Program-made: the position numbers and the translations under genes
In this document: positions 1-64,000 of the stretch, in pieces
How positions within the stretch are numbered: position 1 is the stretch's first letter
How the letters are laid out: each line of letters begins with the position of its first letter
Source of the DNA: Rufibacter sp. LB8
GTDB taxonomy: Bacteria > Bacteroidota > Bacteroidia > Cytophagales > Hymenobacteraceae
Direction: 5' to 3'
DNA length: 64,000 nt
Assembly (NCBI RefSeq): GCF_014876185.1
Contig: NZ_JADALJ010000001.1
Coordinates: 1,841,501 to 1,905,500, forward strand
Notes under the pieces: model-generated
What the model saw: the letters and a program-made list of their open reading frames with translations, nothing else
Told to the model about the DNA's origin: nothing
Database searches by the model: none

Positions 1-128
1 AAACAGGAAGGCTACTAAAACGCGTGACTGCATACCGGCTATTGGAGACTTCTGATGAAAACTTTGGAATAGAAATTAACCGAGGTGAAGGTACGCAGAA
101 AGCGGCAGGAACCGCTGCGGACAAAAAA
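1..128. other. Window-edge intergenic sequence
   Basis: No reading frame worth calling is seen here. The first bases (AAACAGGAAG) match the right-hand end of the palindromic element found throughout the window, so a copy may be cut by the window edge. Confidence 0.4.
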
Positions 129-170
129 TGCGTTTTCGGGCTCATTTCTGAAAATGAGCCCGAAAACGCA
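129..170. repeat. Palindromic element, copy 1
   Basis: Near-perfect palindrome with outer ends TGCG and CGCA. It lies 25 nt beyond the stop codon of the minus-strand thioesterase. Confidence 0.9.
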
Positions 171-195
171 CGCACCTTAGGTCAAATTTAAACGC

Positions 196-708
196 TTACT
201 TGGCGAGTTTCATCTCGTCGCGCAGCTGCTTTACGCGGTCTTCAAACAAGGCGGGCGTTTCTTCCTTCACCACCACTTCGTCAAAGAGTTGCATGAGTTC
301 AGGCTCGTGCTGGGCGCGCTCACTTTTGCGCACGTCTATGTATACAAACTTGGTCCAGAGAATGGCTTTGAGTTTCTGCCTGTGCTCGTCTAACATAATG
401 TGTTCCACCAACATGCTGGTGTCGCTCACCTGCCTGATGCTGGTCCTGATGGTCACTAGTTCCCGCACGCGGGCGGGCTGCAGGTACACAATCTGGTTCT
501 GGCCCACCACCCAGGCGCGGCCGGTCTTCCGAAAGAACGCATGAATGTCCAGCCCGTAGGCTTCCTCCACCTGGTCTTCGCGCTCATTCTGGAAATAATT
601 GAGAAACGCGCTGTTGTTCAAATGCCCGAAGGGGTCGCAATGGTCAAACCTGATGCGGGTCTGGCTTTCCAGCACGGCTGGCTTGGGAGTATTGGTCTGG
701 TCTGTCAT
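196..708 (-). CDS. Acyl-CoA thioesterase, hotdog fold
   Basis: The 170-residue protein has the 4-hydroxybenzoyl-CoA thioesterase signature, with RFDHCDPFGHLNNS near residue 20 and the following FLNYFQNERED. Members hydrolyse cytosolic acyl-CoA thioesters; the substrate cannot be read from the sequence. The Asp in DPFGHLNN corresponds to the usual catalytic acid of the family. I chose the ATG at 708 (MTDQTN); an in-frame ATG at 744 would add 12 residues unlike family N-termini. It is transcribed in the same direction as the two-component genes upstream but is separated from them by palindromic copy 2. Confidence 0.8.
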   Translation of the reverse strand: MTDQTNTPKPAVLESQTRIRFDHCDPFGHLNNSAFLNYFQNEREDQVEEAYGLDIHAFFRKTGRAWVVGQNQIVYLQPARVRELVTIRTSIRQVSDTSMLVEHIMLDEHRQKLKAILWTKFVYIDVRKSERAQHEPELMQLFDEVVVKEETPALFEDRVKQLRDEMKLAK

Positions 709-790
709 AGTTATGTCGATTGCATGGAGCCTAAAATTGGGCAAAAAACCGGACCTAGCCTAGCAAACCGCGCGTCTTGCCTGGGCAAAC

Positions 791-830
791 CCGTTTTCGG
801 GCTCATTTCCAGAAATGAGCCCGAAAACGG
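791..830. repeat. Palindromic element, copy 2
   Basis: Canonical copy with CCGTTTTCGGGCTCATTTC arms and a CAGA-type centre. It starts 15 nt beyond the LytTR regulator stop codon. Confidence 0.95.
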
Positions 831-845
831 AACACCCAGGTTCCT

Positions 846-1544
846 TCAAATGCTTTTCTGGTGGAGCCACCGCAGCACGTCCTCTTTGTATTGCCGGCCC
901 AACGGAATCTCTTTCTGGCCCACGGTCACCTGCTCGGCGGTAAAACTCTGCACGTGCGCCAGGTTGATGATAAAGGACTTCTGCACCCGCAGAAATTGGT
1001 GGGCGGGCAGTTTCTCCTCCAGATACGTCAGGCTGTAATAACCCACCAGTTCACGGCTGGTGGTTTTGATTTTGACGTAGTTGCGAAGGCTTTCCAGGTA
1101 CTCAATATCAGCCACGTTCACTTTCACCATGGCCTTGTCAATCTTAAGGTAAAGAAAAGTTTCTGGCTCCGCCGATGGTTTGCTAGATTTTCCCACAACT
1201 TTAGCCACCGCCTTGGCCAGCCGCTCAAACGACACCGGTTTTACCAGATAATCCACGGCGTCATGCTCAAACCCCTGCAGCGCGAATTCTCGGTGCGCGG
1301 TGGTGAAAATCAGGTTGGTAGAGGATTTCAGGAACGGCGCCAACTCAAAACCGGTGAGCCCGGGCATGGTGATGTCAAGAAAAAGCACATCGGGCGCGGG
1401 TTGGGTCTGCAGGAAGTGCAGGGCCTGAAAAGGATCATCAAACGAAGCCAACATGTGCACGTGCGGTAACTTTCCCAAATGCGTTTTGAGCACCTCCAGG
1501 GCTAGGGGCTCGTCATCTACCAATACACAGGTCAAAAGTTTCAT
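846..1544 (-). CDS. LytTR-family response regulator
   Basis: This 232-residue regulator has an N-terminal receiver domain (about residues 4-115) with acidic residues DDE at 10-12, the phosphoacceptor Asp57 in FLDITMPG, and the conserved Lys in YLVKPVS. The C-terminal half is a LytTR DNA-binding domain (about 130-230) with the typical sequence YLESLRNYVKI. Its start overlaps the stop of the upstream kinase gene by 4 nt (ATGA), so the two are translationally coupled and form a two-component system. Targets are not evident; no LytTR-type direct repeat was recognised nearby. Confidence 0.92.
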   Translation of the reverse strand: MKLLTCVLVDDEPLALEVLKTHLGKLPHVHMLASFDDPFQALHFLQTQPAPDVLFLDITMPGLTGFELAPFLKSSTNLIFTTAHREFALQGFEHDAVDYLVKPVSFERLAKAVAKVVGKSSKPSAEPETFLYLKIDKAMVKVNVADIEYLESLRNYVKIKTTSRELVGYYSLTYLEEKLPAHQFLRVQKSFIINLAHVQSFTAEQVTVGQKEIPLGRQYKEDVLRWLHQKSI

Positions 1545-2575
1545 GCCAATGGGAGTTGAAGGGTGGCCAAATAGGTGTCTGTTTTCTGGGTTTTCAGGAC
1601 GAAGGATCTGGGATAAAGCAGTTCTAACCGCTTGCGCAGATTGGTGAGTCCCACGCCGGAGGCAAATATTTTCTCTTCAATAGTATAAGCAGGCAAGTCG
1701 TTTTCCACGGTGAAGGTCAATCTGTTCTGCTGTACCTGGGCATTCAACCGTACCCAAGCCTTGCCCAACCGGTTTCCGTGTTTAAACGCATTTTCCACCA
1801 GCGGCAACAGCAGCAATGGAGCCACTTTCTGCTGCGGCTCCATTCCTACTCCGTAGATTGAAATTGTCACTTTCTCGCCCAGGCGCAACTTTTCCAGGGC
1901 CACGTAGTGTTGCACCATTTCCCACTCTTTCTGCAAGGGCACCAGGTCCTGCTCGCAGTCATAGGTCATGTAACTCAACACTTCAGAGAGGCGCAACACC
2001 GTCTCCGGCGCCTGCTCCGATTGGCTCAGCGTGAGCGCGTACAGATTGTTAAGCGTGTTGAACAGAAAATGGGGCTGCAGCTGTTTTTTGAGGTTCTGCA
2101 ATTCGGCCTCGGCTTTCTCCCGGGCCAACCGTTCGGTTTTCACCTGCGTGGCCAGCCAATCTTTGACCAGATAAAGAGAAATACCCAAACCCACCACGGG
2201 GTACACGTAAATCAAATTCAGGAAAGCGGCCTTCACATCCCAAAAGGTATGCGCGGCCAAGGCACTGGGGTGCGCGGTGATGGGTTGTACCGGCAATAAG
2301 TAAAAATCCTCCAATCGGTTCAGAAACGTCACCGCCAGCACATACACCGGCACCGCCACCGCCAAAGCCGCGTAGTTCCGGCGGGCCAACAACTGCTTGA
2401 TTAGCACGAACACCGCCACGTAAAAGGCCACCATTTTCAAAGGCAGTTCCAGCAATTCCATCTGCACCCTGAACCACAGATCACCGGGATACAGCTGGAA
2501 AAACGCCACCCGCACAGCCAAGTACAATAGCCATCCGGCGGCGTGCCACAAAATCTCAGTTCTGGTGAAGTGCAT
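1541..2575 (-). CDS. LytS/YehU-type sensor histidine kinase
   Basis: The 344-residue kinase has four predicted membrane helices in the first 140 residues, a short coiled coil (about 145-165), then the His_kinase motif QLQPHFLFNTLNN with the phosphoacceptor His at about 169. A C-terminal HATPase domain follows with the N-box LPLVENAFKHG and a GVGLTNLRKRL G-box. It would phosphorylate the adjacent LytTR regulator. The start is the ATG at 2575; six bases further upstream there is only a TTG. The -7 box at 2579-2586 ends just before this ATG, which predicts a leaderless mRNA. Confidence 0.9.
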   Translation of the reverse strand: MHFTRTEILWHAAGWLLYLAVRVAFFQLYPGDLWFRVQMELLELPLKMVAFYVAVFVLIKQLLARRNYAALAVAVPVYVLAVTFLNRLEDFYLLPVQPITAHPSALAAHTFWDVKAAFLNLIYVYPVVGLGISLYLVKDWLATQVKTERLAREKAEAELQNLKKQLQPHFLFNTLNNLYALTLSQSEQAPETVLRLSEVLSYMTYDCEQDLVPLQKEWEMVQHYVALEKLRLGEKVTISIYGVGMEPQQKVAPLLLLPLVENAFKHGNRLGKAWVRLNAQVQQNRLTFTVENDLPAYTIEEKIFASGVGLTNLRKRLELLYPRSFVLKTQKTDTYLATLQLPLA

Positions 2576-2578
2576 GGG

Positions 2579-2608
2579 CAAATATAAATGACTTTAGCGG
2601 CTTACAAA
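2579..2608 (-). promoter_or_regulatory. Bacteroidota-type promoter of the kinase operon
   Basis: Reading the minus strand, TTTG lies at 2608-2605 and TATATTTG at 2586-2579 with an 18-nt spacer. This matches the Bacteroidota consensus TTTG-N(17-23)-TAnnTTTG. The inferred transcription start is within a base or two of the ATG at 2575. Confidence 0.65.
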
Positions 2609-2714
2609 GAGCGCTTGCTCCGTGGTTTGGCCGGGTTCATACCAGAAAAAGCGTTTTGTGTCCGGCCCTTGCCACGTTTGGGATAAATTACCAGCGCCCC
2701 GGCGATAATTCAAA

Positions 2715-2722
2715 TATGTTTG
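2715..2722 (+). promoter_or_regulatory. -7 promoter box before the 2Fe-2S subunit gene
   Basis: TATGTTTG matches TAnnTTTG and ends 4 nt before the ATG at 2727. No TTTG is seen at the right -33 distance, so support is partial. Confidence 0.45.
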
Positions 2723-2726
2723 GGCT

Positions 2727-3197
2727 ATGGTGTATGTAGTTCAGATCAATCAAAAAACCTATCGGCTGGATGTGGAGGCCGACATGCCGCTGCTCTGGGC
2801 ACTGCGTGATTTCGCGCACCTGAAAGGCACCAAGTACGGTTGCGGCAAAGGTCTCTGCGGCGCCTGCACGGTACTGCTGGACGGGCAGGCGGTGCGCTCC
2901 TGCTCCATGCCCGTGGCGGGTGTGGGCAACCGGGCCATCACCACCATTGAAGGCCTTAGGCCCACCGGAGACCACCCACTGCAGAAAAGCTGGGAAACCT
3001 GCAGCGTGCCCCAATGTGGCTACTGCCAGGCGGGCCAGATCATGACGGCCTGCGCCTTTCTGCAGGAAAACCCCTCGCCCACGGAAGATGAGATCAAACA
3101 AGCCATGAGCCGAAATCTCTGCCGCTGTGGCACCTACCTGCGGATCAGGAAAGCCGTGAAAATGGCCTCAGAGGAACTCAACGCTACCAAACCATGA
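2727..3197 (+). CDS. 2Fe-2S subunit of a molybdenum hydroxylase (IorA-like)
   Basis: The 156-residue protein carries the electron-transfer subunit fold of the xanthine oxidase family. The plant-type 2Fe-2S cluster ligands are Cys39, Cys44, Cys47 and Cys59; the second cluster ligands are Cys97, Cys100, Cys132 and Cys134 (QCGYCQAGQ and NLCRCGTY). It passes electrons from the molybdopterin subunit encoded next, whose ATG overlaps this stop codon. Length and motifs match the isoquinoline 1-oxidoreductase alpha type, but the substrate cannot be assigned. Its start follows a -7 box so closely that a leaderless transcript is possible. Confidence 0.92.
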   Translation: MVYVVQINQKTYRLDVEADMPLLWALRDFAHLKGTKYGCGKGLCGACTVLLDGQAVRSCSMPVAGVGNRAITTIEGLRPTGDHPLQKSWETCSVPQCGYCQAGQIMTACAFLQENPSPTEDEIKQAMSRNLCRCGTYLRIRKAVKMASEELNATKP

Positions 3198-5410
3198 AAA
3201 GACGAGATTTTATCAGGGCCTCCACGCTGGCGGGCGGCGGCATGCTGTTGCACGCCAACACCTGGGCCAGTTTGCTTTCTCCGGCGGCCGCTAAAAAGAT
3301 GGACCGCGAAGTGAACCATGTTTTTGCCTTGAATGCCTTCCTGAAAATCACGTCGCAGAACCAGGTGTTGTTCCAGGTCAGCAAGCACGAAATGGGCCAG
3401 GGCATTGCCACCGGCATGGCCATGATTCTGGCCGAGGAACTGGACGCCGACTGGGAAAAGGTGCAGGTAGAATTCATTGACGCCGACCTCAAAGTTTTCC
3501 AGAACAATGACATGGGCGGCATGAGCGCGGGCGGCAGCACCACCATCATGGACATGTGGCTGATTTTGCGCCGCATGGGAGCCACCGCCCGGCAACTGCT
3601 GGTGCGGGCCGCCGTGCAGGAATGGAGCATTGCGCCAGAGAAAATCAAAACGCAGAACGGCATCCTCACCAACACACTAACCGGTGCCCAACTCACCTAC
3701 GGCCAACTAGCCGACAAAGCCGCGCTGCTGCCCCTGCCCGCCACGGTGCCGCTTAAAAAAGAAACTGATTTCCAGTTGGTAGGCCAACCGTTGCCCAACA
3801 AAATCACGGCGCAGGTGGCAACGGGCACCTACAAATATGGCATTGATGTGGAAGTGCCCGGTATGCTGTACGCCTTAGTGGCCCGCTGTCCGGTGCATCT
3901 GGGCAAACTTGAAAAATATGACGCCAGCAAAGCGCTCAAAATCAAAGGCGTGCGCCACGTAGTCACCACCACCGCCATTGCCGGGGCCAAACCCAACGGT
4001 TTCTTCAGCGTGCGCGAGGGTGTGGCCGTGGTAGCCGATTCTTTCTGGGCCGCCAAAAAAGGCCGGGACGCCCTGATTCTTGATTGGGATTTGGGCCCAC
4101 ACGGCAATCGCTCTTTGCAGGACTTTGAGAAAACGGTGCAGGAGAAAAGCACGCGCCAGAGCCAGCCCACGGGCTTTGTGGGCAATGCGCACGCCTTCGC
4201 AGATTTGCAGCAGAATGATCGTATCCTGAGCGCCGAATATGTGTACCCGCACCAGTTGCACGCATCGCTGGAAACCCTCAACTGTACTGCCCACCACCAG
4301 GGCGACAGCTGCGAGATTTGGGTGGGCACCCAGGCGCCGCCCATGATGATCCGCGAAGTGGCCGCTTATTTCAAACTACCCCAGGACCAGGTGAAAATCC
4401 ACACGCTTCCCTCGGGTGGTGGGTTTGGCCGAAGGTATTACCCAGACCCGGCGCTGGAGGCGGTACATATCTCCAAAATGGCGGGGAACATCCCCATCAA
4501 AATGCTCTGGACCCGCGCAGATGATTTCCAGCACAATTTCTGGCACTGCTATTCCTTTAGCCGCTACCAGGCAGGCCTCACCGCCGATAAAAAATTGAAC
4601 GCGTGGTATTTCAAGGAACTCCGGAGCTATACCTGGGGCGCGGCCTTCCCGTTCAGGCCCGAGATTTCGTGGAACGGGTATGCCATCCCCAACAAACGGT
4701 TTGACTTTGAGACCATTCAGGACGACAGCCCGGTGCAGTCCTGTGCGTGGCGCTCGGTGATTGCCAATGCCTGGGGCTTTGGGCAGGAATGTTTTCTGGA
4801 TGAAATAGCCGCGTTTGTGGGCAAAGACCCCTACGTGCTCAGACAAGAACTGCTGCAGGAAAACCGCGAAGAAAAAGTCGGGCACCAGTTTCCGCTCAGT
4901 TCCAAACGGCTTAGGCAAGTGATGGAATTGGCGGTGAGTAAATCTACCTGGCACCAGAAACGTGAAAAAGGCAAAGGCGTTGGGTTGGCGGTGTACCCCT
5001 ACCTGCACGGCAACAGTTACTGCGCCCAGGTGGCTGAAGTGACCGTGACCAACGGCCAGCTTTCCGTTGACAAAATGGTGGTGGCCGTGGATTGCGGGCG
5101 CGTGGTGAACCCAGATCTGGTCAAGGCGCAGATAGAAGGCGGCATTGTCTGGGCGCTCACGGCTCTGCTCTACGGCGGCATGGAATTGGAGAAGGGCCGG
5201 GCGTTGCGCAGCAATTTTCATGACAACAAACTGCTCACCAATGCTGAATGCCCTGAGGTTGAGGTGCATTTTGTGTCTTCTGAAGATGGTCCGTTTGGGA
5301 TTGGGGAACTCTCGCCGCCCAGCGCGGTGCCGGCCATTGTGAACGCCATTTACAACGCCACCGGCAAACGCATCAGAAAATTACCTTTGGCCAAAGACAG
5401 CCTGGTGTAG
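3194..5410 (+). CDS. Molybdopterin-binding subunit, xanthine oxidase family (IorB-like)
   Basis: This 738-residue catalytic subunit begins with a Tat-like leader (KRRDFIRAST followed by a hydrophobic stretch to about residue 30), suggesting export with the cofactor already inserted. Family features include GQGIATGMAMILAEELD near 65, GGGFGRRYYPDP near 410, and the near-C-terminal GIGELSPPSAVPAIVNAI, where the catalytic Glu of the family resides. It overlaps the 2Fe-2S gene by 4 nt and is followed by a cytochrome c, a common arrangement for periplasmic aldehyde or N-heterocycle hydroxylases of the IorAB type. Substrate unknown. Confidence 0.9.
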   Translation: MKRRDFIRASTLAGGGMLLHANTWASLLSPAAAKKMDREVNHVFALNAFLKITSQNQVLFQVSKHEMGQGIATGMAMILAEELDADWEKVQVEFIDADLKVFQNNDMGGMSAGGSTTIMDMWLILRRMGATARQLLVRAAVQEWSIAPEKIKTQNGILTNTLTGAQLTYGQLADKAALLPLPATVPLKKETDFQLVGQPLPNKITAQVATGTYKYGIDVEVPGMLYALVARCPVHLGKLEKYDASKALKIKGVRHVVTTTAIAGAKPNGFFSVREGVAVVADSFWAAKKGRDALILDWDLGPHGNRSLQDFEKTVQEKSTRQSQPTGFVGNAHAFADLQQNDRILSAEYVYPHQLHASLETLNCTAHHQGDSCEIWVGTQAPPMMIREVAAYFKLPQDQVKIHTLPSGGGFGRRYYPDPALEAVHISKMAGNIPIKMLWTRADDFQHNFWHCYSFSRYQAGLTADKKLNAWYFKELRSYTWGAAFPFRPEISWNGYAIPNKRFDFETIQDDSPVQSCAWRSVIANAWGFGQECFLDEIAAFVGKDPYVLRQELLQENREEKVGHQFPLSSKRLRQVMELAVSKSTWHQKREKGKGVGLAVYPYLHGNSYCAQVAEVTVTNGQLSVDKMVVAVDCGRVVNPDLVKAQIEGGIVWALTALLYGGMELEKGRALRSNFHDNKLLTNAECPEVEVHFVSSEDGPFGIGELSPPSAVPAIVNAIYNATGKRIRKLPLAKDSLV

Positions 5411-5477
5411 GAAATCCGTGAATTGAAAACCGGTGATAACTTCTTCCATTTCGGGCTGCGGCCAAAAATTTAAATTG

Positions 5478-5517
5478 CCGTTTTGGGGCTCATTTTCAGA
5501 AATGAGCCCCAAATCCG
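5478..5517. repeat. Palindromic element, copy 3
   Basis: Variant with TTTTGGGGCTC on the left and GAGCCCCAAA on the right, so the G-for-C change is matched in both arms. It sits between the molybdenum subunit and the cytochrome gene. Confidence 0.85.
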
Positions 5518-5535
5518 AAAAACCATTTCCACAAG

Positions 5536-5934
5536 ATGAAACTACTTTTCACTGCATTTTTAATGACGGCCGGCGTGGCCTGGCTAGACCTGCAAACTAA
5601 TGATCTGGCCGCCAGCCGGCAGCGCGGCGAACGGGTGTACCAGGCCAATTGCCAGAGTTGCCACCTGCCCAAAGGCGAAGGTGTGCCCGGCACATTCCCA
5701 CCGCTGGCCCCCTCAGATTTCCTCTTGAAAGACCAAACGCGGGCCATCAACGTGGTGGTGCACGGCCTCAGAGGCCCCATCAAAGTAAACGGCAAAAAGT
5801 ATGACCTGGAGATGCCCGCCCAAGCCTTCCTCACCGACCAGGAAATTGCCGATGTAATGAATTATGTGCAGAACAGTTGGGGAAACAAAGCGCCGCTGGT
5901 CACGCCCGGCCAAGTAAAAGCCGCCAGAAAGTAA
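5536..5934 (+). CDS. Small c-type cytochrome
   Basis: The 132-residue protein has an N-terminal export signal (MKLLFTAFLMTAGVAW) and a single haem c site, CQSCH, near residue 40. A later Met in LEMPAQAF is a plausible axial ligand. It probably accepts electrons from the molybdenum hydroxylase encoded immediately upstream. The two genes are 125 nt apart with a palindromic element between them, so co-transcription is likely but not certain. Confidence 0.88.
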   Translation: MKLLFTAFLMTAGVAWLDLQTNDLAASRQRGERVYQANCQSCHLPKGEGVPGTFPPLAPSDFLLKDQTRAINVVVHGLRGPIKVNGKKYDLEMPAQAFLTDQEIADVMNYVQNSWGNKAPLVTPGQVKAARK

Positions 5935-5936
5935 AT

Positions 5937-5980
5937 TTCCGTTTTCGGGCTCATTTCCAGAAATGAGCCCGAAAACGGAA
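5937..5980. repeat. Palindromic element, copy 4
   Basis: Canonical copy with arms extended to TTCC and GGAA. It starts 2 nt after the cytochrome stop codon, in the convergent gap with the chromate-type transporter. Confidence 0.95.
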
Positions 5981-6021
5981 AACGCCTTCCTCTTCAGAAG
6001 AATTCAGCCGGTAAGAAATGG

Positions 6022-7359
6022 TTAGTTGAGTAGTAAGTAATGACCTAAGCCGGCCATAGCGCTAATGCCAATCCAGGGGATCATGCCTACTTTAAAGCGG
6101 TACATGGCCACAAACGATATCACCATCCAGGCCAGGGCAAAATAGTCAAGGCCATCCACAGAAACCGAAGCGGGGAACAACACGGCCGCCCCAAAATAGA
6201 CCGTGAGGTTTAAAATAACGCCTACCACCGCCGCCGTTATCAGGCCTAAAATTGATTTTAAAGCCAGGTTCCCGCGCGTGCGCTCAATGAACGGCGCGCC
6301 GGCCAGAATGAAAAAGAAACAAGGTAAAAACGTATAGAACGTGGTAGTGAACAAACCCACCGCGCCCATGGCCAGGTTGCCGCCGTATTGGTTGTGGCCT
6401 GCCATGAAGCCCACAAAAGCCAGCACCATGATCAAGGGCCCAGGCGTGGTTTCGCCCAAGGCCAGGCCGTCAATCATCTCGGTTTTGGAAAGCCACTGGA
6501 ATTCTTCCACGGTCACCTGGGCCGCGTAGGGCAACACGGCATAGGCGCCGCCAAACGTGACCAGCGCCGCCTTGGTGAAAAACGAAATGAGCTCCTGCCA
6601 GAAGGCAAAATTTCGGGTGAAGAAATAGAAAAGGGCCAGCGGTACCGCCCACAGCGCCAACGTGATCAGAAAACGCACAAGGCTTCGGCCCCAGGAAACG
6701 CCTTCTCCCACCACCGGGCTGTTGGCGTTGAGGTAATAACTCTGCTCGTTCTGGGTCTGTTGGGTGGTTTCCTGCTTCTCCTGAAAAAACGAGGGCCAGA
6801 TTTTGCGCAACACCACCGCTACAGCCACCGCGCCCAGAATAATCAACGGAAACGGCACCTTTAGGAAATACATCAAAATAAAGCTGAGCACCGCCGTGGC
6901 ATAATGCAGCCAGGTCTTCAGCGATTTACCCGCAATTTTGACCAAAGCCAGCGCCACAATGGCCACCACCGCCGGTTTCAGCCCATAAAAAAGCGCCGCC
7001 ACCCACGGTATTGCCCCATAGGACACATACACCGCACTTAAACCCAACAAAATGAACACCGAAGGCAACACAAACAAAATACCGGCCACCAGCCCGCCCC
7101 GCACACCGTGCATGAGCCAGCCCAGATAGGTGGCCAATTGCTGGGCCTCGGGCCCAGGCAGCAGCATGCAGTAATTGAGCGCGTGCAGAAATCTACTGTC
7201 TGACACCCAGCGCTTCTGCTCCACAAGAAAGGTGTGCATGATGCCAATTTGTCCTGCCGGTCCGCCAAAACTGATGAACCCCAGCTTGAGCCAAAACAAA
7301 AAAGCCTCTTTGAAAGATGGTTTCTCGGGCGCTGAAGTTATAGTGGTTGTCGGTTGCAT
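6022..7359 (-). CDS. Chromate transporter (CHR family), two-domain type
   Basis: The 445-residue membrane protein has two homologous CHR halves. The first contains FGGPAGQIGIMH and LPGPEAQQLATYLGW; the second contains VTFGGAYAVLPY and LGETTPGPLIMVLAFVGF. About 10-12 membrane helices are apparent. Family members export chromate by proton exchange, often as a sulfate-analogue carrier, but many environmental members are untested, so chromate resistance is inference. No ChrB regulator or sulfur gene is adjacent. Confidence 0.88.
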   Translation of the reverse strand: MQPTTTITSAPEKPSFKEAFLFWLKLGFISFGGPAGQIGIMHTFLVEQKRWVSDSRFLHALNYCMLLPGPEAQQLATYLGWLMHGVRGGLVAGILFVLPSVFILLGLSAVYVSYGAIPWVAALFYGLKPAVVAIVALALVKIAGKSLKTWLHYATAVLSFILMYFLKVPFPLIILGAVAVAVVLRKIWPSFFQEKQETTQQTQNEQSYYLNANSPVVGEGVSWGRSLVRFLITLALWAVPLALFYFFTRNFAFWQELISFFTKAALVTFGGAYAVLPYAAQVTVEEFQWLSKTEMIDGLALGETTPGPLIMVLAFVGFMAGHNQYGGNLAMGAVGLFTTTFYTFLPCFFFILAGAPFIERTRGNLALKSILGLITAAVVGVILNLTVYFGAAVLFPASVSVDGLDYFALAWMVISFVAMYRFKVGMIPWIGISAMAGLGHYLLLN

Positions 7360-7444
7360 GGGCGGTTGCGGTCAAATACACAGAAATAGATGCCTCCGCA
7401 AGGTAGAGAATGAATGGGCTTAGAAAAACAGGGGGAAGAAATTT

Positions 7445-7484
7445 CCGTTTTGGGGCTCATTTCTGGAAATGAGCCCGAAAACGG
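7445..7484. repeat. Palindromic element, copy 5
   Basis: Arms are TTTTGGGGCTC and GAGCCCGAAAAC, leaving one G:C to G:A type mismatch. It ends 4 nt from the stop codon of the minus-strand unknown gene. Confidence 0.93.
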
Positions 7485-7488
7485 CTTT

Positions 7489-8622
7489 TTACTTCACGTA
7501 TTTGATGCGGCAGTCAAAGGTGAGTTTATGGATGAGCTGGGCGGTCTTGGGGTTCTGGAACGTGACCGCGCCCTCGGCCTTGAGGGTTTCATAGGCCAGT
7601 TTGTAATTGGGTTTGCTGTAGGGCGTGCCCAGGTGGTGCCTCAGGTAAATTTTTTCCAGCGGTTGGTTGTGGAAATCTGTTGCTCTGGTGCGTAAGTCCT
7701 CTACCAGTTTATGCTGTGAAAACTCCAGGTATTGGTGGTACTCGGGCACCAGCAGTTTAAGCGGTTTGAGGTTAACGCCCATGAGCGGCACGCCGTCTTC
7801 CTGCACGTCTGAGTAAGGCAGCAGTGTTTCCTTGAACTGGCCGTGCAACCCTTCCTGCGCAGACACAAACACCGCATAAAAGTGCGTGGCGTCTTTGCCC
7901 GGCAGGTTCACCCGGAACTTGGTGCCCGCCAGATCAAAAAAGGCCAGCCTCCCCAGGAAAGCATCTACCAACAGCCGTTCTTTTTTGGCCGAAGGCGTAC
8001 CAGGGTTCGTCATTTTCCCCTGAAGCGCGGGCAAGGTTTCCCCGAAAAACTGTTGCGCCGGGCTGCCCGCTACTGCCGACTTTACCGCCGCCTTGAGTTT
8101 GGACGGTTCCAGCAGCACCAGAAAATGCGTGTCGGGCCGGTTGAGGGTGTTAATCCAGAGTTCCTGGCTGACTTTGCCCGCAAAAGGATCTAAAATAATC
8201 AAGGCCGAATTCGGCGCAGCCAAAGATTCTTGCAGCAGGGCGTGTTCCTGAGGCGTCTGAAGAAATAGGGGTGGCCGCGGCAGTTCTTCCAGCAGAGGCA
8301 CGGCTTCTATAAACAGTTTGGTGCGCTGCAAGGCCACTTTGGAGGCGTCATAAAAAAAGGCCGAGAGACGCCGCTCCACGCCCCGGCGCGGGCCAGATTC
8401 CAGGAAAATAGATTTGAGCACCAGCGCGGGCACTTCAGAAAGTTCGTCTGGCCCGGGGTTGGCCAGGAAATCAATCAGAAGCAAATCAACTGTACTGGGC
8501 ACCGGCGCAGAACTAGTGACGGCGGCTACCCAATGCAGCAGAAACGCCTGCAGCAGTTCGGCCTTGGCAGCAGAAAGGTGGCGGGGTTGCTTAAAGAAAT
8601 CCTTCTGAATGTTGGCCGTCAC
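7489..8622 (-). CDS. Uncharacterised protein with a possible C-terminal winged helix
   Basis: I do not recognise this protein with certainty. The frame is open back to 8721, but only TTG or GTG starts exist there. A -7 box at 8676-8683 favours a start inside, so I chose GTG at 8622 (377 residues). The middle contains ALIILDPFAGKVSQ, a Rossmann-like strand and loop. The C-terminal 60 residues (IYLRHHLGTPYSKPNYKLAYETL onward is where it begins) look like a winged helix. This layout loosely recalls three-Cys-motif partner (TcmP) proteins, a weak resemblance that needs a profile search. Standalone gene. Confidence 0.6.
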   Translation of the reverse strand: MTANIQKDFFKQPRHLSAAKAELLQAFLLHWVAAVTSSAPVPSTVDLLLIDFLANPGPDELSEVPALVLKSIFLESGPRRGVERRLSAFFYDASKVALQRTKLFIEAVPLLEELPRPPLFLQTPQEHALLQESLAAPNSALIILDPFAGKVSQELWINTLNRPDTHFLVLLEPSKLKAAVKSAVAGSPAQQFFGETLPALQGKMTNPGTPSAKKERLLVDAFLGRLAFFDLAGTKFRVNLPGKDATHFYAVFVSAQEGLHGQFKETLLPYSDVQEDGVPLMGVNLKPLKLLVPEYHQYLEFSQHKLVEDLRTRATDFHNQPLEKIYLRHHLGTPYSKPNYKLAYETLKAEGAVTFQNPKTAQLIHKLTFDCRIKYVK

Positions 8623-8675
8623 GGGTGGGTAAGTCTCTGAAATGCCTGGGCCGCGGCAAGCGGCCAAAGTTGCTG

Positions 8676-8683
8676 CAAAGATA
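8676..8683 (-). promoter_or_regulatory. -7 box inside the 5' end of the open frame
   Basis: On the minus strand TATCTTTG matches TAnnTTTG. It argues that the unknown gene starts downstream of 8676, at TTG 8667 or GTG 8622. No -33 TTTG was found at normal spacing. Confidence 0.3.
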
Positions 8684-8764
8684 CGCCCTTCATGGCTAGC
8701 AGCATACTTTTCAAGCGGCAAATACGTGCGTTGGTTTAAATCAAATGATAGGGTTTTCTAAAAG

Positions 8765-8805
8765 CCGTTTTCGGGCTCATTTCCGGAAATGAGCCCGAAA
8801 ACAGG
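8765..8805. repeat. Palindromic element, copy 6
   Basis: Canonical core with a CCGG centre, giving a fully symmetrical middle. It lies in the divergent gap upstream of blaI. Confidence 0.93.
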
Positions 8806-8889
8806 AAACTTCCGCTCCTATCTGCCTGACCGGCGGTTAGTTATATTTTAATCCGACTAAAAAAAGTTATTAAAATTTTTAGGTAACTG

Positions 8890-8919
8890 TTTGTTCGTAC
8901 GAAACTTTTCCTACCTTTG
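8890..8919 (+). promoter_or_regulatory. blaI promoter with dyad operator
   Basis: TTTG at 8890-8893 and TACCTTTG at 8912-8919 are separated by 18 nt, a good Bacteroidota promoter. A perfect 10-bp palindrome, TTCGTACGAA, occupies 8894-8903 directly after the -33 box. A dyad between the promoter boxes is where a BlaI/MecI dimer would block transcription, so autoregulation is inferred. Confidence 0.6.
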
Positions 8920-8923
8920 GAGC

Positions 8924-9322
8924 ATGAACGGGAAAGAACCTATGACAGACAAGTTGCCGGAGCCTACCAAGGCCGAGTTGGAGATATTACAGGTGTTGTG
9001 GCAAATGGGGCCTTCTACCGTGCGCGCGGTCAATGACGCCCTTAACCAACAGCGCCCCATCAACTACACCTCTACCTTAAAACTCATGCAGATTATGGTG
9101 GAGAAAGGCTTGCTGCTGCGCGATGAAAGCAGCATGAAACACATTTACCGCGCCGCAGAGGCCGAAGAAAAAACCAAGGACCATCTGCTCAACCGGTTTA
9201 TTGACACCATGTACAACGGCTCGGCGGGCAAGCTCATGATGCAGCTGTTGGGAAACCAGAAAACGTCCGGCGCTGAGTTGGAGGCCATTAAGGAGATGAT
9301 CAAAAAAATGCCGAAGGAATAA
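8924..9322 (+). CDS. BlaI/MecI-family transcriptional repressor
   Basis: The winged-helix repressor (PTKAELEILQVLWQMGPSTVRAVNDAL, then YTSTLKLMQIMVEKG as recognition region) is of typical length for the family. These repressors bind dyads as dimers and are cleaved or released through a BlaR1/MecR1-type metalloprotease. The next gene, 16 nt downstream, encodes that partner. Two starts are possible: ATG 8924, lying right at the predicted transcription start (leaderless), and ATG 8942 (MTDKLPEPT), preceded by GGGAAAG. I report the longer form; the shorter gives 126 residues. Confidence 0.9.
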   Translation: MNGKEPMTDKLPEPTKAELEILQVLWQMGPSTVRAVNDALNQQRPINYTSTLKLMQIMVEKGLLLRDESSMKHIYRAAEAEEKTKDHLLNRFIDTMYNGSAGKLMMQLLGNQKTSGAELEAIKEMIKKMPKE

Positions 9323-9338
9323 TTAACCAATCACATCA

Positions 9339-11207
9339 ATGACAGTTCTGGCTGTACTCATGAATACGTCTGGGGTGGTACAAGCGCTCTGCTGGACCCT
9401 CCTGCACTCCGTTTGGCAAGGGCTGGTGCTGGCCGTGGCGGCGGGCCTGGTGGTGCAACTCACCAAACGCGCCGCCCCGGCGGTGCGCTACAACCTGCTG
9501 GCCGGGCTTTTTGTGCTGTTCCTGGCGGCCAGCGCGGTGACTTTCTGGCAACAAATGCAGCAGACCCATTTACAGGGAGCTACGTCTCATGAAGTATTTG
9601 GCCAGCAACTGAGTTCTTACAGCGTTTACCAGGCCACGTCCTTGGCACCCGAAGTAGTGGTGACTGATTGGGTGGCGGCGTTTAAAAGTTTCTGCACCAG
9701 ACATGCCTTGTACATAGTGCTGGGTTGGTTTGTGGTGTTCGCGGTGAAGTGCCTGCAGTTGGTGGGCGGCTTGCATTACCTGGTCCGGCTCCGGAAAGAG
9801 AACGTGTCTGTTCCGGCGGTGGCCTGGCAGCAGAAATTAGAGCAATTGGCGGCCTTGCTTAGGCTAAACGTGCCGGTAACCTTGCTGGAGTCTGGCCTGG
9901 TGCAGGTGCCGCTGGTGATTGGGTTTTTGAAACCGCTGGTGCTGGTGCCGGTGGGCATGTTGGCGCAAGTGCCCATGGATCAGGTGGAGGCCATTTTGTT
10001 GCATGAACTGGCCCACATTAGAAGAAGAGATTACCTGGTGAACCTGTTGCAGACCTTTGCCGAAGTGCTGTTCTTTTTCAACCCAGCGGTGTTGTGGCTG
10101 TCGGCCCGCATACGGCAGGAGCGCGAGAATTGCTGTGATGATCTGGCCATCCAGACGCTGCAGAGCAAAAGCAATTTCTTGCAGGCGCTGGTCACGTTCC
10201 AGGAATACAATTTCCACAGGTTTGGCCTGGCACCCAGCTTTGCTGAAACCTCTTCTTCGCTCACTGACCGCGTGAAACGCATTATTTATCAGCACAACGC
10301 CCCCTTGCAGCGTTCTGAGAAATTCTTTGTGGTGGTTTGTTTTGCAGTGGTTTCGGTGGGCGTGTTGGCGTTCACCAAACCCGCCGCCTTCTCTGAAAAA
10401 GCCAAGCAGGTGGTGCAGACGTTGAACATCTATCTTCCGGCAAAACCACAAACTATACCTTCAGCAAAAGTAACTGCTTCTAAAACTGCCGTCACTAAAA
10501 ACCCTCAGAGAAAAGAAAAGAAACTGGCACTTGCTCCGCTGCTTAACAAGCCCTTGTATAACCAGGAAACCTTGCCCGAGGGCGGCGCCACCAAATCTTG
10601 TGACGGCATTCTCACCCGCTACATGTTTAAAAAAGGCGGCGTTCTCTATGAAGTGGAAAAAGACTCCGTGGCGGTACTGGCGCTCAAGATAAACGGGCAA
10701 CACGCCAGCCCAGAGAAAGTGCAGTTGTACAAAGTCCTGCTCCAGGAATTGATGCACCAGTATGACCAAGGCGAAATTTCCATAGTGGTGAACGGACAGG
10801 TGCCCCACGTGACCTCTGAGCCTGAAAATCCGCTGTTCATCAAGTTCCTGCAAAACGGCACCATCACCACAGACCATGACGGCAACGTGTTTGAAATCAA
10901 AGTGAAGGACCACAAAGTGATGCAATTCTCGGTCAACAATAAAACAATTCGGTCTGCTGATATCCAGAGAAATAAAGCCTTGATTCTGGAATTGGTCAAA
11001 GAAGCTGAAACTGACCGCGTGTACGCTGAACTGACCGCCCAGGCCGTGGATAAATTCAGGCTGGAAAGCCCGTTGCTGGAACATTCTACCCCTACCCTGC
11101 CCGTTTTCGAGGACTTCCAATACACTTATTTAGGCAGAAACCATTTGCATGGAACGGGCGCGCTGCCTCTGCCAGACAAACCGCTCACTGACGCATCTGT
11201 GATGTAA
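9339..11207 (+). CDS. BlaR1-like M56 metallopeptidase
   Basis: The 622-residue protein has about four membrane helices (near 12-40, 50-70, 122-145 and a late one near 328-348) and the zinc protease motif HELAH at 222-226, followed by RRRDYLVN and RENCCDDLA. These are hallmarks of the M56 sensor-protease domain. There is no C-terminal penicillin-binding sensor; residues from about 350 form a novel region with a repeated KING/VNGQ-like character. It presumably inactivates the BlaI encoded just upstream in response to an unknown signal. It is likely co-transcribed with blaI and possibly with the receptor gene downstream. Confidence 0.88.
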   Translation: MTVLAVLMNTSGVVQALCWTLLHSVWQGLVLAVAAGLVVQLTKRAAPAVRYNLLAGLFVLFLAASAVTFWQQMQQTHLQGATSHEVFGQQLSSYSVYQATSLAPEVVVTDWVAAFKSFCTRHALYIVLGWFVVFAVKCLQLVGGLHYLVRLRKENVSVPAVAWQQKLEQLAALLRLNVPVTLLESGLVQVPLVIGFLKPLVLVPVGMLAQVPMDQVEAILLHELAHIRRRDYLVNLLQTFAEVLFFFNPAVLWLSARIRQERENCCDDLAIQTLQSKSNFLQALVTFQEYNFHRFGLAPSFAETSSSLTDRVKRIIYQHNAPLQRSEKFFVVVCFAVVSVGVLAFTKPAAFSEKAKQVVQTLNIYLPAKPQTIPSAKVTASKTAVTKNPQRKEKKLALAPLLNKPLYNQETLPEGGATKSCDGILTRYMFKKGGVLYEVEKDSVAVLALKINGQHASPEKVQLYKVLLQELMHQYDQGEISIVVNGQVPHVTSEPENPLFIKFLQNGTITTDHDGNVFEIKVKDHKVMQFSVNNKTIRSADIQRNKALILELVKEAETDRVYAELTAQAVDKFRLESPLLEHSTPTLPVFEDFQYTYLGRNHLHGTGALPLPDKPLTDASVM

Positions 11208-11345
11208 CCCCAAGCCCCGAAAACCTTCTTTTTTGCCCTTCGCTGTCACCTTCAACAGGTGTTCCAGCCCTTGCTGTGCCTATTTTTTCCTGAATTCAGA
11301 TACAAAAATCATTCTATTTCAAAGACGTTTAAGCAATCTAACCCT

Positions 11346-13805
11346 ATGAAAACCCTTTCTTATCTAATCCTTTTCTTGCTGGTGGCTGCGCCGAATTTAG
11401 TGCGGGCCCAAGGCGCCGGCAAAATAACCGGCGCGGTGCAAGACCCAGACAAAAAGCCCATTGAGGCCGCCACCGTTTCTTTGTTGAAAGCCCAGGACAG
11501 TTCCCTGGTGAAAATCAGCCTGACAGACGCCGCCGGGGCCTTTGAGCTGGAAAACCTGAAACCCAATACCTACCTGGTGCTGGTGAACTACCTGGGCTAC
11601 AAACTTTTCTATAGCGCACCGTTGGTGATAGAGGTCAGCAACAACCTTGCATTGCCAACCGTAATTTTAAGCCAAGACGGCGCCCAGGTGTTGCAGGAAG
11701 TGACTATTGCCAGCCAGAAACTGTTTGTGGAACAGAAAATTGACCGAACCGTGGTGAACGTGGGCGCCTTGCTCTCCAACGCCGGCACCAGCGCCCTGGA
11801 AGTGCTGGAGAAATCGCCGGGCGTGTTGGTAGGCGAGAACGGAGCCATCAGTTTAAAGGGGAAATCTGGCGTGGTGGTCTTCATTGATGATAAACCCACC
11901 TATTTGGCCGGCGCTGACCTGGAAAGCTACCTGCGCTCCTTGCCGTCTGAGACCCTGGAAACCATTGAGATCATGACCAACCCACCGGCCAAATATGAGG
12001 CGGCCGGCAATGCGGGCGTCATCAACATCAAAACCAAGAAAAACAACACCAAATCGTTTAACGGAAACGTGAACCTGAGCTATGGGCGCGGGCGCTACGG
12101 CAAAGCCAGCAACAGCCTGAACCTCAACTATAGAAACAACAAAATCAACCTCTTCAGTACGTTTTCCCAGACCGCCAATAGAGGATTTTCTGACCTTAAC
12201 ATTGAGCGCCGCTACAAAAACAATGACCAGACCTTGAACGCCAGTTTCAGCCAGAACTCAGACATTGTGAGAACCTCAGAATCTTGGGCCGTGAAATTAG
12301 GGCTGGACTATTACCTCACCCAATCTACCACCCTGGGCGTGGTCTTCAACGGCCTCACTCGCCCCACTGACGTGCAGACCGACAACATCAGTGAACTCCG
12401 CAAAGCCAACGGCCAGCTGGACTCCACCATTGTAGCCGACAACAGGAACAGCAATTCGTTTAAAAACGGTAGCGTGAACCTAAATTTGAGACACTCCTTC
12501 GGGAAGACGGGCCGCACGCTGGGCGCCGATGCTGATTATGTAGCCTACCGCACAGACGCCGAGCAGCTGTACAAAAACTTTGTGTATTACCCAGACGGTG
12601 ACCTCCGGAGCCAAGACCAGATTGCCGGTGCCCTGCCCAGTGACATCAACATCTACACTGCCAAGGTAGATTACAGCCATCCGCTCAAAAACGGCTTGAA
12701 CGTAGAGGCCGGGGGCAAAACCAGCTACATCAAAACCAACAACGTGGCCCGCTACCTCACCACTGAGAACGGTGTGACCGCACCAGATTATGATTTGAGC
12801 AACCATTTCAAGTACCGCGAAAATATCAATGCGCTGTATGCCAACATGAACAAGGAATTTGGCCGCTGGTCTGTGCAGGCCGGGGCACGTCTGGAAAACA
12901 CCGTCATCAAAGGCCACCAACTGGGCAACATCCAGAAGAAAGATTCATCGTTTTCGCGCAGCTACACCAACGTGTTCCCCACGGTGTATGTGCAGCACAA
13001 ACTAGATTCGGCGGGAATGAAATCCATCACGCTGTCTTATGGCAAGCGCATTGACCGGCCTTTTTTCCAGGATCTGAACCCGTTTTTGTCGCCGCTGGAC
13101 AAAGTGACGTATTACGCCGGCAACCCGTTTTTGCAGCCCACGTTTTCGCACAACCTGGAGATGTCCTACACGCATAACCTGATCACGGCTTCGGTGCGCT
13201 ACAGCAAATCATATGACCTGATCAACGAGACCATTGAGATAAAAGATGACGCCGAAGTAGGCAAACGTTACTATAGCCGTCCGGGCAACATTGGGGAAAG
13301 CGAATCAAAGGTTATCTCTCTGAACGCCACCGTGAACCCGCAGAAATGGTTACGAAGCACCTTGTACACCGAGTTCAGCCACAACCAGTTCAAGAGCCAA
13401 CTCTATGACAAACAGCTAGATGCCGGCGGAAACTTCCTGTATGCCTCGCTCAACAACCAACTCACGTTCAAGAAAGGCTGGAGCGCCGAAGTGAACGGTC
13501 TGTACCGCAGCAAACTCTTTTACGCGCAGTTTGAGCTGGGCAGTTACTGGCAGGTGGGCGCGGGCGTGCAGAAACGCCTGTTCCAGGACAAAGGCACCCT
13601 GCGCGTGAACGTGTCTGATATATTCTACAGCCGCGTGAACAAGGGCGTGATCAACAACCTCACCAACACAGACGCCTGGTGGACCAACCTGGGAGACACC
13701 CGCGTGGTGACCGTTTCCTACAGCTACCGTTTCGGGAAGACCACAAGCCAGCGCCGCCAGGACACCAGCGGTTCTGAGAGTGAACGAAACCGCGTGCGGG
13801 AATAA
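11346..13805 (+). CDS. TonB-dependent receptor-like outer membrane protein
   Basis: This 819-residue protein starts with a signal peptide (MKTLSYLILFLLVAAPNLVRA), followed by a carboxypeptidase-regulatory-like beta-sandwich (about 28-110, GKITGAVQDPDKKPIEAATVSL). A plug domain comes next (about 135-225, with LEVLEKSPGV and YEAAGNAGVINIKTK), then a long beta-barrel of the OMP_b-brl_3 type ending with a short charged tail. Such proteins import ligands or act as receptors powered by TonB. No SusD partner follows. The 138-nt gap after the M56 gene has no clear terminator, so the receptor may be the output of BlaI/BlaR1 control. Substrate unknown. Confidence 0.88.
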   Translation: MKTLSYLILFLLVAAPNLVRAQGAGKITGAVQDPDKKPIEAATVSLLKAQDSSLVKISLTDAAGAFELENLKPNTYLVLVNYLGYKLFYSAPLVIEVSNNLALPTVILSQDGAQVLQEVTIASQKLFVEQKIDRTVVNVGALLSNAGTSALEVLEKSPGVLVGENGAISLKGKSGVVVFIDDKPTYLAGADLESYLRSLPSETLETIEIMTNPPAKYEAAGNAGVINIKTKKNNTKSFNGNVNLSYGRGRYGKASNSLNLNYRNNKINLFSTFSQTANRGFSDLNIERRYKNNDQTLNASFSQNSDIVRTSESWAVKLGLDYYLTQSTTLGVVFNGLTRPTDVQTDNISELRKANGQLDSTIVADNRNSNSFKNGSVNLNLRHSFGKTGRTLGADADYVAYRTDAEQLYKNFVYYPDGDLRSQDQIAGALPSDINIYTAKVDYSHPLKNGLNVEAGGKTSYIKTNNVARYLTTENGVTAPDYDLSNHFKYRENINALYANMNKEFGRWSVQAGARLENTVIKGHQLGNIQKKDSSFSRSYTNVFPTVYVQHKLDSAGMKSITLSYGKRIDRPFFQDLNPFLSPLDKVTYYAGNPFLQPTFSHNLEMSYTHNLITASVRYSKSYDLINETIEIKDDAEVGKRYYSRPGNIGESESKVISLNATVNPQKWLRSTLYTEFSHNQFKSQLYDKQLDAGGNFLYASLNNQLTFKKGWSAEVNGLYRSKLFYAQFELGSYWQVGAGVQKRLFQDKGTLRVNVSDIFYSRVNKGVINNLTNTDAWWTNLGDTRVVTVSYSYRFGKTTSQRRQDTSGSESERNRVRE

Positions 13806-13830
13806 CCGCTAAAACACCTCTTTTACAACG

Positions 13831-13892
13831 AAGCCGTCTTCCCGTTTTGGGGCTCATTTCTGAAAATGAGCCCCAAAACGGGAAGACGGCTT
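13831..13892. repeat. Palindromic element, copy 7, with extended arms
   Basis: The usual core (with TTTTGGGGCTC matched by GAGCCCCAAAAC) is extended outward by a further perfectly paired AAGCCGTCTTC / GAAGACGGCTT. The result is a roughly 29-bp stem with a 4-nt centre. It follows the receptor stop codon by 25 nt and may double as its transcription terminator. Confidence 0.95.
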
Positions 13893-14022
13893 TATGGCAT
13901 AACCAGAATACGCATCTAATGGAATGACAAGATGTGCCGATGATAAATCAGAAGAAACTTCGGCTGCTTCTAAAGTCAATTATTGATGCAATCCGATTTT
14001 CCTGGCCAACCGCTGCAACTAG

Positions 14023-14074
14023 AAATTTCCGTTTTCGGGCTCATTTCTGAAAATGAGCCCGAAAACGGAAATTT
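14023..14074. repeat. Palindromic element, copy 8
   Basis: Canonical core extended to AAATTTCCG and CGGAAATTT. It lies 32 nt beyond the stop of the minus-strand PAS kinase. Confidence 0.95.
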
Positions 14075-14106
14075 GCTGGCCGGTGCCTGGAACCAGAAAT
14101 GCAGTG

Positions 14107-15972
14107 CTACTCTCCTTGAGGATGATCTGGTTTGAGAAAGATGGTGAAGCTGGTGCCTTTGTCTACCTTGCTGCTCACTTTAATATCGCCGCCCAGCACT
14201 TCCACGTGTGATTTCACCAGAAAGAGCCCCATGCCTTTGCCTTCAATGTTGCGGTGGAAGCGTTTGTAGAGTTTGAACACCTGGCTGCCCACGCGGTCCA
14301 GATCCATGCCCAGGCCGTTGTCAGAGAAATAGATAACCGCACCCTGCAACTCTCCCCCAAAGGCTTTGAGGGTCACTTCCAGCGGCCGGTTGGGGGAACG
14401 GTATTTGATGGCGTTAGACAACAGGTTGTATAGAATGCTGTACAGATAGGCGCGTTTGGTATGAATGACCAAGTCTTCCTGCACCTGCAAATGCACCTGT
14501 CCGGCACACTCCTGCAGGGCGTCCTGCAAAATGGAAATGGCTTGCTGGCAGACCTCGGCCAATAAGACCGGCTCCTTCTCCACAGTGTGATGCTGGTCCT
14601 GGACGGAAAGAATCATGTTCAAGTCCTGCAAAATGGAATCCAACTGCTTGACCGTGATATTCAAATGACTGAGCGTTTTCTGGAACACACCGGTGCTGTG
14701 GTCCTGCTCCAGCAACAAGTTGGAAAGACCCACCGCATTGGCCACCGGCGCGCGCAGGTTATGCGACACAATGTAAGTGAACTGCTGCAGGTTGCGGTTA
14801 TGGCGGTACAGTTCTTTGGTGAGTTGCAGCAGCTCAGATTCGGTTCGTTTCTTGTCGGTGATGTCGGTTTGGGTAGAGACGTAGCCCGTGACCTCACCGG
14901 CTTTGTCTCTGATAGGAATGATTTCCATGGAAAACCAGATTTCCTCACCGTTCTTCTTCAGGTTGAGGATCTCGGTGGTGATGGCTTCGCCGCGTTCCAT
15001 TTTCTGCCTTATGGCGTTTACTGTGCGTGCATCTGTGGCCGGCCCGTGCAGCAGCTCAGACACTTTTTGGCCCACCGCTTCTTCCAGGGTATAGCCCGTG
15101 AGTCGGCAGAAACTGTCATTCACCCACTGCACGCGCCGTTCTTTGTTGGTGATGAGCACGCCGTTTACGGTCACGGTGGCCAGCAAAGACTGCAGCTCCA
15201 CCTGTTCTTTTATTCGTTCTTTCTCTGTGATGTCATGTGATATGAACTGTACCCCGGTGACCTTTTCGTTCTTGAACACCGGCCCGCCCGTAATGGACAA
15301 GATAAGCTGGTCTTTTGTACCAGTGCGCAGTATTAACTCAAACAATTCCACCTGCCCGGCAAGCACTCCGTTAAAGGCGTTCAAGGCTTTGGCTTTCTGG
15401 TCTGCGGGCACTAACTGCAGAAAATGGGTGCCCACAATGTCCAGCGCAGAGTCACGGAGCAAGGTAGAGGCGCGTTGGTTGGCTTCTACAATCAAGCCCT
15501 GCTTGTCTAGCGTGAAAATGGCGTCTGGGTGGTGCGTGAACAAAGAATGGAAGTAGGCCTTGGTTTCTTTCTCCTTGGTCTGCGCCTCCACCTGGGCGGT
15601 GATGTCACGGGCGTTGATCACAATGCCGCGCACATATTCATTGTCCAGCATGTTGGTCAGGCGGCTTTCCATCCATCGCCAGGAGCCGTCTTTGGCCTTG
15701 AACCGGAAGTTAGGCGACTCCAGGGTTTTATGGTGGAGAATGTCCCCTAACTTTTCGCGGGCTATTTCCAGGTCTTCTGGGTGCATGAGGGCATAGGGCG
15801 AGGTGCCCAACAGTTCTTCTGCCGTATAGCCCAAAGACAAGAACATGTTGCCGCCCACGTAGGTGTACAGGCCGTTCAGGTCCAGCACAGAGACAATGTC
15901 AAGGGAATTGCCAATTAAAGACAGATAGAAAAGGTCTGTGCGCGCTTTGTTCGTACTTGTCAGTTTTTCCAT
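14107..15972 (-). CDS. PAS-domain sensor histidine kinase
   Basis: The 621-residue protein has no membrane segment, so it is probably cytosolic. It has three PAS/PAC modules (roughly 15-130, 135-255 and 258-385; PAC-like ends read FKAKDGSWRWMESRL and LKKNGEEIWFSMEIIP). A HisKA-like segment follows with TYIVSHNLRAPVANAVGL, whose His is near 403, then an HATPase domain with NLLSNAIKYRS and DNGLGMDL. No response regulator is adjacent, so it is an orphan kinase. It would sense an intracellular cue, possibly redox or a ligand. Confidence 0.88.
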   Translation of the reverse strand: MEKLTSTNKARTDLFYLSLIGNSLDIVSVLDLNGLYTYVGGNMFLSLGYTAEELLGTSPYALMHPEDLEIAREKLGDILHHKTLESPNFRFKAKDGSWRWMESRLTNMLDNEYVRGIVINARDITAQVEAQTKEKETKAYFHSLFTHHPDAIFTLDKQGLIVEANQRASTLLRDSALDIVGTHFLQLVPADQKAKALNAFNGVLAGQVELFELILRTGTKDQLILSITGGPVFKNEKVTGVQFISHDITEKERIKEQVELQSLLATVTVNGVLITNKERRVQWVNDSFCRLTGYTLEEAVGQKVSELLHGPATDARTVNAIRQKMERGEAITTEILNLKKNGEEIWFSMEIIPIRDKAGEVTGYVSTQTDITDKKRTESELLQLTKELYRHNRNLQQFTYIVSHNLRAPVANAVGLSNLLLEQDHSTGVFQKTLSHLNITVKQLDSILQDLNMILSVQDQHHTVEKEPVLLAEVCQQAISILQDALQECAGQVHLQVQEDLVIHTKRAYLYSILYNLLSNAIKYRSPNRPLEVTLKAFGGELQGAVIYFSDNGLGMDLDRVGSQVFKLYKRFHRNIEGKGMGLFLVKSHVEVLGGDIKVSSKVDKGTSFTIFLKPDHPQGE

Positions 15973-16230
15973 TGCTTTTCTGCTTGCGGCCCGGGTTCCT
16001 TTCTTCTGGCAACTTTCAGGTGGTTTTCTATTGTTGGGAATGCCAGTCTTACCTACTATAAAATGGGCACCCGGGGGTCAGGTGACTCTGCATAGAAACA
16101 TAACCGGTTGCGGCCTACATTGTTATCTGCCTCTTTTTCTTCTTTTTTTGACGAAGGATAAAAGGAAGAAGCCGCCAAAGGATGCACGTTGCTGGAACAA
16201 GCCGAATGTTGTGGGGGACGTTTTCGGCCG
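15973..16230. other. Intergenic region upstream of the PAS kinase
   Basis: No convincing gene or -7 box was seen. It should hold the kinase promoter. Confidence 0.4.
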
Positions 16231-16260
16231 AAAAAAAACCCTCAGTGTGGTCACTGAGGG
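16231..16260 (-). terminator. Terminator of tRNA-Ser
   Basis: On the minus strand, a CCCTCAGTG/CACTGAGGG hairpin (16260-16239) is followed by eight T residues (16238-16231). It follows the tRNA 3' end by about 9 nt. Confidence 0.9.
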
Positions 16261-16268
16261 TTTGGAAG

Positions 16269-16353
16269 CAGAGAGAGAGGGATTCGAACCCCCGGACCCG
16301 TAAAGGTCAACGGTTTTCAAGACCGCCGCATTCGACCACTCTGCCATCTCTCT
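16269..16353 (-). tRNA. tRNA-Ser (anticodon TGA)
   Basis: The 85-nt gene has an AGAGAGA / TCTCTCT acceptor stem, D-arm TGGCAGAGTGGTCGAATG, anticodon arm CGGTCTTGAAAACCG with TGA in the loop, a long variable arm (TGACCTTTACGGGTC region) and T-loop TTCGAAT. The discriminator base is G, as expected for serine. The CCA end is not encoded. The anticodon reads UCA-type serine codons. Confidence 0.95.
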
Positions 16354-16510
16354 AAATGTGCTACAAAAGTAAGGCAAGGAACTGAACCTGTCAAGAGGCA
16401 GGGCCGCATTTTTTCACTTTTCGTCAAATTTTTTCATGGGCTGCGCCCCGTTTAACGCTAACCCGCTCTAGCCCACCAGTTTATTTGCTCGCGCCTAGCT
16501 TAAAGTATTT

Positions 16511-16553
16511 CCGTTTTCAGCTCCGTTTCTGGAAATGAGCCCGAAAACAGGAA
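16511..16553. repeat. Palindromic element, copy 9 (decayed)
   Basis: The left arm has CAGCTCCGTTTC in place of CGGGCTCATTTC; the right arm is intact. It ends 2 nt from the stop codon of the minus-strand YihY gene. Confidence 0.8.
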
Positions 16554-16555
16554 GC

Positions 16556-17485
16556 CTAGGCTTTGCCTTTCACCAAGCGTTTGGTGAGGGAGTCAATGCT
16601 GATGTTCACCTCAAAGCCCACAATCAAGCCCATGCACACAAAATCAAGCCAGACCATTAACCCTATGAGTGCGCCAATGGAGCCGTAGAATTTGTTATAG
16701 GAGTCAAACTTGCCAATGTAGAGCGAGAACAGCCAACTCACCAGAAAAATCAGCAAGGTAGCCACCACGCTGCCCGCGCTCACAAACGGCCATTTGTCAT
16801 GCACCGCCGGCACGTAGTAATAGATCATGGACGTGGCCAGAAAGAACAGCAACACCACCGCCACATATTTCACAGACACAATGAGGCCGTAGGTGAAAGA
16901 CTCGGTCACAATCTCATAGAACACCAGCGCATCCAGAATGTACGTCCCGAAGAAGATGGCGCCAATGGCCAGAAACAAAATCACGGCCAGGGCAAAGGTG
17001 AGTGCGGTGGCAATGAGGCGCTTTCGTACGTACGTGCGTTTTCTGAAGGTGGCGTATTTCTTGTCAAAGGCGTCCATGAGGCTCATGATGCCGTTGGTGG
17101 AGAGCACCAGCGCAAACAGAAAACCGAAGGACAGCAACCCGCCCCGCGGCTTGTTCACAATGTCTTCAATGGTGTCGGCGGCGGCAATGTAAATCTCGGG
17201 CGGCATCACGTCTGAGAGCAGCATGAGAATGTCCTGGTCCAGGTGGCCCACCGGCACGTACGGAATGAGCGTGAACAGAAAGATGATGGTGGGGAAAATG
17301 GCCAGCGTGAAGTTGAAGGCCATGTAAGATGCCCGCTTGGTGAGCGAGTCGCGCTGCAGTTCCTCTAGCATGACCTTGAGTACGTAGTACACAGACACCT
17401 TGCCCTCCACAAAGCGCAGGCGCTTGAGAAAGACAATGAACTTCCGGTACTGCCGGGACTGGGTCAGGCGCTCAGAAACTGTCAT
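16556..17485 (-). CDS. YihY/BrkB-family membrane protein
   Basis: The 309-residue protein has about six membrane helices and the YihY/UPF0761 pattern, including LTKRASYMAFNFTLAIFPTIIF, the SLMDAFDKKYATFRKRTYVRKR loop and a C-terminal YGSIGALIGLMVWLDF segment. The family is widespread in bacterial inner membranes; its biochemical role is unsettled, despite the old ribonuclease BN label. Its ATG overlaps the stop of the upstream thioesterase gene by 4 nt, so the two are coupled. Confidence 0.9.
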   Translation of the reverse strand: MTVSERLTQSRQYRKFIVFLKRLRFVEGKVSVYYVLKVMLEELQRDSLTKRASYMAFNFTLAIFPTIIFLFTLIPYVPVGHLDQDILMLLSDVMPPEIYIAAADTIEDIVNKPRGGLLSFGFLFALVLSTNGIMSLMDAFDKKYATFRKRTYVRKRLIATALTFALAVILFLAIGAIFFGTYILDALVFYEIVTESFTYGLIVSVKYVAVVLLFFLATSMIYYYVPAVHDKWPFVSAGSVVATLLIFLVSWLFSLYIGKFDSYNKFYGSIGALIGLMVWLDFVCMGLIVGFEVNISIDSLTKRLVKGKA

Positions 17486-17904
17486 GCGTGGTAATAAGGG
17501 TCCAACTTGGTTAAAATGCCGACGGGTATGGGCGTGGGCCGTGCGGTCTGCATGTCCACAAACACCATGGTGGTCTCGCCCACGTTGAGCAATTCCTGCG
17601 CTTCATTATAGACTTCGTACTCAAATTTGATGCGCGCGCCGCTGGGTTTTTCCTTCAGGAGCAGTTTCACGGTGAGCAAATCATCATAACGGGCTGGCCT
17701 TATGTACTTGCAGCGCATCTCCAGCACGGGCATCATGACGCCGTCCTGCTCCATCTCTTTGTAATGGATGCCTAATTTCCGAAACGCTTCGGTGCGGGCC
17801 ACTTCATAATACGCGCCGTAATTGCCGTAATAGACGTAGCCCATCTGGTCTGTCTCGGCGTAGCGCACCCGTATCTGTACTTCTGATGTAAACACTTCTG
17901 CCAA
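17482..17904 (-). CDS. YbgC/FadM-type acyl-CoA thioesterase
   Basis: The 140-residue hotdog-fold protein has the YbgC signature VRYAETDQMGYVYYGNYGAYYEVARTE at its start, whose Asp and Tyr-His-equivalent positions define the active site. Family members hydrolyse short or long acyl-CoAs in the cytosol. The first codon at 17904 is TTG; a GTG at 17895 is the alternative, with no ATG nearby. It is translationally coupled to the YihY gene. The link between a thioesterase and YihY is not explained. Confidence 0.85.
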   Translation of the reverse strand: MAEVFTSEVQIRVRYAETDQMGYVYYGNYGAYYEVARTEAFRKLGIHYKEMEQDGVMMPVLEMRCKYIRPARYDDLLTVKLLLKEKPSGARIKFEYEVYNEAQELLNVGETTMVFVDMQTARPTPIPVGILTKLDPYYHA

Positions 17905-17917
17905 TTAAGTTGAGAAA

Positions 17918-17968
17918 AATTCCTGTTTTCGGCTTCATTTCCAGAAATGAGCCCGAAAACAGGAATTT
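17918..17968. repeat. Palindromic element, copy 10
   Basis: CCTG/CAGG-ended subtype with flanks AAATT and AATTT. It ends 3 nt from the MltG stop codon, between MltG and the thioesterase. Confidence 0.93.
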
Positions 17969-17971
17969 GAT

Positions 17972-19060
17972 TTACTTCATGATGTTGCGCGCGTTCATGG
18001 CCGCGTGGAAACGGGCGGCGTTGCGGCGGTGGTCGGCTTCATTGGTGGCGAAGGCGTGGTAACCTGAGAAATCTTCCTTCGCGCAGAAATAGATGTAATT
18101 GTGCTGCTCCGGGTTCAAGACAGACTCCAACGACGTGATGGACGGCAAATTGATGGGCCCCGGCGGCAAGCCTTTGTTTCTATAGGTGTTGTACGGCGAG
18201 TCTGTGCGCAAATGCACGTTCAGCACTCTTCTAATGGTGAAATCACCCGTCGCAAAAACCACCGTAGGGTCTGCCTGCAGCAGCATTCCTTTTTTAAGAC
18301 GATTCAGATAGACCCCGGCAATGCGCGGGCGCTCGTCTGGGTGCATGCCTTGCTCAGCTTGCACAATGGAGGCCAGAATGGAGACTTCCTTTTTGGTGAG
18401 GCCCTGCTTTTCGGCCTTAGCCACGCGCGCGGGCGTCCAGTATTTGTCGTACTCCTTTTTCATGCGCTCCATCATCTCTTCGGCAGACGTGGTCCAGTAC
18501 ATCTCATAGGTGTTAGGGATGAACATGGTGAGAATGGTGGTGGTGTCAAAGCCCAGTTTGCGGGTGAACGACGGGCTGTTGAGCAAGGAGTCAATCTCTT
18601 TGGGTGAAGCGTCAATGAACGTGCTCAGTTTCTGCGCCAGGTCTTTTTTCAATCTTACGTTGGTGTAAGTCAGTTTCACGGGGTCCTGGTCGCCGCTGCG
18701 CAACTTGGCGATGAGGTGGTAATTGGTGAGGCCGTTCTCCAATTCATAGCGCCCCGGTTTTACCAATTGCGGGTACTTCATCCACTTGGCCATAAACCGG
18801 AAGGACAGTTTGTCAATGATCACCTTTTTGGCTTCAATGGAATCCATGGCCTGCTCATAGGTGGCGCCGCGCGGAATGAGCACATACACGGGTTCGCCTT
18901 TATTTTCTACGTTGGGCGTGTACACAATCTGGTACACGTAGTAAGAGAAACACACAAACAGGAACATTAACAGCACCAGCGCATAGGTCCATTTGCTGGT
19001 TTTCTTGGGCGTGCGCGACCGTCTGGGGCCGGGCGTAACGGGTGTATTCATTTCTGACAT
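17972..19060 (-). CDS. mltG: Endolytic murein transglycosylase MltG
   Basis: The protein has a cytoplasmic basic N-terminus, one membrane helix (WTYALVLLMFLFVCFSYYVYQ), a LysM-like subdomain and the YceG/MltG catalytic domain. The motif LASIVQAEQGMHPDERPRIAGVYLNRL contains the catalytic Glu of the family; LQADPTVVFA and NTYRNKGLPPGPINLPS are also present. It cleaves nascent glycan strands and sets their length. ATG 19060 or ATG 19051 are the realistic starts; the in-frame codon at 19069 is TTG. The -7 box at 19067-19074 lies immediately upstream, predicting a near-leaderless transcript. Confidence 0.92.
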   Translation of the reverse strand: MSEMNTPVTPGPRRSRTPKKTSKWTYALVLLMFLFVCFSYYVYQIVYTPNVENKGEPVYVLIPRGATYEQAMDSIEAKKVIIDKLSFRFMAKWMKYPQLVKPGRYELENGLTNYHLIAKLRSGDQDPVKLTYTNVRLKKDLAQKLSTFIDASPKEIDSLLNSPSFTRKLGFDTTTILTMFIPNTYEMYWTTSAEEMMERMKKEYDKYWTPARVAKAEKQGLTKKEVSILASIVQAEQGMHPDERPRIAGVYLNRLKKGMLLQADPTVVFATGDFTIRRVLNVHLRTDSPYNTYRNKGLPPGPINLPSITSLESVLNPEQHNYIYFCAKEDFSGYHAFATNEADHRRNAARFHAAMNARNIMK

Positions 19061-19066
19061 AGAAGG

Positions 19067-19074
19067 CAAAGGTA
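19067..19074 (-). promoter_or_regulatory. -7 promoter box of mltG
   Basis: On the minus strand TACCTTTG matches TAnnTTTG and ends 6 nt before the ATG at 19060. No -33 TTTG is seen at normal spacing. Confidence 0.45.
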
Positions 19075-19079
19075 CTAAT

Positions 19080-19386
19080 TTAATGACTGAATGAGTGAAC
19101 GCATGAAGGCGTGAATGCTGAAAATGCGCCGGAAGGAATGACCAGATGCGTGAAGGTTTGAAGTTGGCTGCTCTTTCCTTTCAGTGATTGCCCCTTGGCA
19201 TTTCCGTACCTCATCCATATCGTTTTCCGGCTCAATTACAGAAACGAGGCCGAAAACGGAAAATTTGATTTGCGCGTAAGCAAAAGCGAGTGCTTTTTGT
19301 TCGTTCTTTGACGCCAACTTACAACTTAAGTTAAAACATAAGCACCTTCACTCATTCGCTCATTCAAAAACTCACCCCTAATCCCC
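19080..19386. other. Intergenic region mltG-tsaC with short repeats
   Basis: About 310 nt without a gene. TGAATGAGTGAACGCATGA-type sequence near 19087 recurs inverted near 19349 (CACTCATTCGCTCATTC), so the region is framed by a loose inverted repeat. It contains decayed palindromic copy 11. Confidence 0.5.
19221..19258. repeat. Palindromic element, copy 11 (decayed)
   Basis: CGTTTTCCGGCTC on the left and GAGGCCGAAAACG on the right remain recognisable, with several arm mismatches. It lies in a divergent gap. Confidence 0.7.
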
Positions 19387-20016
19387 ATGGCACAGGCAAC
19401 GTTTCTCCGCATTCACCCAGACAATCCTCAGCAGAAAGCCATCATGCAGGCGGTAGAGGTGCTCAAGAAAGGCGGTTTGGTGATTTACCCCACAGACACC
19501 ATTTACGGCCTGGGCTGCGATCTGCACAACGCGCGCGCCGTGGAGCGGCTCTGCCAGATCAGAGGCATCAACCCGGCCAAGGCGCACCTGTCGTTTATCT
19601 GCCATGACCTCACGCACATCTCAGACTACGCCAAAATCTCCACGCAGACCTACAAAATCATGAAGAAGGCGCTGCCGGGGCCGTTCACGTTTGTGCTGGA
19701 AGCCAGCGGCAAGGTGCCCAAGATTGGCGGCAAACGCAAAGACACCGTGGGCATACGCGTGCCCGACAATAGAATTGCCTTAAACCTGGTGGAAGAACTG
19801 GGCAACCCCATCATCTCCACCTCTATTCATGACGAAGACGAAGTAGTGGAATACACCACAGACCCGGAACTGATCTATGAGAAGTACCGAAACCTGGTGG
19901 ACCTGGTCATTGATGGCGGCTACGGCAACAACATTGCCTCTACGGTGGTGAACTGTGAAAATGACGAGTTTGAGGTGCTGCGCCAAGGCGCCGGCGACTT
20001 GGAAGAATATCTGTAG
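19387..20016 (+). CDS. L-threonylcarbamoyladenylate synthase (TsaC/Sua5 family)
   Basis: The 209-residue YrdC-domain protein shows the family motifs KGGLVIYPTDTIYGLGCD, KAHLSFICHDL, LPGPFTFVLEASGKVP and GIRVPDNRIALNLVEELGNPIISTS. It makes the threonylcarbamoyl-AMP intermediate for t6A modification at position 37 of ANN-decoding tRNAs. Its length fits the short TsaC/YciO class without the Sua5 C-terminal domain, so a YciO-like paralogue is the alternative. It stands alone, convergent with the acyltransferase gene. Confidence 0.87.
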   Translation: MAQATFLRIHPDNPQQKAIMQAVEVLKKGGLVIYPTDTIYGLGCDLHNARAVERLCQIRGINPAKAHLSFICHDLTHISDYAKISTQTYKIMKKALPGPFTFVLEASGKVPKIGGKRKDTVGIRVPDNRIALNLVEELGNPIISTSIHDEDEVVEYTTDPELIYEKYRNLVDLVIDGGYGNNIASTVVNCENDEFEVLRQGAGDLEEYL

Positions 20017-20035
20017 TTGATTTCTGAGTCTGAAA

Positions 20036-20077
20036 TGCGTTTTTGGCTTCGTTTCTAAAAATGAGCCCGAAAACGCA
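20036..20077. repeat. Palindromic element, copy 12
   Basis: TGCG/CGCA-ended copy with a decayed left arm (TTTTTGGCTTCG). It is flanked by CTGAGTCTGA and GACTCAGGA. It fills the convergent gap and ends 4 nt from the acyltransferase stop codon. Confidence 0.85.
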
Positions 20078-20081
20078 AGCC

Positions 20082-21074
20082 TCAAGACTCAGGACTAGCG
20101 GCGGCAGGCCGCTTATGCTTCCAGCGTTTGTGGGACCACAGGTATTCGGCGGGGTATTGGGTAATCCAGCGTTCCAGGCGGGCGGCAAAAAGCTCCGTAA
20201 GCGGAAAACCTTCCACATCGGATTTGGAAGTGGGCGGCTCCATCAGTTCCTGGAATTCCACCACGTACTTGCCCCGGCCTTCATGGCGCATGCCCACAAA
20301 AAACGTGGGGTATCCAAACGAGGTCCTGAGTTTATCGGCGCCCACGTAAAACGGGGTGTCCTGGTGCAGAAAATGGGTCCAGAACTGAATATGGCCGTGC
20401 GGCGGCACCTGGTCAGACAGCAAAGACAACACCCGCGTCTGTCCGCGGTGCCGGAGCAAGTGGCGCAAGGTGTCTTTCATGGGCACCAACGTGATCCCGA
20501 AGCGGCTGCGCAGATGGAACATGAATACCTCAAAAAACGAGCTGGCCAGCGGCTTGTACACGCCGTCAACCGGCACCGGCACCACCGCATTCCCCGCCGC
20601 CGACATGTATTCCCAATTGCCCAGGTGCGCGCCCAGCAACATCACAGACTGCCCGTTCTCCAGGTAAGCATTGAATTCGGCAAGGCCCCGTATCTCCACC
20701 CTTTTCTCCAATTCTTTGGCCGAGATGGAAACCAGCTTTAACGTCTCCAGCAAAATGTCTGAGAGGTTTCTGAAAAACTGTTTCTCAATGGCCAGGCGCT
20801 GCTGCGCGGAGTACTGTGGAAAGGAGTTGGCCAGGTTCTGCCGCACCACTTTCTTCCGGTACCCCACCACGTAATACACCACCCCGTACAGCACCGAGGA
20901 CAGCGCATAAATCAGCCAGAACGGCAGCAATGACACGCCCTTCAGCAGCCACCAAAGCGGGTAATGCCCGGGCTGTAGTGCAGGCGTTTTCTTAGTATAG
21001 GCAGGTGGGTTCTTGATAGAAATAGTTCTTAATGGCAGTGGTGACAAAGGTCTTGGCGAACGCACCAGAACCAA
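20082..21074 (-). CDS. Lysophospholipid / lipid A acyltransferase (LpxL/HtrB family)
   Basis: The roughly 330-residue protein has an N-terminal membrane segment (WWLLKGVSLLPFWLIYALSS) and the family site LLGAHLGNWEYM, giving the H(x4)D/E-type catalytic His and acidic residue. Members attach secondary acyl chains to lipid A or related lipids at the inner membrane. No ATG precedes the conserved region; TTG 21074 and GTG 21065 are the candidates. A -7 box (TAGTTTTG, minus strand 21086-21079) overlaps the stop codon of the oxidoreductase gene, so start and promoter almost coincide. Confidence 0.87.
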   Translation of the reverse strand: MVLVRSPRPLSPLPLRTISIKNPPAYTKKTPALQPGHYPLWWLLKGVSLLPFWLIYALSSVLYGVVYYVVGYRKKVVRQNLANSFPQYSAQQRLAIEKQFFRNLSDILLETLKLVSISAKELEKRVEIRGLAEFNAYLENGQSVMLLGAHLGNWEYMSAAGNAVVPVPVDGVYKPLASSFFEVFMFHLRSRFGITLVPMKDTLRHLLRHRGQTRVLSLLSDQVPPHGHIQFWTHFLHQDTPFYVGADKLRTSFGYPTFFVGMRHEGRGKYVVEFQELMEPPTSKSDVEGFPLTELFAARLERWITQYPAEYLWSHKRWKHKRPAAASPES

Positions 21075-21083
21075 TTCCCAAAA

Positions 21084-22145
<1,062 letters not shown>

Positions 22146-22258
22146 GGTTTTATCTCTCTTTGATTTTCTCTTGTACGAGCAATCCTTGAAAAGGCAAAGT
22201 ACGCCCATTAAGTTCGGGTCCGGCTGGTTTTCCCCGTTTCCTTCATGATACCGGGTTG

Positions 22259-22297
22259 CCGTTTTTGGGCTCTGATCTGCAAATGAAGGCAAAACCG
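22259..22297. repeat. Palindromic element, copy 13 (decayed)
   Basis: CCGTTTTTGGGCTC is retained on the left; the right arm is degraded to GAAGGCAAAACCG. Confidence 0.65.
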
Positions 22298-22302
22298 AGA
22301 CC

Positions 22303-22366
22303 ACCCCCAGCCCCTCCTAAAACAGAAATAGCCCCACCCCCAGCCCCTCCCCAATGGAGAGGGGAG
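22303..22366. repeat. GC-rich direct and inverted repeat
   Basis: ACCCCCAGCCCCTCC occurs twice about 35 nt apart. The second copy is followed by CAATGGAGAGGGGAG, which folds back onto CCCCTCC. This resembles widely dispersed non-coding repeats of Bacteroidota. Confidence 0.6.
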
Positions 22367-22437
22367 TTTTGGGATTGTGTGGCAGAAGAGAGCCATACAT
22401 GGTAAACAGGGCTTTACCTGGTCTCTACAGTTAGAAA

Positions 22438-22479
22438 CCTATTTTCGGCTTTATTTGCAAAATAGAGCCTAGAAACGGG
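22438..22479. repeat. Palindromic element, copy 14 (decayed)
   Basis: CCTATTTTCGGCTTTATTT on the left against AAATAGAGCCTAGAAACGGG on the right, with several mismatches to the consensus. Confidence 0.6.
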
Positions 22480-22587
22480 ATTGGCAGAGACACTCGTAGG
22501 AGCTTCGCACACTACGAGGTCTTTTGATCAGGCGTTTGTCGGGACCTCCACCGTAGAGACAAGGCATTGCCTGGTCTCTACAAAAAC

Positions 22588-22716
22588 CTCTGCCGCAAGT
22601 TTAGGCGCAGCCGTAACTTGTGGCCCCCAACATGGTGAGTTTATCAACTCACGTAAGTTTGTAAACTTACAACGTGTTTAACCACAAGTTACGCTGTCGC
22701 TAAACTTGCGGTAGAG
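22588..22716. repeat. Cloverleaf-like inverted repeat
   Basis: Outer arms of about 35 nt (22588-22623 and 22682-22716) are mostly complementary. They enclose a weaker AACATG/CGTGTT pair and two perfect small hairpins, GTGAGTT/AACTCAC (22635-22652) and GTAAGTTT/AAACTTAC (22653-22670). No coding frame is present. Confidence 0.8.
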
Positions 22717-22740
22717 ATGTTTCCTAGGAAAGGTTATTTT

Positions 22741-22780
22741 TCAGTTTCGCCTCCATTTCCAGTTTAGAGCCCGAAAACGC
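22741..22780. repeat. Palindromic element, copy 15 (decayed)
   Basis: The right arm GAGCCCGAAAACGC is intact; the left is degraded to CAGTTTCGCCTCCATTTCC. Confidence 0.6.
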
Positions 22781-23202
22781 AAAAGTCCGGGTCCCTAAAC
22801 GCAGACTGCGCTTGAACCCGCACCTTTTCCAGCCTTTCCATCGAGCGCCTAAGCAGGTTCCGTCGCCGGCAGGCGGGTGCCGAAGGCGCCAGGAAGCTGG
22901 TACAGCGCGAGAGGGGAAGGCGGGGCCTCGCGGCCGTGAGCGCTCGGAGCCCAGCTATGGAAAAGGCTGTCTTGTAAAACTCAGGAGTAAGCAGGCATTT
23001 GAAACGAAAGCAAACTGCATTCACAAAAGCAACAAAGAAGTAGTTAAGCAAGAATCTTCTTTAGATCCTTGGACAGGCTCAGGATGACAGTAGGCTCTCT
23101 TTAGGATTGCACCATATGACCATAAAAATCATTAAAAACCCGCCACCCTATTCAACAACCCAAATCTTTCCCTTACTTGCAGCGCAACACCCGCACCACC
23201 GC

Positions 23203-23820
23203 ATGCACTTACTCACAGAACTCTACCATAATCCACCCATTGCCTATTTTCAGCAGGCGTTTACCGCAGACGCACTGGTGGTGGAGGCCCACGAACATTA
23301 CCAGAAACAGAGTTACCGCAACCGCTACCACATTCTCACCTCGCAGGGCGTGCAGCCGTTGACCGTGCCGGTGCTCAAAGGCAACAGCAAAGTACTGGTC
23401 ACCGACCTGCAGATTGACTACAGCCAAGGCTGGGTGGGAAACCATTGGCGCACGCTCCAGAGCGCCTACGGCAACGCCCCGTTTTTTGAGTTTTACGCAG
23501 ACTACCTAAAGGCCGAGTATGATAAAAAACCTGCGCACCTTTTTGAGCTGAACCTTGCGTTGTTTAAACTTTTCAGTAAATTCCTGAAGCTAAACAAACC
23601 CCTAACCCTCACACAAACGTATGTACACGCATACGAGGAACCGGTTCTGGATTGGCGCGGGAAACTTCACCCCAAGAAGGAGCCTGACATTTTGCGCCTC
23701 CCACCCTACCGCCAGGTGTTTGGCAAACAATTTGCATCAAATCTGAGTATACTGGACTTGTTGTTCAACCTTGGCCCAGAGGCATCTTTTTACGTACAGA
23801 ATCCGGCGGCTTTCTGTTGA
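23203..23820 (+). CDS. WbqC-like family protein
   Basis: The 205-residue protein matches the WbqC-like family of unclear enzymatic role, often found near polysaccharide or glycosylation genes. Key segments are ELYHNPPIAYFQQAF at the start, the conserved HYQKQSYRNRYHI, and QPLTVPVLKG followed by WRTLQSAYGNAPFFEFY. I chose the ATG at 23203 because family members begin just before the PPI motif; an ATG at 23116 would add 29 residues of unconserved sequence. No sugar genes are adjacent here. Confidence 0.85.
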   Translation: MHLLTELYHNPPIAYFQQAFTADALVVEAHEHYQKQSYRNRYHILTSQGVQPLTVPVLKGNSKVLVTDLQIDYSQGWVGNHWRTLQSAYGNAPFFEFYADYLKAEYDKKPAHLFELNLALFKLFSKFLKLNKPLTLTQTYVHAYEEPVLDWRGKLHPKKEPDILRLPPYRQVFGKQFASNLSILDLLFNLGPEASFYVQNPAAFC

Positions 23821-23915
23821 ACATTTGCCCCACTCAGCTTGTTTTAATACAGTGTTCGCCACGGCAACAAGAAGTTGCAGCAGACGCACAACAACCATTT
23901 ACTAGACTAGACTAC

Positions 23916-26528
23916 ATGGAAGCCAAATTCTCAAATAGAGTGAAAGAGGTCATCTCTCTCAGTCGTGAGGAAGCCATACGCCTGGGCCATGACTACATTG
24001 GCACTGAGCACTTGCTTCTGGGCATGATCAGAGAGGGCGAAGGCACCGCAATCGCTCTGCTTAAAAAACTGGGGGTGCCCATGGAGGAACTCAAGTACGC
24101 GCTTGAGCAGGCCACCAAAAACACCGCCAGCCCCAACACCAACATTACCGGCAGCATACCGCTGACCAAACAGACGGAGAAGGTCCTGAAAATAACGTAC
24201 CTGGAGGCCAAAATCTTCAAGTCAGACATCATAGGCACAGAACACCTGTTGCTGTCTATTTTGCGGGATGAGGATAATATTTCATCGCAAACCTTAGCCA
24301 AATTCAACGTGAACTATGAAGCCATCCGGGATTCGTTAGACTACCACGCTAACAACCCACTCGCCTCCTCAGATACCGACGACAACGACGACAACGACAA
24401 ACTCTTCGGTTCCTCTGCCTCTAAAGGCAGCGCCGGTTCCGCCGCCAAGAAAGGCGCCGAGAAATCGCGCACTCCGGTGCTGGACAACTTCGGACGTGAC
24501 CTGACCAAGTTAGCCGAAGAAGGAAAACTAGACCCAATTGTTGGTCGTGAGAAAGAGATTGAGCGTGTGGCGCAGGTCTTGAGCCGCCGTAAGAAAAATA
24601 ACCCAATTCTGATTGGTGAACCAGGAGTAGGTAAAACGGCTATCGCCGAAGGTCTGGCCCTGCGCATCATTCAGAAGAAAGTATCTAGAGTGCTGTTCGG
24701 CAAGCGCGTGGTGACCCTGGATTTAGCTTCTTTGGTGGCTGGAACCAAGTACCGCGGTCAGTTTGAGGAGCGCATGAAAGCCGTGATGAACGAGCTGGAG
24801 AAATCGCCGGACGTGATTTTGTTCATTGATGAGCTCCACACCATTGTAGGTGCCGGTGGCGCCTCTGGTTCTCTGGATGCCTCCAACATGTTCAAACCAG
24901 CCCTCGCCCGCGGCGAAATCCAATGTATTGGTGCCACTACGCTAGATGAGTATCGTCAGTATATTGAGAAAGATGGTGCCTTGGCGCGTAGATTCCAGAT
25001 TGTGATGGTAGACCCTACCACGCCGGAGGAAACTATTGAGATTCTGCACAACATCAAAGACAAGTACCAAGACCACCACCATGTAACCTACACAGACAAA
25101 GCCATTGAGGCCTGCGTGAAGCTCAGCGACCGCTATATGTCTGACCGTTTCTTGCCAGACAAAGCCATTGACATTCTGGACGAGGCCGGTGCCCGCGTGC
25201 ACATCAACAACATTGTGGTGCCAGATGATATTCTTAAGCTGGAAGAGCAGATTGAGAACATCAAAGATGAGAAAAACCGTGTGGTGAAAAGCCAGAAATA
25301 TGAAGAGGCGGCCCAACTGCGTGACAAAGAGAAAAAACTCTTAGACCAACTGGAAGCTGCCAAGAAAAATTGGGAAGAGGAAACCAAGAAGAAGCGCTAC
25401 GCCGTGAAAGAGGAAAACGTGGCCGAGGTAATCGCCATGATGACCGGCATTCCGGTGAAGCGTATTGCGCAGAAAGAAAGCTTGAAATTGCTCAACATGG
25501 GCGAGGAACTGGGCGGCAAAGTGATTGGTCAGGACAAAGCTATCAAGCAATTGGTGAAAGCCATTCAGCGGACCCGCGTTGGTTTGAAAGATCCTAAGCG
25601 TCCTATCGGTTCGTTCGTGTTCCTGGGCCCTACGGGGGTTGGTAAAACAGAACTCGCCAAAGTATTGGCTACCTACTTGTTCGACAAAGAAGATTCTTTG
25701 GTGCGCATTGATATGAGTGAGTACATGGAGAAATTCAGCGTGTCTCGCTTGGTAGGAGCGCCTCCGGGCTACGTGGGTTATGAAGAAGGCGGTCAGCTGA
25801 CGGAGAAAATCCGCCGCAAGCCTTATTCAGTAGTACTCCTGGATGAGATTGAGAAAGCGCACCCAGACGTGTATAACCTGTTGTTGCAAGTGTTGGATGA
25901 CGGTGTGTTGACAGACGGTTTAGGCCGCAAAGTTGACTTCCGGAACACCATCATCATCATGACTTCCAACATTGGGGCGCGTGACTTGCAGGACTTCGGG
26001 GCTGGCGTTGGTTTCGCTACCAAAACCCGCACCGAGAACCTGGACGACATCATGAAAGGCACCATAGCGGCCGCCTTGAAGAAGACGTTCTCGCCTGAGT
26101 TCCTGAACCGTTTGGATGATGTGATTGTGTTCAACTCGCTGGCTAAAGAAGATATCCATAAAATCATTGATATCTCGCTTGCCAAATTGTTGAACCGCGT
26201 GAAAACCCTGGGCTACACCATTGAAATCACTGATCAGGCCAAAGATTTTGTGGCTGAGAAAGGGTATGATTCCAAGTACGGTGCCCGCCCGTTGAACCGC
26301 GCCATCACCAAATACATGGAAGACCCCATTGCAGAGGAAATCCTGAAAGCTGAACTTGCCCAGGGAGACACCATTGTGATTGACTATGAAGAAGGCAAAG
26401 AGGAGCTGAAATTCCACAACCGCAAGGGCGTAGACGTACCGGCTGACACTTCAGATGATTTGCCCGAGGCCTCTGATTCTACTGAAGAAGAAGAGACCAC
26501 GCCTTCAGACGGCAAGAAGAAAGACTAA
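23916..26528 (+). CDS. clpC: ATP-dependent Clp protease ATP-binding subunit ClpC
   Basis: The 870-residue AAA+ unfoldase starts [20 protein letters not shown], with two Clp_N repeats (about 1-145) and an acidic linker. D1 follows with Walker A GEPGVGKT (234-241) and Walker [15 protein letters not shown]-type coiled middle region comes next (about 440-490), then D2 with GPTGVGKT (571-578), and an acidic Ser/Glu tail. It unfolds substrates for ClpP and usually needs adaptors. The frame is open upstream to 23817, but the family start is the ATG at 23916. No ctsR or mcsAB neighbours are present. Confidence 0.95.
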
Positions 26529-26547
26529 GCGTTACGTATCAATTTTG

Positions 26548-26578
26548 AAAAGGCTGACAGACAAACTGTCAGCCTTTT
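26548..26578 (+). terminator. clpC terminator
   Basis: A 13-bp perfect hairpin (AAAAGGCTGACAG / CTGTCAGCCTTTT) with a 5-nt loop ends in a T-run. It lies 20 nt after the clpC stop codon and directly precedes a palindromic element. Confidence 0.9.
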
Positions 26579-26620
26579 CTGTTTTTGGCCTCGTTTCTGA
26601 AAATGAGCCCCAAAACAGAA
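26577..26620. repeat. Palindromic element, copy 16
   Basis: TTCTG/CAGAA-ended subtype. It overlaps the last bases of the clpC terminator. Confidence 0.88.
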
Positions 26621-26718
26621 TGCAGGGTCATTATCTTATAAAACGATTCATCGCAAAATACCACACAAGCTCAAAAGACGTGTTAGTTTCTAAAAGGCCA
26701 GCAAGTGTCAGTGCAATT

Positions 26719-26759
26719 CCCGTTTTAGGCTCCATTTCCAGAAACGAGCCCGAAAACGG
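26719..26759. repeat. Palindromic element, copy 17
   Basis: CCGTTTTAGGCTCC on the left and GAGCCCGAAAACGG on the right, partly decayed. It lies in the 397-nt gap before the carboxylase gene, which otherwise shows nothing recognisable. Confidence 0.82.
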
Positions 26760-26925
26760 ACAACCGAACATCCAGGAACAACCCGCATTTCGTAAGTGGC
26801 AACTGTCAGGGAGGAAGGGCGTTGAAGGCTTGGCGCGGGTTGACATAATAAAACTTTCGCAAAAATTTCACACTGCCTTAATCTTTCCTAAATTTGGTTT
26901 CTTATACCAACCGCAACCTGCTTCA

Positions 26926-28488
26926 ATGTCTGAACAGAATCCCTTGAGTGGCAAATTTGAAATATTAGACCGCAAAAATGACGAAGCCCTTTTAGGAGGT
27001 GGCCAAGCGCGCATTGATGCCCAGCATAAAAAAGGCAAACTCACCGCCCGTGAACGCATAGACTTACTGGTAGACGAAGGCTCTTTTGAGGAGATTGGCA
27101 AGTTTGTGATGCACCGCTCCAAAGACTTCGGGCTGGACAAAGAATATTATCTGGGTGATGGCGTAGTCACCGGTTATGGCACCGTCAATGGCCGTCTGGT
27201 CTATGTTTTCTCCCAGGATTTCACGGTGTTTGGCGGCTCGCTTTCTGAAACGCACGCCGAGAAAATTGTAAAAATCATGGACCTCGCCATGAAAAATGGT
27301 GCTCCTGTCATTGGCTTAAATGACTCTGGCGGGGCGCGAATTCAGGAAGGCGTGGTTTCTTTGGGCGGCTACGCCGATATTTTCTACAAAAACACCCTGG
27401 CTTCGGGCGTGATTCCGCAACTGTCGGGTATTATGGGGCCATGTGCGGGTGGCGCGGTGTATTCGCCGGCTATCACAGACTTCATCTTAATGGTGGAAGA
27501 CACGTCATATATGTTCGTGACCGGCCCCAACGTGGTGAAAACCGTGACGCATGAAACCGTGACTTCTGAGGAACTGGGCGGCGCCAGCACGCACAGCACC
27601 AAAAGCGGCGTGACCCATTTCTCCTGCGCCAATGAGGTGGTCTGCATCCAGAACATCAAGCAGCTGTTGAGCTACATGCCGCAGAACTGCGAGGAACTGG
27701 CTCCTTTCCTGCCCTATGAATCTTCCGGAGATGAAACTCGTGAGGTTCTAAACACGCTTATCCCAGAAAACCCCAACCAACCGTATGACATGCGCGAGGT
27801 GATTGAAGGCATCATTGACGCAGGCTCTTTCCTGGAGGTTCACAAGAACTTCGGGGAGAACATTGTGGTGGGCTTTGCAAGGCTAGCCGGAAGAAGCATT
27901 GGCATTGTGGGCAACCAACCTGCCGTTTTGGCCGGTGTTTTAGACATTAACGCCTCCACCAAAGCCGCTCGTTTTGTGCGGTTCTGTGATTGCTTCAACA
28001 TTCCGTTGCTGGTACTGGAAGACGTACCTGGTTTCTTGCCCGGCACCGACCAGGAATGGCGCGGCATCATCACCAACGGCGCCAAATTGCTTTACGCATT
28101 CAGTGAGGCCACCGTGCCGCGCGTGACCGTAATTACGCGTAAAGCCTACGGCGGCGCGTATGACGTCATGAACTCCAAGCACATTGGCGCGGATTTGAAC
28201 TATGCTTGGCCTACCGCTGAGATTGCCGTAATGGGTGCCAAAGGTGCCGCTGAAATCATCTTTAAACGCGAAATTGCCGCCGCTGAAGACCCAGAAGCCA
28301 AACTAGCCGAGAAAGTAGCCGAGTACCAGGAGAAATTCGCGACGCCGTACAGAGCCGCCCACCGTGGTTTTGTGGACGAGGTGATTTACCCTAGTGAGAC
28401 CCGCACCAAACTGATCAAGGCGTTCAAAATGCTGGAAAACAAAGTAGACAAACTGCCTCGCAAAAAGCATGGCAACATTCCTCTGTAA
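26926..28488 (+). CDS. Acyl-CoA carboxylase beta (carboxyltransferase) subunit
   Basis: The 520-residue protein is a crotonase-fold carboxyltransferase of the propionyl-CoA carboxylase / methylmalonyl-CoA decarboxylase type. Visible are [47 protein letters not shown] and [19 protein letters not shown]. It transfers carboxyl from carboxybiotin to an acyl-CoA, most likely propionyl-CoA. The ATG at 26926 gives the family length; the frame continues upstream through palindromic repeats that I do not regard as coding. No biotin-carrier subunit is in the window. Confidence 0.92.
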
Positions 28489-28596
28489 AAAAATATCTTA
28501 TTCCATATTCCTTGGTGGGCCAACTTAAAGCAGCCTGCCAATTTTCACTGACAAACAAAACATGGAGACTGCTTTGCTCCATCTAAAAAGAAAGCT

Positions 28597-29667
28597 ATGA
28601 GAGAAGAAAGCTTTGAATTCTTACAGACATATCTTAACAATGCCGCACCTACCGGGTTTGAAAGTCCGGGCCAGAAACTGTGGCTGGAGTACATAAAACC
28701 TTACATTGACGAATATTTCGTAGACACTTACGGCACCGTGGTGGGCGTGATCAACCCAGAGGCCGAGTACAAAGTGGTGATTGAGGCGCACGCCGATGAA
28801 ATTGCCTGGTTTGTGAACTACATTACGCCAGAAGGCTACATTTACGTGCGCCGCAACGGTGGCTCAGATGCGTTGATTGCCCCTTCCAAACGCGTGAACA
28901 TTCATACCAGAAAAGGCATGGTAAAAGCGGTGTTTGGCTGGCCGGCCATTCACGTGCGCAAAATAGAACAAGACAAAGCGCCAACCGTAGAGACCATCTT
29001 CCTGGACTGTGGCGCCACCAACCGCCAAGAGGTAGAAGACATGGGCATTCACGTGGGCTGCGTGGTCACTTTTGACGATGAGCTCTGGGTGATGAACGAG
29101 AAATATTATGTGGGCCGCGCGCTGGACAACCGCATAGGTGGTTTTATGATTGCCGAAGTAGCGCGCCTGCTGAAGGAAAACAACAAGAAACTTCCCTTCG
29201 GGCTGTACATTGTGAACGCGGTGCAGGAAGAGATTGGCCTGCGCGGCGCCGAAATGATTGCCCACCGCATTAAGCCCGACCTGGCCATCATCACTGACGT
29301 GACACATGACACCCAGGCACCCATGTATGAGAAAAAGACCAACGGCGACCTGCATTGCGGCAAAGGCCCGGTGTTAACCTACGGCCCGGCGGTGCAGAAC
29401 AACGTGCTGGACATGCTCATTGAAGTAGCCCAGAAACACGAGATCCCGTTCCAGCGCGCCGCCGCCACCCGCGCCACCGGCACAGACACAGATGCGTTCG
29501 CATATTCTTCTGAAGGTGTGGCCTCGGCGTTGATTTCCTTGCCGCTCAAATACATGCACACTACGGTAGAAACGGTGCACAAAGACGACGTGGAGAATAT
29601 CATCCAGCTCTACTACCAATTCCTGCTGCAACTGCAGAGCGGGCATGATTTCAGATACTTGAAATAG
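28597..29667 (+). CDS. M42-family aminopeptidase (glutamyl aminopeptidase-like)
   Basis: The 356-residue metallopeptidase shows the M42 pattern: APTGFESPGQ near residue 15, VIEAHADEIAWFVNYI (metal-binding His-x-Asp), RALDNRIGGFM, VQEEIGLRGAEM (catalytic and bridging Glu pair) and TDVTHDTQ. It forms large tetrahedral cytosolic aminopeptidases that trim peptides. It is preceded by a 108-nt gap and immediately followed by a palindromic element and a terminator. Confidence 0.92.
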   Translation: MREESFEFLQTYLNNAAPTGFESPGQKLWLEYIKPYIDEYFVDTYGTVVGVINPEAEYKVVIEAHADEIAWFVNYITPEGYIYVRRNGGSDALIAPSKRVNIHTRKGMVKAVFGWPAIHVRKIEQDKAPTVETIFLDCGATNRQEVEDMGIHVGCVVTFDDELWVMNEKYYVGRALDNRIGGFMIAEVARLLKENNKKLPFGLYIVNAVQEEIGLRGAEMIAHRIKPDLAIITDVTHDTQAPMYEKKTNGDLHCGKGPVLTYGPAVQNNVLDMLIEVAQKHEIPFQRAAATRATGTDTDAFAYSSEGVASALISLPLKYMHTTVETVHKDDVENIIQLYYQFLLQLQSGHDFRYLK

Positions 29668-29706
29668 CCGTTTTCGGGCTCATTTCAAGAAATGAGCCCG
29701 AAAACA
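29668..29706. repeat. Palindromic element, copy 18
   Basis: It begins at the first base after the M42 peptidase stop codon. Canonical arms with a TCAAGA centre. Confidence 0.92.
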
Positions 29707-29714
29707 GAAAAATA

Positions 29715-29750
29715 GAAAAGACCTGTAGACGCCTGTTTACAGGTCTTTTC
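29715..29750 (+). terminator. Terminator after the M42 peptidase gene
   Basis: GAAAAGACCTGTA (29715-29727) pairs with TACAGGTCTTTTC (29738-29750). It follows the palindromic element, so both structures would be in the 3' untranslated region. Confidence 0.8.
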
Positions 29751-29785
29751 GTTACCACGCATCCGCACAAAAGATTAATTACCCA

Positions 29786-30340
29786 ATGCAATTAGAAACC
29801 CCGCGCCTGTTGCTCAGAGAATTCATAGAGGAAGACTGGCATTTCACCAACCTGTTTGAGGCCAATGAGGCAGTGATGCGCTACCAGACCCAACCCGTGC
29901 GCGATGCCGAAGGCAGCCGGCAGTACGTGCTCCAATGCATGCGCGAAGCCCAGGAAGAGCCGCGCACCGTCTATGACCTGGCCGTGGTGCTCAAAACAAC
30001 GCAAATGGTCATTGGCCGGGTGGGCATGAAACTGGACGAGGACGGCGAGGAAGCCGCGCTGTGGTACGTGCTCAACCAAACCTACTGGGGCAAGGGTTAC
30101 GCCACCGAGGCCGCCCGCGCGCTCATGGGCTTCGGGTTTGAGCACCTGCACCTGCACCGCATCTGGGCCGACTGTGACCCGCGCAACGTGGGTTCTTACA
30201 AAGTGATGGAGAAGTTGGGCATGCGGCATGAGGCGCACTTCAGAGAGAACATCTTCATCAAAGGCGAATGGTGTGACTCACTGGTATACGCCCTGCTGTC
30301 CCGCGAGTGGCCCGTGCTTTCAGGTGAAAATTCCGAGTGA
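29786..30340 (+). CDS. GNAT N-acetyltransferase, RimJ/RimL type
   Basis: The 184-residue protein opens with LETPRLLLREFIEEDW, characteristic of RimJ/RimL-like acetyltransferases. It has the acetyl-CoA-binding YWGKGYATEAARALMGFGF segment, then LHRIWADCDPRNVGSYKVMEKLGM. Members acetylate N-terminal amines of ribosomal or other proteins, or antibiotics. The target is unknown and neighbours give no clue. Confidence 0.9.
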   Translation: MQLETPRLLLREFIEEDWHFTNLFEANEAVMRYQTQPVRDAEGSRQYVLQCMREAQEEPRTVYDLAVVLKTTQMVIGRVGMKLDEDGEEAALWYVLNQTYWGKGYATEAARALMGFGFEHLHLHRIWADCDPRNVGSYKVMEKLGMRHEAHFRENIFIKGEWCDSLVYALLSREWPVLSGENSE

Positions 30341-30457
30341 ACTTCTGGGTGAGGCCAAACAGTAAGGCTTTTCTGATTTGCCAAAAATTTGTATCTTGAT
30401 AAACCTTTTCTGCAGGGCCCGGGTTGAGGAGTTTTCAGAGACGAATTCAGAGCCATT

Positions 30458-30850
30458 ATGATTTTAGAAAACACCTTCGTCAAGTTAGATTATAACCCGG
30501 CCAAAGACCTGCTTTATGTAGATTGGCCAGATTATAACAACCTGGCATTGGCTGAATTCAATCACCTGCTGGAGAAAATTCTGGACGTGATTAAATTCTA
30601 TGACATCGGTTTTATGCTCATAGACGCCCGCACCACCGTAGATGCCATCAAAGAACTGGAATTCATAGATGCCGCCATTAAGTTTCTGGATGATTTGGGC
30701 CAGACCCGCATCAAGAAAGTGGCCCGGGTGGTGACCAACAGCTCGGTGCGCGAAGCCAGAATCAGGGAGCATGATGAGAGCGGCCAGCTTACCCTTAATT
30801 TCCAGTCGTTCACCAGCAAAGAGGTGGCCTTGCGCTGGCTGGAATCTTAG
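30458..30850 (+). CDS. STAS/SEC14-like (SpoIIAA-like) protein
   Basis: The 130-residue protein fits the small STAS-like fold: alternating strands and helices, LLYVDWPDYNNLALAEFNHLLEKIL, then FMLIDARTTVDAIKELE where a strand ends in a conserved Asp. No phosphoacceptor Ser of the classical anti-anti-sigma site is evident. Similar proteins are common in Hymenobacteraceae as hypothetical or STAS-containing proteins. It precedes the metal-receptor gene by 21 nt and may be co-transcribed with it. Confidence 0.65.
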   Translation: MILENTFVKLDYNPAKDLLYVDWPDYNNLALAEFNHLLEKILDVIKFYDIGFMLIDARTTVDAIKELEFIDAAIKFLDDLGQTRIKKVARVVTNSSVREARIREHDESGQLTLNFQSFTSKEVALRWLES

Positions 30851-30871
30851 CCTATTTCTAACCTTCCATAC

Positions 30872-31657
30872 GTGCTTTTCACCGACCAAATGCAGCGGCA
30901 AGTGTTGCTGCCCCACCCACCCCAGCGCATCATTTCCCTGGTGCCGTCCCAAACCGAACTCCTCTTCTCCCTGGGCCTTGGCGACCGGGTGGTGGGCGTC
31001 ACCAAATTCTGCATTCATCCCAAGGCGCAAACCAAGCAGGTCACTAAAATAGGCGGCACCAAAACGTTTCATCTGGAGGTCATTGACCAGCTGAAACCTG
31101 ATTTAATCATAGGCAACAAAGAAGAGAATTACCAGGAAGGCATTGAAGCCCTGGCCCAAAAATACCCCGTCTGGATGAGTGACATTTACACGCTGCCAGA
31201 TGCCTTAAACATGATCACTAGCCTGGGTCAGGTACTTTCTACAGAAAAAGCGGCCATCGCCTTGGCCAAAGATATTCAAGCAAAGTTTGGCGCGTTGCAG
31301 CCCCTTTTTCCAACCAAAAAAGCGGCCTATTTCATCTGGAAAAACCCCTACATTGCCGTGGGGAATACCAATTTCATTGACTACCTGCTGGGCCTCTGTG
31401 GTTTTGAGAACGTTTTCCAGTCAATGCCCAGATACCCAGAAATTACGCCACAGCAACTTGCTTCAGCAGAACCAGAAGTGATTTTGCTTTCATCTGAACC
31501 CTACCCGTTCCAGGAAAAACATGTAGCGGAGTTTCAGGCACTTTGCCCCCAAGCCCAGGTGCTGGTGGTGGATGGGGAGTTGTTCAGTTGGTACGGCAGC
31601 AGGTTGTTGCATTCAGCGCCTTATTTACAACAAGTGATAGCATCTGTCAAGGTGTAA
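30872..31657 (+). CDS. Helical-backbone metal receptor (BtuF-like binding protein)
   Basis: The 261-residue protein has the BtuF/TroA-like fold: PQRIISLVPSQTELLFSLGLGDRVVGVTKFC, GGTKTFHLEVIDQLKPDLIIGNKEENY and a C-terminal lobe with EVILLSSEPYPFQEKH. Such proteins bind cobalamin, haem or metal chelates for ABC importers. No signal peptide or lipobox is present, so it may be cytosolic or the real export signal may be absent. Start GTG 30872 or ATG 30890; no permease or ATPase is adjacent. Confidence 0.8.
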   Translation: MLFTDQMQRQVLLPHPPQRIISLVPSQTELLFSLGLGDRVVGVTKFCIHPKAQTKQVTKIGGTKTFHLEVIDQLKPDLIIGNKEENYQEGIEALAQKYPVWMSDIYTLPDALNMITSLGQVLSTEKAAIALAKDIQAKFGALQPLFPTKKAAYFIWKNPYIAVGNTNFIDYLLGLCGFENVFQSMPRYPEITPQQLASAEPEVILLSSEPYPFQEKHVAEFQALCPQAQVLVVDGELFSWYGSRLLHSAPYLQQVIASVKV

Positions 31658-31669
31658 AAACAGGAACAA

Positions 31670-31706
31670 AAAAAAGCCGCTCACCTAAATGGCAAGCGGC
31701 TTTTTA
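31670..31706. terminator. Bidirectional terminator
   Basis: AAAAAGCCGCT / AGCGGCTTTTT hairpin in the convergent gap between the metal-receptor gene and the DUF4142 gene. It has A- and T-runs on both sides. Confidence 0.88.
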
Positions 31707-31725
31707 TGCTATAAAATCTGGTGCC

Positions 31726-32268
31726 TTATTTCAACTTGGCTACCGCAGTTTTCAATTGTTGGGCTTCCTGCAAATGCTCTTTCAACACGGGCAAGATCTG
31801 GTCAATAAAGGCCTGGATTTCAGGATCCGTCAATTCTTTGTCGGCTTGTTCATACAGGGCAACGGCTTCTTCATGGGCTGCCACCTGTACATCAGCGAAA
31901 GACTTGTCAAACTCATCGCCTTTTTTCACTTCCAGGCTGTCTACTAATACTTTCTTCTCTGATTCCATGACATTGGGAAGCTTCACGTTTTTGCGTTTGG
32001 CTATGTTCTCAATGGCGGGGCTGGTTCTGGAATGCACGTGGTATAACTGCTGCCCATAAGCGGCAACTTTCTGCTCTTTGCCCTGGTCACCGGCTAACAT
32101 TCCGGTCATCATCCCGAACATATCATTGGAGGCAGCCTTCTGCAGGAATTTCTCTACTTTCACCTTCTCAGAGGCCGTCTCTTCAGACGCTTTGTTATTA
32201 CAAGAAACCAAGGAAGCGCTGCTCAGGAAAAGGGCACTGGCGACAATCCATATTTTGGACTTTTTCAT
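31726..32268 (-). CDS. DUF4142 lipoprotein
   Basis: The 180-residue protein begins with a lipoprotein signal ending at the lipobox LVSC (MKKSKIWIVASALFLSSASLVSC), so it is probably lipid-anchored. The rest is mostly helical and shows the DUF4142 pattern: a KVEKFLQKAASNDMFGMM helix, KVAAYGQQLYHVHSRTSPA, and the FDKSFADVQVAAHEEAVALYEQA helix with conserved His. The family has a ferritin-like helical fold and no defined function. Confidence 0.85.
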   Translation of the reverse strand: MKKSKIWIVASALFLSSASLVSCNNKASEETASEKVKVEKFLQKAASNDMFGMMTGMLAGDQGKEQKVAAYGQQLYHVHSRTSPAIENIAKRKNVKLPNVMESEKKVLVDSLEVKKGDEFDKSFADVQVAAHEEAVALYEQADKELTDPEIQAFIDQILPVLKEHLQEAQQLKTAVAKLK

Positions 32269-32546
32269 AGTTGTAGGTTTTGGCTCGTTAAAATATTTCC
32301 TAAGAAATCATTTAACGCTATAACTCGCCTTTTGTTGGAAAAGTTCATAATAACCATGCATTTCGCCTCACTTCTCTTACCAAAAGACAAACAAGCATTA
32401 ATCTAAGGCGAAATAAAATACACTCACAAACTATACAAAATCAAGCAGTTACAAATCAACTCTGTTAGAACATTCCCGATACTCACTCCCTGTCTCTACG
32501 GCTACTTAATTATACCAGCATTTTCAATTTAACTAGCTCCCAACAT
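32269..32546. other. AT-rich intergenic region
   Basis: About 280 nt upstream of the DUF4142 gene. No gene, -7 box or repeat could be recognised. Confidence 0.4.
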
Positions 32547-32594
32547 AAAAAAAGGCACTGGCCAGAGACATGATTTCTCTGCGGCCAGTGCCTT
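32547..32594 (-). terminator. aroA-aroB operon terminator
   Basis: On the minus strand a 12-bp stem (AAGGCACTGGCC / GGCCAGTGCCTT) ends in a T-run (32552-32547). It lies downstream of aroA, past the palindromic element. Confidence 0.85.
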
Positions 32595-32603
32595 CTACCA
32601 AAT

Positions 32604-32645
32604 TCCGTTTTCGGGCTCGTTTCTGAAAATGAGCCCGAAAACGGA
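32604..32645. repeat. Palindromic element, copy 19
   Basis: TCCG/CGGA-ended copy with one change (CTCGTTTC). It sits 15 nt beyond the aroA stop codon, between it and the terminator. Confidence 0.93.
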
Positions 32646-32660
32646 GGTACTATGTTAGAT

Positions 32661-33893
32661 TTACATTATTGTAAAACCAGCTTTCTCCAGTTCAACCCAA
32701 TACCGTGGGTACGACTTCCGGACGACGCGGGGTTCTTCTATGAGTACCGGCTGCTTTAACCCCAACGGTGCGAAGGCCATGGCCATGCGGTGGTCTTCAT
32801 AGGTGTGTACTTGGGGTTCGTTTTTGGGCTCTGTTTTCAGAATGAGGGCAAAAACGTCTGGCTCAGTTTCTACCAGTTCGGAACCGAATTTTTGCACCTC
32901 AGCCTGCAGGGCGGCAATGCGGTCGGTTTCTTTGATTCTGAGGCTTTCCAGCCCGGTCATTTCAAAGGGCACGCGCAGGCTGGCACCCAAGGCCACCACA
33001 GTCTGGGCCAGGTCTGGGCAAGCCGAAAAATCTATTCTGTCTATCTTGTCTTGCAGCGGTTGTTTGGTCAGGCGCACGCCGGTGTCAGAAAATTCGGTCT
33101 TCACGCCAAACGGGGCCATGAGCGTGGGCAATACGCTGTCGCCTTGTAAAGAGGTGGACCGAAGGCCGGGCAGGAAAACATCGGCTTCCTGGGCCAGGGC
33201 CACCATGCTGTACCAGTAACTGGCCGCCGACCAATCTGACTCCACAGTAAATTCCCGCGGTTGGTATTGCTGCGGTGGCACTGAGATGAGGTTGCCTTCA
33301 AACGTGGCCTGCACGCCAAAATGCGCCATTTGCGCGAGCGTCATTCTAATGTAAGGCTCTGAACTAATTTTTCCCTCCAGCGTCAATTGCAGCCCTTGCG
33401 GCAACAGCGGCCCAATCATAAGCAACGCCGAAATATACTGGCTGCTGATATCTGACCTGATGGAAAGTTGGTTGGTGCCCGTTCCGGTGAACCCGTTCAT
33501 TTGCAGCGGCGGGTAGCCTTCCTGGCCCAGATAATCAATGTCGGCACCCAAGGTCCGGAGGGCATCTACCAGCACACCAATGGGCCGTTGGCACATACGG
33601 GGCGTGCCGGTGAGTTTGAGTTTCTGGCTGGTGGCGGCGTAATAGGCAGTCAAAAAACGCATGACGGTGCCGGCATCTTCGGCGCTTACCTCTGGCCCGG
33701 CAGGGCTGGAAAGCAAGCGGTTCAACAGTTGAGTATCATTAGCGTCTGAGAGGTTGTGAATGGGGAAATTGTGGCCAGACAAAGCCCTGATGATCAACGC
33801 GCGGTTGGCTTCACTTTTAGAGGCGGGCAATTGAAACGTTCCGCGCAACACACCGGTGGGGTGTGACACGCGCACGGCAGCAGCAGATATCAT
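32661..33893 (-). CDS. aroA: 3-phosphoshikimate 1-carboxyvinyltransferase
   Basis: The 410-residue EPSP synthase makes 5-enolpyruvylshikimate-3-phosphate from shikimate-3-phosphate and PEP. Visible are GTFQLPASKSEANRALIIRAL at the start, DAGTVMRFLTAYYA, the RPIGVLVDALRTLGADI region, a SSQYISALLM segment, RIKETDRIAAL and TYEDHRMAMAFA. It overlaps aroB by 4 nt (ATGA). Just before the DHRMAM motif, residues about 346-358 (FALILKTEPKNE) are encoded by a decayed palindromic element, so this surface loop may differ from relatives. Confidence 0.95.
   Translation of the reverse strand: MISAAAVRVSHPTGVLRGTFQLPASKSEANRALIIRALSGHNFPIHNLSDANDTQLLNRLLSSPAGPEVSAEDAGTVMRFLTAYYAATSQKLKLTGTPRMCQRPIGVLVDALRTLGADIDYLGQEGYPPLQMNGFTGTGTNQLSIRSDISSQYISALLMIGPLLPQGLQLTLEGKISSEPYIRMTLAQMAHFGVQATFEGNLISVPPQQYQPREFTVESDWSAASYWYSMVALAQEADVFLPGLRSTSLQGDSVLPTLMAPFGVKTEFSDTGVRLTKQPLQDKIDRIDFSACPDLAQTVVALGASLRVPFEMTGLESLRIKETDRIAALQAEVQKFGSELVETEPDVFALILKTEPKNEPQVHTYEDHRMAMAFAPLGLKQPVLIEEPRVVRKSYPRYWVELEKAGFTIM
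32819..32856. repeat. Palindromic element, copy 20, inside aroA
   Basis: CGTTTTTGGGCTC on the left and GAGGGCAAAAACG on the right, partly decayed. It is wholly within the aroA reading frame and in phase. Confidence 0.7.
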
Positions 33894-34930
33894 AAGGTTT
33901 GGTAATAACGCAAGGCACTTTGGGCCTCGCTCAGGGTGATGGGTTGGTCATATACGGCTTCGCCGATTTTCTGAAGCAGCGTGCAGTTAATGGTGGCGCC
34001 GCTGTTCTTTTTATCGTGCAGGCAGCGTTCACTTATCTGAGTGATGTCTGTTTCTGGCAAGCTCACTTTTTCATAGATAGAGAAAATAAAGGACTCCAGC
34101 TGCTCCAACTCCTCTATAGGCAACATGCCGCGCTGCACAGATAACCAGGCTTCGCAGACCATGCCCACGGCAATGGCTTCGCCGTGCAACAGCATTTGGC
34201 CGGGTTTCTCCAGAAAATAACTTTCCACGGCGTGGCCCAACGTATGCCCGAAGTTGAGGATTTTGCGCAGCCCATTTTCCAGCGGATCTGCCGTGACCAC
34301 TTTTGACTTAATATTTATGGAATGTTCAATCAACGCAGTCCAGTCCTCGGTGAAGAGCCCCACGTAGCGCTGCTCCCGGAACATGGCGGCGTCCATAATC
34401 AGCCAATGCTTTATCATTTCGGCGTAGCCTGATTTTATTTGCCGCTGGTCTACCGTCTGCAGAAATTGGGGGTTCACCCAAACCGCCACTGGTTCCTGAA
34501 AAACCCCGAGGTGGTTCTTGAAGCCCATAAAATCCACGCCCGTTTTGCCACCCACGCTGGCATCTACTTGCGCCAGCAAAGTGGTGGGCACGTTGAGGAA
34601 CCGAATGCCGCGCTTGTACAGACTGGCGCAGAAACCGCCTAAATCAGTGAGCACGCCGCCGCCCAGATTCACCACCAAAGCCCAGCGGTCCAGACCCAGT
34701 TCGGTGAGTTGGCGCCAAACGTGTTCACAGGTGGCCAGGGTTTTGTTTTCTTCGCCGCTCTGGATTTGGATGACGTGGTGCCCAACTGGCAAGATGGCTT
34801 TTACCAATGGGTAGCAATGCCGCTGCGTGTTTTCATCTACCAGTACTACCACTTTTTTGAAGGCACGGTTGTCCAGCAGCGCTTTCAACTGCGCTTCGGA
34901 ATCTTTGCCTATGAAAATTTCTTCGGTCAA
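33890..34930 (-). CDS. aroB: 3-dehydroquinate synthase
   Basis: The 346-residue protein converts DAHP to 3-dehydroquinate, using NAD and a metal. Visible are VVLVDENTQRHCYPL, the GGVLTDLGGFCASLYKRGI nucleotide and phosphate site, PTTLLAQVDASVGGKTGVDF, and FGHTLGHAVE and LLHGEAIAVGM with the metal-binding His. I chose TTG 34930: the frame is open to TTG 35023, but that would add 31 residues encoded by a palindromic repeat, and 346 is the usual family length. No ATG or GTG exists between. It is translationally coupled to aroA. Confidence 0.93.
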   Translation of the reverse strand: MTEEIFIGKDSEAQLKALLDNRAFKKVVVLVDENTQRHCYPLVKAILPVGHHVIQIQSGEENKTLATCEHVWRQLTELGLDRWALVVNLGGGVLTDLGGFCASLYKRGIRFLNVPTTLLAQVDASVGGKTGVDFMGFKNHLGVFQEPVAVWVNPQFLQTVDQRQIKSGYAEMIKHWLIMDAAMFREQRYVGLFTEDWTALIEHSINIKSKVVTADPLENGLRKILNFGHTLGHAVESYFLEKPGQMLLHGEAIAVGMVCEAWLSVQRGMLPIEELEQLESFIFSIYEKVSLPETDITQISERCLHDKKNSGATINCTLLQKIGEAVYDQPITLSEAQSALRYYQTL

Positions 34931-34935
34931 ACTAT

Positions 34936-34985
34936 TCTGGGGTTTCGTTTTTGGCTCCGCTTTCAGAAATGAGCCCGAAAACAGG
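34936..34985. repeat. Palindromic element, copy 21, at the aroB 5' end
   Basis: On the minus strand CCTGTTTTCGGGCTCATTTC pairs with the decayed GCGGAGCCAAAAACG. It ends 5 nt before the proposed TTG start of aroB. Confidence 0.82.
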
Positions 34986-35029
34986 TTTTGCTTGCAAAGA
35001 AGGGAATGTATAAGGGAGTTCAAAAGAAA

Positions 35030-35347
35030 AACCTTAGAAAATCATTGGCTAGCACGGTGAAAGATGTAATACACGAGGCTTCAAAGCGGCATGAAGGTAT
35101 CTCAACAATCCCTTACCAATTTGACTTCCACCCTTAGGCATTCTACAATTCATACCTGAAAACTTGCACACATGCGGCGTTGGCGTTGCTGGAAAGTAAT
35201 CACATCATGGTCCCGGGTACAAATTCTAAAATCGATATAAAATTTAATTCCACGGGCAGTTGATTTAAAACTCCAAACCGTTTCTTACCTTTAAAGAACA
35301 CTGTTAACCAAGTACTTGGAAATAGTTTTTATCTTCAGCCTAACTCC
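35030..35347. other. Intergenic region aroB-GH5
   Basis: About 320 nt in a divergent gap. TACCTTTA at 35288 is a weak -7-like box for the GH5 gene. Nothing else was recognised. Confidence 0.35.
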
Positions 35348-37330
35348 ATGGTCAGCCATAAAAATACTTCTGCCCTATTAGCCTTCCGAATTCTGATCAT
35401 GGGCTTGCTGCTATTTCTCACGGTCACTCCGCTGCTACAGGCGCAGGAAGCGCCGTTTAAAAAAGGCGTTAACGTAACCAATTGGTTTCAGGCCAACAGT
35501 GCGCGCGAAGTGCAGTTCACCAAGTACACCCGGCAAGATTTTGTTCAGATCAAAAGCCTGGGCGCAGACGTGATTCGGTTGCCAATCAATCTGCACGCCA
35601 TGACTCAGGGCGCACCCAACTATACCATAGACCCGCTGCTTTTTACTTTTCTGGACCAAGCCATTACCTGGGCCGAGGAGCTGAACCTACACCTTATCTT
35701 GGACAACCATTCTTTTAACCCCATTGCCAATACACAGCCCGAAGTAGAAATTATTTTAGCCAACGTCTGGCCGCAGCTGGCGCGCCGCTACAAAAACAGG
35801 TCAGACAAATTGTATTACGAAATTTTGAACGAGCCCCACGGCATTGCAGATGAACTTTGGAACGGCATACAGGGCCGCATCATTCAGGTCATCAGGGCCG
35901 AAGACACCAAGCATACCATTATTGTGGGCGCCAGCAACTTCAACAGTTACCAGAACCTGGCGCAGATGCCCGTGTACCCAGACAACAAGTTAATCTATAC
36001 TTTCCACTTTTATGATCCTTTCCTTTTCACGCACCAGGGCGCCAGTTGGGTAGAGCCTTCGTTGGTGCCCTTGGCCAACATGCCGTTTCCGTACCGGGCG
36101 CAGGACATGCCCGCGTTGCCCAGCAGTTTAAGAGGCACCTGGCTGGAAGGCGCCTACAATAACTATGGAAACGAAGGCACCGTGGCCCGGGTAAAGCAGT
36201 TGATTGACATTGCCGCCAATTTTAAGCAAACCCGCCAGGTGCCGGTTTTCTGCGGAGAGTTTGGCGTTTACATGAAAAACAGCCGGCCGCAGGACCGCGT
36301 CTTTTGGCACGAGACCGTACGCCGTTACCTGGAGGAAAAAGGAATTGCTTGGACCACCTGGGACTATCACCATGAATTCGGGCTGTTTACGCAAGGCGGC
36401 TCAGATTTATTTGACCATGATTTGAATGTGCCGTTGCTGCAGGCGTTGGGTTTTACAGTGCCACCCCAAACGCCTTATCAGAAATCGCCTAAACAAGTAG
36501 GCTTTGGGCTGTACTCAGATTATTTGGGAAAAGACATTTTAAACGCCAGTTACGGCGGGCAACTGAATTTTTACGCTGATCAAAAACCCAACAACGGCCA
36601 TTTCAGTTTAAGCTGGGCGAACGCTGACCAATACAGCAGCATCGGGTTTGATTTCAGGCCAGAGGTGGATCTTTCTGTTTTACGGCAGAATAACTATGCG
36701 CTTGATTTCCTCTTCAGGGCCACCGGACCGGCCACCCGCCTGGACCTGCGTTTTCTGGACACCAAAACCGCTGACCCAAATGACCATCCGTGGCGGTCTG
36801 TCTTTACCTTAACAGAGCAGCTTGCGCCTTTTGACGGCCGGTGGCACCACATCCGGATTCCGTTGACCAGCTTTCAGGAACAGGGCTCCTGGGATAACAA
36901 TGCCTGGCATACCCCGCGCGGCGCCTTTGACTGGACCAATATTGACAAGATGGAAATAACCGCTGAGCACGGCCCCCTGGGCACCACCCAGTTCTGGTTT
37001 GACAATGTGTACATCTCTAACCAAGACACGGCCAAAATCTATGACACTTCGGTGTATACAGGCCCGCTTTCCAGCTTGCAGGAACAAAATGCTTCCCCAG
37101 ACCTAATCCTCTATCCTAACCCGGCCTCCACTATTTTAAAAATTGAAGCAACCAAACCAGAACCACTTACTTTGGAGTTAATGGATACCTTAGGCAAGAC
37201 CTGGGCCCAAAGACAATTCCAGGGGAAAGCACAAATCAATACCGCCATTTTGCCCAATGGCGTTTATTTCTTGAAAGTCACCAGCCCTACTGGGAGATCA
37301 AGTACGCATAAAATTCTTGTGCAGCATTGA
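35348..37330 (+). CDS. Secreted GH5-family glycoside hydrolase with T9SS sorting domain
   Basis: The 660-residue enzyme has a signal peptide (cleavage about residue 32), a GH5 catalytic domain (about 37-370) and a beta-rich carbohydrate-binding-like domain (about 385-560). A T9SS type A sorting domain ends it (about 585-660: LILYPNPASTILKI, PNGVYFLKV, KILVQH). The proton donor is Glu162 in EILNEPHG and the nucleophile Glu304 in FCGEFGVY. GH5 enzymes of this type cleave beta-glucans or mannans; the substrate is not fixed by sequence alone. It is exported through the outer membrane. Confidence 0.93.
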   Translation: MVSHKNTSALLAFRILIMGLLLFLTVTPLLQAQEAPFKKGVNVTNWFQANSAREVQFTKYTRQDFVQIKSLGADVIRLPINLHAMTQGAPNYTIDPLLFTFLDQAITWAEELNLHLILDNHSFNPIANTQPEVEIILANVWPQLARRYKNRSDKLYYEILNEPHGIADELWNGIQGRIIQVIRAEDTKHTIIVGASNFNSYQNLAQMPVYPDNKLIYTFHFYDPFLFTHQGASWVEPSLVPLANMPFPYRAQDMPALPSSLRGTWLEGAYNNYGNEGTVARVKQLIDIAANFKQTRQVPVFCGEFGVYMKNSRPQDRVFWHETVRRYLEEKGIAWTTWDYHHEFGLFTQGGSDLFDHDLNVPLLQALGFTVPPQTPYQKSPKQVGFGLYSDYLGKDILNASYGGQLNFYADQKPNNGHFSLSWANADQYSSIGFDFRPEVDLSVLRQNNYALDFLFRATGPATRLDLRFLDTKTADPNDHPWRSVFTLTEQLAPFDGRWHHIRIPLTSFQEQGSWDNNAWHTPRGAFDWTNIDKMEITAEHGPLGTTQFWFDNVYISNQDTAKIYDTSVYTGPLSSLQEQNASPDLILYPNPASTILKIEATKPEPLTLELMDTLGKTWAQRQFQGKAQINTAILPNGVYFLKVTSPTGRSSTHKILVQH

Positions 37331-37363
37331 AGTAGGAAACCTTACTTCTACCTGCCCGCAGCT

Positions 37364-37413
37364 AATTTCCGTTTTAGGGCTCGTTTCTGAAAATGAGCCC
37401 TAAAACGGAAATT
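37364..37413. repeat. Palindromic element, copy 22
   Basis: Carries TTTTAGGGCTC on one arm and GAGCCCTAAAAC on the other, a perfectly compensated C-to-A change. Arms extend to AATTTCCG and CGGAAATT. It lies in the convergent gap between GH5 and DAHP synthase. Confidence 0.95.
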
Positions 37414-37464
37414 CCTGGGTGGATTTTCTACTCCTTCTACGCTTATTCTGAGTTATAACGCCAC

Positions 37465-38583
37465 TTAAAACGGAAGCTTGAGTTGCGGTTTGGCATCTGT
37501 CACTTGCTGCTGCACAATTTCGGTCTGCACCCTAATGGATTCTAGGTGAATCAATTCATAGAGTTGCGCCGCGAAGTCTGGGTTTACGTTCATCTGCTTC
37601 GCCCATTGTTTGCGGGTTTCAAAGATGCTTTTCCAGCGCTCGGGCTGCAGCACGGCTATGTTGTTCTGGCGTTTGTCTTCCCCAATCTGTTCCACTATGC
37701 GCATGCGACGGGCCAGGGCTTCCACAATCTCGCGGTCGGCGCGGTCTATCTTCTGGCGAAGGTCTTCGGTTCTGGTAATGAACGCCAGGTCTGGCACGCT
37801 ACGCACTTGTAGTTTGTCCAGGATTTCGCCCAGGCGGGCCGGGGTGATTTGTTGGTCTGCATCTGAGAGCGCCTCTGCGGGGTTGGGGTGCGTCTCAATC
37901 ATGAGGCCTTCAAAGTCCAGGTCCAGGGCTTTCTGCGCGATGGGGAAAATCAAATCGGGCTTCCCGCCAATGTGGCTGGGGTCCACTATTATGGGCAAAA
38001 ACGGATATTGGCCCTTAAGCTGAATGGGAATCTGCCACAGCGGCACGTTACGGTACTCGCTCACTTCATAACTGGAGAAACCCCGGTGAATGGCCGCCAC
38101 ATCTGGCAAACCCGCCGCCCACAGCCGTTCAATGGCCCCGGCCCACAAAGCCAAATCTGGATTCACGGGGTTCTTGACCATGACCGGAATGTTGGTGCCG
38201 CGCAGCGCATCTGCCAATTCCTGCACCGCAAAAGGGTTTACGGTAGTGCGCGCACCAATCCAAAGCACATCAATATTATGCTTGAGCGCGATGTCAATGT
38301 GGTGCGGGCGGGCGACTTCGGTGGCCACGGGCATGCCCAGTTCCTGCCGCACTTCCTGCAGCCATTTCATGCCTTCGGTGCCAACGCCTTCAAAACTTCC
38401 GGGCTTGGAACGCGGTTTCCAGACGCCGGCCCTAAACAAATCCACGTTCAGCGCCTTTAGTTGCCGGGCGGTGTCCAGGACCTGGTCCCGTGATTCGGCG
38501 CTGCAGGGCCCGGCAATCACCAGCGGCCGGCGGCGTAGTTTGCCCAGTTGGTAAAAGTAGTTGTCTTCTTTTCTTCGTTCCAT
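37465..38583 (-). CDS. Bifunctional DAHP synthase / chorismate mutase
   Basis: The 372-residue protein joins a DAHP synthase domain (about 1-262) to a type II chorismate mutase domain (about 275-365). The first shows VIAGPCSAESRDQVLDTARQLK, FRAGVWKPRSKPGSFEGVG, LWIGARTTVNPF, and PIIVDPSHIGGKPDLI with the metal-binding His. The second begins EDLRQKIDRADREIVEALARRMRIVEQIG. It links the first and a late step of aromatic amino acid synthesis, with the mutase probably giving feedback control. The operon partner aroB-aroA lies nearby on the same strand but is separated by the GH5 gene. Confidence 0.94.
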   Translation of the reverse strand: MERRKEDNYFYQLGKLRRRPLVIAGPCSAESRDQVLDTARQLKALNVDLFRAGVWKPRSKPGSFEGVGTEGMKWLQEVRQELGMPVATEVARPHHIDIALKHNIDVLWIGARTTVNPFAVQELADALRGTNIPVMVKNPVNPDLALWAGAIERLWAAGLPDVAAIHRGFSSYEVSEYRNVPLWQIPIQLKGQYPFLPIIVDPSHIGGKPDLIFPIAQKALDLDFEGLMIETHPNPAEALSDADQQITPARLGEILDKLQVRSVPDLAFITRTEDLRQKIDRADREIVEALARRMRIVEQIGEDKRQNNIAVLQPERWKSIFETRKQWAKQMNVNPDFAAQLYELIHLESIRVQTEIVQQQVTDAKPQLKLPF

Positions 38584-38607
38584 GCCTAAAAAAGTAAAGG
38601 GTACAAT

Positions 38608-38647
38608 CCGTTTTCGGGCTCATTTCCGTAAACGAAGCCAAAAACAA
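38608..38647. repeat. Palindromic element, copy 23 (partly decayed)
   Basis: CCGTTTTCGGGCTCATTTCC on the left, GAAGCCAAAAACAA on the right. It lies in a divergent gap, next to the proline dehydrogenase promoter. Confidence 0.75.
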
Positions 38648-38666
38648 CTAACAACCGTTTTTACGT

Positions 38667-38674
38667 TATCTTTG
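38667..38674 (+). promoter_or_regulatory. -7 promoter box of the proline dehydrogenase gene
   Basis: TATCTTTG matches TAnnTTTG and lies 31 nt before the ATG at 38706. No -33 TTTG at normal spacing. Confidence 0.45.
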
Positions 38675-38705
38675 TAGCGCTCTTAAAAATAGCAAATACT
38701 TGTAT

Positions 38706-39887
38706 ATGAATCCTGCCCCAACCGTTTCTTTTGAAGACACCGCCATTGCGTTCGCAGACAAATCTGACGCTGAGCTGTATAAGACGTATCTTTTGTTTGC
38801 GGCCATGAACAACAACTCCCTGGTGAAGATGGGCGGCGGCATGATGAAAAAAGCCCTGAGCTGGAATTTGCCGGTCAAGTTCCTGATCAAGAAAAGCATC
38901 TTTGAGCAGTTCTGCGGCGGCGAAACCATACAGGAGTGCACGCCCACCATCCACAAACTGGCGGCCTCGGGCATTGGCACCATCTTAGACTACTCCGTAG
39001 AGGGCGAAAGCAACGAAGCCAGTTTTGACCACACCATGCATGAGATCATAGCCACCATTGACATGGCCGCCAACTCGGGCCACATCCCGTTCTCGGTGTT
39101 CAAAGTGACCGGCCTGGCAGACTCAGACGTGTTGGCCAAGGCGCAGCTGGACCAGGAAATGGACGCCCAAGACAAAGCCGCCTACAGCCGGGCGCGGGCG
39201 CGGGTGAAAGCCATCTGCCAGCGGGCGTATGACAAAGGCGTGCGCGTGTTCATTGACGCCGAAGAAAGCTGGCTGCAGGAAACCATTGACCAACTCTGCT
39301 ATGACATGATGGAACTCTACAACCAGGAGCGCCCCATTGTCTACAACACCTACCAACTCTACCGCCATGACCGCCTGGACGTAATCAAGCGCGATTTTGA
39401 ACGGGCCCAGAAACACGGGTATTTTTTAGGCGGAAAACTGGTGCGCGGCGCTTACATGGAAAAAGAGGCGCGCGTGGCCCAGCAGAAAGGCTACCCCAAC
39501 CCCATCAACCCCAGCAAACAGGCCACCGATGACCTGTACAACCAAGCCCTGAAATTCTGCGTGGCCCACGTGGACCGCATTGCCATCTGCGCCGGCACAC
39601 ACAATGAACAGAGCTGTTATTTACTCATGGACCTGATGGCACAGCGCGGCCTGGCCCCCAGTGATGAACGCATTTATTTCGCGCAGCTGCTGGGCATGAG
39701 TGACAACCTTTCTTACAACCTGGCGCACGCCGGGTACAAAGTGGCCAAATACGTGCCCTATGGCCCCGTAGAAGCCGTAATGCCATATTTACTGCGCCGC
39801 GCCGACGAGAACACCGCCATTGCCGGCCAGACCAGCCGCGAGTTTGGGTTGGTAAAAAAAGAACTGGACCGCCGCAAACACAAATAA
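38706..39887 (+). CDS. Proline dehydrogenase
   Basis: The 393-residue protein is a single-function PutA-type flavoprotein barrel, oxidising proline to pyrroline-5-carboxylate with electrons passed to quinone. Visible are LDYSVEGESNEASFD, FSVFKVTGLAD, VFIDAEESWLQETID, YNTYQLYRHDRLD, LVRGAYMEKE, CAGTHNEQS and YVPYGPVEAVMPYLLRRADENTA, the last holding the paired Arg residues that bind substrate. The ATG at 38706 follows a -7 box by 31 nt. The partner P5C dehydrogenase is not adjacent. Confidence 0.93.
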   Translation: MNPAPTVSFEDTAIAFADKSDAELYKTYLLFAAMNNNSLVKMGGGMMKKALSWNLPVKFLIKKSIFEQFCGGETIQECTPTIHKLAASGIGTILDYSVEGESNEASFDHTMHEIIATIDMAANSGHIPFSVFKVTGLADSDVLAKAQLDQEMDAQDKAAYSRARARVKAICQRAYDKGVRVFIDAEESWLQETIDQLCYDMMELYNQERPIVYNTYQLYRHDRLDVIKRDFERAQKHGYFLGGKLVRGAYMEKEARVAQQKGYPNPINPSKQATDDLYNQALKFCVAHVDRIAICAGTHNEQSCYLLMDLMAQRGLAPSDERIYFAQLLGMSDNLSYNLAHAGYKVAKYVPYGPVEAVMPYLLRRADENTAIAGQTSREFGLVKKELDRRKHK

Positions 39888-39908
39888 ACACTACATTTGT
39901 CCCTCGTT

Positions 39909-39953
39909 TTCCGTTTTCGGCTTCATTTTCAGAAATGAGCCCTAAAACGGAAA
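39909..39953. repeat. Palindromic element, copy 24
   Basis: TTTCCG/CGGAAA-ended copy with CGGCTTC against GAGCCCTAA. It lies 21 nt after the proline dehydrogenase stop codon. Confidence 0.9.
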
Positions 39954-39970
39954 TCGTTTGGGCAGGGCAC

Positions 39971-40013
39971 AAAAAAAACGTCTCCCGCGCAAACCGCAGG
40001 AGACGTTTTTTTT
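39971..40013. terminator. Bidirectional terminator
   Basis: AAAAAAAACGTCTCC pairs with GGAGACGTTTTTTTT around a 13-nt loop, in the convergent gap with the Thr-rich lipoprotein gene. Confidence 0.9.
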
Positions 40014-40050
40014 CTTTTACCTAGTTGCGTGTGCTGCCACACGCGGCTAA

Positions 40051-40281
40051 TTACTGAGCAGTTGTGCCAGTAGTGGTAGTAGTGGTAGTGGTAGTAGTGT
40101 CACCAGAAGTAGTAGTAGTGGTGGCAGTAGAATCACCAGTTACAGTAGCATCAGCTTCAGTAGCGTCAGTTGCTTCAGTTGTAGTTTCAGTAGTGGTTTC
40201 AGTAGTTTCAGCAGTTTTAGTTTCGCAAGAAGCGAATACGAACATACCAGCAACTAGGGCAAGAGAAAATACCTTTTTCAT
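40051..40281 (-). CDS. Threonine-rich small lipoprotein
   Basis: The 76-residue protein has a signal ending in the lipobox FASC (MKKVFSLALVAGMFVFASC). The remaining 57 residues are almost entirely Thr with Glu, Ala, Asp and Ser (runs of TTTTTTTT near the C-terminus). The DNA is correspondingly repetitive. I chose the ATG at 40281; upstream in-frame codons lack a signal. Such small lipoproteins are common in Bacteroidota and are uncharacterised. A surface-exposed, disordered tether is the best guess. Confidence 0.75.
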   Translation of the reverse strand: MKKVFSLALVAGMFVFASCETKTAETTETTTETTTEATDATEADATVTGDSTATTTTTSGDTTTTTTTTTTGTTAQ

Positions 40282-40420
40282 TTTAAGATTTTTTAAGGGT
40301 TTTAGCGTTAATTTCACCCTTAATACCACTACCCCCCGGGAGGTAACCCACCAAAACAGAAAAAAATTTTATTTTTTTAATTGGGTTACTAATCCCTTGA
40401 AACTGTATTAATTGACAAGC

Positions 40421-40999
40421 ATGATTAGGAAGGCGCAAGAGGCCGATGCCGACATTATAGAAGGGATTTTGCGGGACGACGAGGCAGCCTTGGGTAGGTT
40501 GTACAAGCTCCACTTCCCCACGGTGCTGTTCTTTGTGCAAAGCAACAGCGGCACCGAGGACGACGCCAAGGACATTTTTCAGGAGGCCGTGATTGTCTTC
40601 TATGAAAAACTCAAGGCGGGACAGCTGGAACTCAACTGCCAGATCAAGACGTACCTCTACTCCATCTGCCGCAGGCTCTGGCTCAAGCGTTTGTCGCGCA
40701 GCAGCCGGTTCAGCAGCGGCCTGGTAGAAGACACAGAGGCTGAACTGACGCCCGTGGAAGAGGAAACCGACCAGGCCGAGGAAAACGAACTCAAGTTCTC
40801 CGCCATGGGCTCTGCCCTGGAGAAACTGGGCGAGCCCTGCAAAACTTTGTTGGAGGACTTCTATATAAGGAGCATGGGCATGCCCGAGATCACCGAGAAG
40901 TTTGGCTACACCAATGCAGACTCGGCCAAAAACCAGAAGTACAAATGCCTCATGCGTCTGAAGAAACTATTTTTCTCAGATTACAACGGCTTGTCATAA
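40421..40999 (+). CDS. ECF-type RNA polymerase sigma factor
   Basis: The 192-residue protein shows sigma2 features (EAALGRLYKLHFPTVLFFVQS, DDAKDIFQEAVIVFYEKL) and a sigma4-like C-terminus (CKTLLEDFYIRSMGMPEITEKFGYTNADSAKNQKYKCLMRLKKL). ATG 40421 follows an in-frame TTG at 40412. Its partner is presumably the next gene, 33 nt downstream, whose N-terminus resembles an anti-sigma segment and whose C-terminus is a serine protease. Divergent to the Thr-rich lipoprotein. Confidence 0.9.
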   Translation: MIRKAQEADADIIEGILRDDEAALGRLYKLHFPTVLFFVQSNSGTEDDAKDIFQEAVIVFYEKLKAGQLELNCQIKTYLYSICRRLWLKRLSRSSRFSSGLVEDTEAELTPVEEETDQAEENELKFSAMGSALEKLGEPCKTLLEDFYIRSMGMPEITEKFGYTNADSAKNQKYKCLMRLKKLFFSDYNGLS

Positions 41000-41032
41000 A
41001 GCCATTACCCACACCCGGGAGGGTGAACCTAT

Positions 41033-42136
41033 ATGAGTGACAGGGAATTATTTGAATTACTAGAGCGCTACCACCAACGCCAGGTGACGTCTGCAGAGCG
41101 GCAAGCCCTGGAGGCCCGCATGGCCGAGGATCCTATGTTCGCGCAGCGGGTGCAGGAGTTTCAGATGCTCACGTCCACGCTGCACGGTTTTGGCAAGCAG
41201 AAAGCCCTGCGGGCGAAACTCAACGCCTTCCACCAGGAATGGAAAGCCTCTGCCCCGGCAGTGGCCCCCGCGCCAGTAAGGCGCCGCACCCCCGTGCAGG
41301 TGTTCATGAAGCGGTACGCCGCCACCATGGGCGTGGCCGCCACGGTAGCCATTGTCACGGTATTCAGCAGCTTGCTAGGCATGGAGATGTGGCGTTCGGC
41401 TACCAAACAGCAGACAGCCCGTTACGTGGAACTCAGACGCGAAGTAGACGCCCTAAAGCGCAAGCAGAACGCCTTGTTACAGACACCCAACACCTCGCCT
41501 AAAAATCAGGTGAATCCGGGTCAGTTCAGCGGCACCGGCTTTGTACTCACCGCAGACGGTTATTTTGTGACCAGCTACCACGTGATTGAAGGCGCAGATT
41601 CTTTGATGATTGAAAACAAGAACGGCACCAAGTACAAGGTAGAGGAAATCTACTCAGACCAAATCAGAGACCTGGCCTTGCTGCGCGTGACAGACACCTC
41701 GTTCTCCGGTTTCGGTAAACTGCCTTATTCCTTTAAAGCCAAAGAGACAGACTTAGGCGAACGCGTGTTTACCTTGGGTTACCCCAGAGAAGACGTGGTG
41801 TTTGGCGAAGGTACCTTGAGCTCCAAGTCTGGGGTGTACGGTGACACCGCCTCTTACCAGATTTCCATTCCGTTGAACCCGGGCAACAGCGGCGGCCCGC
41901 TGCTAGATGACAAAGGCAACATGATTGGCGTGATCAGCGGCAAACTGCTGGGCGTAGACGGGGCGGCCTTCGCGGTGAAGACGGCCTATCTGCTGAACCT
42001 GCTGGACCAATTGCCTGACCACCGCCTGCCGCAGCCTATTGAATTGCCCAAGGTGAATACCTTAACCGGCACCACCCGCCCCCAGCAATTAAAGAAACTC
42101 CAGGACTTTGTTTACATGGTGAAAGTGTATAATTGA
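41033..42136 (+). CDS. Membrane protein: anti-sigma-like N-terminus and S1C serine protease
   Basis: The 367-residue protein has a charged helical cytoplasmic N-terminus (1-90; DRELFELLERYHQRQVTSAERQ resembles Bacteroidota anti-sigma N-termini), one membrane helix (about 94-116), a short coiled coil (about 125-150) and a trypsin-like/HtrA-type protease domain (163-345). The triad is visible as His183 (SYHVIEG), Asp213 (IRDLALLRV) and Ser286 (NPGNSGGPL). No PDZ domain is present. Directly after an ECF sigma gene, it likely ties the protease to envelope-stress signalling. The anti-sigma role is inferred from position and length. Confidence 0.8.
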   Translation: MSDRELFELLERYHQRQVTSAERQALEARMAEDPMFAQRVQEFQMLTSTLHGFGKQKALRAKLNAFHQEWKASAPAVAPAPVRRRTPVQVFMKRYAATMGVAATVAIVTVFSSLLGMEMWRSATKQQTARYVELRREVDALKRKQNALLQTPNTSPKNQVNPGQFSGTGFVLTADGYFVTSYHVIEGADSLMIENKNGTKYKVEEIYSDQIRDLALLRVTDTSFSGFGKLPYSFKAKETDLGERVFTLGYPREDVVFGEGTLSSKSGVYGDTASYQISIPLNPGNSGGPLLDDKGNMIGVISGKLLGVDGAAFAVKTAYLLNLLDQLPDHRLPQPIELPKVNTLTGTTRPQQLKKLQDFVYMVKVYN

Positions 42137-42160
42137 TAGGCCCTTTTTCCAACTTAATCA

Positions 42161-42194
42161 AGAAAAGCCCACGATCTGCATCGTGGGCTTTTCT
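42161..42194 (+). terminator. Terminator after the protease gene
   Basis: AGAAAAGCCCACGAT pairs with ATCGTGGGCTTTTCT around CTGC, followed by a T-run. It lies 24 nt after the protease stop codon. Confidence 0.9.
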
Positions 42195-42332
42195 TTTAGA
42201 TTCACTTTGGAGGGCGCTGTAACTAATACAGATTGTTTGCGTTTATCTAATCTCAAAACTGGCAGAGCATCGTCAGGTTCTGTATTTGCATTTACTATTA
42301 TGTTACACTTACTCAACATTAAACAACGAACT

Positions 42333-42875
42333 ATGGAAAATCAAACTGGTAACACCGGCAATTCACGCATGATGACAGGTATGTTCAGAGACAGAGAAAG
42401 TGCAGAACGCGCTTACAACGCTCTCCACAGCCGTGGCTACAGCAAAGATGATGTGAACGTGATCATGAGCGATGATGCTCGTAAGCGCCACTTCGCAGAC
42501 AACGTAGACAATGACACCGAACTAGGAAGCAAAGCCCTTGAAGGTGCTGGCGCTGGTTCTGCCATTGGTGGTACGTTAGGTGCTATTGTAGGAGCCATTG
42601 CTGCTATTGGTACTTCTGTTGCCTTGCCAGGTTTAGGCTTGATCATTGCCGGTCCGTTGGCTGCTGGTTTAGCTGGTGCCGGTGCAGGTGGCTTGACAGG
42701 TGGTTTGCTTGGAGCCCTGGTAGGTTCCGGTATTCCTGAAGAGCGTGCCCAGGTATATGAGTCTGGAATCAAAGAAGGTAACATTGTAATGGGCGTGACC
42801 CCACGTTCTGAAGATGATGCTACCTATTTTGAAAACGAGTGGCGCACCAACCGTGGTGAGCATATCTACAGATAG
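42333..42875 (+). CDS. General-stress-like protein with glycine-zipper membrane segment
   Basis: The 180-residue protein begins with a GSP17M/YflT-like segment (MMTGMFRDRESAERAYNALHSRGYSKDDVNVIMSDDAR), then a glycine-rich hydrophobic core (GAGAGSAIGGTLGAIVGAIAAIG, then GLGLIIAGPLAAGLAGAGAGG) able to form two packed helices, and a soluble C-terminus. Similar proteins are induced by stress in other bacteria, and their biochemical role is unknown. The ATG at 42333 is used; the frame extends upstream only through terminator-like sequence. Confidence 0.8.
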   Translation: MENQTGNTGNSRMMTGMFRDRESAERAYNALHSRGYSKDDVNVIMSDDARKRHFADNVDNDTELGSKALEGAGAGSAIGGTLGAIVGAIAAIGTSVALPGLGLIIAGPLAAGLAGAGAGGLTGGLLGALVGSGIPEERAQVYESGIKEGNIVMGVTPRSEDDATYFENEWRTNRGEHIYR

Positions 42876-42895
42876 TAGAAACTCCCAATAAATAG

Positions 42896-42930
42896 AAAAG
42901 CCCGGTCTCTACATTAGAGGCCGGGCTTTT
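42896..42930 (+). terminator. Terminator of the stress-protein gene
   Basis: AAAAGCCCGGTCTCT pairs with AGAGGCCGGGCTTTT (with one bulge) and is followed by T residues. Confidence 0.85.
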
Positions 42931-42971
42931 TTGCGTTCTGCTTTCTGTAAATTTTTAGAGTCAGTATTTAG

Positions 42972-43019
42972 ATTTCCGTTTTCGGGCTCATTTCCAGAAA
43001 TGAGCCCGAAAACGGAAAA
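42972..43019. repeat. Palindromic element, copy 25
   Basis: Canonical copy extended to ATTTCCG and CGGAAAAT. It ends 10 nt from the stop codon of the minus-strand TonB gene. Confidence 0.95.
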
Positions 43020-43029
43020 TCAATCTGGC

Positions 43030-43875
43030 TTAATTCAACTCCAGCCTAATGGGCAAGGTCATCTTCACGGGCACGGCGCGGCCGTTCTGGATGCCGGGCT
43101 TCCAGCGGGGCATTTTACTCACCACGCGTATAGCCTCCTCTTCAGTACCGAAGCCCAGGCCTTTCAACACTTCTATCTGGGCTATATCGCCGGAAGGCAT
43201 TACCACAAAACTCAGTACCACCGTTCCTTCAATGCCTTGGCTTAAGGCCGCTCTGGGGTATTTAATGTTTTTGCTGATGTAACTCATCAATTTCTGTAAG
43301 CCACCCTCATATTCTGGCATCTGTTCTACTACAGTGAAAATTGAAGGCGCAGGTTCTGCGGTTCCCTCCCCACCTCCAGTGCCTGAGCCGGTGCCATCAT
43401 TGGGCATGGGATTTCCGCCCTGGCCCGGCTCTTCTCCAGTAAAAGTGGTGTGCCCAGAGTGGGCGGTCTGCAGTTGTTCCTGGGTGGGGATCTCATCTGT
43501 GACTACTTTTGATTCCTCCACCACTTTGGGCACTGTATTTTTTATGGTACTCACTTTAGGCTCGGGCGCGGCCTCCGGCTGGGTAGTGGCTGGTTTCACT
43601 TCCTTTAGTTTTTCCATGACCACCGTCACCATGAGCGTGGTGTCTTTTGAAGCCACGGTAGAGATTTTAGCATCGCCTTTGAAAATCTTGCCAATGGCGG
43701 TGGGCACACTGAACAGCAGCACAAAGAACCCCACTGCCAACAAGATGGCTTGCCCCAAGTGTTTTTTGTACAGCAGTCTGAGTTGGTAGGCGCCGTAGGC
43801 TTTGTTGCGGTGCTCAAACACAATGTCATTTAAGGTAGGCTGAAGAGCAATGGCGGTAGCGGTAGTTGGTTTCAT
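43030..43875 (-). CDS. Energy transducer TonB
   Basis: The 281-residue protein starts with a cytosolic segment LNDIVFEHRNKAYGAYQLRLLY typical of Bacteroidota TonB, then one membrane helix (AILLAVGFFVLLFSVP). A Pro/Glu/Thr-rich periplasmic linker follows and a C-terminal TonB domain (about 195-281; YPRAALSQGIEGTVVLSFVVMPSGDIAQIEVLKGLG, MPRWKPGIQNGRAVPVKMTLPIRL). It transduces proton-motive force to receptors such as the one at 11.3 kb. I chose the ATG at 43875. Confidence 0.92.
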   Translation of the reverse strand: MKPTTATAIALQPTLNDIVFEHRNKAYGAYQLRLLYKKHLGQAILLAVGFFVLLFSVPTAIGKIFKGDAKISTVASKDTTLMVTVVMEKLKEVKPATTQPEAAPEPKVSTIKNTVPKVVEESKVVTDEIPTQEQLQTAHSGHTTFTGEEPGQGGNPMPNDGTGSGTGGGEGTAEPAPSIFTVVEQMPEYEGGLQKLMSYISKNIKYPRAALSQGIEGTVVLSFVVMPSGDIAQIEVLKGLGFGTEEEAIRVVSKMPRWKPGIQNGRAVPVKMTLPIRLELN

Positions 43876-43941
43876 GGCAGTGTTGGTTAGAGGTAGAGAA
43901 GGTTGCTTTCCCCTATGATGCGCGCGCCACATTTTTTCCAT

Positions 43942-44214
43942 AAACCTTTGTAATAATTTTAGGCGCCGGGCTACTTATGAAAAGTCAGGGCTTCTGGTAA
44001 AAATCAGAACAAAAGACACTTACCGGCTGTTATACCTTTGTTTGGCAAGAAAAATTATCTAGCGCCGGGCTGCGTGCCGCATTATCTGGCTTTTATAAAT
44101 AAATTGGCACGCGGTACACCTTAGATTGGCTTGTTTTCGTTAGAAGCAATAAGCCCCGCAGAAATCAGGCATTACTTTTGCATCTTTACCCATTGACTTT
44201 ATCTTCACTCCCAT
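43942..44214. other. Intergenic region with prc-like gene promoter
   Basis: TACTTTTG at 44173-44180 matches the -7 consensus and lies 34 nt before the ATG at 44215. No other feature was recognised. Confidence 0.45.
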
Positions 44215-46317
44215 ATGTTCTCATTCAAAACTAAACTAGTGGCTTACGGTACCGCGGCATCTGTGGTATTTGGCGTTGCGTCTTACAAGCTCCTGGAGAA
44301 GGACGGCGTGCCCCGTGACCAGAAAAACGAAGTGCTCACCAAGGTGCTCATGCAGGGCCTGAGCTCGGCGCACTACTCCCCGGAGAAGTTGGATGATGAC
44401 TTTTCAAAGAAAGCCTTCGCGCTGTACCTGGAGCGCCTGGATTCCAATAAAAAATTCCTGCTGCAGTCTGACGTGGACCAACTAAAGGCCTACCAAACCC
44501 AGCTGGACGATGAGTTCAAGAACGGTTCTTTCAAGTTCTTTGACTTGTCTATGACCTTGTTCCAGAAACGCCTGAAAGAGGCCGAAAGCTATTACAAAGA
44601 AGTGCTGGCCAAGCCGTTTGAGTTTGACAAAGACGAAACCATTGAGGTGAAGTCTGAGAAACTCAAATTCGCCACGTCGCAGGCCGCCTTGAAAGAGGAA
44701 TGGCGCAAATACCTCAAGTACCAGACTTTGATAAGGGTGGCAGACGCCCTGGACACCCAGCAGAAAGCTGACACCGCCGGCAATAAAGAGCCGAAGAAAA
44801 CCCAGTCGGTGATGGAAGCCGATGCCCGCAAGAAAATTCAGGAAAGCTATGATGAGCTGTTCAAGCGCATGGGCCAGCTGGAGAAAGAAGACTGGCGCTC
44901 CACGTACCTGAACTCCTTCGCCAATATCTATGACCCGCACACAGAATACTTCGCGCCCAAAGAGAAAGAAGATTTTGATTTTGAGTTCTCTGGCCGCTTA
45001 GAAGGAATTGGCGCTGTGCTAACTGAGAAAGACGGTGTAATTAAAGTTTCTGAAATCACCCCGGGAAGCCCTTCGTACATGCAAGGTGAACTGAAAGCCG
45101 GCGACGCTATCTTGAAAGTGGCCCAAGGCGACCAGGAACCCGTGGACATTCAAGGCATGCGCCTGGACAAAGCCGTGACCTTGGTAAGAGGCAAAAAAGG
45201 CACCGAAGTACGCCTGCACGTGAAGAAAATTGACGGCACGCAAAAAGTTATCTCCATCATTAGAGACGTGGTGGTGCGCGAGGAAGGGTATGCCAAATCT
45301 TTGCTGATCAAAGGACCAAAACCTATTGGTTACATTCACCTGCCCGCTTTTTACGCCGACTTTAAAAACGCCGGTGGCCGCAACAGTGGCAAAGACGTAG
45401 CTGATGAAGTGGCCAAACTGAAACAGGAAAACGCTCAGGGCATCATTCTTGACCTTCGCAACAACGGTGGTGGTTCGCTGCAAGATGTGGTGGAAATGGT
45501 GGGCTTGTTCATTAAATCTGGTCCGGTGGTGCAGGTAAAATCAGCGAACGGCCCGGCGGCTGTGCTGGAAGACCGTGATCCGCAGGTGCAGTTTACCGGT
45601 CCTTTGGTGGTGTTGGTGAACGAGAACAGCGCCTCGGCGTCTGAAATTATGGCTGCGGCTATTCAAGACTACAAGCGCGGCGTGATTGTGGGCTCGTCTA
45701 CCTACGGAAAAGGAACCGTGCAACAGTTCTTTGACCTGGACCAGGTATTGCCTGCCACCTTTGACGCCGTGAAACCATTGGGCCATTTGAAATTGACGAC
45801 TCAGAAGTACTATAGAATCAGCGGCAAAACGGTGCAGCTGCGCGGCGTAACGCCAGACATTATTCTGCCAGACACTTACACGTACCTGAAATACGGCGAG
45901 AAAGAGCAGGATTACGCGTTGCCTTTTGATGAGATTCAGGCCGCCAAATTCTCTGCGGTGAACACCATGCCCATTGAGAAACTGAAAGCCTCTGCTTCTA
46001 CCAGAATCCAGAAAAGCCCAACGTTCTCCTTGATCAACCAAACCGCCCTTAACCTGAAGACCAGAACAGACAACACGCTTCGGTCTTTGAAGTTAAGCAC
46101 GTACCAGGAGGAGGAACGCAAAGCCCAGGCGCAGTCTAAGAAACTGGAAGACGCCCGCAAGATGGTGCCATTGCTGGATATGGCTACGCTGAAATCTGAC
46201 GTGAGCAAACTATCCGCCGACACCGCTGCCTCTGCCCGCTTCCAGGCCTTCACCCGTAATGCCAAGAAAGACCTGTACCTGCAAGAAGCCGTTGCCATCA
46301 TCAAAGACGGTTTATAA
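44215..46317 (+). CDS. Carboxy-terminal processing (tail-specific) protease, Prc/Tsp type
   Basis: The 700-residue S41 protease has an N-terminal export or anchor segment, an N-terminal domain with YLERLDSNKKFLLQSDVDQL, a PDZ domain (about 245-330; LEGIGAVLTEKDGVIKVSEITPGSPS) and the Ser/Lys dyad Ser474 (NSASASEI) with Lys499 (STYGKGTVQ). The C-terminal DUF3340-like region follows. Length and motifs match E. coli Prc, which degrades periplasmic proteins and processes murein hydrolase regulators. It stands alone with its own terminator. Confidence 0.93.
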   Translation: MFSFKTKLVAYGTAASVVFGVASYKLLEKDGVPRDQKNEVLTKVLMQGLSSAHYSPEKLDDDFSKKAFALYLERLDSNKKFLLQSDVDQLKAYQTQLDDEFKNGSFKFFDLSMTLFQKRLKEAESYYKEVLAKPFEFDKDETIEVKSEKLKFATSQAALKEEWRKYLKYQTLIRVADALDTQQKADTAGNKEPKKTQSVMEADARKKIQESYDELFKRMGQLEKEDWRSTYLNSFANIYDPHTEYFAPKEKEDFDFEFSGRLEGIGAVLTEKDGVIKVSEITPGSPSYMQGELKAGDAILKVAQGDQEPVDIQGMRLDKAVTLVRGKKGTEVRLHVKKIDGTQKVISIIRDVVVREEGYAKSLLIKGPKPIGYIHLPAFYADFKNAGGRNSGKDVADEVAKLKQENAQGIILDLRNNGGGSLQDVVEMVGLFIKSGPVVQVKSANGPAAVLEDRDPQVQFTGPLVVLVNENSASASEIMAAAIQDYKRGVIVGSSTYGKGTVQQFFDLDQVLPATFDAVKPLGHLKLTTQKYYRISGKTVQLRGVTPDIILPDTYTYLKYGEKEQDYALPFDEIQAAKFSAVNTMPIEKLKASASTRIQKSPTFSLINQTALNLKTRTDNTLRSLKLSTYQEEERKAQAQSKKLEDARKMVPLLDMATLKSDVSKLSADTAASARFQAFTRNAKKDLYLQEAVAIIKDGL

Positions 46318-46333
46318 ACCTTGCTGATTTGTA

Positions 46334-46376
46334 AAAAAGAGAAGGGCCGCTACCATGTAGTGGCCCTTCTCTTTTT
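46334..46376 (+). terminator. Terminator after the Prc-like protease gene
   Basis: AAAAAGAGAAGGGCC pairs with GGCCCTTCTCTTTTT. The hairpin starts about 17 nt after the stop codon. Confidence 0.9.
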
Positions 46377-46440
46377 AGGTGAATAGTAGTTGGCCTTTTC
46401 TTGGAATAAGAACCTGTTAGGTAGGAAAGATTGGCTGACA

Positions 46441-46480
46441 TCTGTTTTCGGGCTCATTTGCAGAAACGAGCCCGAAAACC
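46441..46480. repeat. Palindromic element, copy 26
   Basis: TCTGTTTTCGGGCTCATTTG on the left and AAACGAGCCCGAAAACCGA on the right, with small mismatches. Confidence 0.88.
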
Positions 46481-46490
46481 GAAATCGGGG

Positions 46491-46525
46491 AAGACCTCAA
46501 AGGGTTCAAAAACAAGTGAGGTCTT
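46491..46525. terminator. Weak hairpin, possible terminator
   Basis: AAGACCTCA pairs with TGAGGTCTT around a 17-nt loop, with TTTT following. Weak compared with neighbouring hairpins. Confidence 0.4.
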
Positions 46526-46591
46526 TTGCATTAACTGTCTCTTAGGTAGCGTAGTTATACTATAACGATGCTACATTTCTGATAAAACCAG

Positions 46592-46638
46592 ATTCCTGTT
46601 TTCGGGCTCATTTCTGGAAATGAGCCCGAAAACAGAAT
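46592..46638. repeat. Palindromic element, copy 27
   Basis: ATTCCTG/CAGAAT-ended subtype with canonical core and TGGA centre. Confidence 0.93.
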
Positions 46639-46686
46639 TGGCGCAAAGGCTTCCCTAGCTTGATTTTTTCATGGCAAGAATTCTAT

Positions 46687-46729
46687 TCAACTAAAAAAGG
46701 CCTGCAGTTTGCAGGCCTTTTTTAGTTGA
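46687..46729 (-). terminator. Terminator of the PorP/SprF gene
   Basis: A stem of about 19 bp (AACTAAAAAAGGCCTGC / GCAGGCCTTTTTTAGTT) with a 5-nt loop. It lies just beyond the stop codon at 46744 on the minus strand. Confidence 0.9.
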
Positions 46730-46743
46730 AACGGTAGTAGTTT

Positions 46744-47658
46744 TTAGAACCTTACCCGCATGCTGGCTTCAATTTGAGAATCGGGTCTTTCACCGTTCAC
46801 TTGCTTGTTGAGGTCAAAGGCGCCCAGCAGCTGGAAGTTGTTGCTAATGTTTACGCCCGCGTTCAGGTTCCAGACAGAGACATCATCAAACTGCCCTCTG
46901 TAAATAGCGCCGGCCGTGAGAAACCCGAAGTTGGCCTGCGCCCCGTACTGGAGTTTACTTTTGCCGTCTTTGAAAGGTTTGTCATAGAAAACCGAAGGCG
47001 TGATGCTGGCTTGGCTGGTGATCTCAAACCGATAGCCCGCCGTTAAAAATAATTCCCGGGGATTTTCGCGCTCAGCATTCTCCAGCAGATTGAAGTTTGG
47101 TTCCAGCAAACTGGCGAAGGTGGCACCAGCGTAGAAATTCCGCACGTTCAGCCAAAGCCCTACATCCACATCAGGCCTTAAATCGCTGTCATGGCCTACC
47201 AACCCCAGTTCATCTTCCGGGTGGGGCATTTCGCTTAAGTCAACGTTCATGTATTTGGCAGACAGCCGCGTGCCAATGGCCAGGCTGCTCCTGTTGCCAA
47301 ACTTGAACCGTTTGGTGTAGGTTAAGCCCAACTGCCCCAGCCAGAACTGGTCAAATTGGTCATAGAGCATGTGCACGCCAATTCCGTTGCGGGTGGTGTC
47401 ACCCACGTGGCCGTGGTAATAGGCAATAAACGCCAAGGGCGCCGTGGAGGTGGTACCACCCGGCAAGGCATTTAAGTGGCCGTTAATCCCAAACTCACGG
47501 CGCCCTTCTGCCCCGGCAAAGGCTGGGTTCAAAAAGAAATAATTCTGGTGGTACAACCTGGGAATGCTCACGCCCCGTTGCTCAATGATACTTTGCCCCT
47601 GGGAAACCCCCGCTACGAATAAAAGAGCAGCGGCAATGGCTATCTGTTTGAAATTCAT
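46744..47658 (-). CDS. Type IX secretion membrane protein, PorP/SprF family
   Basis: The 304-residue outer-membrane beta-barrel has a signal peptide (MNFKQIAIAAALLFVAGVSQG), then the conserved LYHQNYFFLNPAFAGAEGRREFGINGHLNAL motif and repeated amphipathic strands. PorP/SprF proteins help attach or export T9SS cargo, which fits the two T9SS-tagged proteins in this window. It is not next to a partner sprB-like or CTD cargo gene. A -7 box (TATTTTTG, minus strand 47676-47669) precedes the ATG by about 11 nt. Confidence 0.92.
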   Translation of the reverse strand: MNFKQIAIAAALLFVAGVSQGQSIIEQRGVSIPRLYHQNYFFLNPAFAGAEGRREFGINGHLNALPGGTTSTAPLAFIAYYHGHVGDTTRNGIGVHMLYDQFDQFWLGQLGLTYTKRFKFGNRSSLAIGTRLSAKYMNVDLSEMPHPEDELGLVGHDSDLRPDVDVGLWLNVRNFYAGATFASLLEPNFNLLENAERENPRELFLTAGYRFEITSQASITPSVFYDKPFKDGKSKLQYGAQANFGFLTAGAIYRGQFDDVSVWNLNAGVNISNNFQLLGAFDLNKQVNGERPDSQIEASMRVRF

Positions 47659-47788
47659 GGTGCCTGATCAAAAATAAATTCGGTGAATATACGGCATTTT
47701 TGTGCTGTGGATACGCCCGCTGCGCTAGTAGTTTTGGCTATCTTATAACGTAGCAGCGGTAAACAGGTTAAACAGCACCAAACCAAAG

Positions 47789-49498
47789 TTAATAGCCCAT
47801 GGCCGTATCATCGCCGCGTGGGTCAGCGCCCCCTTCCAGCCGGCCGTCTGGCAAGCGCAGAATGCCGTCTACCTTGCCAATTGAGCCTCGGTTACGGAGT
47901 TGGTGCCCTTTCTGCTGCAGTGCCTCGCGCACCTGCGCAGATAAGGCTTTCGCCTCTGGCTGAATTAAGTCTGGCAACCACTGGTGGTGGAACCGCGGGG
48001 CGCTCACGGCCGCCTGCATGGTCATGCCATGGTCCACCACATTCATCACCGCCTGAAACACCGAAGTGATAATAGTGGCGCCGCCGGGCGTGCCTACCAC
48101 CATGAACAGCTTTCCGTCCTTTTCCAGAATGGTGGGCGTCATGGAACTGAGCATGCGCTTGCCGGGGGCAATAGCGTTGGCCTCACCGCCAATCAGGCCA
48201 AACATGTTGGGCACGCCGGGCTTCGCACTGAAATCATCCATCTCATTGTTGAGGAGAAATCCCGCGCCCTCCACCACTACATTGGAGCCATAATCACCGT
48301 TCAAAGTAGTAGTCACCGAAGCCGCATTTCCCCACTGGTCCACTATGGAATAATGGGTGGTTTGGTCGCTCTCTTTTCTGGCTAATCCTCCGGCCAAGAC
48401 CTGGGCAGATGGCGTGGCTTTTTCCATGGACACCGTGGTCATGCGATTTTTGAGATAGTTGGCGTCCAGCAAGCTGCCCACAGGCACCTTGAAGAAATCT
48501 GGGTCACCCAAATACGTGGAACGGTCGGCGTACACTCTTCGCTCTGCCTCTACTATCAGGTGCGCGGTGTTGGTGGTTTGCCAGCCCCAGGTTTTGAGGT
48601 CATAGGGTTCCACCATTTTAAGTAACTGTATTAAGGCAATACCGCCGCTGGAGGGCGGAGGCATGGAAATCACTTTGTAGCCGCGGTACGTGCCGGTTAT
48701 GGGCGCGCGCCACACAGCTTGATAGTCTTTCAGGTCTTGGTGCGTAATGATGCCGCCGCCGCGCTTCATTTCTTTCACTAATAAATCAGCAGTCTCTCCT
48801 TCATAGAAACCTGCGCGGCCTTTGTCTCTGATTCTTTCCAGCACCCTGGCCAATTCTGGCAGAAACAGCGTGTCCCCTTTTTTCCAGGGAATGTCTCTTT
48901 CCAGCACCGTTTTATGCTTGTTTGCTTTCTGTAGTTCTGCTTTGGTGCCGTTGAGTCCGCGGGCTTCGCGTTCTGTGAGGATTACACCGTTGCGCGCCAG
49001 GTCAATGGCGGGTTGCACCACCTGGTCCCAAGGCAATTTGCCCAGTTTCTGGTGCATAGTCACCATGCCGTCTACCGCGCCCGGCACCCCGGCAGCCAAA
49101 TGACCCAAAATGCTTAAATCTGGAATCACATTGCCCTGCGCGTCTAAGTACATATTTTTGGTGGCCGCCGCCGGGCCGCGCTCGCGGTAGTCTAAAGACC
49201 CTATTTCACCGGTGGCCGTTCTGTACACCAGAAATCCGCCGCCGCCAATGTTGCCCGCAATGGGATACGCCACGGCCAACGCCAGCCCGGTGGCCGCAGC
49301 AGCATCATAGGCGTTGCCGCCTTTCTGTAAAATGGCCAGGCCAAGGCGCGTGGCGTCTGGGTGCGCGCTTACCACCATGCCCTTGCTTCCCAGCACGCCT
49401 CGGTCTGCAGCAGTGGAGGACGCCGCCTGCCGGTCACTGGTGGTACAGCCAGCCAATACTACCAACAAAGCTAAAAAGGAAGAAAACAGTGGTTTCAT
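47789..49498 (-). CDS. ggt: Gamma-glutamyltransferase (glutathione hydrolase)
   Basis: The 569-residue protein is a lipoprotein precursor (signal ending LAGC). It has the gamma-glutamyltranspeptidase fold: GGSGFLVYRTATGEI-like segment (GGGGFLVYR) and YRERGPAAA in the large subunit, and the self-cleavage site at QTTHYSIVDQWGNA, whose second Thr becomes the small-subunit N-terminus and nucleophile. The small subunit has FLLNNEMDDFSAKPG, which binds the gamma-glutamyl group, and GGATIITSVFQ. It cleaves glutathione and related amides in the periplasm. Confidence 0.94.
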   Translation of the reverse strand: MKPLFSSFLALLVVLAGCTTSDRQAASSTAADRGVLGSKGMVVSAHPDATRLGLAILQKGGNAYDAAAATGLALAVAYPIAGNIGGGGFLVYRTATGEIGSLDYRERGPAAATKNMYLDAQGNVIPDLSILGHLAAGVPGAVDGMVTMHQKLGKLPWDQVVQPAIDLARNGVILTEREARGLNGTKAELQKANKHKTVLERDIPWKKGDTLFLPELARVLERIRDKGRAGFYEGETADLLVKEMKRGGGIITHQDLKDYQAVWRAPITGTYRGYKVISMPPPSSGGIALIQLLKMVEPYDLKTWGWQTTNTAHLIVEAERRVYADRSTYLGDPDFFKVPVGSLLDANYLKNRMTTVSMEKATPSAQVLAGGLARKESDQTTHYSIVDQWGNAASVTTTLNGDYGSNVVVEGAGFLLNNEMDDFSAKPGVPNMFGLIGGEANAIAPGKRMLSSMTPTILEKDGKLFMVVGTPGGATIITSVFQAVMNVVDHGMTMQAAVSAPRFHHQWLPDLIQPEAKALSAQVREALQQKGHQLRNRGSIGKVDGILRLPDGRLEGGADPRGDDTAMGY

Positions 49499-49576
49499 GC
49501 GGAGGATAGGTAACGTGTATGAATGCGGAAAAAGTTATTTAGAAGCGGCTAAAGTAATGCATTATTCCACTAATAA

Positions 49577-49609
49577 AAAAAGCCCGCCAAATGAGTTTAG
49601 CGGGCTTTT
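49577..49609 (-). terminator. Terminator downstream of the 1111-residue secreted protein gene
   Basis: AAAAGCCCGC / GCGGGCTTTT hairpin; on the minus strand it ends in a T-run. It is about 105 nt past the stop codon at 49714. Confidence 0.8.
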
Positions 49610-49659
49610 AGCTATAGGATTGCTAAAGTTTTAAAATAAGGGACTTTCATCTAAAAGTA

Positions 49660-49705
49660 TTTCTGTTTTCGGGCTCAATTCTGGAAATGAGCCCGAAAAC
49701 AGAAA
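49660..49705. repeat. Palindromic element, copy 28
   Basis: TTTCTG/CAGAAA-ended subtype with one arm mismatch (CTCAATTC). It ends 8 nt from the stop codon at 49714. Confidence 0.93.
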
Positions 49706-49713
49706 GGCTAGGA

Positions 49714-52700
49714 TTAGTTTTTCACGATTCTGGCGTAAAACGTTTTTCCGTCTACCTCAACCACCACCAGGTACAACCCGGCCGCGGCCCCCTGAAGTTT
49801 GGCAGAGACCTGGCCAGAAACAGCACGCACCGACCCGTTGAACGTTCCCAGCACCTGCCCTTGCACCGAACGCAGGCTTAGCTTCAGGTTCTTGTGGGCC
49901 AGTTCTGCCGGCAACTGCAACTGCACCGCACCTTGCGTAGGATTCGGAAACAGCTGTAGGCCACCGTGCTTGGCTTCGTTTCTCAAGCCTAACGGATTCA
50001 CCAGGCTAAACCGCGCCATCACCGGCAAGTGGTCTGAGGTGGTGCTGGCATACACATCTGGTGAGGCAGCCCCCACTATAGCATACGGAATCACAATTCT
50101 GGCCGAGTTCTCAATAAAGAAGCCCTCCAATTCATTGGAATATAAGATGTGGTCAATCACGTTCTCACGGGTGATGTAGGTGCGAAGACCCGCCTGGCTC
50201 AACGGCAAGGTGGCGAATCTATAATTGGCTGCATCACTGGCGAACGGTTGGTACGTAGAGACCCGCGTCGCCACATCGGCCACGGTTTCGTCTATGTCAT
50301 CGTTGTAATCACCTAACATAATAATGCTGGCGTTGGGGAAATAACGGTCCAGAGAATCTTTGAGCACGCGCACGTCATCTAAGCGGCGGTTGTAGGCTAC
50401 CAAGGCTTCTTCTGGCGTGGCGCCGTCGTTGGCTTTGGCGTGAATGTTAATGAGGTGCAGGCGCTTGGTCACGCCGTTGATGGTGGCGTCTACCTCCAAC
50501 AGATACGGGTAGCGCCCGCTGGCCCAGAAGTTGTTGATGTTGGTGGTGCCCGTCAACAAATACTTGCGTTGCACTTCAGTGACCGTGGCTTTCTTGTAAA
50601 AGTAGGCGACTTCCTGCGTGTTGTTGGAATACGTGGAGACAAACCCTTCATAGTCTGGCAACAGGGCTTTTAACTCATTGAAGGCCGCGGCGTTGGAAAT
50701 TTCCTGGAACGCGTACACATCTGCGTCAATGGCCTCTATCACTTTTTTCACGTTGGCTCTCTGCAGCGCGTCATCAGACGGGCCCTGGCTAGCCGACCCA
50801 AACCACTCAATGTTCCAGGTGACCACGTCAAAAGTATTGTCTTTGCTCAGCACGGCGGCCGTTAAATAACCCAACTGTTGGTTCAGGTTGCTGGCCGTGA
50901 ATGTCACTCGACCGGTGTACGCCTGGTTGTTGACCTGTATCGCGGTGAACCGGACGATGACGTTAGCCGTGGCGGCCTCGGTTTGGGTGAAAGTCAGCGT
51001 CTGCGCGAAATCTGTACCGTTTTTGGAGATCTGGAAAGGCGCGGCCATAGAAACGGTCAGGTCTGAATACAAACCCTCGGTGGTGAACGTAAAGGTTTTG
51101 TCTGCCGAAGCTCCCACTGCCAACGTCCCGAAATCTGCGTCTGAGAGCGGCGTAAGGTTGGTGATCAAGGTTGCCAGCGGCGGCGTGGTGGAATTGGAAA
51201 CCTCAAAGTCATCTAAGGTCCAGCGCGGCGCGGCGGTTATGGTGGAGGCATAGACAAACGCCACGTGCACGTTGTTGCCCTTGAAACGGGTAAGATCCAG
51301 GTTTCTGGTTTGGGTCCAGACATCAGACGCAGCCTCGGGGAACCGTCCGTTCACCTCGGTCCAGGTCACGCCGGCGGCGGTTGGGCTACCGGTACCCGAG
51401 TAGTTGGTGGACACCATCAGTTTAAGCGGAGCGCCGGAGAAGGCCGTTCTTGACCAAAAATTCAGCACCGGATAATTGTAGCCCATCGTCAAATCAATGG
51501 CCGGCGAAATCAACCAGTCTTCGTTGGCTTGGTTGCCCCCACTGAAACCGCTCATCTGCACCGCGGTGCCAGACCGTCCGAAGGCCGTACAGCTCCACAC
51601 CTGCGCCCCGGTCACGCTGAATTGGCTCCAGCCGCCCGGTAATTGCGTGCTACACGTGTTAAAATCCTGCGTATTGGGGTTGAAGGCCGTCCCCGATAGA
51701 CTTACGGTGACCGCCTGCGCGCCATTTGAGGTGTGCGTGATGGTGCCGTTTCTATCACTGGAAGACGTGGGCGCAAACCGAACGTACACTATTTTAGTGG
51801 TGGCCAATTCCGTTGCCGTAAAGGTCAAGGTGGCTCCGTTAAAACTAGCAGGGTCATTGGTCTTGGAAATCTGGTAAGCGCCGCTCACCGCCACTGTCAC
51901 CGGACCTTGCAAATGCTGCGCAGACAAATCATAGCCCACAATGGGAGAATACTGACCGGTTTGGGTTAGCGGGAACGTGAAAGTTTCTTGGTTGGTGAAA
52001 ATCACCGGCGTGCCAGTGCTGGAAGTGGTGAAAGAATAGCTTCCGGCAGGAATACCTGCAAAGAAATTGCCGGCGCCGTCTCTGAACGCATTGTTGGCTA
52101 CACTTACCACATATGTTACACCTAACCATAAGCTTAAATTCCGGATAGTGACCGTGTTGCCGCTATAAGAAATTTCTGGGTCATTGGCATTTCTTGATAT
52201 GATAATATCGTCGCCGGAAAGTGTTACCCGCCCAGGCCCAGCCTCAACTTGCTCGCTGAAGGTCAAGACCAAATCAAGCTGCGTAGAAACGTTGGTGGCA
52301 CCATTGGCCGGACTTGCTGAAACAAACGTTGGAGGCACATTGTCAACGGTGGAGTACGTGGGCCGCACTACCAAATCATCCAGGGCGTACATACCGTCAT
52401 TGCCGGTAATGTCAGTGTCTTTCCATCTAAACCAGATGGTGCCGCCAGAAGGAACCCGCACAGAGAAAGATCCCGCAATGGCGGTTCTGTTAGCGTCTAA
52501 ATTACCATTGGCTGGTTCTGCTGTAGTGGAAGCAGACAATTTTTCTACTAAATCTAAACTCTGCAGGGCAGTCCAGGTGCCGGAATTCAAACTGGTGGCG
52601 TTCGTGCTGTATTCAAAAACCATGGATTCTAACAAGTCTGCGCGGGTACCGGTCCGCCACTGTTCCATGAACCCCGTGAGGTCAAACTTGGTAATATCAC

Positions 52701-53049
52701 CAGAAGTAGCATTAGTGAACTGTGCCCCGAAGGCGGGAATAGTAGAGGCAGAAGCCAACGACCCCAACGCACGGTCTGCCGCGTTGGGCAAACCCACATT
52801 GTACACGCTGCCACTAACGGCGCTGCCCTCGTTCACCACTGGCGACAAAGCCGCGCCAACGGTGCCAGTGCCAGCCAACCGCAAAGCGGCCCAACCGCTG
52901 GGCAGCGCAGTGCCAGAAGCACCCATGCCGTCAAAGTTTTCCTGGTAATTCCCCCCCGAGAGCGCAATCTGCCCCCATGCCGTCCCGCTGAGCCCGCTGC
53001 AAAGCAAAGCCACCAGAATTAAACTCAGTTTTTGTAGTTGTTTCCGCAT
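49714..53049 (-). CDS. Secreted multidomain protein with endonuclease/phosphatase domain and T9SS signal
   Basis: The 1111-residue protein starts with a signal peptide (to about residue 26), a beta-rich N-terminal domain, and an SbsA-type Ig-like domain (about 238-345; PTFVSASPANGATNVST). A choice-of-anchor-J jellyroll follows (about 465-640; NEDWLISPAIDL), then an endonuclease/exonuclease/phosphatase domain (about 738-1012) with VVTWNIEWF, FQEIS, GDYNDD and SDHLP, the canonical metal and catalytic motifs. A T9SS type A sorting domain (about 1035-1111) ends it. It is most likely an extracellular DNase or phosphodiesterase; nuclease activity is inferred. Confidence 0.88.
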   Translation of the reverse strand: MRKQLQKLSLILVALLCSGLSGTAWGQIALSGGNYQENFDGMGASGTALPSGWAALRLAGTGTVGAALSPVVNEGSAVSGSVYNVGLPNAADRALGSLASASTIPAFGAQFTNATSGDITKFDLTGFMEQWRTGTRADLLESMVFEYSTNATSLNSGTWTALQSLDLVEKLSASTTAEPANGNLDANRTAIAGSFSVRVPSGGTIWFRWKDTDITGNDGMYALDDLVVRPTYSTVDNVPPTFVSASPANGATNVSTQLDLVLTFSEQVEAGPGRVTLSGDDIIISRNANDPEISYSGNTVTIRNLSLWLGVTYVVSVANNAFRDGAGNFFAGIPAGSYSFTTSSTGTPVIFTNQETFTFPLTQTGQYSPIVGYDLSAQHLQGPVTVAVSGAYQISKTNDPASFNGATLTFTATELATTKIVYVRFAPTSSSDRNGTITHTSNGAQAVTVSLSGTAFNPNTQDFNTCSTQLPGGWSQFSVTGAQVWSCTAFGRSGTAVQMSGFSGGNQANEDWLISPAIDLTMGYNYPVLNFWSRTAFSGAPLKLMVSTNYSGTGSPTAAGVTWTEVNGRFPEAASDVWTQTRNLDLTRFKGNNVHVAFVYASTITAAPRWTLDDFEVSNSTTPPLATLITNLTPLSDADFGTLAVGASADKTFTFTTEGLYSDLTVSMAAPFQISKNGTDFAQTLTFTQTEAATANVIVRFTAIQVNNQAYTGRVTFTASNLNQQLGYLTAAVLSKDNTFDVVTWNIEWFGSASQGPSDDALQRANVKKVIEAIDADVYAFQEISNAAAFNELKALLPDYEGFVSTYSNNTQEVAYFYKKATVTEVQRKYLLTGTTNINNFWASGRYPYLLEVDATINGVTKRLHLINIHAKANDGATPEEALVAYNRRLDDVRVLKDSLDRYFPNASIIMLGDYNDDIDETVADVATRVSTYQPFASDAANYRFATLPLSQAGLRTYITRENVIDHILYSNELEGFFIENSARIVIPYAIVGAASPDVYASTTSDHLPVMARFSLVNPLGLRNEAKHGGLQLFPNPTQGAVQLQLPAELAHKNLKLSLRSVQGQVLGTFNGSVRAVSGQVSAKLQGAAAGLYLVVVEVDGKTFYARIVKN

Positions 53050-53280
53050 TGTATAAAACTAAAAGTGTGGGGCTGGGCAGCGGCTAACGCCTTACTGGCC
53101 AACCAGATTTCTTTCTTTAAACAAAAGTACTCATTTTTTCACGGAGGTTTTTCCCAGCCCCTGGGCATTCAGGAAGTATTTGCAAGGGCAACCTGCAGCG
53201 CTAGGGTTCTAAGGGTTGGTGCGCAGTTTCTGTGGGTAAAAATTTTACAAAAAGGTAACGTGCGTGAGCTATTCACCTGC

Positions 53281-53324
53281 TTCCGTTTTGGGGCTCATTT
53301 TTGGAAACGAAGCCAAAAACGGAA
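53281..53324. repeat. Palindromic element, copy 29
   Basis: TTCCGTTTTGGGGCTC on the left and GAAGCCAAAAACGGAA on the right, partly decayed. It lies in a divergent gap 36 nt before the rlmD promoter box. Confidence 0.88.
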
Positions 53325-53360
53325 AATAAATTCCCGGCGGTGGCCTAGCGTTTTTCTTCG

Positions 53361-53368
53361 TATTTTTG
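53361..53368 (+). promoter_or_regulatory. -7 promoter box of rlmD
   Basis: TATTTTTG matches TAnnTTTG and ends 7 nt before the GTG start at 53376. A start of transcription at about 53372-53374 would leave a 2-4 nt leader. Confidence 0.5.
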
Positions 53369-53375
53369 CGGCATC

Positions 53376-54791
53376 GTGAGAAAATTCAAGAAGAGAAAAA
53401 GCAAATACGGCATTCTGACCCAGCTGCGGGTAGAAGAAATGGTAGCCGAGGGCAAATGCCTGGCTCGGCATGAGAACATTGTCATCTTTCTGAGCGACGT
53501 GGCTCCCGGCGACGTGGTGGACGCGCGCATCACCAAGGAGAAAAAGAACTTTCTGGAAGGCGTGCCCGTGCATTTCCATGAATACTCAGAACTGCGCACG
53601 CAGCCTTTCTGCGAGCATTTTGGCGTGTGCGGCGGCTGCAAATGGCAGCATATTCCGTATGACACGCAACTGTTCTACAAGGAGAAACAAGTCAACGACA
53701 ACATTGAGCGCATTGGCAAGATTACTGGCCATGAAATGCTGCCCATTGTGCCGTCTGAGCGCGTGAGCTTCTACCGCAACAAACTGGAATATACCTTCTC
53801 GGGCAACGCCTGGCTCACCAAAGAGCAGATTGACAGCGGCGAAGAACTGGAGCGCCGTGCGCTGGGCTTCCATATTCCCATGCGGTTCGACAAGATTGTG
53901 GACATTCAGCACTGTTACCTGCAGCCAGCGCCGTCAAATGAAATCAGGTTGGCCGTGCGGGCGTATGCGCTGGAGCATGATTTGCCGTTTTTTGACTTGG
54001 TGAAACAGGAAGGGTTTCTTCGGAATTTAATCATCAGGACGGCCAATACGGGTGATTTGATGGTGATTCTGCAGGTGTTCTCAGACAGCCCCGAACTTCT
54101 TTTCCCGCTGCTTGATTATCTGATTCAGGCGTTCCCGCAGATTACGTCGTTGCAGTACGTGGTGAACAGCAAAGGCAACGAAACCTTCCATGACCTGGAG
54201 GTGAAATGCTACGCCGGCGAGCCCTACATTCATGAACAGATGGAAGGTCTGCGGTTCAGAGTCGGGCCGAAGTCTTTTTACCAGACCAACTCTGAGCAGG
54301 CCTACACCTTGTACAAACTCACCCGCGAATTTGCCTTGCTGAATGGCACTGAAACCGTGTATGATTTGTACACCGGCGCGGGCACCATCGCTAACTTTGT
54401 GGCCCGAAATGCGGCGCAGGTAGTAGGCATTGAGTACGTGGCCAGCGCCATTGAAGACGCCAAAATCAACTCCCAAATCAACGACATCACCAACACGCAT
54501 TTTTACGCCGGCGATATGAAAGACATGCTCACCGACGAGCTGTTCGCCCACCACGGAAGGCCCGATGTGATTATCACTGACCCACCCCGCGCCGGCATGC
54601 ACCCCGACGTGGTAGCCAAGTTGCTGGAGGTGAAAGCCAACCGAATTGTGTACGTGAGCTGCAACCCTTCTACCCAAGCCCGTGACTTAGAGCTATTGGC
54701 CGAACTGTATGACGTGGTGAAAGTACAGCCCGTGGATATGTTCCCTCAGACGTACCATGTGGAGAGTGTGGCGTTGTTGACCTTGCGCTAG
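53376..54791 (+). CDS. rlmD: 23S rRNA (uracil-C5)-methyltransferase RlmD/RumA family
   Basis: The 471-residue protein begins with a TRAM RNA-binding domain (about 10-65). The Fe-S ligands are Cys79, Cys85, Cys88 and Cys180 (PFCEHFGVCGGCKW). The SAM domain follows with VYDLYTGAGTIANFVARNA, ITDPPRAGMHPDVV and the nucleophile Cys429 (VSCNPSTQARD). RlmD methylates U1939 in E. coli 23S rRNA; RlmCD or TrmA-like specificity is possible in Bacteroidota. The start codon is GTG 53376, placed directly after a -7 box. Confidence 0.92.
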   Translation: MRKFKKRKSKYGILTQLRVEEMVAEGKCLARHENIVIFLSDVAPGDVVDARITKEKKNFLEGVPVHFHEYSELRTQPFCEHFGVCGGCKWQHIPYDTQLFYKEKQVNDNIERIGKITGHEMLPIVPSERVSFYRNKLEYTFSGNAWLTKEQIDSGEELERRALGFHIPMRFDKIVDIQHCYLQPAPSNEIRLAVRAYALEHDLPFFDLVKQEGFLRNLIIRTANTGDLMVILQVFSDSPELLFPLLDYLIQAFPQITSLQYVVNSKGNETFHDLEVKCYAGEPYIHEQMEGLRFRVGPKSFYQTNSEQAYTLYKLTREFALLNGTETVYDLYTGAGTIANFVARNAAQVVGIEYVASAIEDAKINSQINDITNTHFYAGDMKDMLTDELFAHHGRPDVIITDPPRAGMHPDVVAKLLEVKANRIVYVSCNPSTQARDLELLAELYDVVKVQPVDMFPQTYHVESVALLTLR

Positions 54792-54829
54792 CCACCGCTG
54801 TTTCCTGTGGAGAGAAATTTTTAAAAAAG

Positions 54830-54868
54830 CCGTTTTCGGCCTCATTTTCAGAAATGAAGCCGAAAACG
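54830..54868. repeat. Palindromic element, copy 30
   Basis: CCGTTTTCGGCCTC on the left matched to GAAGCCGAAAACGC on the right. It lies 38 nt after the rlmD stop codon and just before a -7 box. Confidence 0.88.
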
Positions 54869-54878
54869 CATCTAAATT

Positions 54879-54886
54879 TATATTTG
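54879..54886 (+). promoter_or_regulatory. -7 promoter box of the conserved hypothetical gene
   Basis: TATATTTG matches TAnnTTTG and lies 38 nt before the ATG at 54925. Confidence 0.45.
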
Positions 54887-54924
54887 TACGTGTTCCCTGA
54901 TACGCGTTACTTGATACCAATACC

Positions 54925-55293
54925 ATGCAGAACGACCCAGAACTGAACGGCAAATACCTTGGCACCATCACCACAGATTTCGTGCAGGTGTCAGACACCT
55001 TGAAAGAGGCTTCTTACCAGATTAGAAAGCGCGAAATCTCCCAATACCCCATTTTCGTGTTTTCCCGCGAGGTGACCAAGATTGGCGGCCTGTTGATTGA
55101 AGCGGCTGAGCTGAACCTGAAGTGGAACGTGAACGCCTCTTTTCTGGAGGAATTCGTGAACCGCCAGTTGGTGGCCGCCGACAAAACCGACGAGTTCATC
55201 CAAGCCTACCGTGACGCCGATGAATACTGCTGCCTGTTTGTGGTGGATAGGGATTTTATGAACTTCGTGTTTATTCCGTATCCGGAGGATTAA
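54925..55293 (+). CDS. Conserved hypothetical protein, Bacteroidota type
   Basis: The 122-residue protein is a small soluble alpha/beta protein with no recognised catalytic motif. Notable parts are YQIRKREISQYPIFVFSREVTKIGGLLIEAAELNLKWNVNAS and FVVDRDFMNFVFIPYPED at the end. The sequence has no signal or membrane segment. I believe similar proteins are conserved in Hymenobacteraceae, but the function is unknown to me. It has its own promoter box and terminator. Confidence 0.85.
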   Translation: MQNDPELNGKYLGTITTDFVQVSDTLKEASYQIRKREISQYPIFVFSREVTKIGGLLIEAAELNLKWNVNASFLEEFVNRQLVAADKTDEFIQAYRDADEYCCLFVVDRDFMNFVFIPYPED

Positions 55294-55310
55294 GTAGTGT
55301 AGAATATTGA

Positions 55311-55354
55311 AACAGAAAAGCCTTTCTTGCGTGACAAGGAAGGCTTTTCTGTTT
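55311..55354. terminator. Bidirectional terminator
   Basis: AACAGAAAAGCCTT pairs with AAGGCTTTTCTGTT. It separates the conserved hypothetical gene from the AT-rich cassette, which is on the opposite strand. Confidence 0.88.
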
Positions 55355-55382
55355 AAGGATTAACTTTTGCTAAGCATTTTAC

Positions 55383-55598
55383 TCACTCTAATTCGTTCAA
55401 CAACTTAACAATTGGAGCAATAGATTCAGAAGAACTTAAAAGTGGAGTAAAACAATTGAAGCATACAAAATTTTCAGTTTCAAAAAATAACTTAAAATCA
55501 GCTTCCCTAAATTCTCCATTAACCCCACAATCTTCACATACATATTTAAATTCGGCACCTAAAGCTTCAAAAATTTTATTCGTTTCTACTTCCTTCAT
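55383..55598 (-). CDS. Small zinc-ribbon-like protein of the AT-rich cassette
   Basis: The 71-residue protein has two CxxC pairs (YVCEDCG and FVCFNCF), spaced about 25 residues apart, consistent with a zinc ribbon. The base composition is far more AT-rich than surrounding genes. The ATG at 55598 lies one base after the stop codon of the upstream gene, so the two are translationally coupled; a TTG at 55607 would overlap it. Function unknown; a DNA- or protein-binding accessory is a guess. Confidence 0.72.
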   Translation of the reverse strand: MKEVETNKIFEALGAEFKYVCEDCGVNGEFREADFKLFFETENFVCFNCFTPLLSSSESIAPIVKLLNELE

Positions 55599-55599
55599 A

Positions 55600-56478
55600 T
55601 TAATCAAAGAAGTTTCGTTTGATAAAAATATTTGCCCTAAAAGTCTCCTGAAGTTTTTTTACTGCTTTTAAATTCTTTTGTTGTTCATTATCTGGCAATA
55701 AACTAAATATTAATTCATCTATTACTGCAACTGAATAAATAAGCAAATATGGAACAAAATTATAGTAATGAATAAAATATTTTTCTAAATCATCATGATT
55801 CGAGAAAACGAAATTTAAATCTTGATTTGCAGTTCTATAATTTGAATCTTTCGTTACGATATGCAATGCTTGGTTTGAAATTCCATTTATCCCTGCTTTA
55901 CACGATTTATCATATCTTAATTGATAGATTATATCTTTATTAAGGGTAAACTTAGCCTTAATTTTTTCAAAAGCGTTCGCAATAATTTGACCTTTATCCA
56001 AACTTCTTTCACTTGGGTCGTAAGTTGAAGGCAATCCATCGTGAAAGAACCTGTCGACAAATTCATTTTTATCATTTAATATCTGTTCAAAAATCAATAA
56101 TTCATCCGTAAGGGGTTTTCTTATTAAAGCATAAGCAACAGACATCTTTCCTTTTCTTGCACAACTTAATGATTCGTAAATAAAATTTACAAAGTCAGAC
56201 AAAATTGACATAGAGATGTGTTTAGCTAGAACTGTAGCTAAGGCGTCATTTAATTTATTCTCTTTTAGCCAATCGAGTGGATTTATTTCTCCATTATCAA
56301 ATTCACTAATTAAAATTTGGCTTTCCTTATCAAAAGGAATCATAGTCTTTTTTAATGAGATATAATTTTCGTCTGTCAATATCTCAGTAAGTTGGTCATA
56401 TATAATGGCACATAAATTATTAATGGAATGAAATTTTTTAGGCAATTTAACTTCATCACCATCTTCTATATATAACAT
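55600..56478 (-). CDS. Uncharacterised helical protein of the AT-rich cassette
   Basis: The 292-residue protein is predicted to be mostly alpha-helical with no membrane helix or signal. I do not recognise its family. The segment ISMSILSDFVNFIYESLSCARKGKMSVAYALIRKPLTDELLIFEQIL suggests a long helical bundle, loosely like HEPN or DUF5677-type proteins, a weak impression only. The gene is about 30% GC against about 50% in the window, suggesting recent acquisition. It is followed by the zinc-ribbon gene with no gap. Confidence 0.75.
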   Translation of the reverse strand: MLYIEDGDEVKLPKKFHSINNLCAIIYDQLTEILTDENYISLKKTMIPFDKESQILISEFDNGEINPLDWLKENKLNDALATVLAKHISMSILSDFVNFIYESLSCARKGKMSVAYALIRKPLTDELLIFEQILNDKNEFVDRFFHDGLPSTYDPSERSLDKGQIIANAFEKIKAKFTLNKDIIYQLRYDKSCKAGINGISNQALHIVTKDSNYRTANQDLNFVFSNHDDLEKYFIHYYNFVPYLLIYSVAVIDELIFSLLPDNEQQKNLKAVKKLQETFRANIFIKRNFFD

Positions 56479-56599
56479 ACTTTATTCTATCATTTAAAAC
56501 ATTATCTTAAACATACTATAAATAACCTTCACATTTTTAATACTTTAATTATCAAGCATTCAACGTATGATAAATACAGCAGTCTTATACAGCCAAACC

Positions 56600-56653
56600 A
56601 CAATTCCCGTTTTCGGGCTCAATTTCAGAATTGAGCCCGAAAACGGGAATTGT
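56600..56653. repeat. Palindromic element, copy 31
   Basis: Extended arms (ACAATTCCCG and CGGGAATTGT) plus compensated CTCAATTT / AATTGAG change. It ends 12 nt from the stop codon of the minus-strand membrane protein and lies next to the AT-rich cassette edge. Confidence 0.95.
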
Positions 56654-56665
56654 CACACCAAATCT

Positions 56666-56935
56666 TTAATAGAAAAACGCCAAATACAACATAAACACCA
56701 CCCACAACACCAACGCCACTACGCCAGCCCACTGCACACCCCAACCTATGGCTCTCACAACGTCAGAACCTGCGCGTTTCTGCAGAAGTTTTCCCAACAC
56801 ATACGAACCCACCATTAGCAGGAACAAACCCCATTGCTGCCGGAAAAGCTGAAACAATTCCACGGCCAGAAACTGCAGGCCCACGGTGCCAACCAGCGCC
56901 AGCAACCGAATGACAATCAGCGACGATTTAGGCAA
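56666..56935 (-). CDS. Small two- or three-helix membrane protein
   Basis: The 89-residue protein has three hydrophobic segments (IVIRLLALVGTVGLQFLAVEL, WGLFLLMVGSYVLGKLL and WAGVVALVLWVVFMLYLAFF). It has no recognised family. Its start overlaps the thiL stop codon by 8 nt, so it is translationally coupled to thiL and may be a real gene of unknown role. Confidence 0.65.
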   Translation of the reverse strand: MPKSSLIVIRLLALVGTVGLQFLAVELFQLFRQQWGLFLLMVGSYVLGKLLQKRAGSDVVRAIGWGVQWAGVVALVLWVVFMLYLAFFY

Positions 56936-57956
56936 AGTGGTTCCAGCCTTGGGCTTTGATGGGGAATGCGTTACCAGACGGTGTTACTAGTTTCACCCCT
57001 TCGCTAGCATCTGTGATGTTACCAATGATGGTGATGTCTGGGTGGTTCCGAATCTTATCGAAGTCGGCCATTTTCACAGTGAAGAGCAGTTCATAGTCTT
57101 CGCCGCCGTTCATGATGCAGGTCACGGGGTCCAATTTGAATTCTTCGGCGGTTTCCAGGGTTTGCGGGTCGGCGGGGAGTTTGTCTTGGTAGATGTTCGC
57201 GCCCACGCGGCTCTGCGTGCAGATGTGCAGCAGCTCAGAAGCCAGTCCGTCAGAAATGTCAATCATGGCGGTGGGGTGCACGCCCAGTTCCTTCAGTTCA
57301 TGAATCACGTCCATGCGCGCCTCGGGCCTGAGTTGGCGGCCTACCACGTAGTCCTTGCCTTCCAATTCGGGCTGGGTTTCGGGGTCCGCTAAGAACGCTT
57401 GTTTCTCACGCTCCAGTAGTTGCAAACCTAAATACGCGCCGCCTAAGTCGCCGGTCACGCAAATCAAGTCATTCAAAGTGGCGGTGCTGCGGAGTACGGC
57501 TTTGCCTTTCTCTACTTCGCCCAGCGCGGTGATGCTAATGACCAAACCACTTCGTGAAGCAGTGGTGTCGCCGCCTACCAAATCTACTTTATAGTTTTCG
57601 CAGGCCAGGCGCATGCCGGCGTAGAGTTCCTCAATGGCTTCCACGGTGTAGCGCGCGCCAATGGCCAAGCTCACTACAATTTGAGTAGGAATAGCGTTCA
57701 TGGCGGCAATGTCAGACACATTCACGGCCACGGCTTTGTAGCCCAAATGCTTGAGCGGGCAAAAGGTAAGGTCAAAATGCACGTTCTCCACCAGCATATC
57801 CGTTGAAATGACAATCTGCTTCTGCCCCGGCTCCAGCACGGCGGCGTCATCGCCAATACCCACAATGGTAGAAGGCTGGTTGAGGTCAATATTTTCTTGC
57901 AGACGACGGATTAAACCAAATTCGCCCAAGGTATCTAAAGAGGTATATTCTGACAT
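56928..57956 (-). CDS. thiL: Thiamine-monophosphate kinase ThiL
   Basis: The 342-residue ATP-dependent kinase makes thiamine diphosphate from the monophosphate. Motifs are GEFGLIRRL, IVGIGDDAAVLEPG, VISTDMLVENVHFDL, VGGDTTASRSGLVISITALGEV, TGDLGGAYLGLQLL and IDISDGLASELLHI. I chose the ATG at 57956 (MSEYTSLDTL), which gives the family N-terminus. It is not in a thiamine operon, and no TPP riboswitch was seen. The small membrane protein gene follows with an 8-nt overlap. Confidence 0.93.
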   Translation of the reverse strand: MSEYTSLDTLGEFGLIRRLQENIDLNQPSTIVGIGDDAAVLEPGQKQIVISTDMLVENVHFDLTFCPLKHLGYKAVAVNVSDIAAMNAIPTQIVVSLAIGARYTVEAIEELYAGMRLACENYKVDLVGGDTTASRSGLVISITALGEVEKGKAVLRSTATLNDLICVTGDLGGAYLGLQLLEREKQAFLADPETQPELEGKDYVVGRQLRPEARMDVIHELKELGVHPTAMIDISDGLASELLHICTQSRVGANIYQDKLPADPQTLETAEEFKLDPVTCIMNGGEDYELLFTVKMADFDKIRNHPDITIIGNITDASEGVKLVTPSGNAFPIKAQGWNHFA

Positions 57957-58144
57957 AATTTGTAGTGTTGCGGTGATTATTTTGCTAAAAATGCTGCCTG
58001 TCAACCTAATTCGGCTTATTTTTAGAAAAATTGCCCTGTACAGGAATCAGCCACGAAGATACGGTTTTCTGAGTCGTTCGCCATGGGCCGCTTTCTTATA
58101 GGGCCGAGATAAAACTTTTTCTTGCTAACAGGTGTTAGCTTTTG

Positions 58145-58152
58145 TAGATTTG
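58145..58152 (+). promoter_or_regulatory. -7 promoter box of the TetR/paa operon
   Basis: TAGATTTG matches TAnnTTTG and ends 18 nt before the ATG at 58171. It would give a leader of about 14 nt. Confidence 0.45.
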
Positions 58153-58170
58153 GATATTAATAGTAATTGT

Positions 58171-58737
58171 ATGTCGCGCAAAGAACAAATTGACCAAGTC
58201 GCTACCACGCTTTTCAAATCTAGGGGCTTTGCCGCCACCACCATGCGTGATTTGGCCCTTGAACTAGGCATTGAAGCCGGAAGCCTGTATTCCCACATCA
58301 AATCTAAGGAAGACATTCTGCAGCGGGTGTGTTTTAAAATGGCAGACGAGTTCATGGCCGCCTTTGCCGATGTTAAAAACCAGGATGTGCCCGCCAGCGA
58401 GAAACTGCGGTTGGCCATTGCCGGCCACGTGCGCGTCTTGACCAAAAACCCACCGGCCGCCGGCGTGTTTTTAAACGAATGGCGCCATTTAAGTGAGCCT
58501 GCCCTGGGCAAGTTCAACCAGTTGCGCCATGAATACGAAGAGAGTTTCAGAGAGATTGTGCGCGAAGGCATTGCCAGCGGCGAGTTTAAAGTGAACGACG
58601 AGAAGTTTGTGGTCTTGACCCTACTTTCCAGCCTGAACTGGCTGCACATGTGGTACAAGCCCGAAGGCAAAATGAGCCCAGACGAGATAGCCGACTATCT
58701 GTCTAACCTGCTGCTCAACGGGCTTAAGAATTTTTAA
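58171..58737 (+). CDS. TetR/AcrR-family regulator, likely of the paa operon
   Basis: The 188-residue protein has the TetR DNA-binding helix-turn-helix near the start (RKEQIDQVATTLFKSRGFAATTMRDLALELGIEAGSLYSHIKSKEDIL) and a C-terminal ligand-binding helical domain (LSSLNWLHMWYKPEGKMSPDEIADYL). It starts the paaABCD-type operon, 21 nt before paaA. It likely represses this operon with an acyl- or phenylacetyl-CoA ligand, by analogy with PaaR-type TetR repressors. ATG 58171 was chosen over upstream in-frame sequence. Confidence 0.85.
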   Translation: MSRKEQIDQVATTLFKSRGFAATTMRDLALELGIEAGSLYSHIKSKEDILQRVCFKMADEFMAAFADVKNQDVPASEKLRLAIAGHVRVLTKNPPAAGVFLNEWRHLSEPALGKFNQLRHEYEESFREIVREGIASGEFKVNDEKFVVLTLLSSLNWLHMWYKPEGKMSPDEIADYLSNLLLNGLKNF

Positions 58738-58758
58738 AGCTTTTTAAATCAAAAGATT

Positions 58759-59742
58759 ATGTACGGAGGAGGAAACGTTTTTGAAGCCACCAAGTTTGAC
58801 GAAGCAGTACAGGAAGACCCTATTCTGCTCGCCGAGTTTGAAGCCCGTATAGCCCGCGGCGAAAAGATTGAGCCCACCGACTGGATGCCGCAACTCTACC
58901 GCAAGCAATTGACCCGCATGATTGAGCAGCACGCCCACTCAGAAATCATTGGTGCTCTTCCAGAAGGAACCTGGATTACCCGTGCCCCCGGCTTCCGTCG
59001 CAAACTGGCCCAAATGGCCAAAGTGCAGGACGAAGTAGGCCACGCGCAACTCCTGTACAGCGCCGCTGAAACCCTGGGCAAAACCCGTGAGCAAATGCTC
59101 ACTGATTTAATCAATGGCAAAAGCAAATACTCCAACGTTTTTAACTACCCGGCTTTCACCTGGGCAGACTCCAATATTATCTCCTGGCTGATTGACGCCG
59201 GCGCCATTGTAAACCAAATGGCCAACGCCAAAGGCAGCTATGGCCCCTACTGTCGCGCCCTGGACCGCATCTGCGCCGAGGAAGCCTTTCACTTGAAATA
59301 CGGTCATGACGCTGTGGTACACATGGCTACGGGCTCGCCTATCCAACGCAAAATGATTCAGGAAGCGCTCAACCGGTGGTGGCCCCCTATCATGACCTTC
59401 TTCGGGCCTAGTGACAAGATGAGCACGCACACGGAAACCCTGATGCGCTGGAAAGTAAAAATGGCGACCAATGATGCCTGCCGCCAGCAATTCTTAGACA
59501 TGTACGTGCCTAAAATCTGGGAACTGGGCTTGACCGTTCCAGACGCCAAACTCCACAAAAACGAGCAAGGCGTGTGGGAATATACTGAACCAGACTGGGA
59601 CGAATTCAAACGCGTAATTAACGGTGACGGCCCTTGCAACGCAGAACGCCTCGCTGTGCGCCGCACCGCCGAGGAACGCGGTGCCTGGGTGCGCAGAGCC
59701 TTGCTGTCGCCAAAGGCAAGTTATGTGAGACCATTGGCGTAA
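58759..59742 (+). CDS. paaA: 1,2-phenylacetyl-CoA epoxidase subunit PaaA
   Basis: The 327-residue catalytic subunit of the multicomponent ring epoxidase has a ferritin-like diiron domain. Candidate iron ligands lie in segments such as [12 protein letters not shown] (E, H) and [14 protein letters not shown] (E-E-x-x-H). Together with PaaB, PaaC, PaaD and the reductase PaaE it forms the enzyme that opens aerobic phenylacetate degradation. It follows the TetR gene by 21 nt. Confidence 0.95.
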
Positions 59743-59767
59743 AGCCGCTATTCACCATCTCCTCCCT

Positions 59768-59860
59768 TTGTCATCCTGAAAGAACCTTGTGAGCAATTTG
59801 TAGCAGCTTTTACTAAGCGCTTTTCTAGCTTGTTCACAAAGTCCTTTCAGGATGACAAAA
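59768..59860. repeat. Long inverted repeat with TCATCCTGAAAG arms
   Basis: Left arm 59768-59797 and right arm 59831-59860 are 30 nt each with about four mismatches; the loop is 33 nt. The ends read TTTGTCATCCTGAAAG and its complement. A related half-site occurs at 23071-23090. Confidence 0.88.
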
Positions 59861-59966
59861 TGAGGTATCAAAAGGAGAATTGAGTAAAGGGAAAGAGGAT
59901 AAAATTACTCGCAATCCCGGTCCGCCCTTTACCGCTTAATTACCAAACAAACCATTCCACCTCTTC

Positions 59967-60001
59967 TGACTCAGAACTCCAGACTCAGAACTCAGAACTC
60001 A
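59967..60001. repeat. Short direct repeats
   Basis: CAGAACTC occurs three times in 35 nt just before paaB (with intervening CAGACT). It resembles simple dispersed repeats of Bacteroidota. Confidence 0.6.
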
Positions 60002-60006
60002 ACAAA

Positions 60007-60633
60007 ATGTCTCAAGACGCTGACCACATTCAATCGCTGGACCCACGGGTAACTCGGTTACACATAGAGGAAGAACCCAATCCTTCGCCTAAACCGGCTT
60101 TGGACCAGTTGGAGAACTATGAAGTTTTTCATCAGAAAAAAGAAGGTTCTGCTTATACGTATGTGGGGCCAGTGCATGCGGCCAATGAGGAGATTGCGTT
60201 TTTGTATGGCAAAGAGCAGTATAGCCGCCGCGCCATGTGTTCGGGTATGTGGGTGGCCAAAACGCAGCATATTTTTGTTTCCGGCTACGCCGATGATAAC
60301 ACTTCTGTGTATGACTCGCTGCCAACTTTAGAGACCTTGCCTGAGACTCCGGAACAGCCCTATGAGTTTTTCCATTTGAAGAAACGCGGCAAAGCGCACC
60401 AACACGCCGGCACCATTCTGGCGCGGTCAGTGGAACATGCGTTGGAAGTTGCCAAGCAAACCTTGAACGTGCCGCCCGTGGTGAATGTGTGGGTAGTCGC
60501 CAGCGAGCATGTGCTTCGCGAAGAGGAAGATAAAGACATCTGGGCCACCACGCCCGAGAAAAAGTACCGTGAGGCCATGGCCTACCGTGTACAGGACAAG
60601 ATTGACCGCTTCAAAGCCGAACAGAAAGCCTAA
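60007..60633 (+). CDS. paaB: 1,2-phenylacetyl-CoA epoxidase subunit PaaB, with duplicated domain
   Basis: The 208-residue protein contains two PaaB-like domains: residues about 33-98 (YEVFHQKKEGSAYTYVGPVHAANEE) and about 118-180 (YEFFHLKKRGKAHQHAGTILARSVEHALE). E. coli PaaB is about 95 residues with a single domain, so this is about twice as long. A tandem duplication is inferred. PaaB is a structural subunit that bridges PaaA/PaaC. It precedes paaC by 4 nt. Confidence 0.92.
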   Translation: MSQDADHIQSLDPRVTRLHIEEEPNPSPKPALDQLENYEVFHQKKEGSAYTYVGPVHAANEEIAFLYGKEQYSRRAMCSGMWVAKTQHIFVSGYADDNTSVYDSLPTLETLPETPEQPYEFFHLKKRGKAHQHAGTILARSVEHALEVAKQTLNVPPVVNVWVVASEHVLREEEDKDIWATTPEKKYREAMAYRVQDKIDRFKAEQKA

Positions 60634-60637
60634 GACC

Positions 60638-61393
60638 ATGCAAGACCTCGCGTTAAAAGACCTGCTCTACAAAATAGCCGACGACCAACTGATTCTGGGC
60701 CACCGCAACTCTGAATGGACGGGCATGGGCCCTATGCTGGAAGAAGACATCGCGTTTTCCTCCATGGCGCAGGACAAATTAGGTCATAGTTTAGCGTTTT
60801 ATTCCCTACTGCATGAATTAGGCGAAGGCGAACCCGACACCGTAGCCTTCATGCGCAACGCCGACCAATTCCATAATTGCCAATTGGTAGAATTGCCCAT
60901 CGGCGAATATGATTTCAGCTTGATTCGGCACTTCTTGTTTGACAATGCCGAAGTGTTACGGTTTGAGGCCTTGAGCCAGTCCAGTTATGAAGGCATTGCT
61001 AAAATCGCCACCAAACTCAAAGGCGAAGTGAAATACCACGTTCTCCATGGCAATACGCTGGTGAAACAACTTGGCTCTGCCACCCAGGAAAGCATCAGCC
61101 GTTTACAAGATTCTTTGGAATACGCGTTGCCGTTTGCCTTGGGTATTTTTGAGCCATCAACATACGAGCAGGAATTGATTGACACTGGTGTTTACATCGG
61201 CGAAGCCGCGCTGCAAGCCCAGTGGGAAGAGCGTATTGCTACCGTTCTGGCCAAAACCAGCCTGAAACTGCCAGATTTACGCAGCCTCACGCCGGTGTAT
61301 GGTGGTCGCTATGGCCAGCACACAGAACACCTGCAACCGCTGTTAGATGAAATGGCCGAAGTCTTCAAGATTGACCCCACCGCTGAGTGGTAA
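60638..61393 (+). CDS. paaC: 1,2-phenylacetyl-CoA epoxidase subunit PaaC
   Basis: The 251-residue non-catalytic ferritin-like partner of PaaA begins MQDLALKDLLYKIADDQLILGHRNSEWTG, with LGHSLAFYSLLHELGE following. It lacks the full diiron set typical of PaaA. It starts at ATG 60638, 4 nt after the paaB stop codon. The frame is open upstream through paaB, which I exclude. It stabilises the PaaA/PaaC heterodimer. Confidence 0.94.
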   Translation: MQDLALKDLLYKIADDQLILGHRNSEWTGMGPMLEEDIAFSSMAQDKLGHSLAFYSLLHELGEGEPDTVAFMRNADQFHNCQLVELPIGEYDFSLIRHFLFDNAEVLRFEALSQSSYEGIAKIATKLKGEVKYHVLHGNTLVKQLGSATQESISRLQDSLEYALPFALGIFEPSTYEQELIDTGVYIGEAALQAQWEERIATVLAKTSLKLPDLRSLTPVYGGRYGQHTEHLQPLLDEMAEVFKIDPTAEW

Positions 61394-61416
61394 ATAAGTA
61401 TTAAGGCGATTCTTGG

Positions 61417-61462
61417 TTTCCGTTTTCGGGCTCGTTTTCAGAAATGAGCCCGAAAACGGAAA
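61417..61462. repeat. Palindromic element, copy 32
   Basis: TTTCCG/CGGAAA-ended copy between paaC and paaD, 23 nt after the paaC stop codon and inside the operon. One arm change is CTCGTTTTC. Confidence 0.93.
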
Positions 61463-61571
61463 TTCTATTTCGGGGAAGCCTTTATTTAGGTGGGCTTTCA
61501 ACTTTTAAGCTTGGTTTTAGGTTACGTATAAACAAAGCAGCTGCATAACAAACTGTAAAACAACGGACACC

Positions 61572-62057
61572 ATGTACACGCAAGACCAAATTCGCGCTTT
61601 CCTGGATGAGGTGAAAGACCCCGAGATTCCGGTGCTGTCTTTGAATGACCTGGGCGTGATCACGGGCATTAACGTTGCGCCAGAAACGCAGCATGTAACG
61701 GTGCGCATGACTCCTACGTTTGCAGGGTGTCCGGCCATGGAATACATGCGGGCAGAAGTGGAACAGGCCTTGCAGCGGCACGGTGTGCAGGAATTTACGG
61801 TGACCATGAGTTTTGACGAACCCTGGAACTCCAATAAAATCAGTGAGAAAGGCCGCAAGGCGCTAAAGGAGTTCGGGCTGGCGCCGCCGCAGCCGTACCA
61901 GGGCATTCTGGATTTAGATATTCTGGAATACGCTGAATGCCCCAACTGTAATAGCCTGAACACGGAGATGCGAACGCCCTTCGGCCCTACGCTCTGCCGT
62001 TCCATGCACTTCTGCCATGACTGCCGGCAGTTATTTGAACAGTTCAAGCCTTTATAA
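61572..62057 (+). CDS. paaD: 1,2-phenylacetyl-CoA epoxidase subunit PaaD
   Basis: The 161-residue MIP18/DUF59-family protein opens IRAFLDEVKDPEIPVLSLNDLGVI. It carries the TPTFAGCPAMEYM motif whose Cys is typical of Fe-S assembly factors, then a C-terminal zinc-ribbon-like region (CPNCNS, and CHDC). PaaD is thought to help mature or assemble the epoxidase, perhaps the Fe-S cluster of PaaE. No paaE follows in this window. The lipoprotein gene comes 5 nt later. Confidence 0.93.
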   Translation: MYTQDQIRAFLDEVKDPEIPVLSLNDLGVITGINVAPETQHVTVRMTPTFAGCPAMEYMRAEVEQALQRHGVQEFTVTMSFDEPWNSNKISEKGRKALKEFGLAPPQPYQGILDLDILEYAECPNCNSLNTEMRTPFGPTLCRSMHFCHDCRQLFEQFKPL

Positions 62058-62062
62058 ACACT

Positions 62063-62692
62063 ATGAAAAATAAATTTTTCTTTGGCGCCCTTTTAGTGCT
62101 GGTCACGTTTCTGGCCGGGTGCTCCAAAGACTCCGGACGGTCTGGCCCGCTGGCGCGCCCCATCTCCAATGAACAACTCAAAACCGAACTGACCATTCTC
62201 ACCGACACGCTCACCGGCAAATGGAACGTGATGATGGACTCTGACAGCCTCAAAATAAAGCAGATGGAAGATTTGTTGGCCGCGCTTCCGCCCGCCGTGG
62301 TTGCCGCCCAGCAGCGCGCCGACCTGCAGAAAGCCATTAGGCGGTTGCCTACTTTGCGTTATGACCGCAACACGGTGCGCGTCTCAGACAGAATTGACGC
62401 CTATGACCTGGCCCATGAATCCGTGTGGAATGCCATAAAAGCCTTTTTGCCCACAGACGGCCCCACCGGCGACCTACGCGTAGATTCCCTGCAGCAAAGC
62501 ATACAAGCCCATCACAGCGAAGTCATTTTTTACCGCGGCCGCTATGACAAAACTGCTAAGGAAATCAACACGCTCCTTCGCCGCTACAAAAAACAGATCC
62601 CCAAATTAGGCAAGCCTTATGACACGCTGCAGCCCATGCCGCTGTTCCAATGGGTAGATAAATCGGCCGCATCCCAAACCAACGAGGAATAA
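62063..62692 (+). CDS. Uncharacterised lipoprotein downstream of paaD
   Basis: The 209-residue protein has a lipobox (MKNKFFFGALLVLVTFLAGC), so it is probably lipid-anchored. The rest is helix-rich and ends RYDKTAKEINTLLRRYKKQIPKLGKPYD, weakly like the C-terminal helix of LemA proteins, but not clearly a member. It starts 5 nt after paaD, suggesting co-transcription, though a role in phenylacetate degradation is not evident. Function unknown. Confidence 0.78.
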   Translation: MKNKFFFGALLVLVTFLAGCSKDSGRSGPLARPISNEQLKTELTILTDTLTGKWNVMMDSDSLKIKQMEDLLAALPPAVVAAQQRADLQKAIRRLPTLRYDRNTVRVSDRIDAYDLAHESVWNAIKAFLPTDGPTGDLRVDSLQQSIQAHHSEVIFYRGRYDKTAKEINTLLRRYKKQIPKLGKPYDTLQPMPLFQWVDKSAASQTNEE

Positions 62693-62708
62693 GAATAGCA
62701 GTGGAAAG

Positions 62709-62749
62709 TGCGTTTTAGGATTCATTTCTGAAAACGAGCCCGAAAACGG
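62709..62749. repeat. Palindromic element, copy 33 (partly decayed)
   Basis: TGCGTTTTAGGATTCATTTC on the left against AAACGAGCCCGAAAACGGA on the right. It lies 16 nt after the lipoprotein stop codon. Confidence 0.82.
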
Positions 62750-62770
62750 AAAAGCCTTAAGAAAGGGTGC

Positions 62771-62923
62771 GCATTTCGTCCCCCTTTGAAGGGGGTTGGG
62801 GGATGATTTTATAGGAGATAATTAATTCCAGCTTCTTTTCCGCTTTGTTTTTCTAAGCTTAGGCTAATGGTTTTCAGGCTGACTTTATCATCCCCCTACC
62901 CCCTTCAAAGGGGGACGAAATGC
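62771..62923. repeat. Large GC-rich inverted repeat
   Basis: Arms of 36 nt (62771-62806 and 62888-62923) differ at one position and flank an 81-nt spacer without a gene. Each arm contains CCCCCTTTGAAGGGGG, itself a small palindrome. The layout is like a miniature inverted-repeat element. Confidence 0.9.
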
Positions 62924-63097
62924 GTCAAACAAAGGAATGTGTTGAGTTCTATACGCCATTTCAAGGCTCGGTTATATAACACCCCGTAGCAGAGCTACGC
63001 TCGCTGACTCAAGCGCACGTTTGGGTAATCCTCAAGGGGGAAATCTGCCAGTAGAAAGTGTACAACAAGACTCAGGCCTGATTCCAGAAAAGTAAAT

Positions 63098-63138
63098 CCT
63101 GTTTTCGGCTTCATTTCTGAAAATGAGCCCGAAAACAG
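63098..63138. repeat. Palindromic element, copy 34
   Basis: CCTGTTTTCGGCTTC on the left and GAGCCCGAAAACAG on the right. It lies downstream of the M3 peptidase gene, just past its terminator. Confidence 0.9.
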
Positions 63139-63171
63139 AAAAGCCGCAGAAGATTTTCTTTTGCGGCTTTT
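63139..63171 (-). terminator. Terminator of the M3 peptidase gene
   Basis: AAAAGCCGCA pairs with TGCGGCTTTT. It lies about 20 nt past the stop codon at 63192 on the minus strand. Confidence 0.8.
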
Positions 63172-63191
63172 CTTATGCTTTAAATGGAAAT

Positions 63192-64000
63192 TTAATCCAG
63201 TTTGGCCAATTCGTCTTTCACAAAATCTACCAGGTTCTGAATGTACTCCGGTGAGAAATCAAAACGGATGCCGGCGGCAGCGTAGATTTCACTGATGGTG
63301 GCGGTGTAGCCCAGGCTCAGGGCATCTTTGTAACCTTGCAGCGCGGCAACGGGTTCTTCTTTGTAACGCTTCCAGACGGCAATGGCGCCTAGTTGGGCCA
63401 TGGCGTATTCCACGTAGTAGAAAGGCACTTCATAGAGGTGCAGTTGCTTCTGCCAGATGTACGGTTTCAAGTGCTCCAATCCCGACCAGTCCACTTCCTG
63501 CAGGTTGAATTCCTCAAAAATACGCACCCAGTTCTGGTGGCGTTCTTCTACCGAGTGATTCGGGTTTTCATACACCCAGTGCTGGAATTTATCAATGGTG
63601 GCCACCCACGGAAACGTCTCCAAAACGCCTTCTAAATGCTGACGTTTGGCGCGCACCAGGTCCTGCTGATTCGGGAAGAATACATCCCAATGGTCCAGCG
63701 TGAGCAATTCCATGGACATAGACGCCAATTCTGCCACTTCAGACGGTGGGTGTTTGGCAGAATTCAAGGGCAACTCACGGGTTAAGAAAGAATGCACGGC
63801 GTGGCCGCCTTCATGCAGCAAAGTCACCACATCGCGCAGCGAAGAAGTGGCATTCATGAAGATAAACGGCACGCCAATTTCATCTAGTGGGTAATTATAA
63901 CCGCCCGGCGCTTTCCCTTTTCTTGATTCCAAATCCAGATGGCCCATTTCGCGCATGGTCACCAGACAGTCGCCTAAGAATGAGTCTAAGTGGTAGAAAA
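63192..64000 (-). CDS. M3-family oligoendopeptidase, C-terminal part (truncated by window edge)
   Basis: The minus-strand frame stays open to the last base, so this is a partial gene. At least 269 residues are visible, with the catalytic zinc motif HEGGHAVH about 60 residues in, preceded by GKAPGGYNYPLDEIGVPFIFMN. Then come PPSEVAELASMSMELL (Glu ligand region) and a C-terminal helical region with YEVPFYYVEYAMAQLGAIAVW. M3 oligopeptidases are usually about 570-600 residues, so roughly half is missing. They are cytosolic peptide-trimming enzymes. Confidence 0.92.
   Translation of the reverse strand, partial: FYHLDSFLGDCLVTMREMGHLDLESRKGKAPGGYNYPLDEIGVPFIFMNATSSLRDVVTLLHEGGHAVHSFLTRELPLNSAKHPPSEVAELASMSMELLTLDHWDVFFPNQQDLVRAKRQHLEGVLETFPWVATIDKFQHWVYENPNHSVEERHQNWVRIFEEFNLQEVDWSGLEHLKPYIWQKQLHLYEVPFYYVEYAMAQLGAIAVWKRYKEEPVAALQGYKDALSLGYTATISEIYAAAGIRFDFSPEYIQNLVDFVKDELAKLD

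Follow-up and report, generated by a model that had tools for sequence, protein, structure and literature searches.

Symmetric DNA elements of about 40 bp occur in large numbers in Rufibacter, including Rufibacter sp. LB8, and these likely serve as sites for a putative dimeric DNA-binding protein that marks the borders of transcription units, a tentative reading to which a probability of roughly 0.4 can be assigned. The symmetric skeleton of T and A tracts in each element would be what the putative dimer contacts, and a shift in the specificity of this protein would drag the arms along genome-wide, thus giving rise to species dialects. The element might insulate or pin DNA where the transcription of neighbouring genes meets, acting as a supercoil barrier, a roadblock or a nucleoid anchor. 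The copies probably go back to a burst of insertion in the common ancestor of Rufibacter, after which selection retained them. Palindromes outside genes are commonly interpreted as selfish repeats with opportunistic roles.

The window, meaning the whole 64,000-nt stretch of DNA under analysis (NZ_JADALJ010000001.1, positions 1,841,501 to 1,905,500; genome G000), yields 34 copies with a profile of the 40-mer, the same number given in the original prediction. At three or fewer mismatches the arm matches 51 times in the window, compared to 0.01 expected in shuffles. Profile searches recovered 213 copies from 464 kb of the same genome, none from shuffled or reversed sequence, and 341 copies across 784 kb of the main contig, whereas the second contig has very few (5 in 80 kb). 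A genome-wide pattern count of the palindrome gives 1,770 matches. Pattern searches tolerated up to 2 mismatches in one run and up to 3 in another. Only 15 of the 341 main-contig copies are inside called genes, and the family is thus palindromic, extragenic and high in copy number, as REP sequences are. At the Rfam gathering threshold, only tRNA was found in the window, and the palindrome matches no described RNA family there.

Many copies lie shortly behind genes. In the window (coordinates without strand, profile scores after the semicolons), 19 of the 34 copies are within 40 nt downstream of a called stop codon, which is close to the earlier count of about twenty, 8 are between divergent genes and 1 is in a gene. 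The description of these palindromes as mostly just after stop codons therefore holds by a narrow majority only. Copies 4 (5939-5978; 68.8) and 5 (7445-7484; 66.3) are 4 nt past a stop, that of a minus-strand gene for copy 5, and convergent genes flank copies 12 (20037-20076; 56.8) and 25 (42976-43015; 68.8). Divergent genes are on either side of copies 6 (8765-8804; 66.9), 11 (19220-19259; 48.5), 21 (34945-34984; 44.8), 23 (38608-38647; 51.9) and 29 (53283-53322; 58.8). Four copies are weak, with scores of 24.8-31.9: copies 13 (22259-22298; 31.9), 14 (22439-22478; 28.9) and 15 (22741-22780; 24.8), and the element-like copy 20 (32818-32857; 30.6) within a called gene. Further copies are 1 (130-169; 63.0), 2 (791-830; 68.8), 3 (5478-5517; 50.9), 8 (14029-14068; 67.4), 17 (26720-26759; 57.5), 19 (32605-32644; 65.3), 22 (37369-37408; 58.4), 26 (46442-46481; 54.0), 27 (46596-46635; 64.7), 28 (49663-49702; 61.3), 30 (54830-54869; 61.6), 31 (56607-56646; 60.5), 32 (61420-61459; 65.3), 33 (62710-62749; 51.4) and 34 (63099-63138; 60.6).

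The proposed nonrandom placement near stop codons was borne out over 784 kb, for which 20 copies at stretch edges and the 15 in genes were set aside, and for which genes were called with our own hexamer script, so that start positions are approximate and the gene set is incomplete. Among stop-adjoining copies, 134 of 257 are within 40 nt of the stop, compared to 90 ± 6 for random positions in the same intergenic regions, and 67 are within 10 nt (38.7 ± 4.5 expected). The 30 nt before start codons are avoided (20 copies vs 43 ± 5 expected), and 49 copies of G000 lie between divergent genes. Over five genomes, 157 of the 184 convergent regions that are 100 nt or longer carry an element (59/74, 20/26, 23/26, 28/29 and 27/29). 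Among G000 tandem regions of 100-600 nt, 67 are empty and 14 hold two or more copies, compared to 92.5 ± 3.8 and 27.8 ± 2.8 when copies are thrown at random by region length only. All 15 combinations of genome and context lean the same way for both kinds of shortfall, several of them by no more than noise. Spacing is consequently more even than chance, at about one element per larger intergenic region. Clustering of the BIME kind was not seen, as neighbours closer than 100 nt number 4 of 305 (7.9 expected) and those closer than 200 nt number 22 (20.5 expected).

In all eight species compared, the register is an 18-nt arm, a 2-nt centre and a second 18-nt arm. Of the predicted range of 2-4 nt for the centre, only 2 nt stands, and this dinucleotide is CA or TG in 171 of 212 G000 copies. 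Arm matches occur alone 5 times and paired 615 times (control, 3), indicating that both arms are needed. Two-fold symmetry, fixed spacing and base-level conservation are all present, as would be the case for a dimeric site. Identity in the T/A-tract skeleton is 0.928 between sister species G013 and G009 and 0.935 between G002 and G007, whereas the remaining positions reach 0.786 and 0.673, the latter being at the level of the flanks (0.675). The two arms also change together, since 43 of the 57 inner pairs in which both partners changed between sister species still pair (outer pairs, 16/26; flanks, 31/59). Variable inner pairs in G000 match no more often than shuffled ones, and the independent variation first read from that genome alone was withdrawn in light of the compensatory changes in the sister pairs. 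Outer positions pair above the shuffled level (z up to 7.5).

The family is confined almost entirely to one genus. It is present in all 16 Rufibacter genomes searched, and of 193 genomes from elsewhere in the order only 2 have a match, one each. In other genera of the family (five genomes, 80 kb each), profile hits are about as frequent as in the reversed control. The exact pattern was found in one contig stretch among IMG/VR phages, and one 61-base query found no match among PLSDB plasmids. Among the papers listed from the open-licence PMC literature, none concerned this palindrome in Rufibacter or REP in Hymenobacter, and what was listed on concerted evolution of such palindromes was unrelated.

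Seven relatives were compared over one region of 40-60 kb, and four of these also over 260 kb each. Five of the eight species have an arm dialect of their own and three are diffuse. The arm sequence follows the species rather than the site: for 32 of 35 shared-site copies in the five genomes with tighter dialects, the nearest dialect is their own. Sites themselves are frequently common to species, as 9 of 18 G000 copies are at shared sites (3.7 when permuted, p 0.0016). The site of copy 18 (29668-29707; 62.7), directly 3' of an M42 peptidase stop codon, has an element no more than 3 nt from the same stop in every one of the 11 Rufibacter species examined there. Copy 24 (39911-39950; 61.3) is 23 nt past the stop of the proline dehydrogenase gene, which is followed by an element at 8-24 nt in 8 of 8 species compared. 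Sites common to 7 of the 8 species are those of copies 9 (16511-16550; 54.7) and 10 (17923-17962; 62.0), and that of copy 16 (26579-26618; 56.3), directly after a terminator-like hairpin at 26547-26579, is found in 6 of 8. Between sisters, 83 of 87 occupied intergenic regions (G013/G009) and 95 of 99 (G002/G007) are occupied in both, or 95-96%, while fourfold-site identity in these pairs is only 61-71%. Profile detection is biased to conserved positions; still, nearly all regions score in both sister species. Element identity in G013/G009 is 0.823, compared to 0.613 at fourfold sites and 0.60 in flanks. Divergent copies are conserved like the others in G013/G009 (0.836, n = 14; tandem 0.817, convergent 0.827) and in G002/G007 (0.794, n = 16; tandem 0.741, convergent 0.701). 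Shared sites, a spacing of about one per region and species-specific spelling together imply genome-wide co-evolution with a reader or a homogenising mechanism.

Several other explanations can be weighed against these data, and the tests argue against an RNA hairpin, an intrinsic terminator, an uptake signal, a RAYT-type REP and a target-duplicating MITE. A hairpin at mRNA 3' ends that protects the message, ends transcription or stalls ribosomes near the stop is unlikely, even though it would accord with the excess of copies within 10 nt of stops, the compensatory changes and strong predicted folds in G000 (on average -16.2 kcal/mol, shuffled -5.7). E. coli REPs no more than 15 nt from a stop do stall ribosomes, according to PMC12306157. 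The centre in tandem regions of G000 also follows transcription, with 80 CA and 41 TG on the sense strand, but CA:TG is 11:15 in G013 and 19:11 in G009; CA-oriented copies have 321 G-U vs 197 A-C mismatches in G000, with ratios of 74:105 in G013 and 60:78 in G009. Selection for a sense-strand RNA hairpin was rejected, because G-U and A-C mismatches on that strand are similarly frequent (177 vs 165 in G000, with no significant difference in five genomes) and the sense fold is no better than the antisense fold in four of five genomes (fifth, p 0.04). Folds are weak in G002 and G007 despite the sites being kept, and the divergent copies are equally conserved. Like intrinsic terminators, the elements form hairpins, often follow stops and are common between convergent genes. 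Unlike them, the elements also occur between divergent genes and beside ordinary terminators, and they have no U-tract, on which ground this class was rejected: T makes up 0.305 after and 0.341 before the element (n = 182), and runs of four T within 12 nt number 43 after and 40 before. Canonical terminators occur with an element in 24/109 and 50/124 cases and without one in 39/125 and 25/50, which is not a significant difference. Mismatch and folding symmetry, conserved divergent copies and the missing U-tract thus leave little support for the RNA roles originally proposed. A cruciform, extruded by negative supercoiling and acting as a topological buffer without any sequence-specific reader, is very improbable. 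Compensatory changes and inverted complementarity reaching into the flanks (22 non-palindromic 4-mers vs 6.1 expected) favour it, but any palindrome would serve, leaving the dialects and the T/A skeleton unexplained, and variable inner pairs in G000 match only at the shuffled level.

Spread of the palindrome by a putative transposase, with successive master copies producing per-species variants, is also rather unlikely. Such a succession is called an 'orthoswitch' for Pseudomonas REPs in PMC3686654. High copy number, species-specific families, near-confinement to the genus and depletion before start codons are all consistent with mobile DNA. REP elements and BIMEs (PMC3733652) are likewise short extragenic palindromes with hundreds to thousands of copies in families specific to a species, and some of them closely follow stop codons. 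Compared to these, the Rufibacter element has a longer stem, about one copy per intergenic region and sites common to species despite differing arms, and it has no clustered dimers, RAYT association or GTAG/CGTC tag. At copy edges, GTAG is found in 15 of 338 cases (shuffled flanks, 22.0 ± 4.5) and CGTC in 14 of 338 (31.6 ± 5.6). None of the six PF01797 (Y1 transposase) matches in this genome is in the window, in agreement, as far as this family goes, with the earlier statement that no transposase gene is seen there. Three own-genome Y1 loci initially appeared enriched (9 copies, P 0.003), but this enrichment disappeared once five loci were counted in windows of equal size (9 copies vs 7.8 expected, P 0.36). 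Across 44 of 45 Y1 matches there are 84 copies, or 1.9 per 3.2 kb, an ordinary density compared to 1.55-2.12 for the surroundings of other genes 450-700 nt long, and a RAYT/REPtron origin was rejected on this basis. An element within 300 nt is present on both sides, one side or neither side of 7, 15 and 12 of the 34 Y1 matches with a called gene, and of 20, 52 and 38 of 110 other G000 genes. The highest number at any Y1 locus is 7 copies (L027 in G011). G013 keeps a tight family without any PF01797 match.

Like MITEs with terminal inverted repeats, the elements are short, lack coding capacity and have two inverted arms; unlike MITEs, they have no interior and no target duplication. Non-palindromic direct 4-mers number 5 vs 3.6 ± 1.7, although old duplications could have decayed. 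An apparent AATT duplication (19 vs 7.2) was discarded, as 13 of the 19 are the AATT of the palindromic consensus and non-palindromic words have no such excess. Within the genome stretches covered, no transposase bounded by this arm was seen, although an insertion sequence so bounded would have escaped if its one or two copies lie elsewhere. The sparse second contig, the under-dispersion and the 95-96% shared occupancy also tell against mobility, and sites this stable do not fit an active mobile element. RAYT neighbours, tags, clustering, target duplications and site turnover give no support to the REP- or MITE-like origin first suggested. A mobile ancestry at the root of the genus is possible.

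DNA uptake sequences of Neisseria also reach thousands of copies and have species dialects, with some inverted pairs behind genes. These are short motifs that occur also singly and inside genes, whereas the Rufibacter element is a unit of about 38 bp, almost wholly intergenic, with arms almost never alone. An uptake signal was rejected on the count of lone and paired arms.

The dimeric-site reading draws support at the DNA level from the equal conservation of divergent, tandem and convergent copies and from the similar G-U and A-C counts in five genomes. Against it, 38 bp is long for one dimer, the CA:TG imbalance of G000 ties the element to transcription where a symmetric site predicts no such tie, and the co-evolution of the arms (43/57) exceeds the need of independent half-sites; the excess pairing of outer positions and the extra flank pairs of some copies also count against it. 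A more far-reaching version is doubtful but possible: a boundary code with one element in most intergenic regions of sufficient size and in nearly every convergent one, and a dedicated reader protein. If true, hundreds to about 2,000 sites would have been rewritten in concert in each species while many positions stayed fixed, amounting to chromosome-wide, co-evolving protein-DNA recognition that insulates transcription units. In any case, a species-specific spelling extends over up to about 2,000 places, and both a reader and a homogenising mechanism are open to testing in cultured Rufibacter strains, with the natural dialects as controls.

Some copies are embedded in larger structures. At least five extra flank pairs extend 18 of 210 copies, compared to 3.4 expected, and a few copies lie within larger terminator-like hairpins. 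Copy 7 (13842-13881; 62.3) lies in the loop of a larger hairpin that is specific to its locus (13831-13892), with 11 extra flank pairs.

Within the window, a profile search locates a roughly 40-bp near-palindrome 34 times, the same number as in the original prediction. A profile trained on 464 kb of the Rufibacter sp. LB8 genome (G000) identifies 213 copies in those 464 kb and none when the same sequence is shuffled or reversed. On the main contig, 341 copies are present in the 784 kb read, a density that would give about 2,060 genome-wide, and a degenerate pattern allowing at most 3 mismatches matches the whole genome 1,770 times (backward control, 0). The G000 consensus comprises an arm of roughly AATTTCCGTTTTCGGGCTCATTTC, a 2-nt centre that is CA or TG in 171 of 212 copies, and then the mirror arm, with near-random flanks outside.

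Searches of the whole genome and of relatives, a check proposed with the original prediction, show that these elements are nearly confined to the genus. All 16 Rufibacter genomes carry them, with 182 to 1,902 copies each at up to 3 mismatches, at which the control pattern has no match in the same genomes. Among 193 other genomes of the order, two have a single match each at up to 2 mismatches and the rest have none, and in five further genera of the family the profile finds about as many hits as in the control. All seven relatives compared over the window's orthologous region carry the element in the same register. The spelling of the arm is nevertheless specific to species, forming tight dialects such as CGTTTTTGGCCTGTTTTC (shared by the sisters G013 and G009), CGTTTAGGGGCTGTTTTT (G003) and TGTTTTAGGCCTGTTTTC (G006), while G002, G007 and G015 carry diffuse forms. 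An exact G000-dialect copy, perhaps transferred, resides in another species (G001:C1:455180-455215), and one viral contig stretch, L223 (IMGVR_UViG_2839759663_000002), matches the degenerate palindrome exactly at 1275-1310, the only one among the viral contigs to do so.

Sites can be shared even when spelling is not. Behind the M42 peptidase gene, an element starts at most 3 nt from the stop in all 11 Rufibacter species read, eight scored by profile plus G002, G003 and G007. The eight scores range from 18.5 to 44.3, the minimum belonging to G015, where the element overlaps the stop by one base; in all 22 M42 loci fetched from other genera the best score is below 0. Likewise, an element follows the proline dehydrogenase gene in 8 of 8 species. 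Over 27 gene ends, each with at least three orthologues, there are 29 species matches against 8.2 when permuted. For nine of the 18 G000 copies at these ends, a relative has one at the same stop distance (±6 nt; permuted 3.7, p 0.0016); the other half are thus unshared, and turnover between species this far apart is substantial. When each copy is left out of its own dialect and G013 and G009 count as one, 32 of 35 shared-site copies from the five tighter-dialect genomes are nearest to their own species' dialect; the three others are all from G006. Between G000 and its relatives, same-site copies are hardly more alike (0.58-0.70) than random copies (0.59-0.67), and likeness within G000 is 0.85. 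In close pairs, however, same-site copies exceed random ones (0.84 vs 0.76 for G013/G009; 0.76 vs 0.56 for G002/G007), which indicates vertical inheritance, and the sisters have in common 83 of 87 and 95 of 99 occupied regions, respectively.

Conservation is concentrated in particular positions. Element identity is 0.823 in G013/G009 (fourfold sites 0.613, non-coding flanks 0.60) and 0.742 in G002/G007 (0.707 and 0.675). Identity rises to 0.928 and 0.935 in the two pairs at the T/A tracts (TT towards the outer end and TTT towards the centre of one arm, with their mirror images in the other), so the part that is kept is a symmetric T/A skeleton. The remaining positions (0.786 and 0.673, the latter equal to flank level) follow the dialect, or drift in the diffuse pair.

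Placement relative to genes is also regular. The 341 G000 copies comprise 99 in convergent, 158 in tandem and 49 in divergent regions; a further 15 lie inside called genes and 20 at the edges of stretches. The predicted excess near stops holds against random placement in the same regions, both within 40 nt (134 of 257 copies vs 90 ± 6) and within 10 nt (67 vs 38.7 ± 4.5), and the last 30 nt upstream of a start are depleted of copies (20 of 207 vs 43 ± 5). Stronger still is the tendency towards about one element per intergenic region. Empty and multiply occupied regions of 100-600 nt are both rarer than under random throwing in 15 of 15 genome and context combinations, several of which are individually within noise. 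Counting regions of 100 nt or more, 60-73% are occupied in each of five genomes, and convergent ones are nearly filled (59/74, 20/26, 23/26, 28/29 and 27/29). The family behaves like a set of border marks.

The favoured reading is that a putative dimeric DNA-binding protein reads these marks, to which we assign a probability of roughly 0.4; rival readings see the element as RNA, as a cruciform or as mobile DNA. Four results favour the DNA level over the mRNA 3'-end hairpins originally proposed. Copies in divergent regions are conserved as well as those in tandem and convergent regions (0.836, n=14, vs 0.817 and 0.827 in G013/G009; 0.794, n=16, vs 0.741 and 0.701 in G002/G007). On the sense strand in tandem contexts, G-U and A-C mismatches are about equally frequent in five genomes (177/165, 64/68, 57/49, 140/115 and 126/107). 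In four of the five, folding energy is no different between the sense and antisense strands, and in G002 the sense strand is favoured (p 0.04). Finally, sites are kept in G002 and G007 even though just 14% and 13% of copies have at least 14 of 18 arm pairs. Against these results stand signs of pairing. Where paired positions changed on both sides between sisters, 43 of 57 inner, 16 of 26 outer and 31 of 59 flank pairs still pair. In a separate comparison with shuffled sequence, outer positions and flanks pair more often than the shuffled level, and 18 of 210 copies have at least five extra flank pairs (3.4 expected). The centre reads CA rather than TG on the sense strand of G000 tandem regions (80 vs 41), a bias that is weaker in G009 (19:11) and absent in G013 (11:15), and the G000 ratio leans with GC skew as well (47:31 vs 82:105). 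CA-oriented G000 copies have G-U:A-C of 321:197, and G013 and G009 lean the opposite way. These signs of pairing are real, and a purely symmetric protein site does not explain them; a hairpin step in the life of the element, or template switching, may contribute.

Some individual loci combine elements with other hairpins. At window 13831-13892 and around 9393 of stretch L048, a larger hairpin specific to the locus, with 11 extra pairs in each case, carries the element in its loop. In L048 a T-rich stretch comes next, and the arrangement resembles an intrinsic terminator interrupted by the element. At window 26547-26618, a terminator-like hairpin is immediately followed by an element whose outer arm supplies part of the hairpin's T-run, and G013 and G009 have a similar arrangement at another gene. 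At gathering threshold, the window matches a single Rfam family, that of a minus-strand tRNA gene (RF00005, 16269-16353).

Mobile DNA, including the REP/MITE-like origin considered earlier, finds little encouragement: the copies show no target duplication, REP tag (GTAG/CGTC) or dimers. Nor are Y1 transposase genes (PF01797), the candidate REP-associated tyrosine transposases, decorated with elements, as 44 loci hold 84 copies (1.9 per 3.2 kb vs 1.55-2.12 around other genes) and G000's own loci hold 9 (7.8 expected). The densest Y1 locus seen, L027 in G011, has seven elements in 3.2 kb. On the features tested, the element falls outside the REP, MITE, uptake-signal and terminator classes. A different palindrome, with two copies near a Y1 gene in G004 (L022, 2193-2230 and 2386-2423), may form with it a true REP/RAYT pair in Rufibacter. 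Of the published ideas consulted, the 'orthoswitch' of REP classes (PMC3686654) comes closest; the sections of that account consulted describe no site conservation across REP classes.

The second G000 contig (C2; 155,127 bases) has only 5 copies by the G000 profile in 80 kb read (L113-L116). The genus profile finds 6, of which four are nearest to the G013 dialect, one to that of G003 and one tied, by small margins; none is uniquely nearest to the G000 dialect, compared with 303 of 340 on the main contig. Judged by spelling, C2 looks as if it derives from another Rufibacter and was not rewritten, and it is possibly an imported replicon. Its sparse, unrewritten copies suggest that elements are slow to colonise new DNA, and the dialect of its copies could be used to trace the ancestry of transferred DNA. 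Elements are also sparse, at 0-5 per 20 kb, in L053 (C1:3400001-3420000), L129, L131 and L055, the last with 37% GC, and these stretches are possible recent islands.
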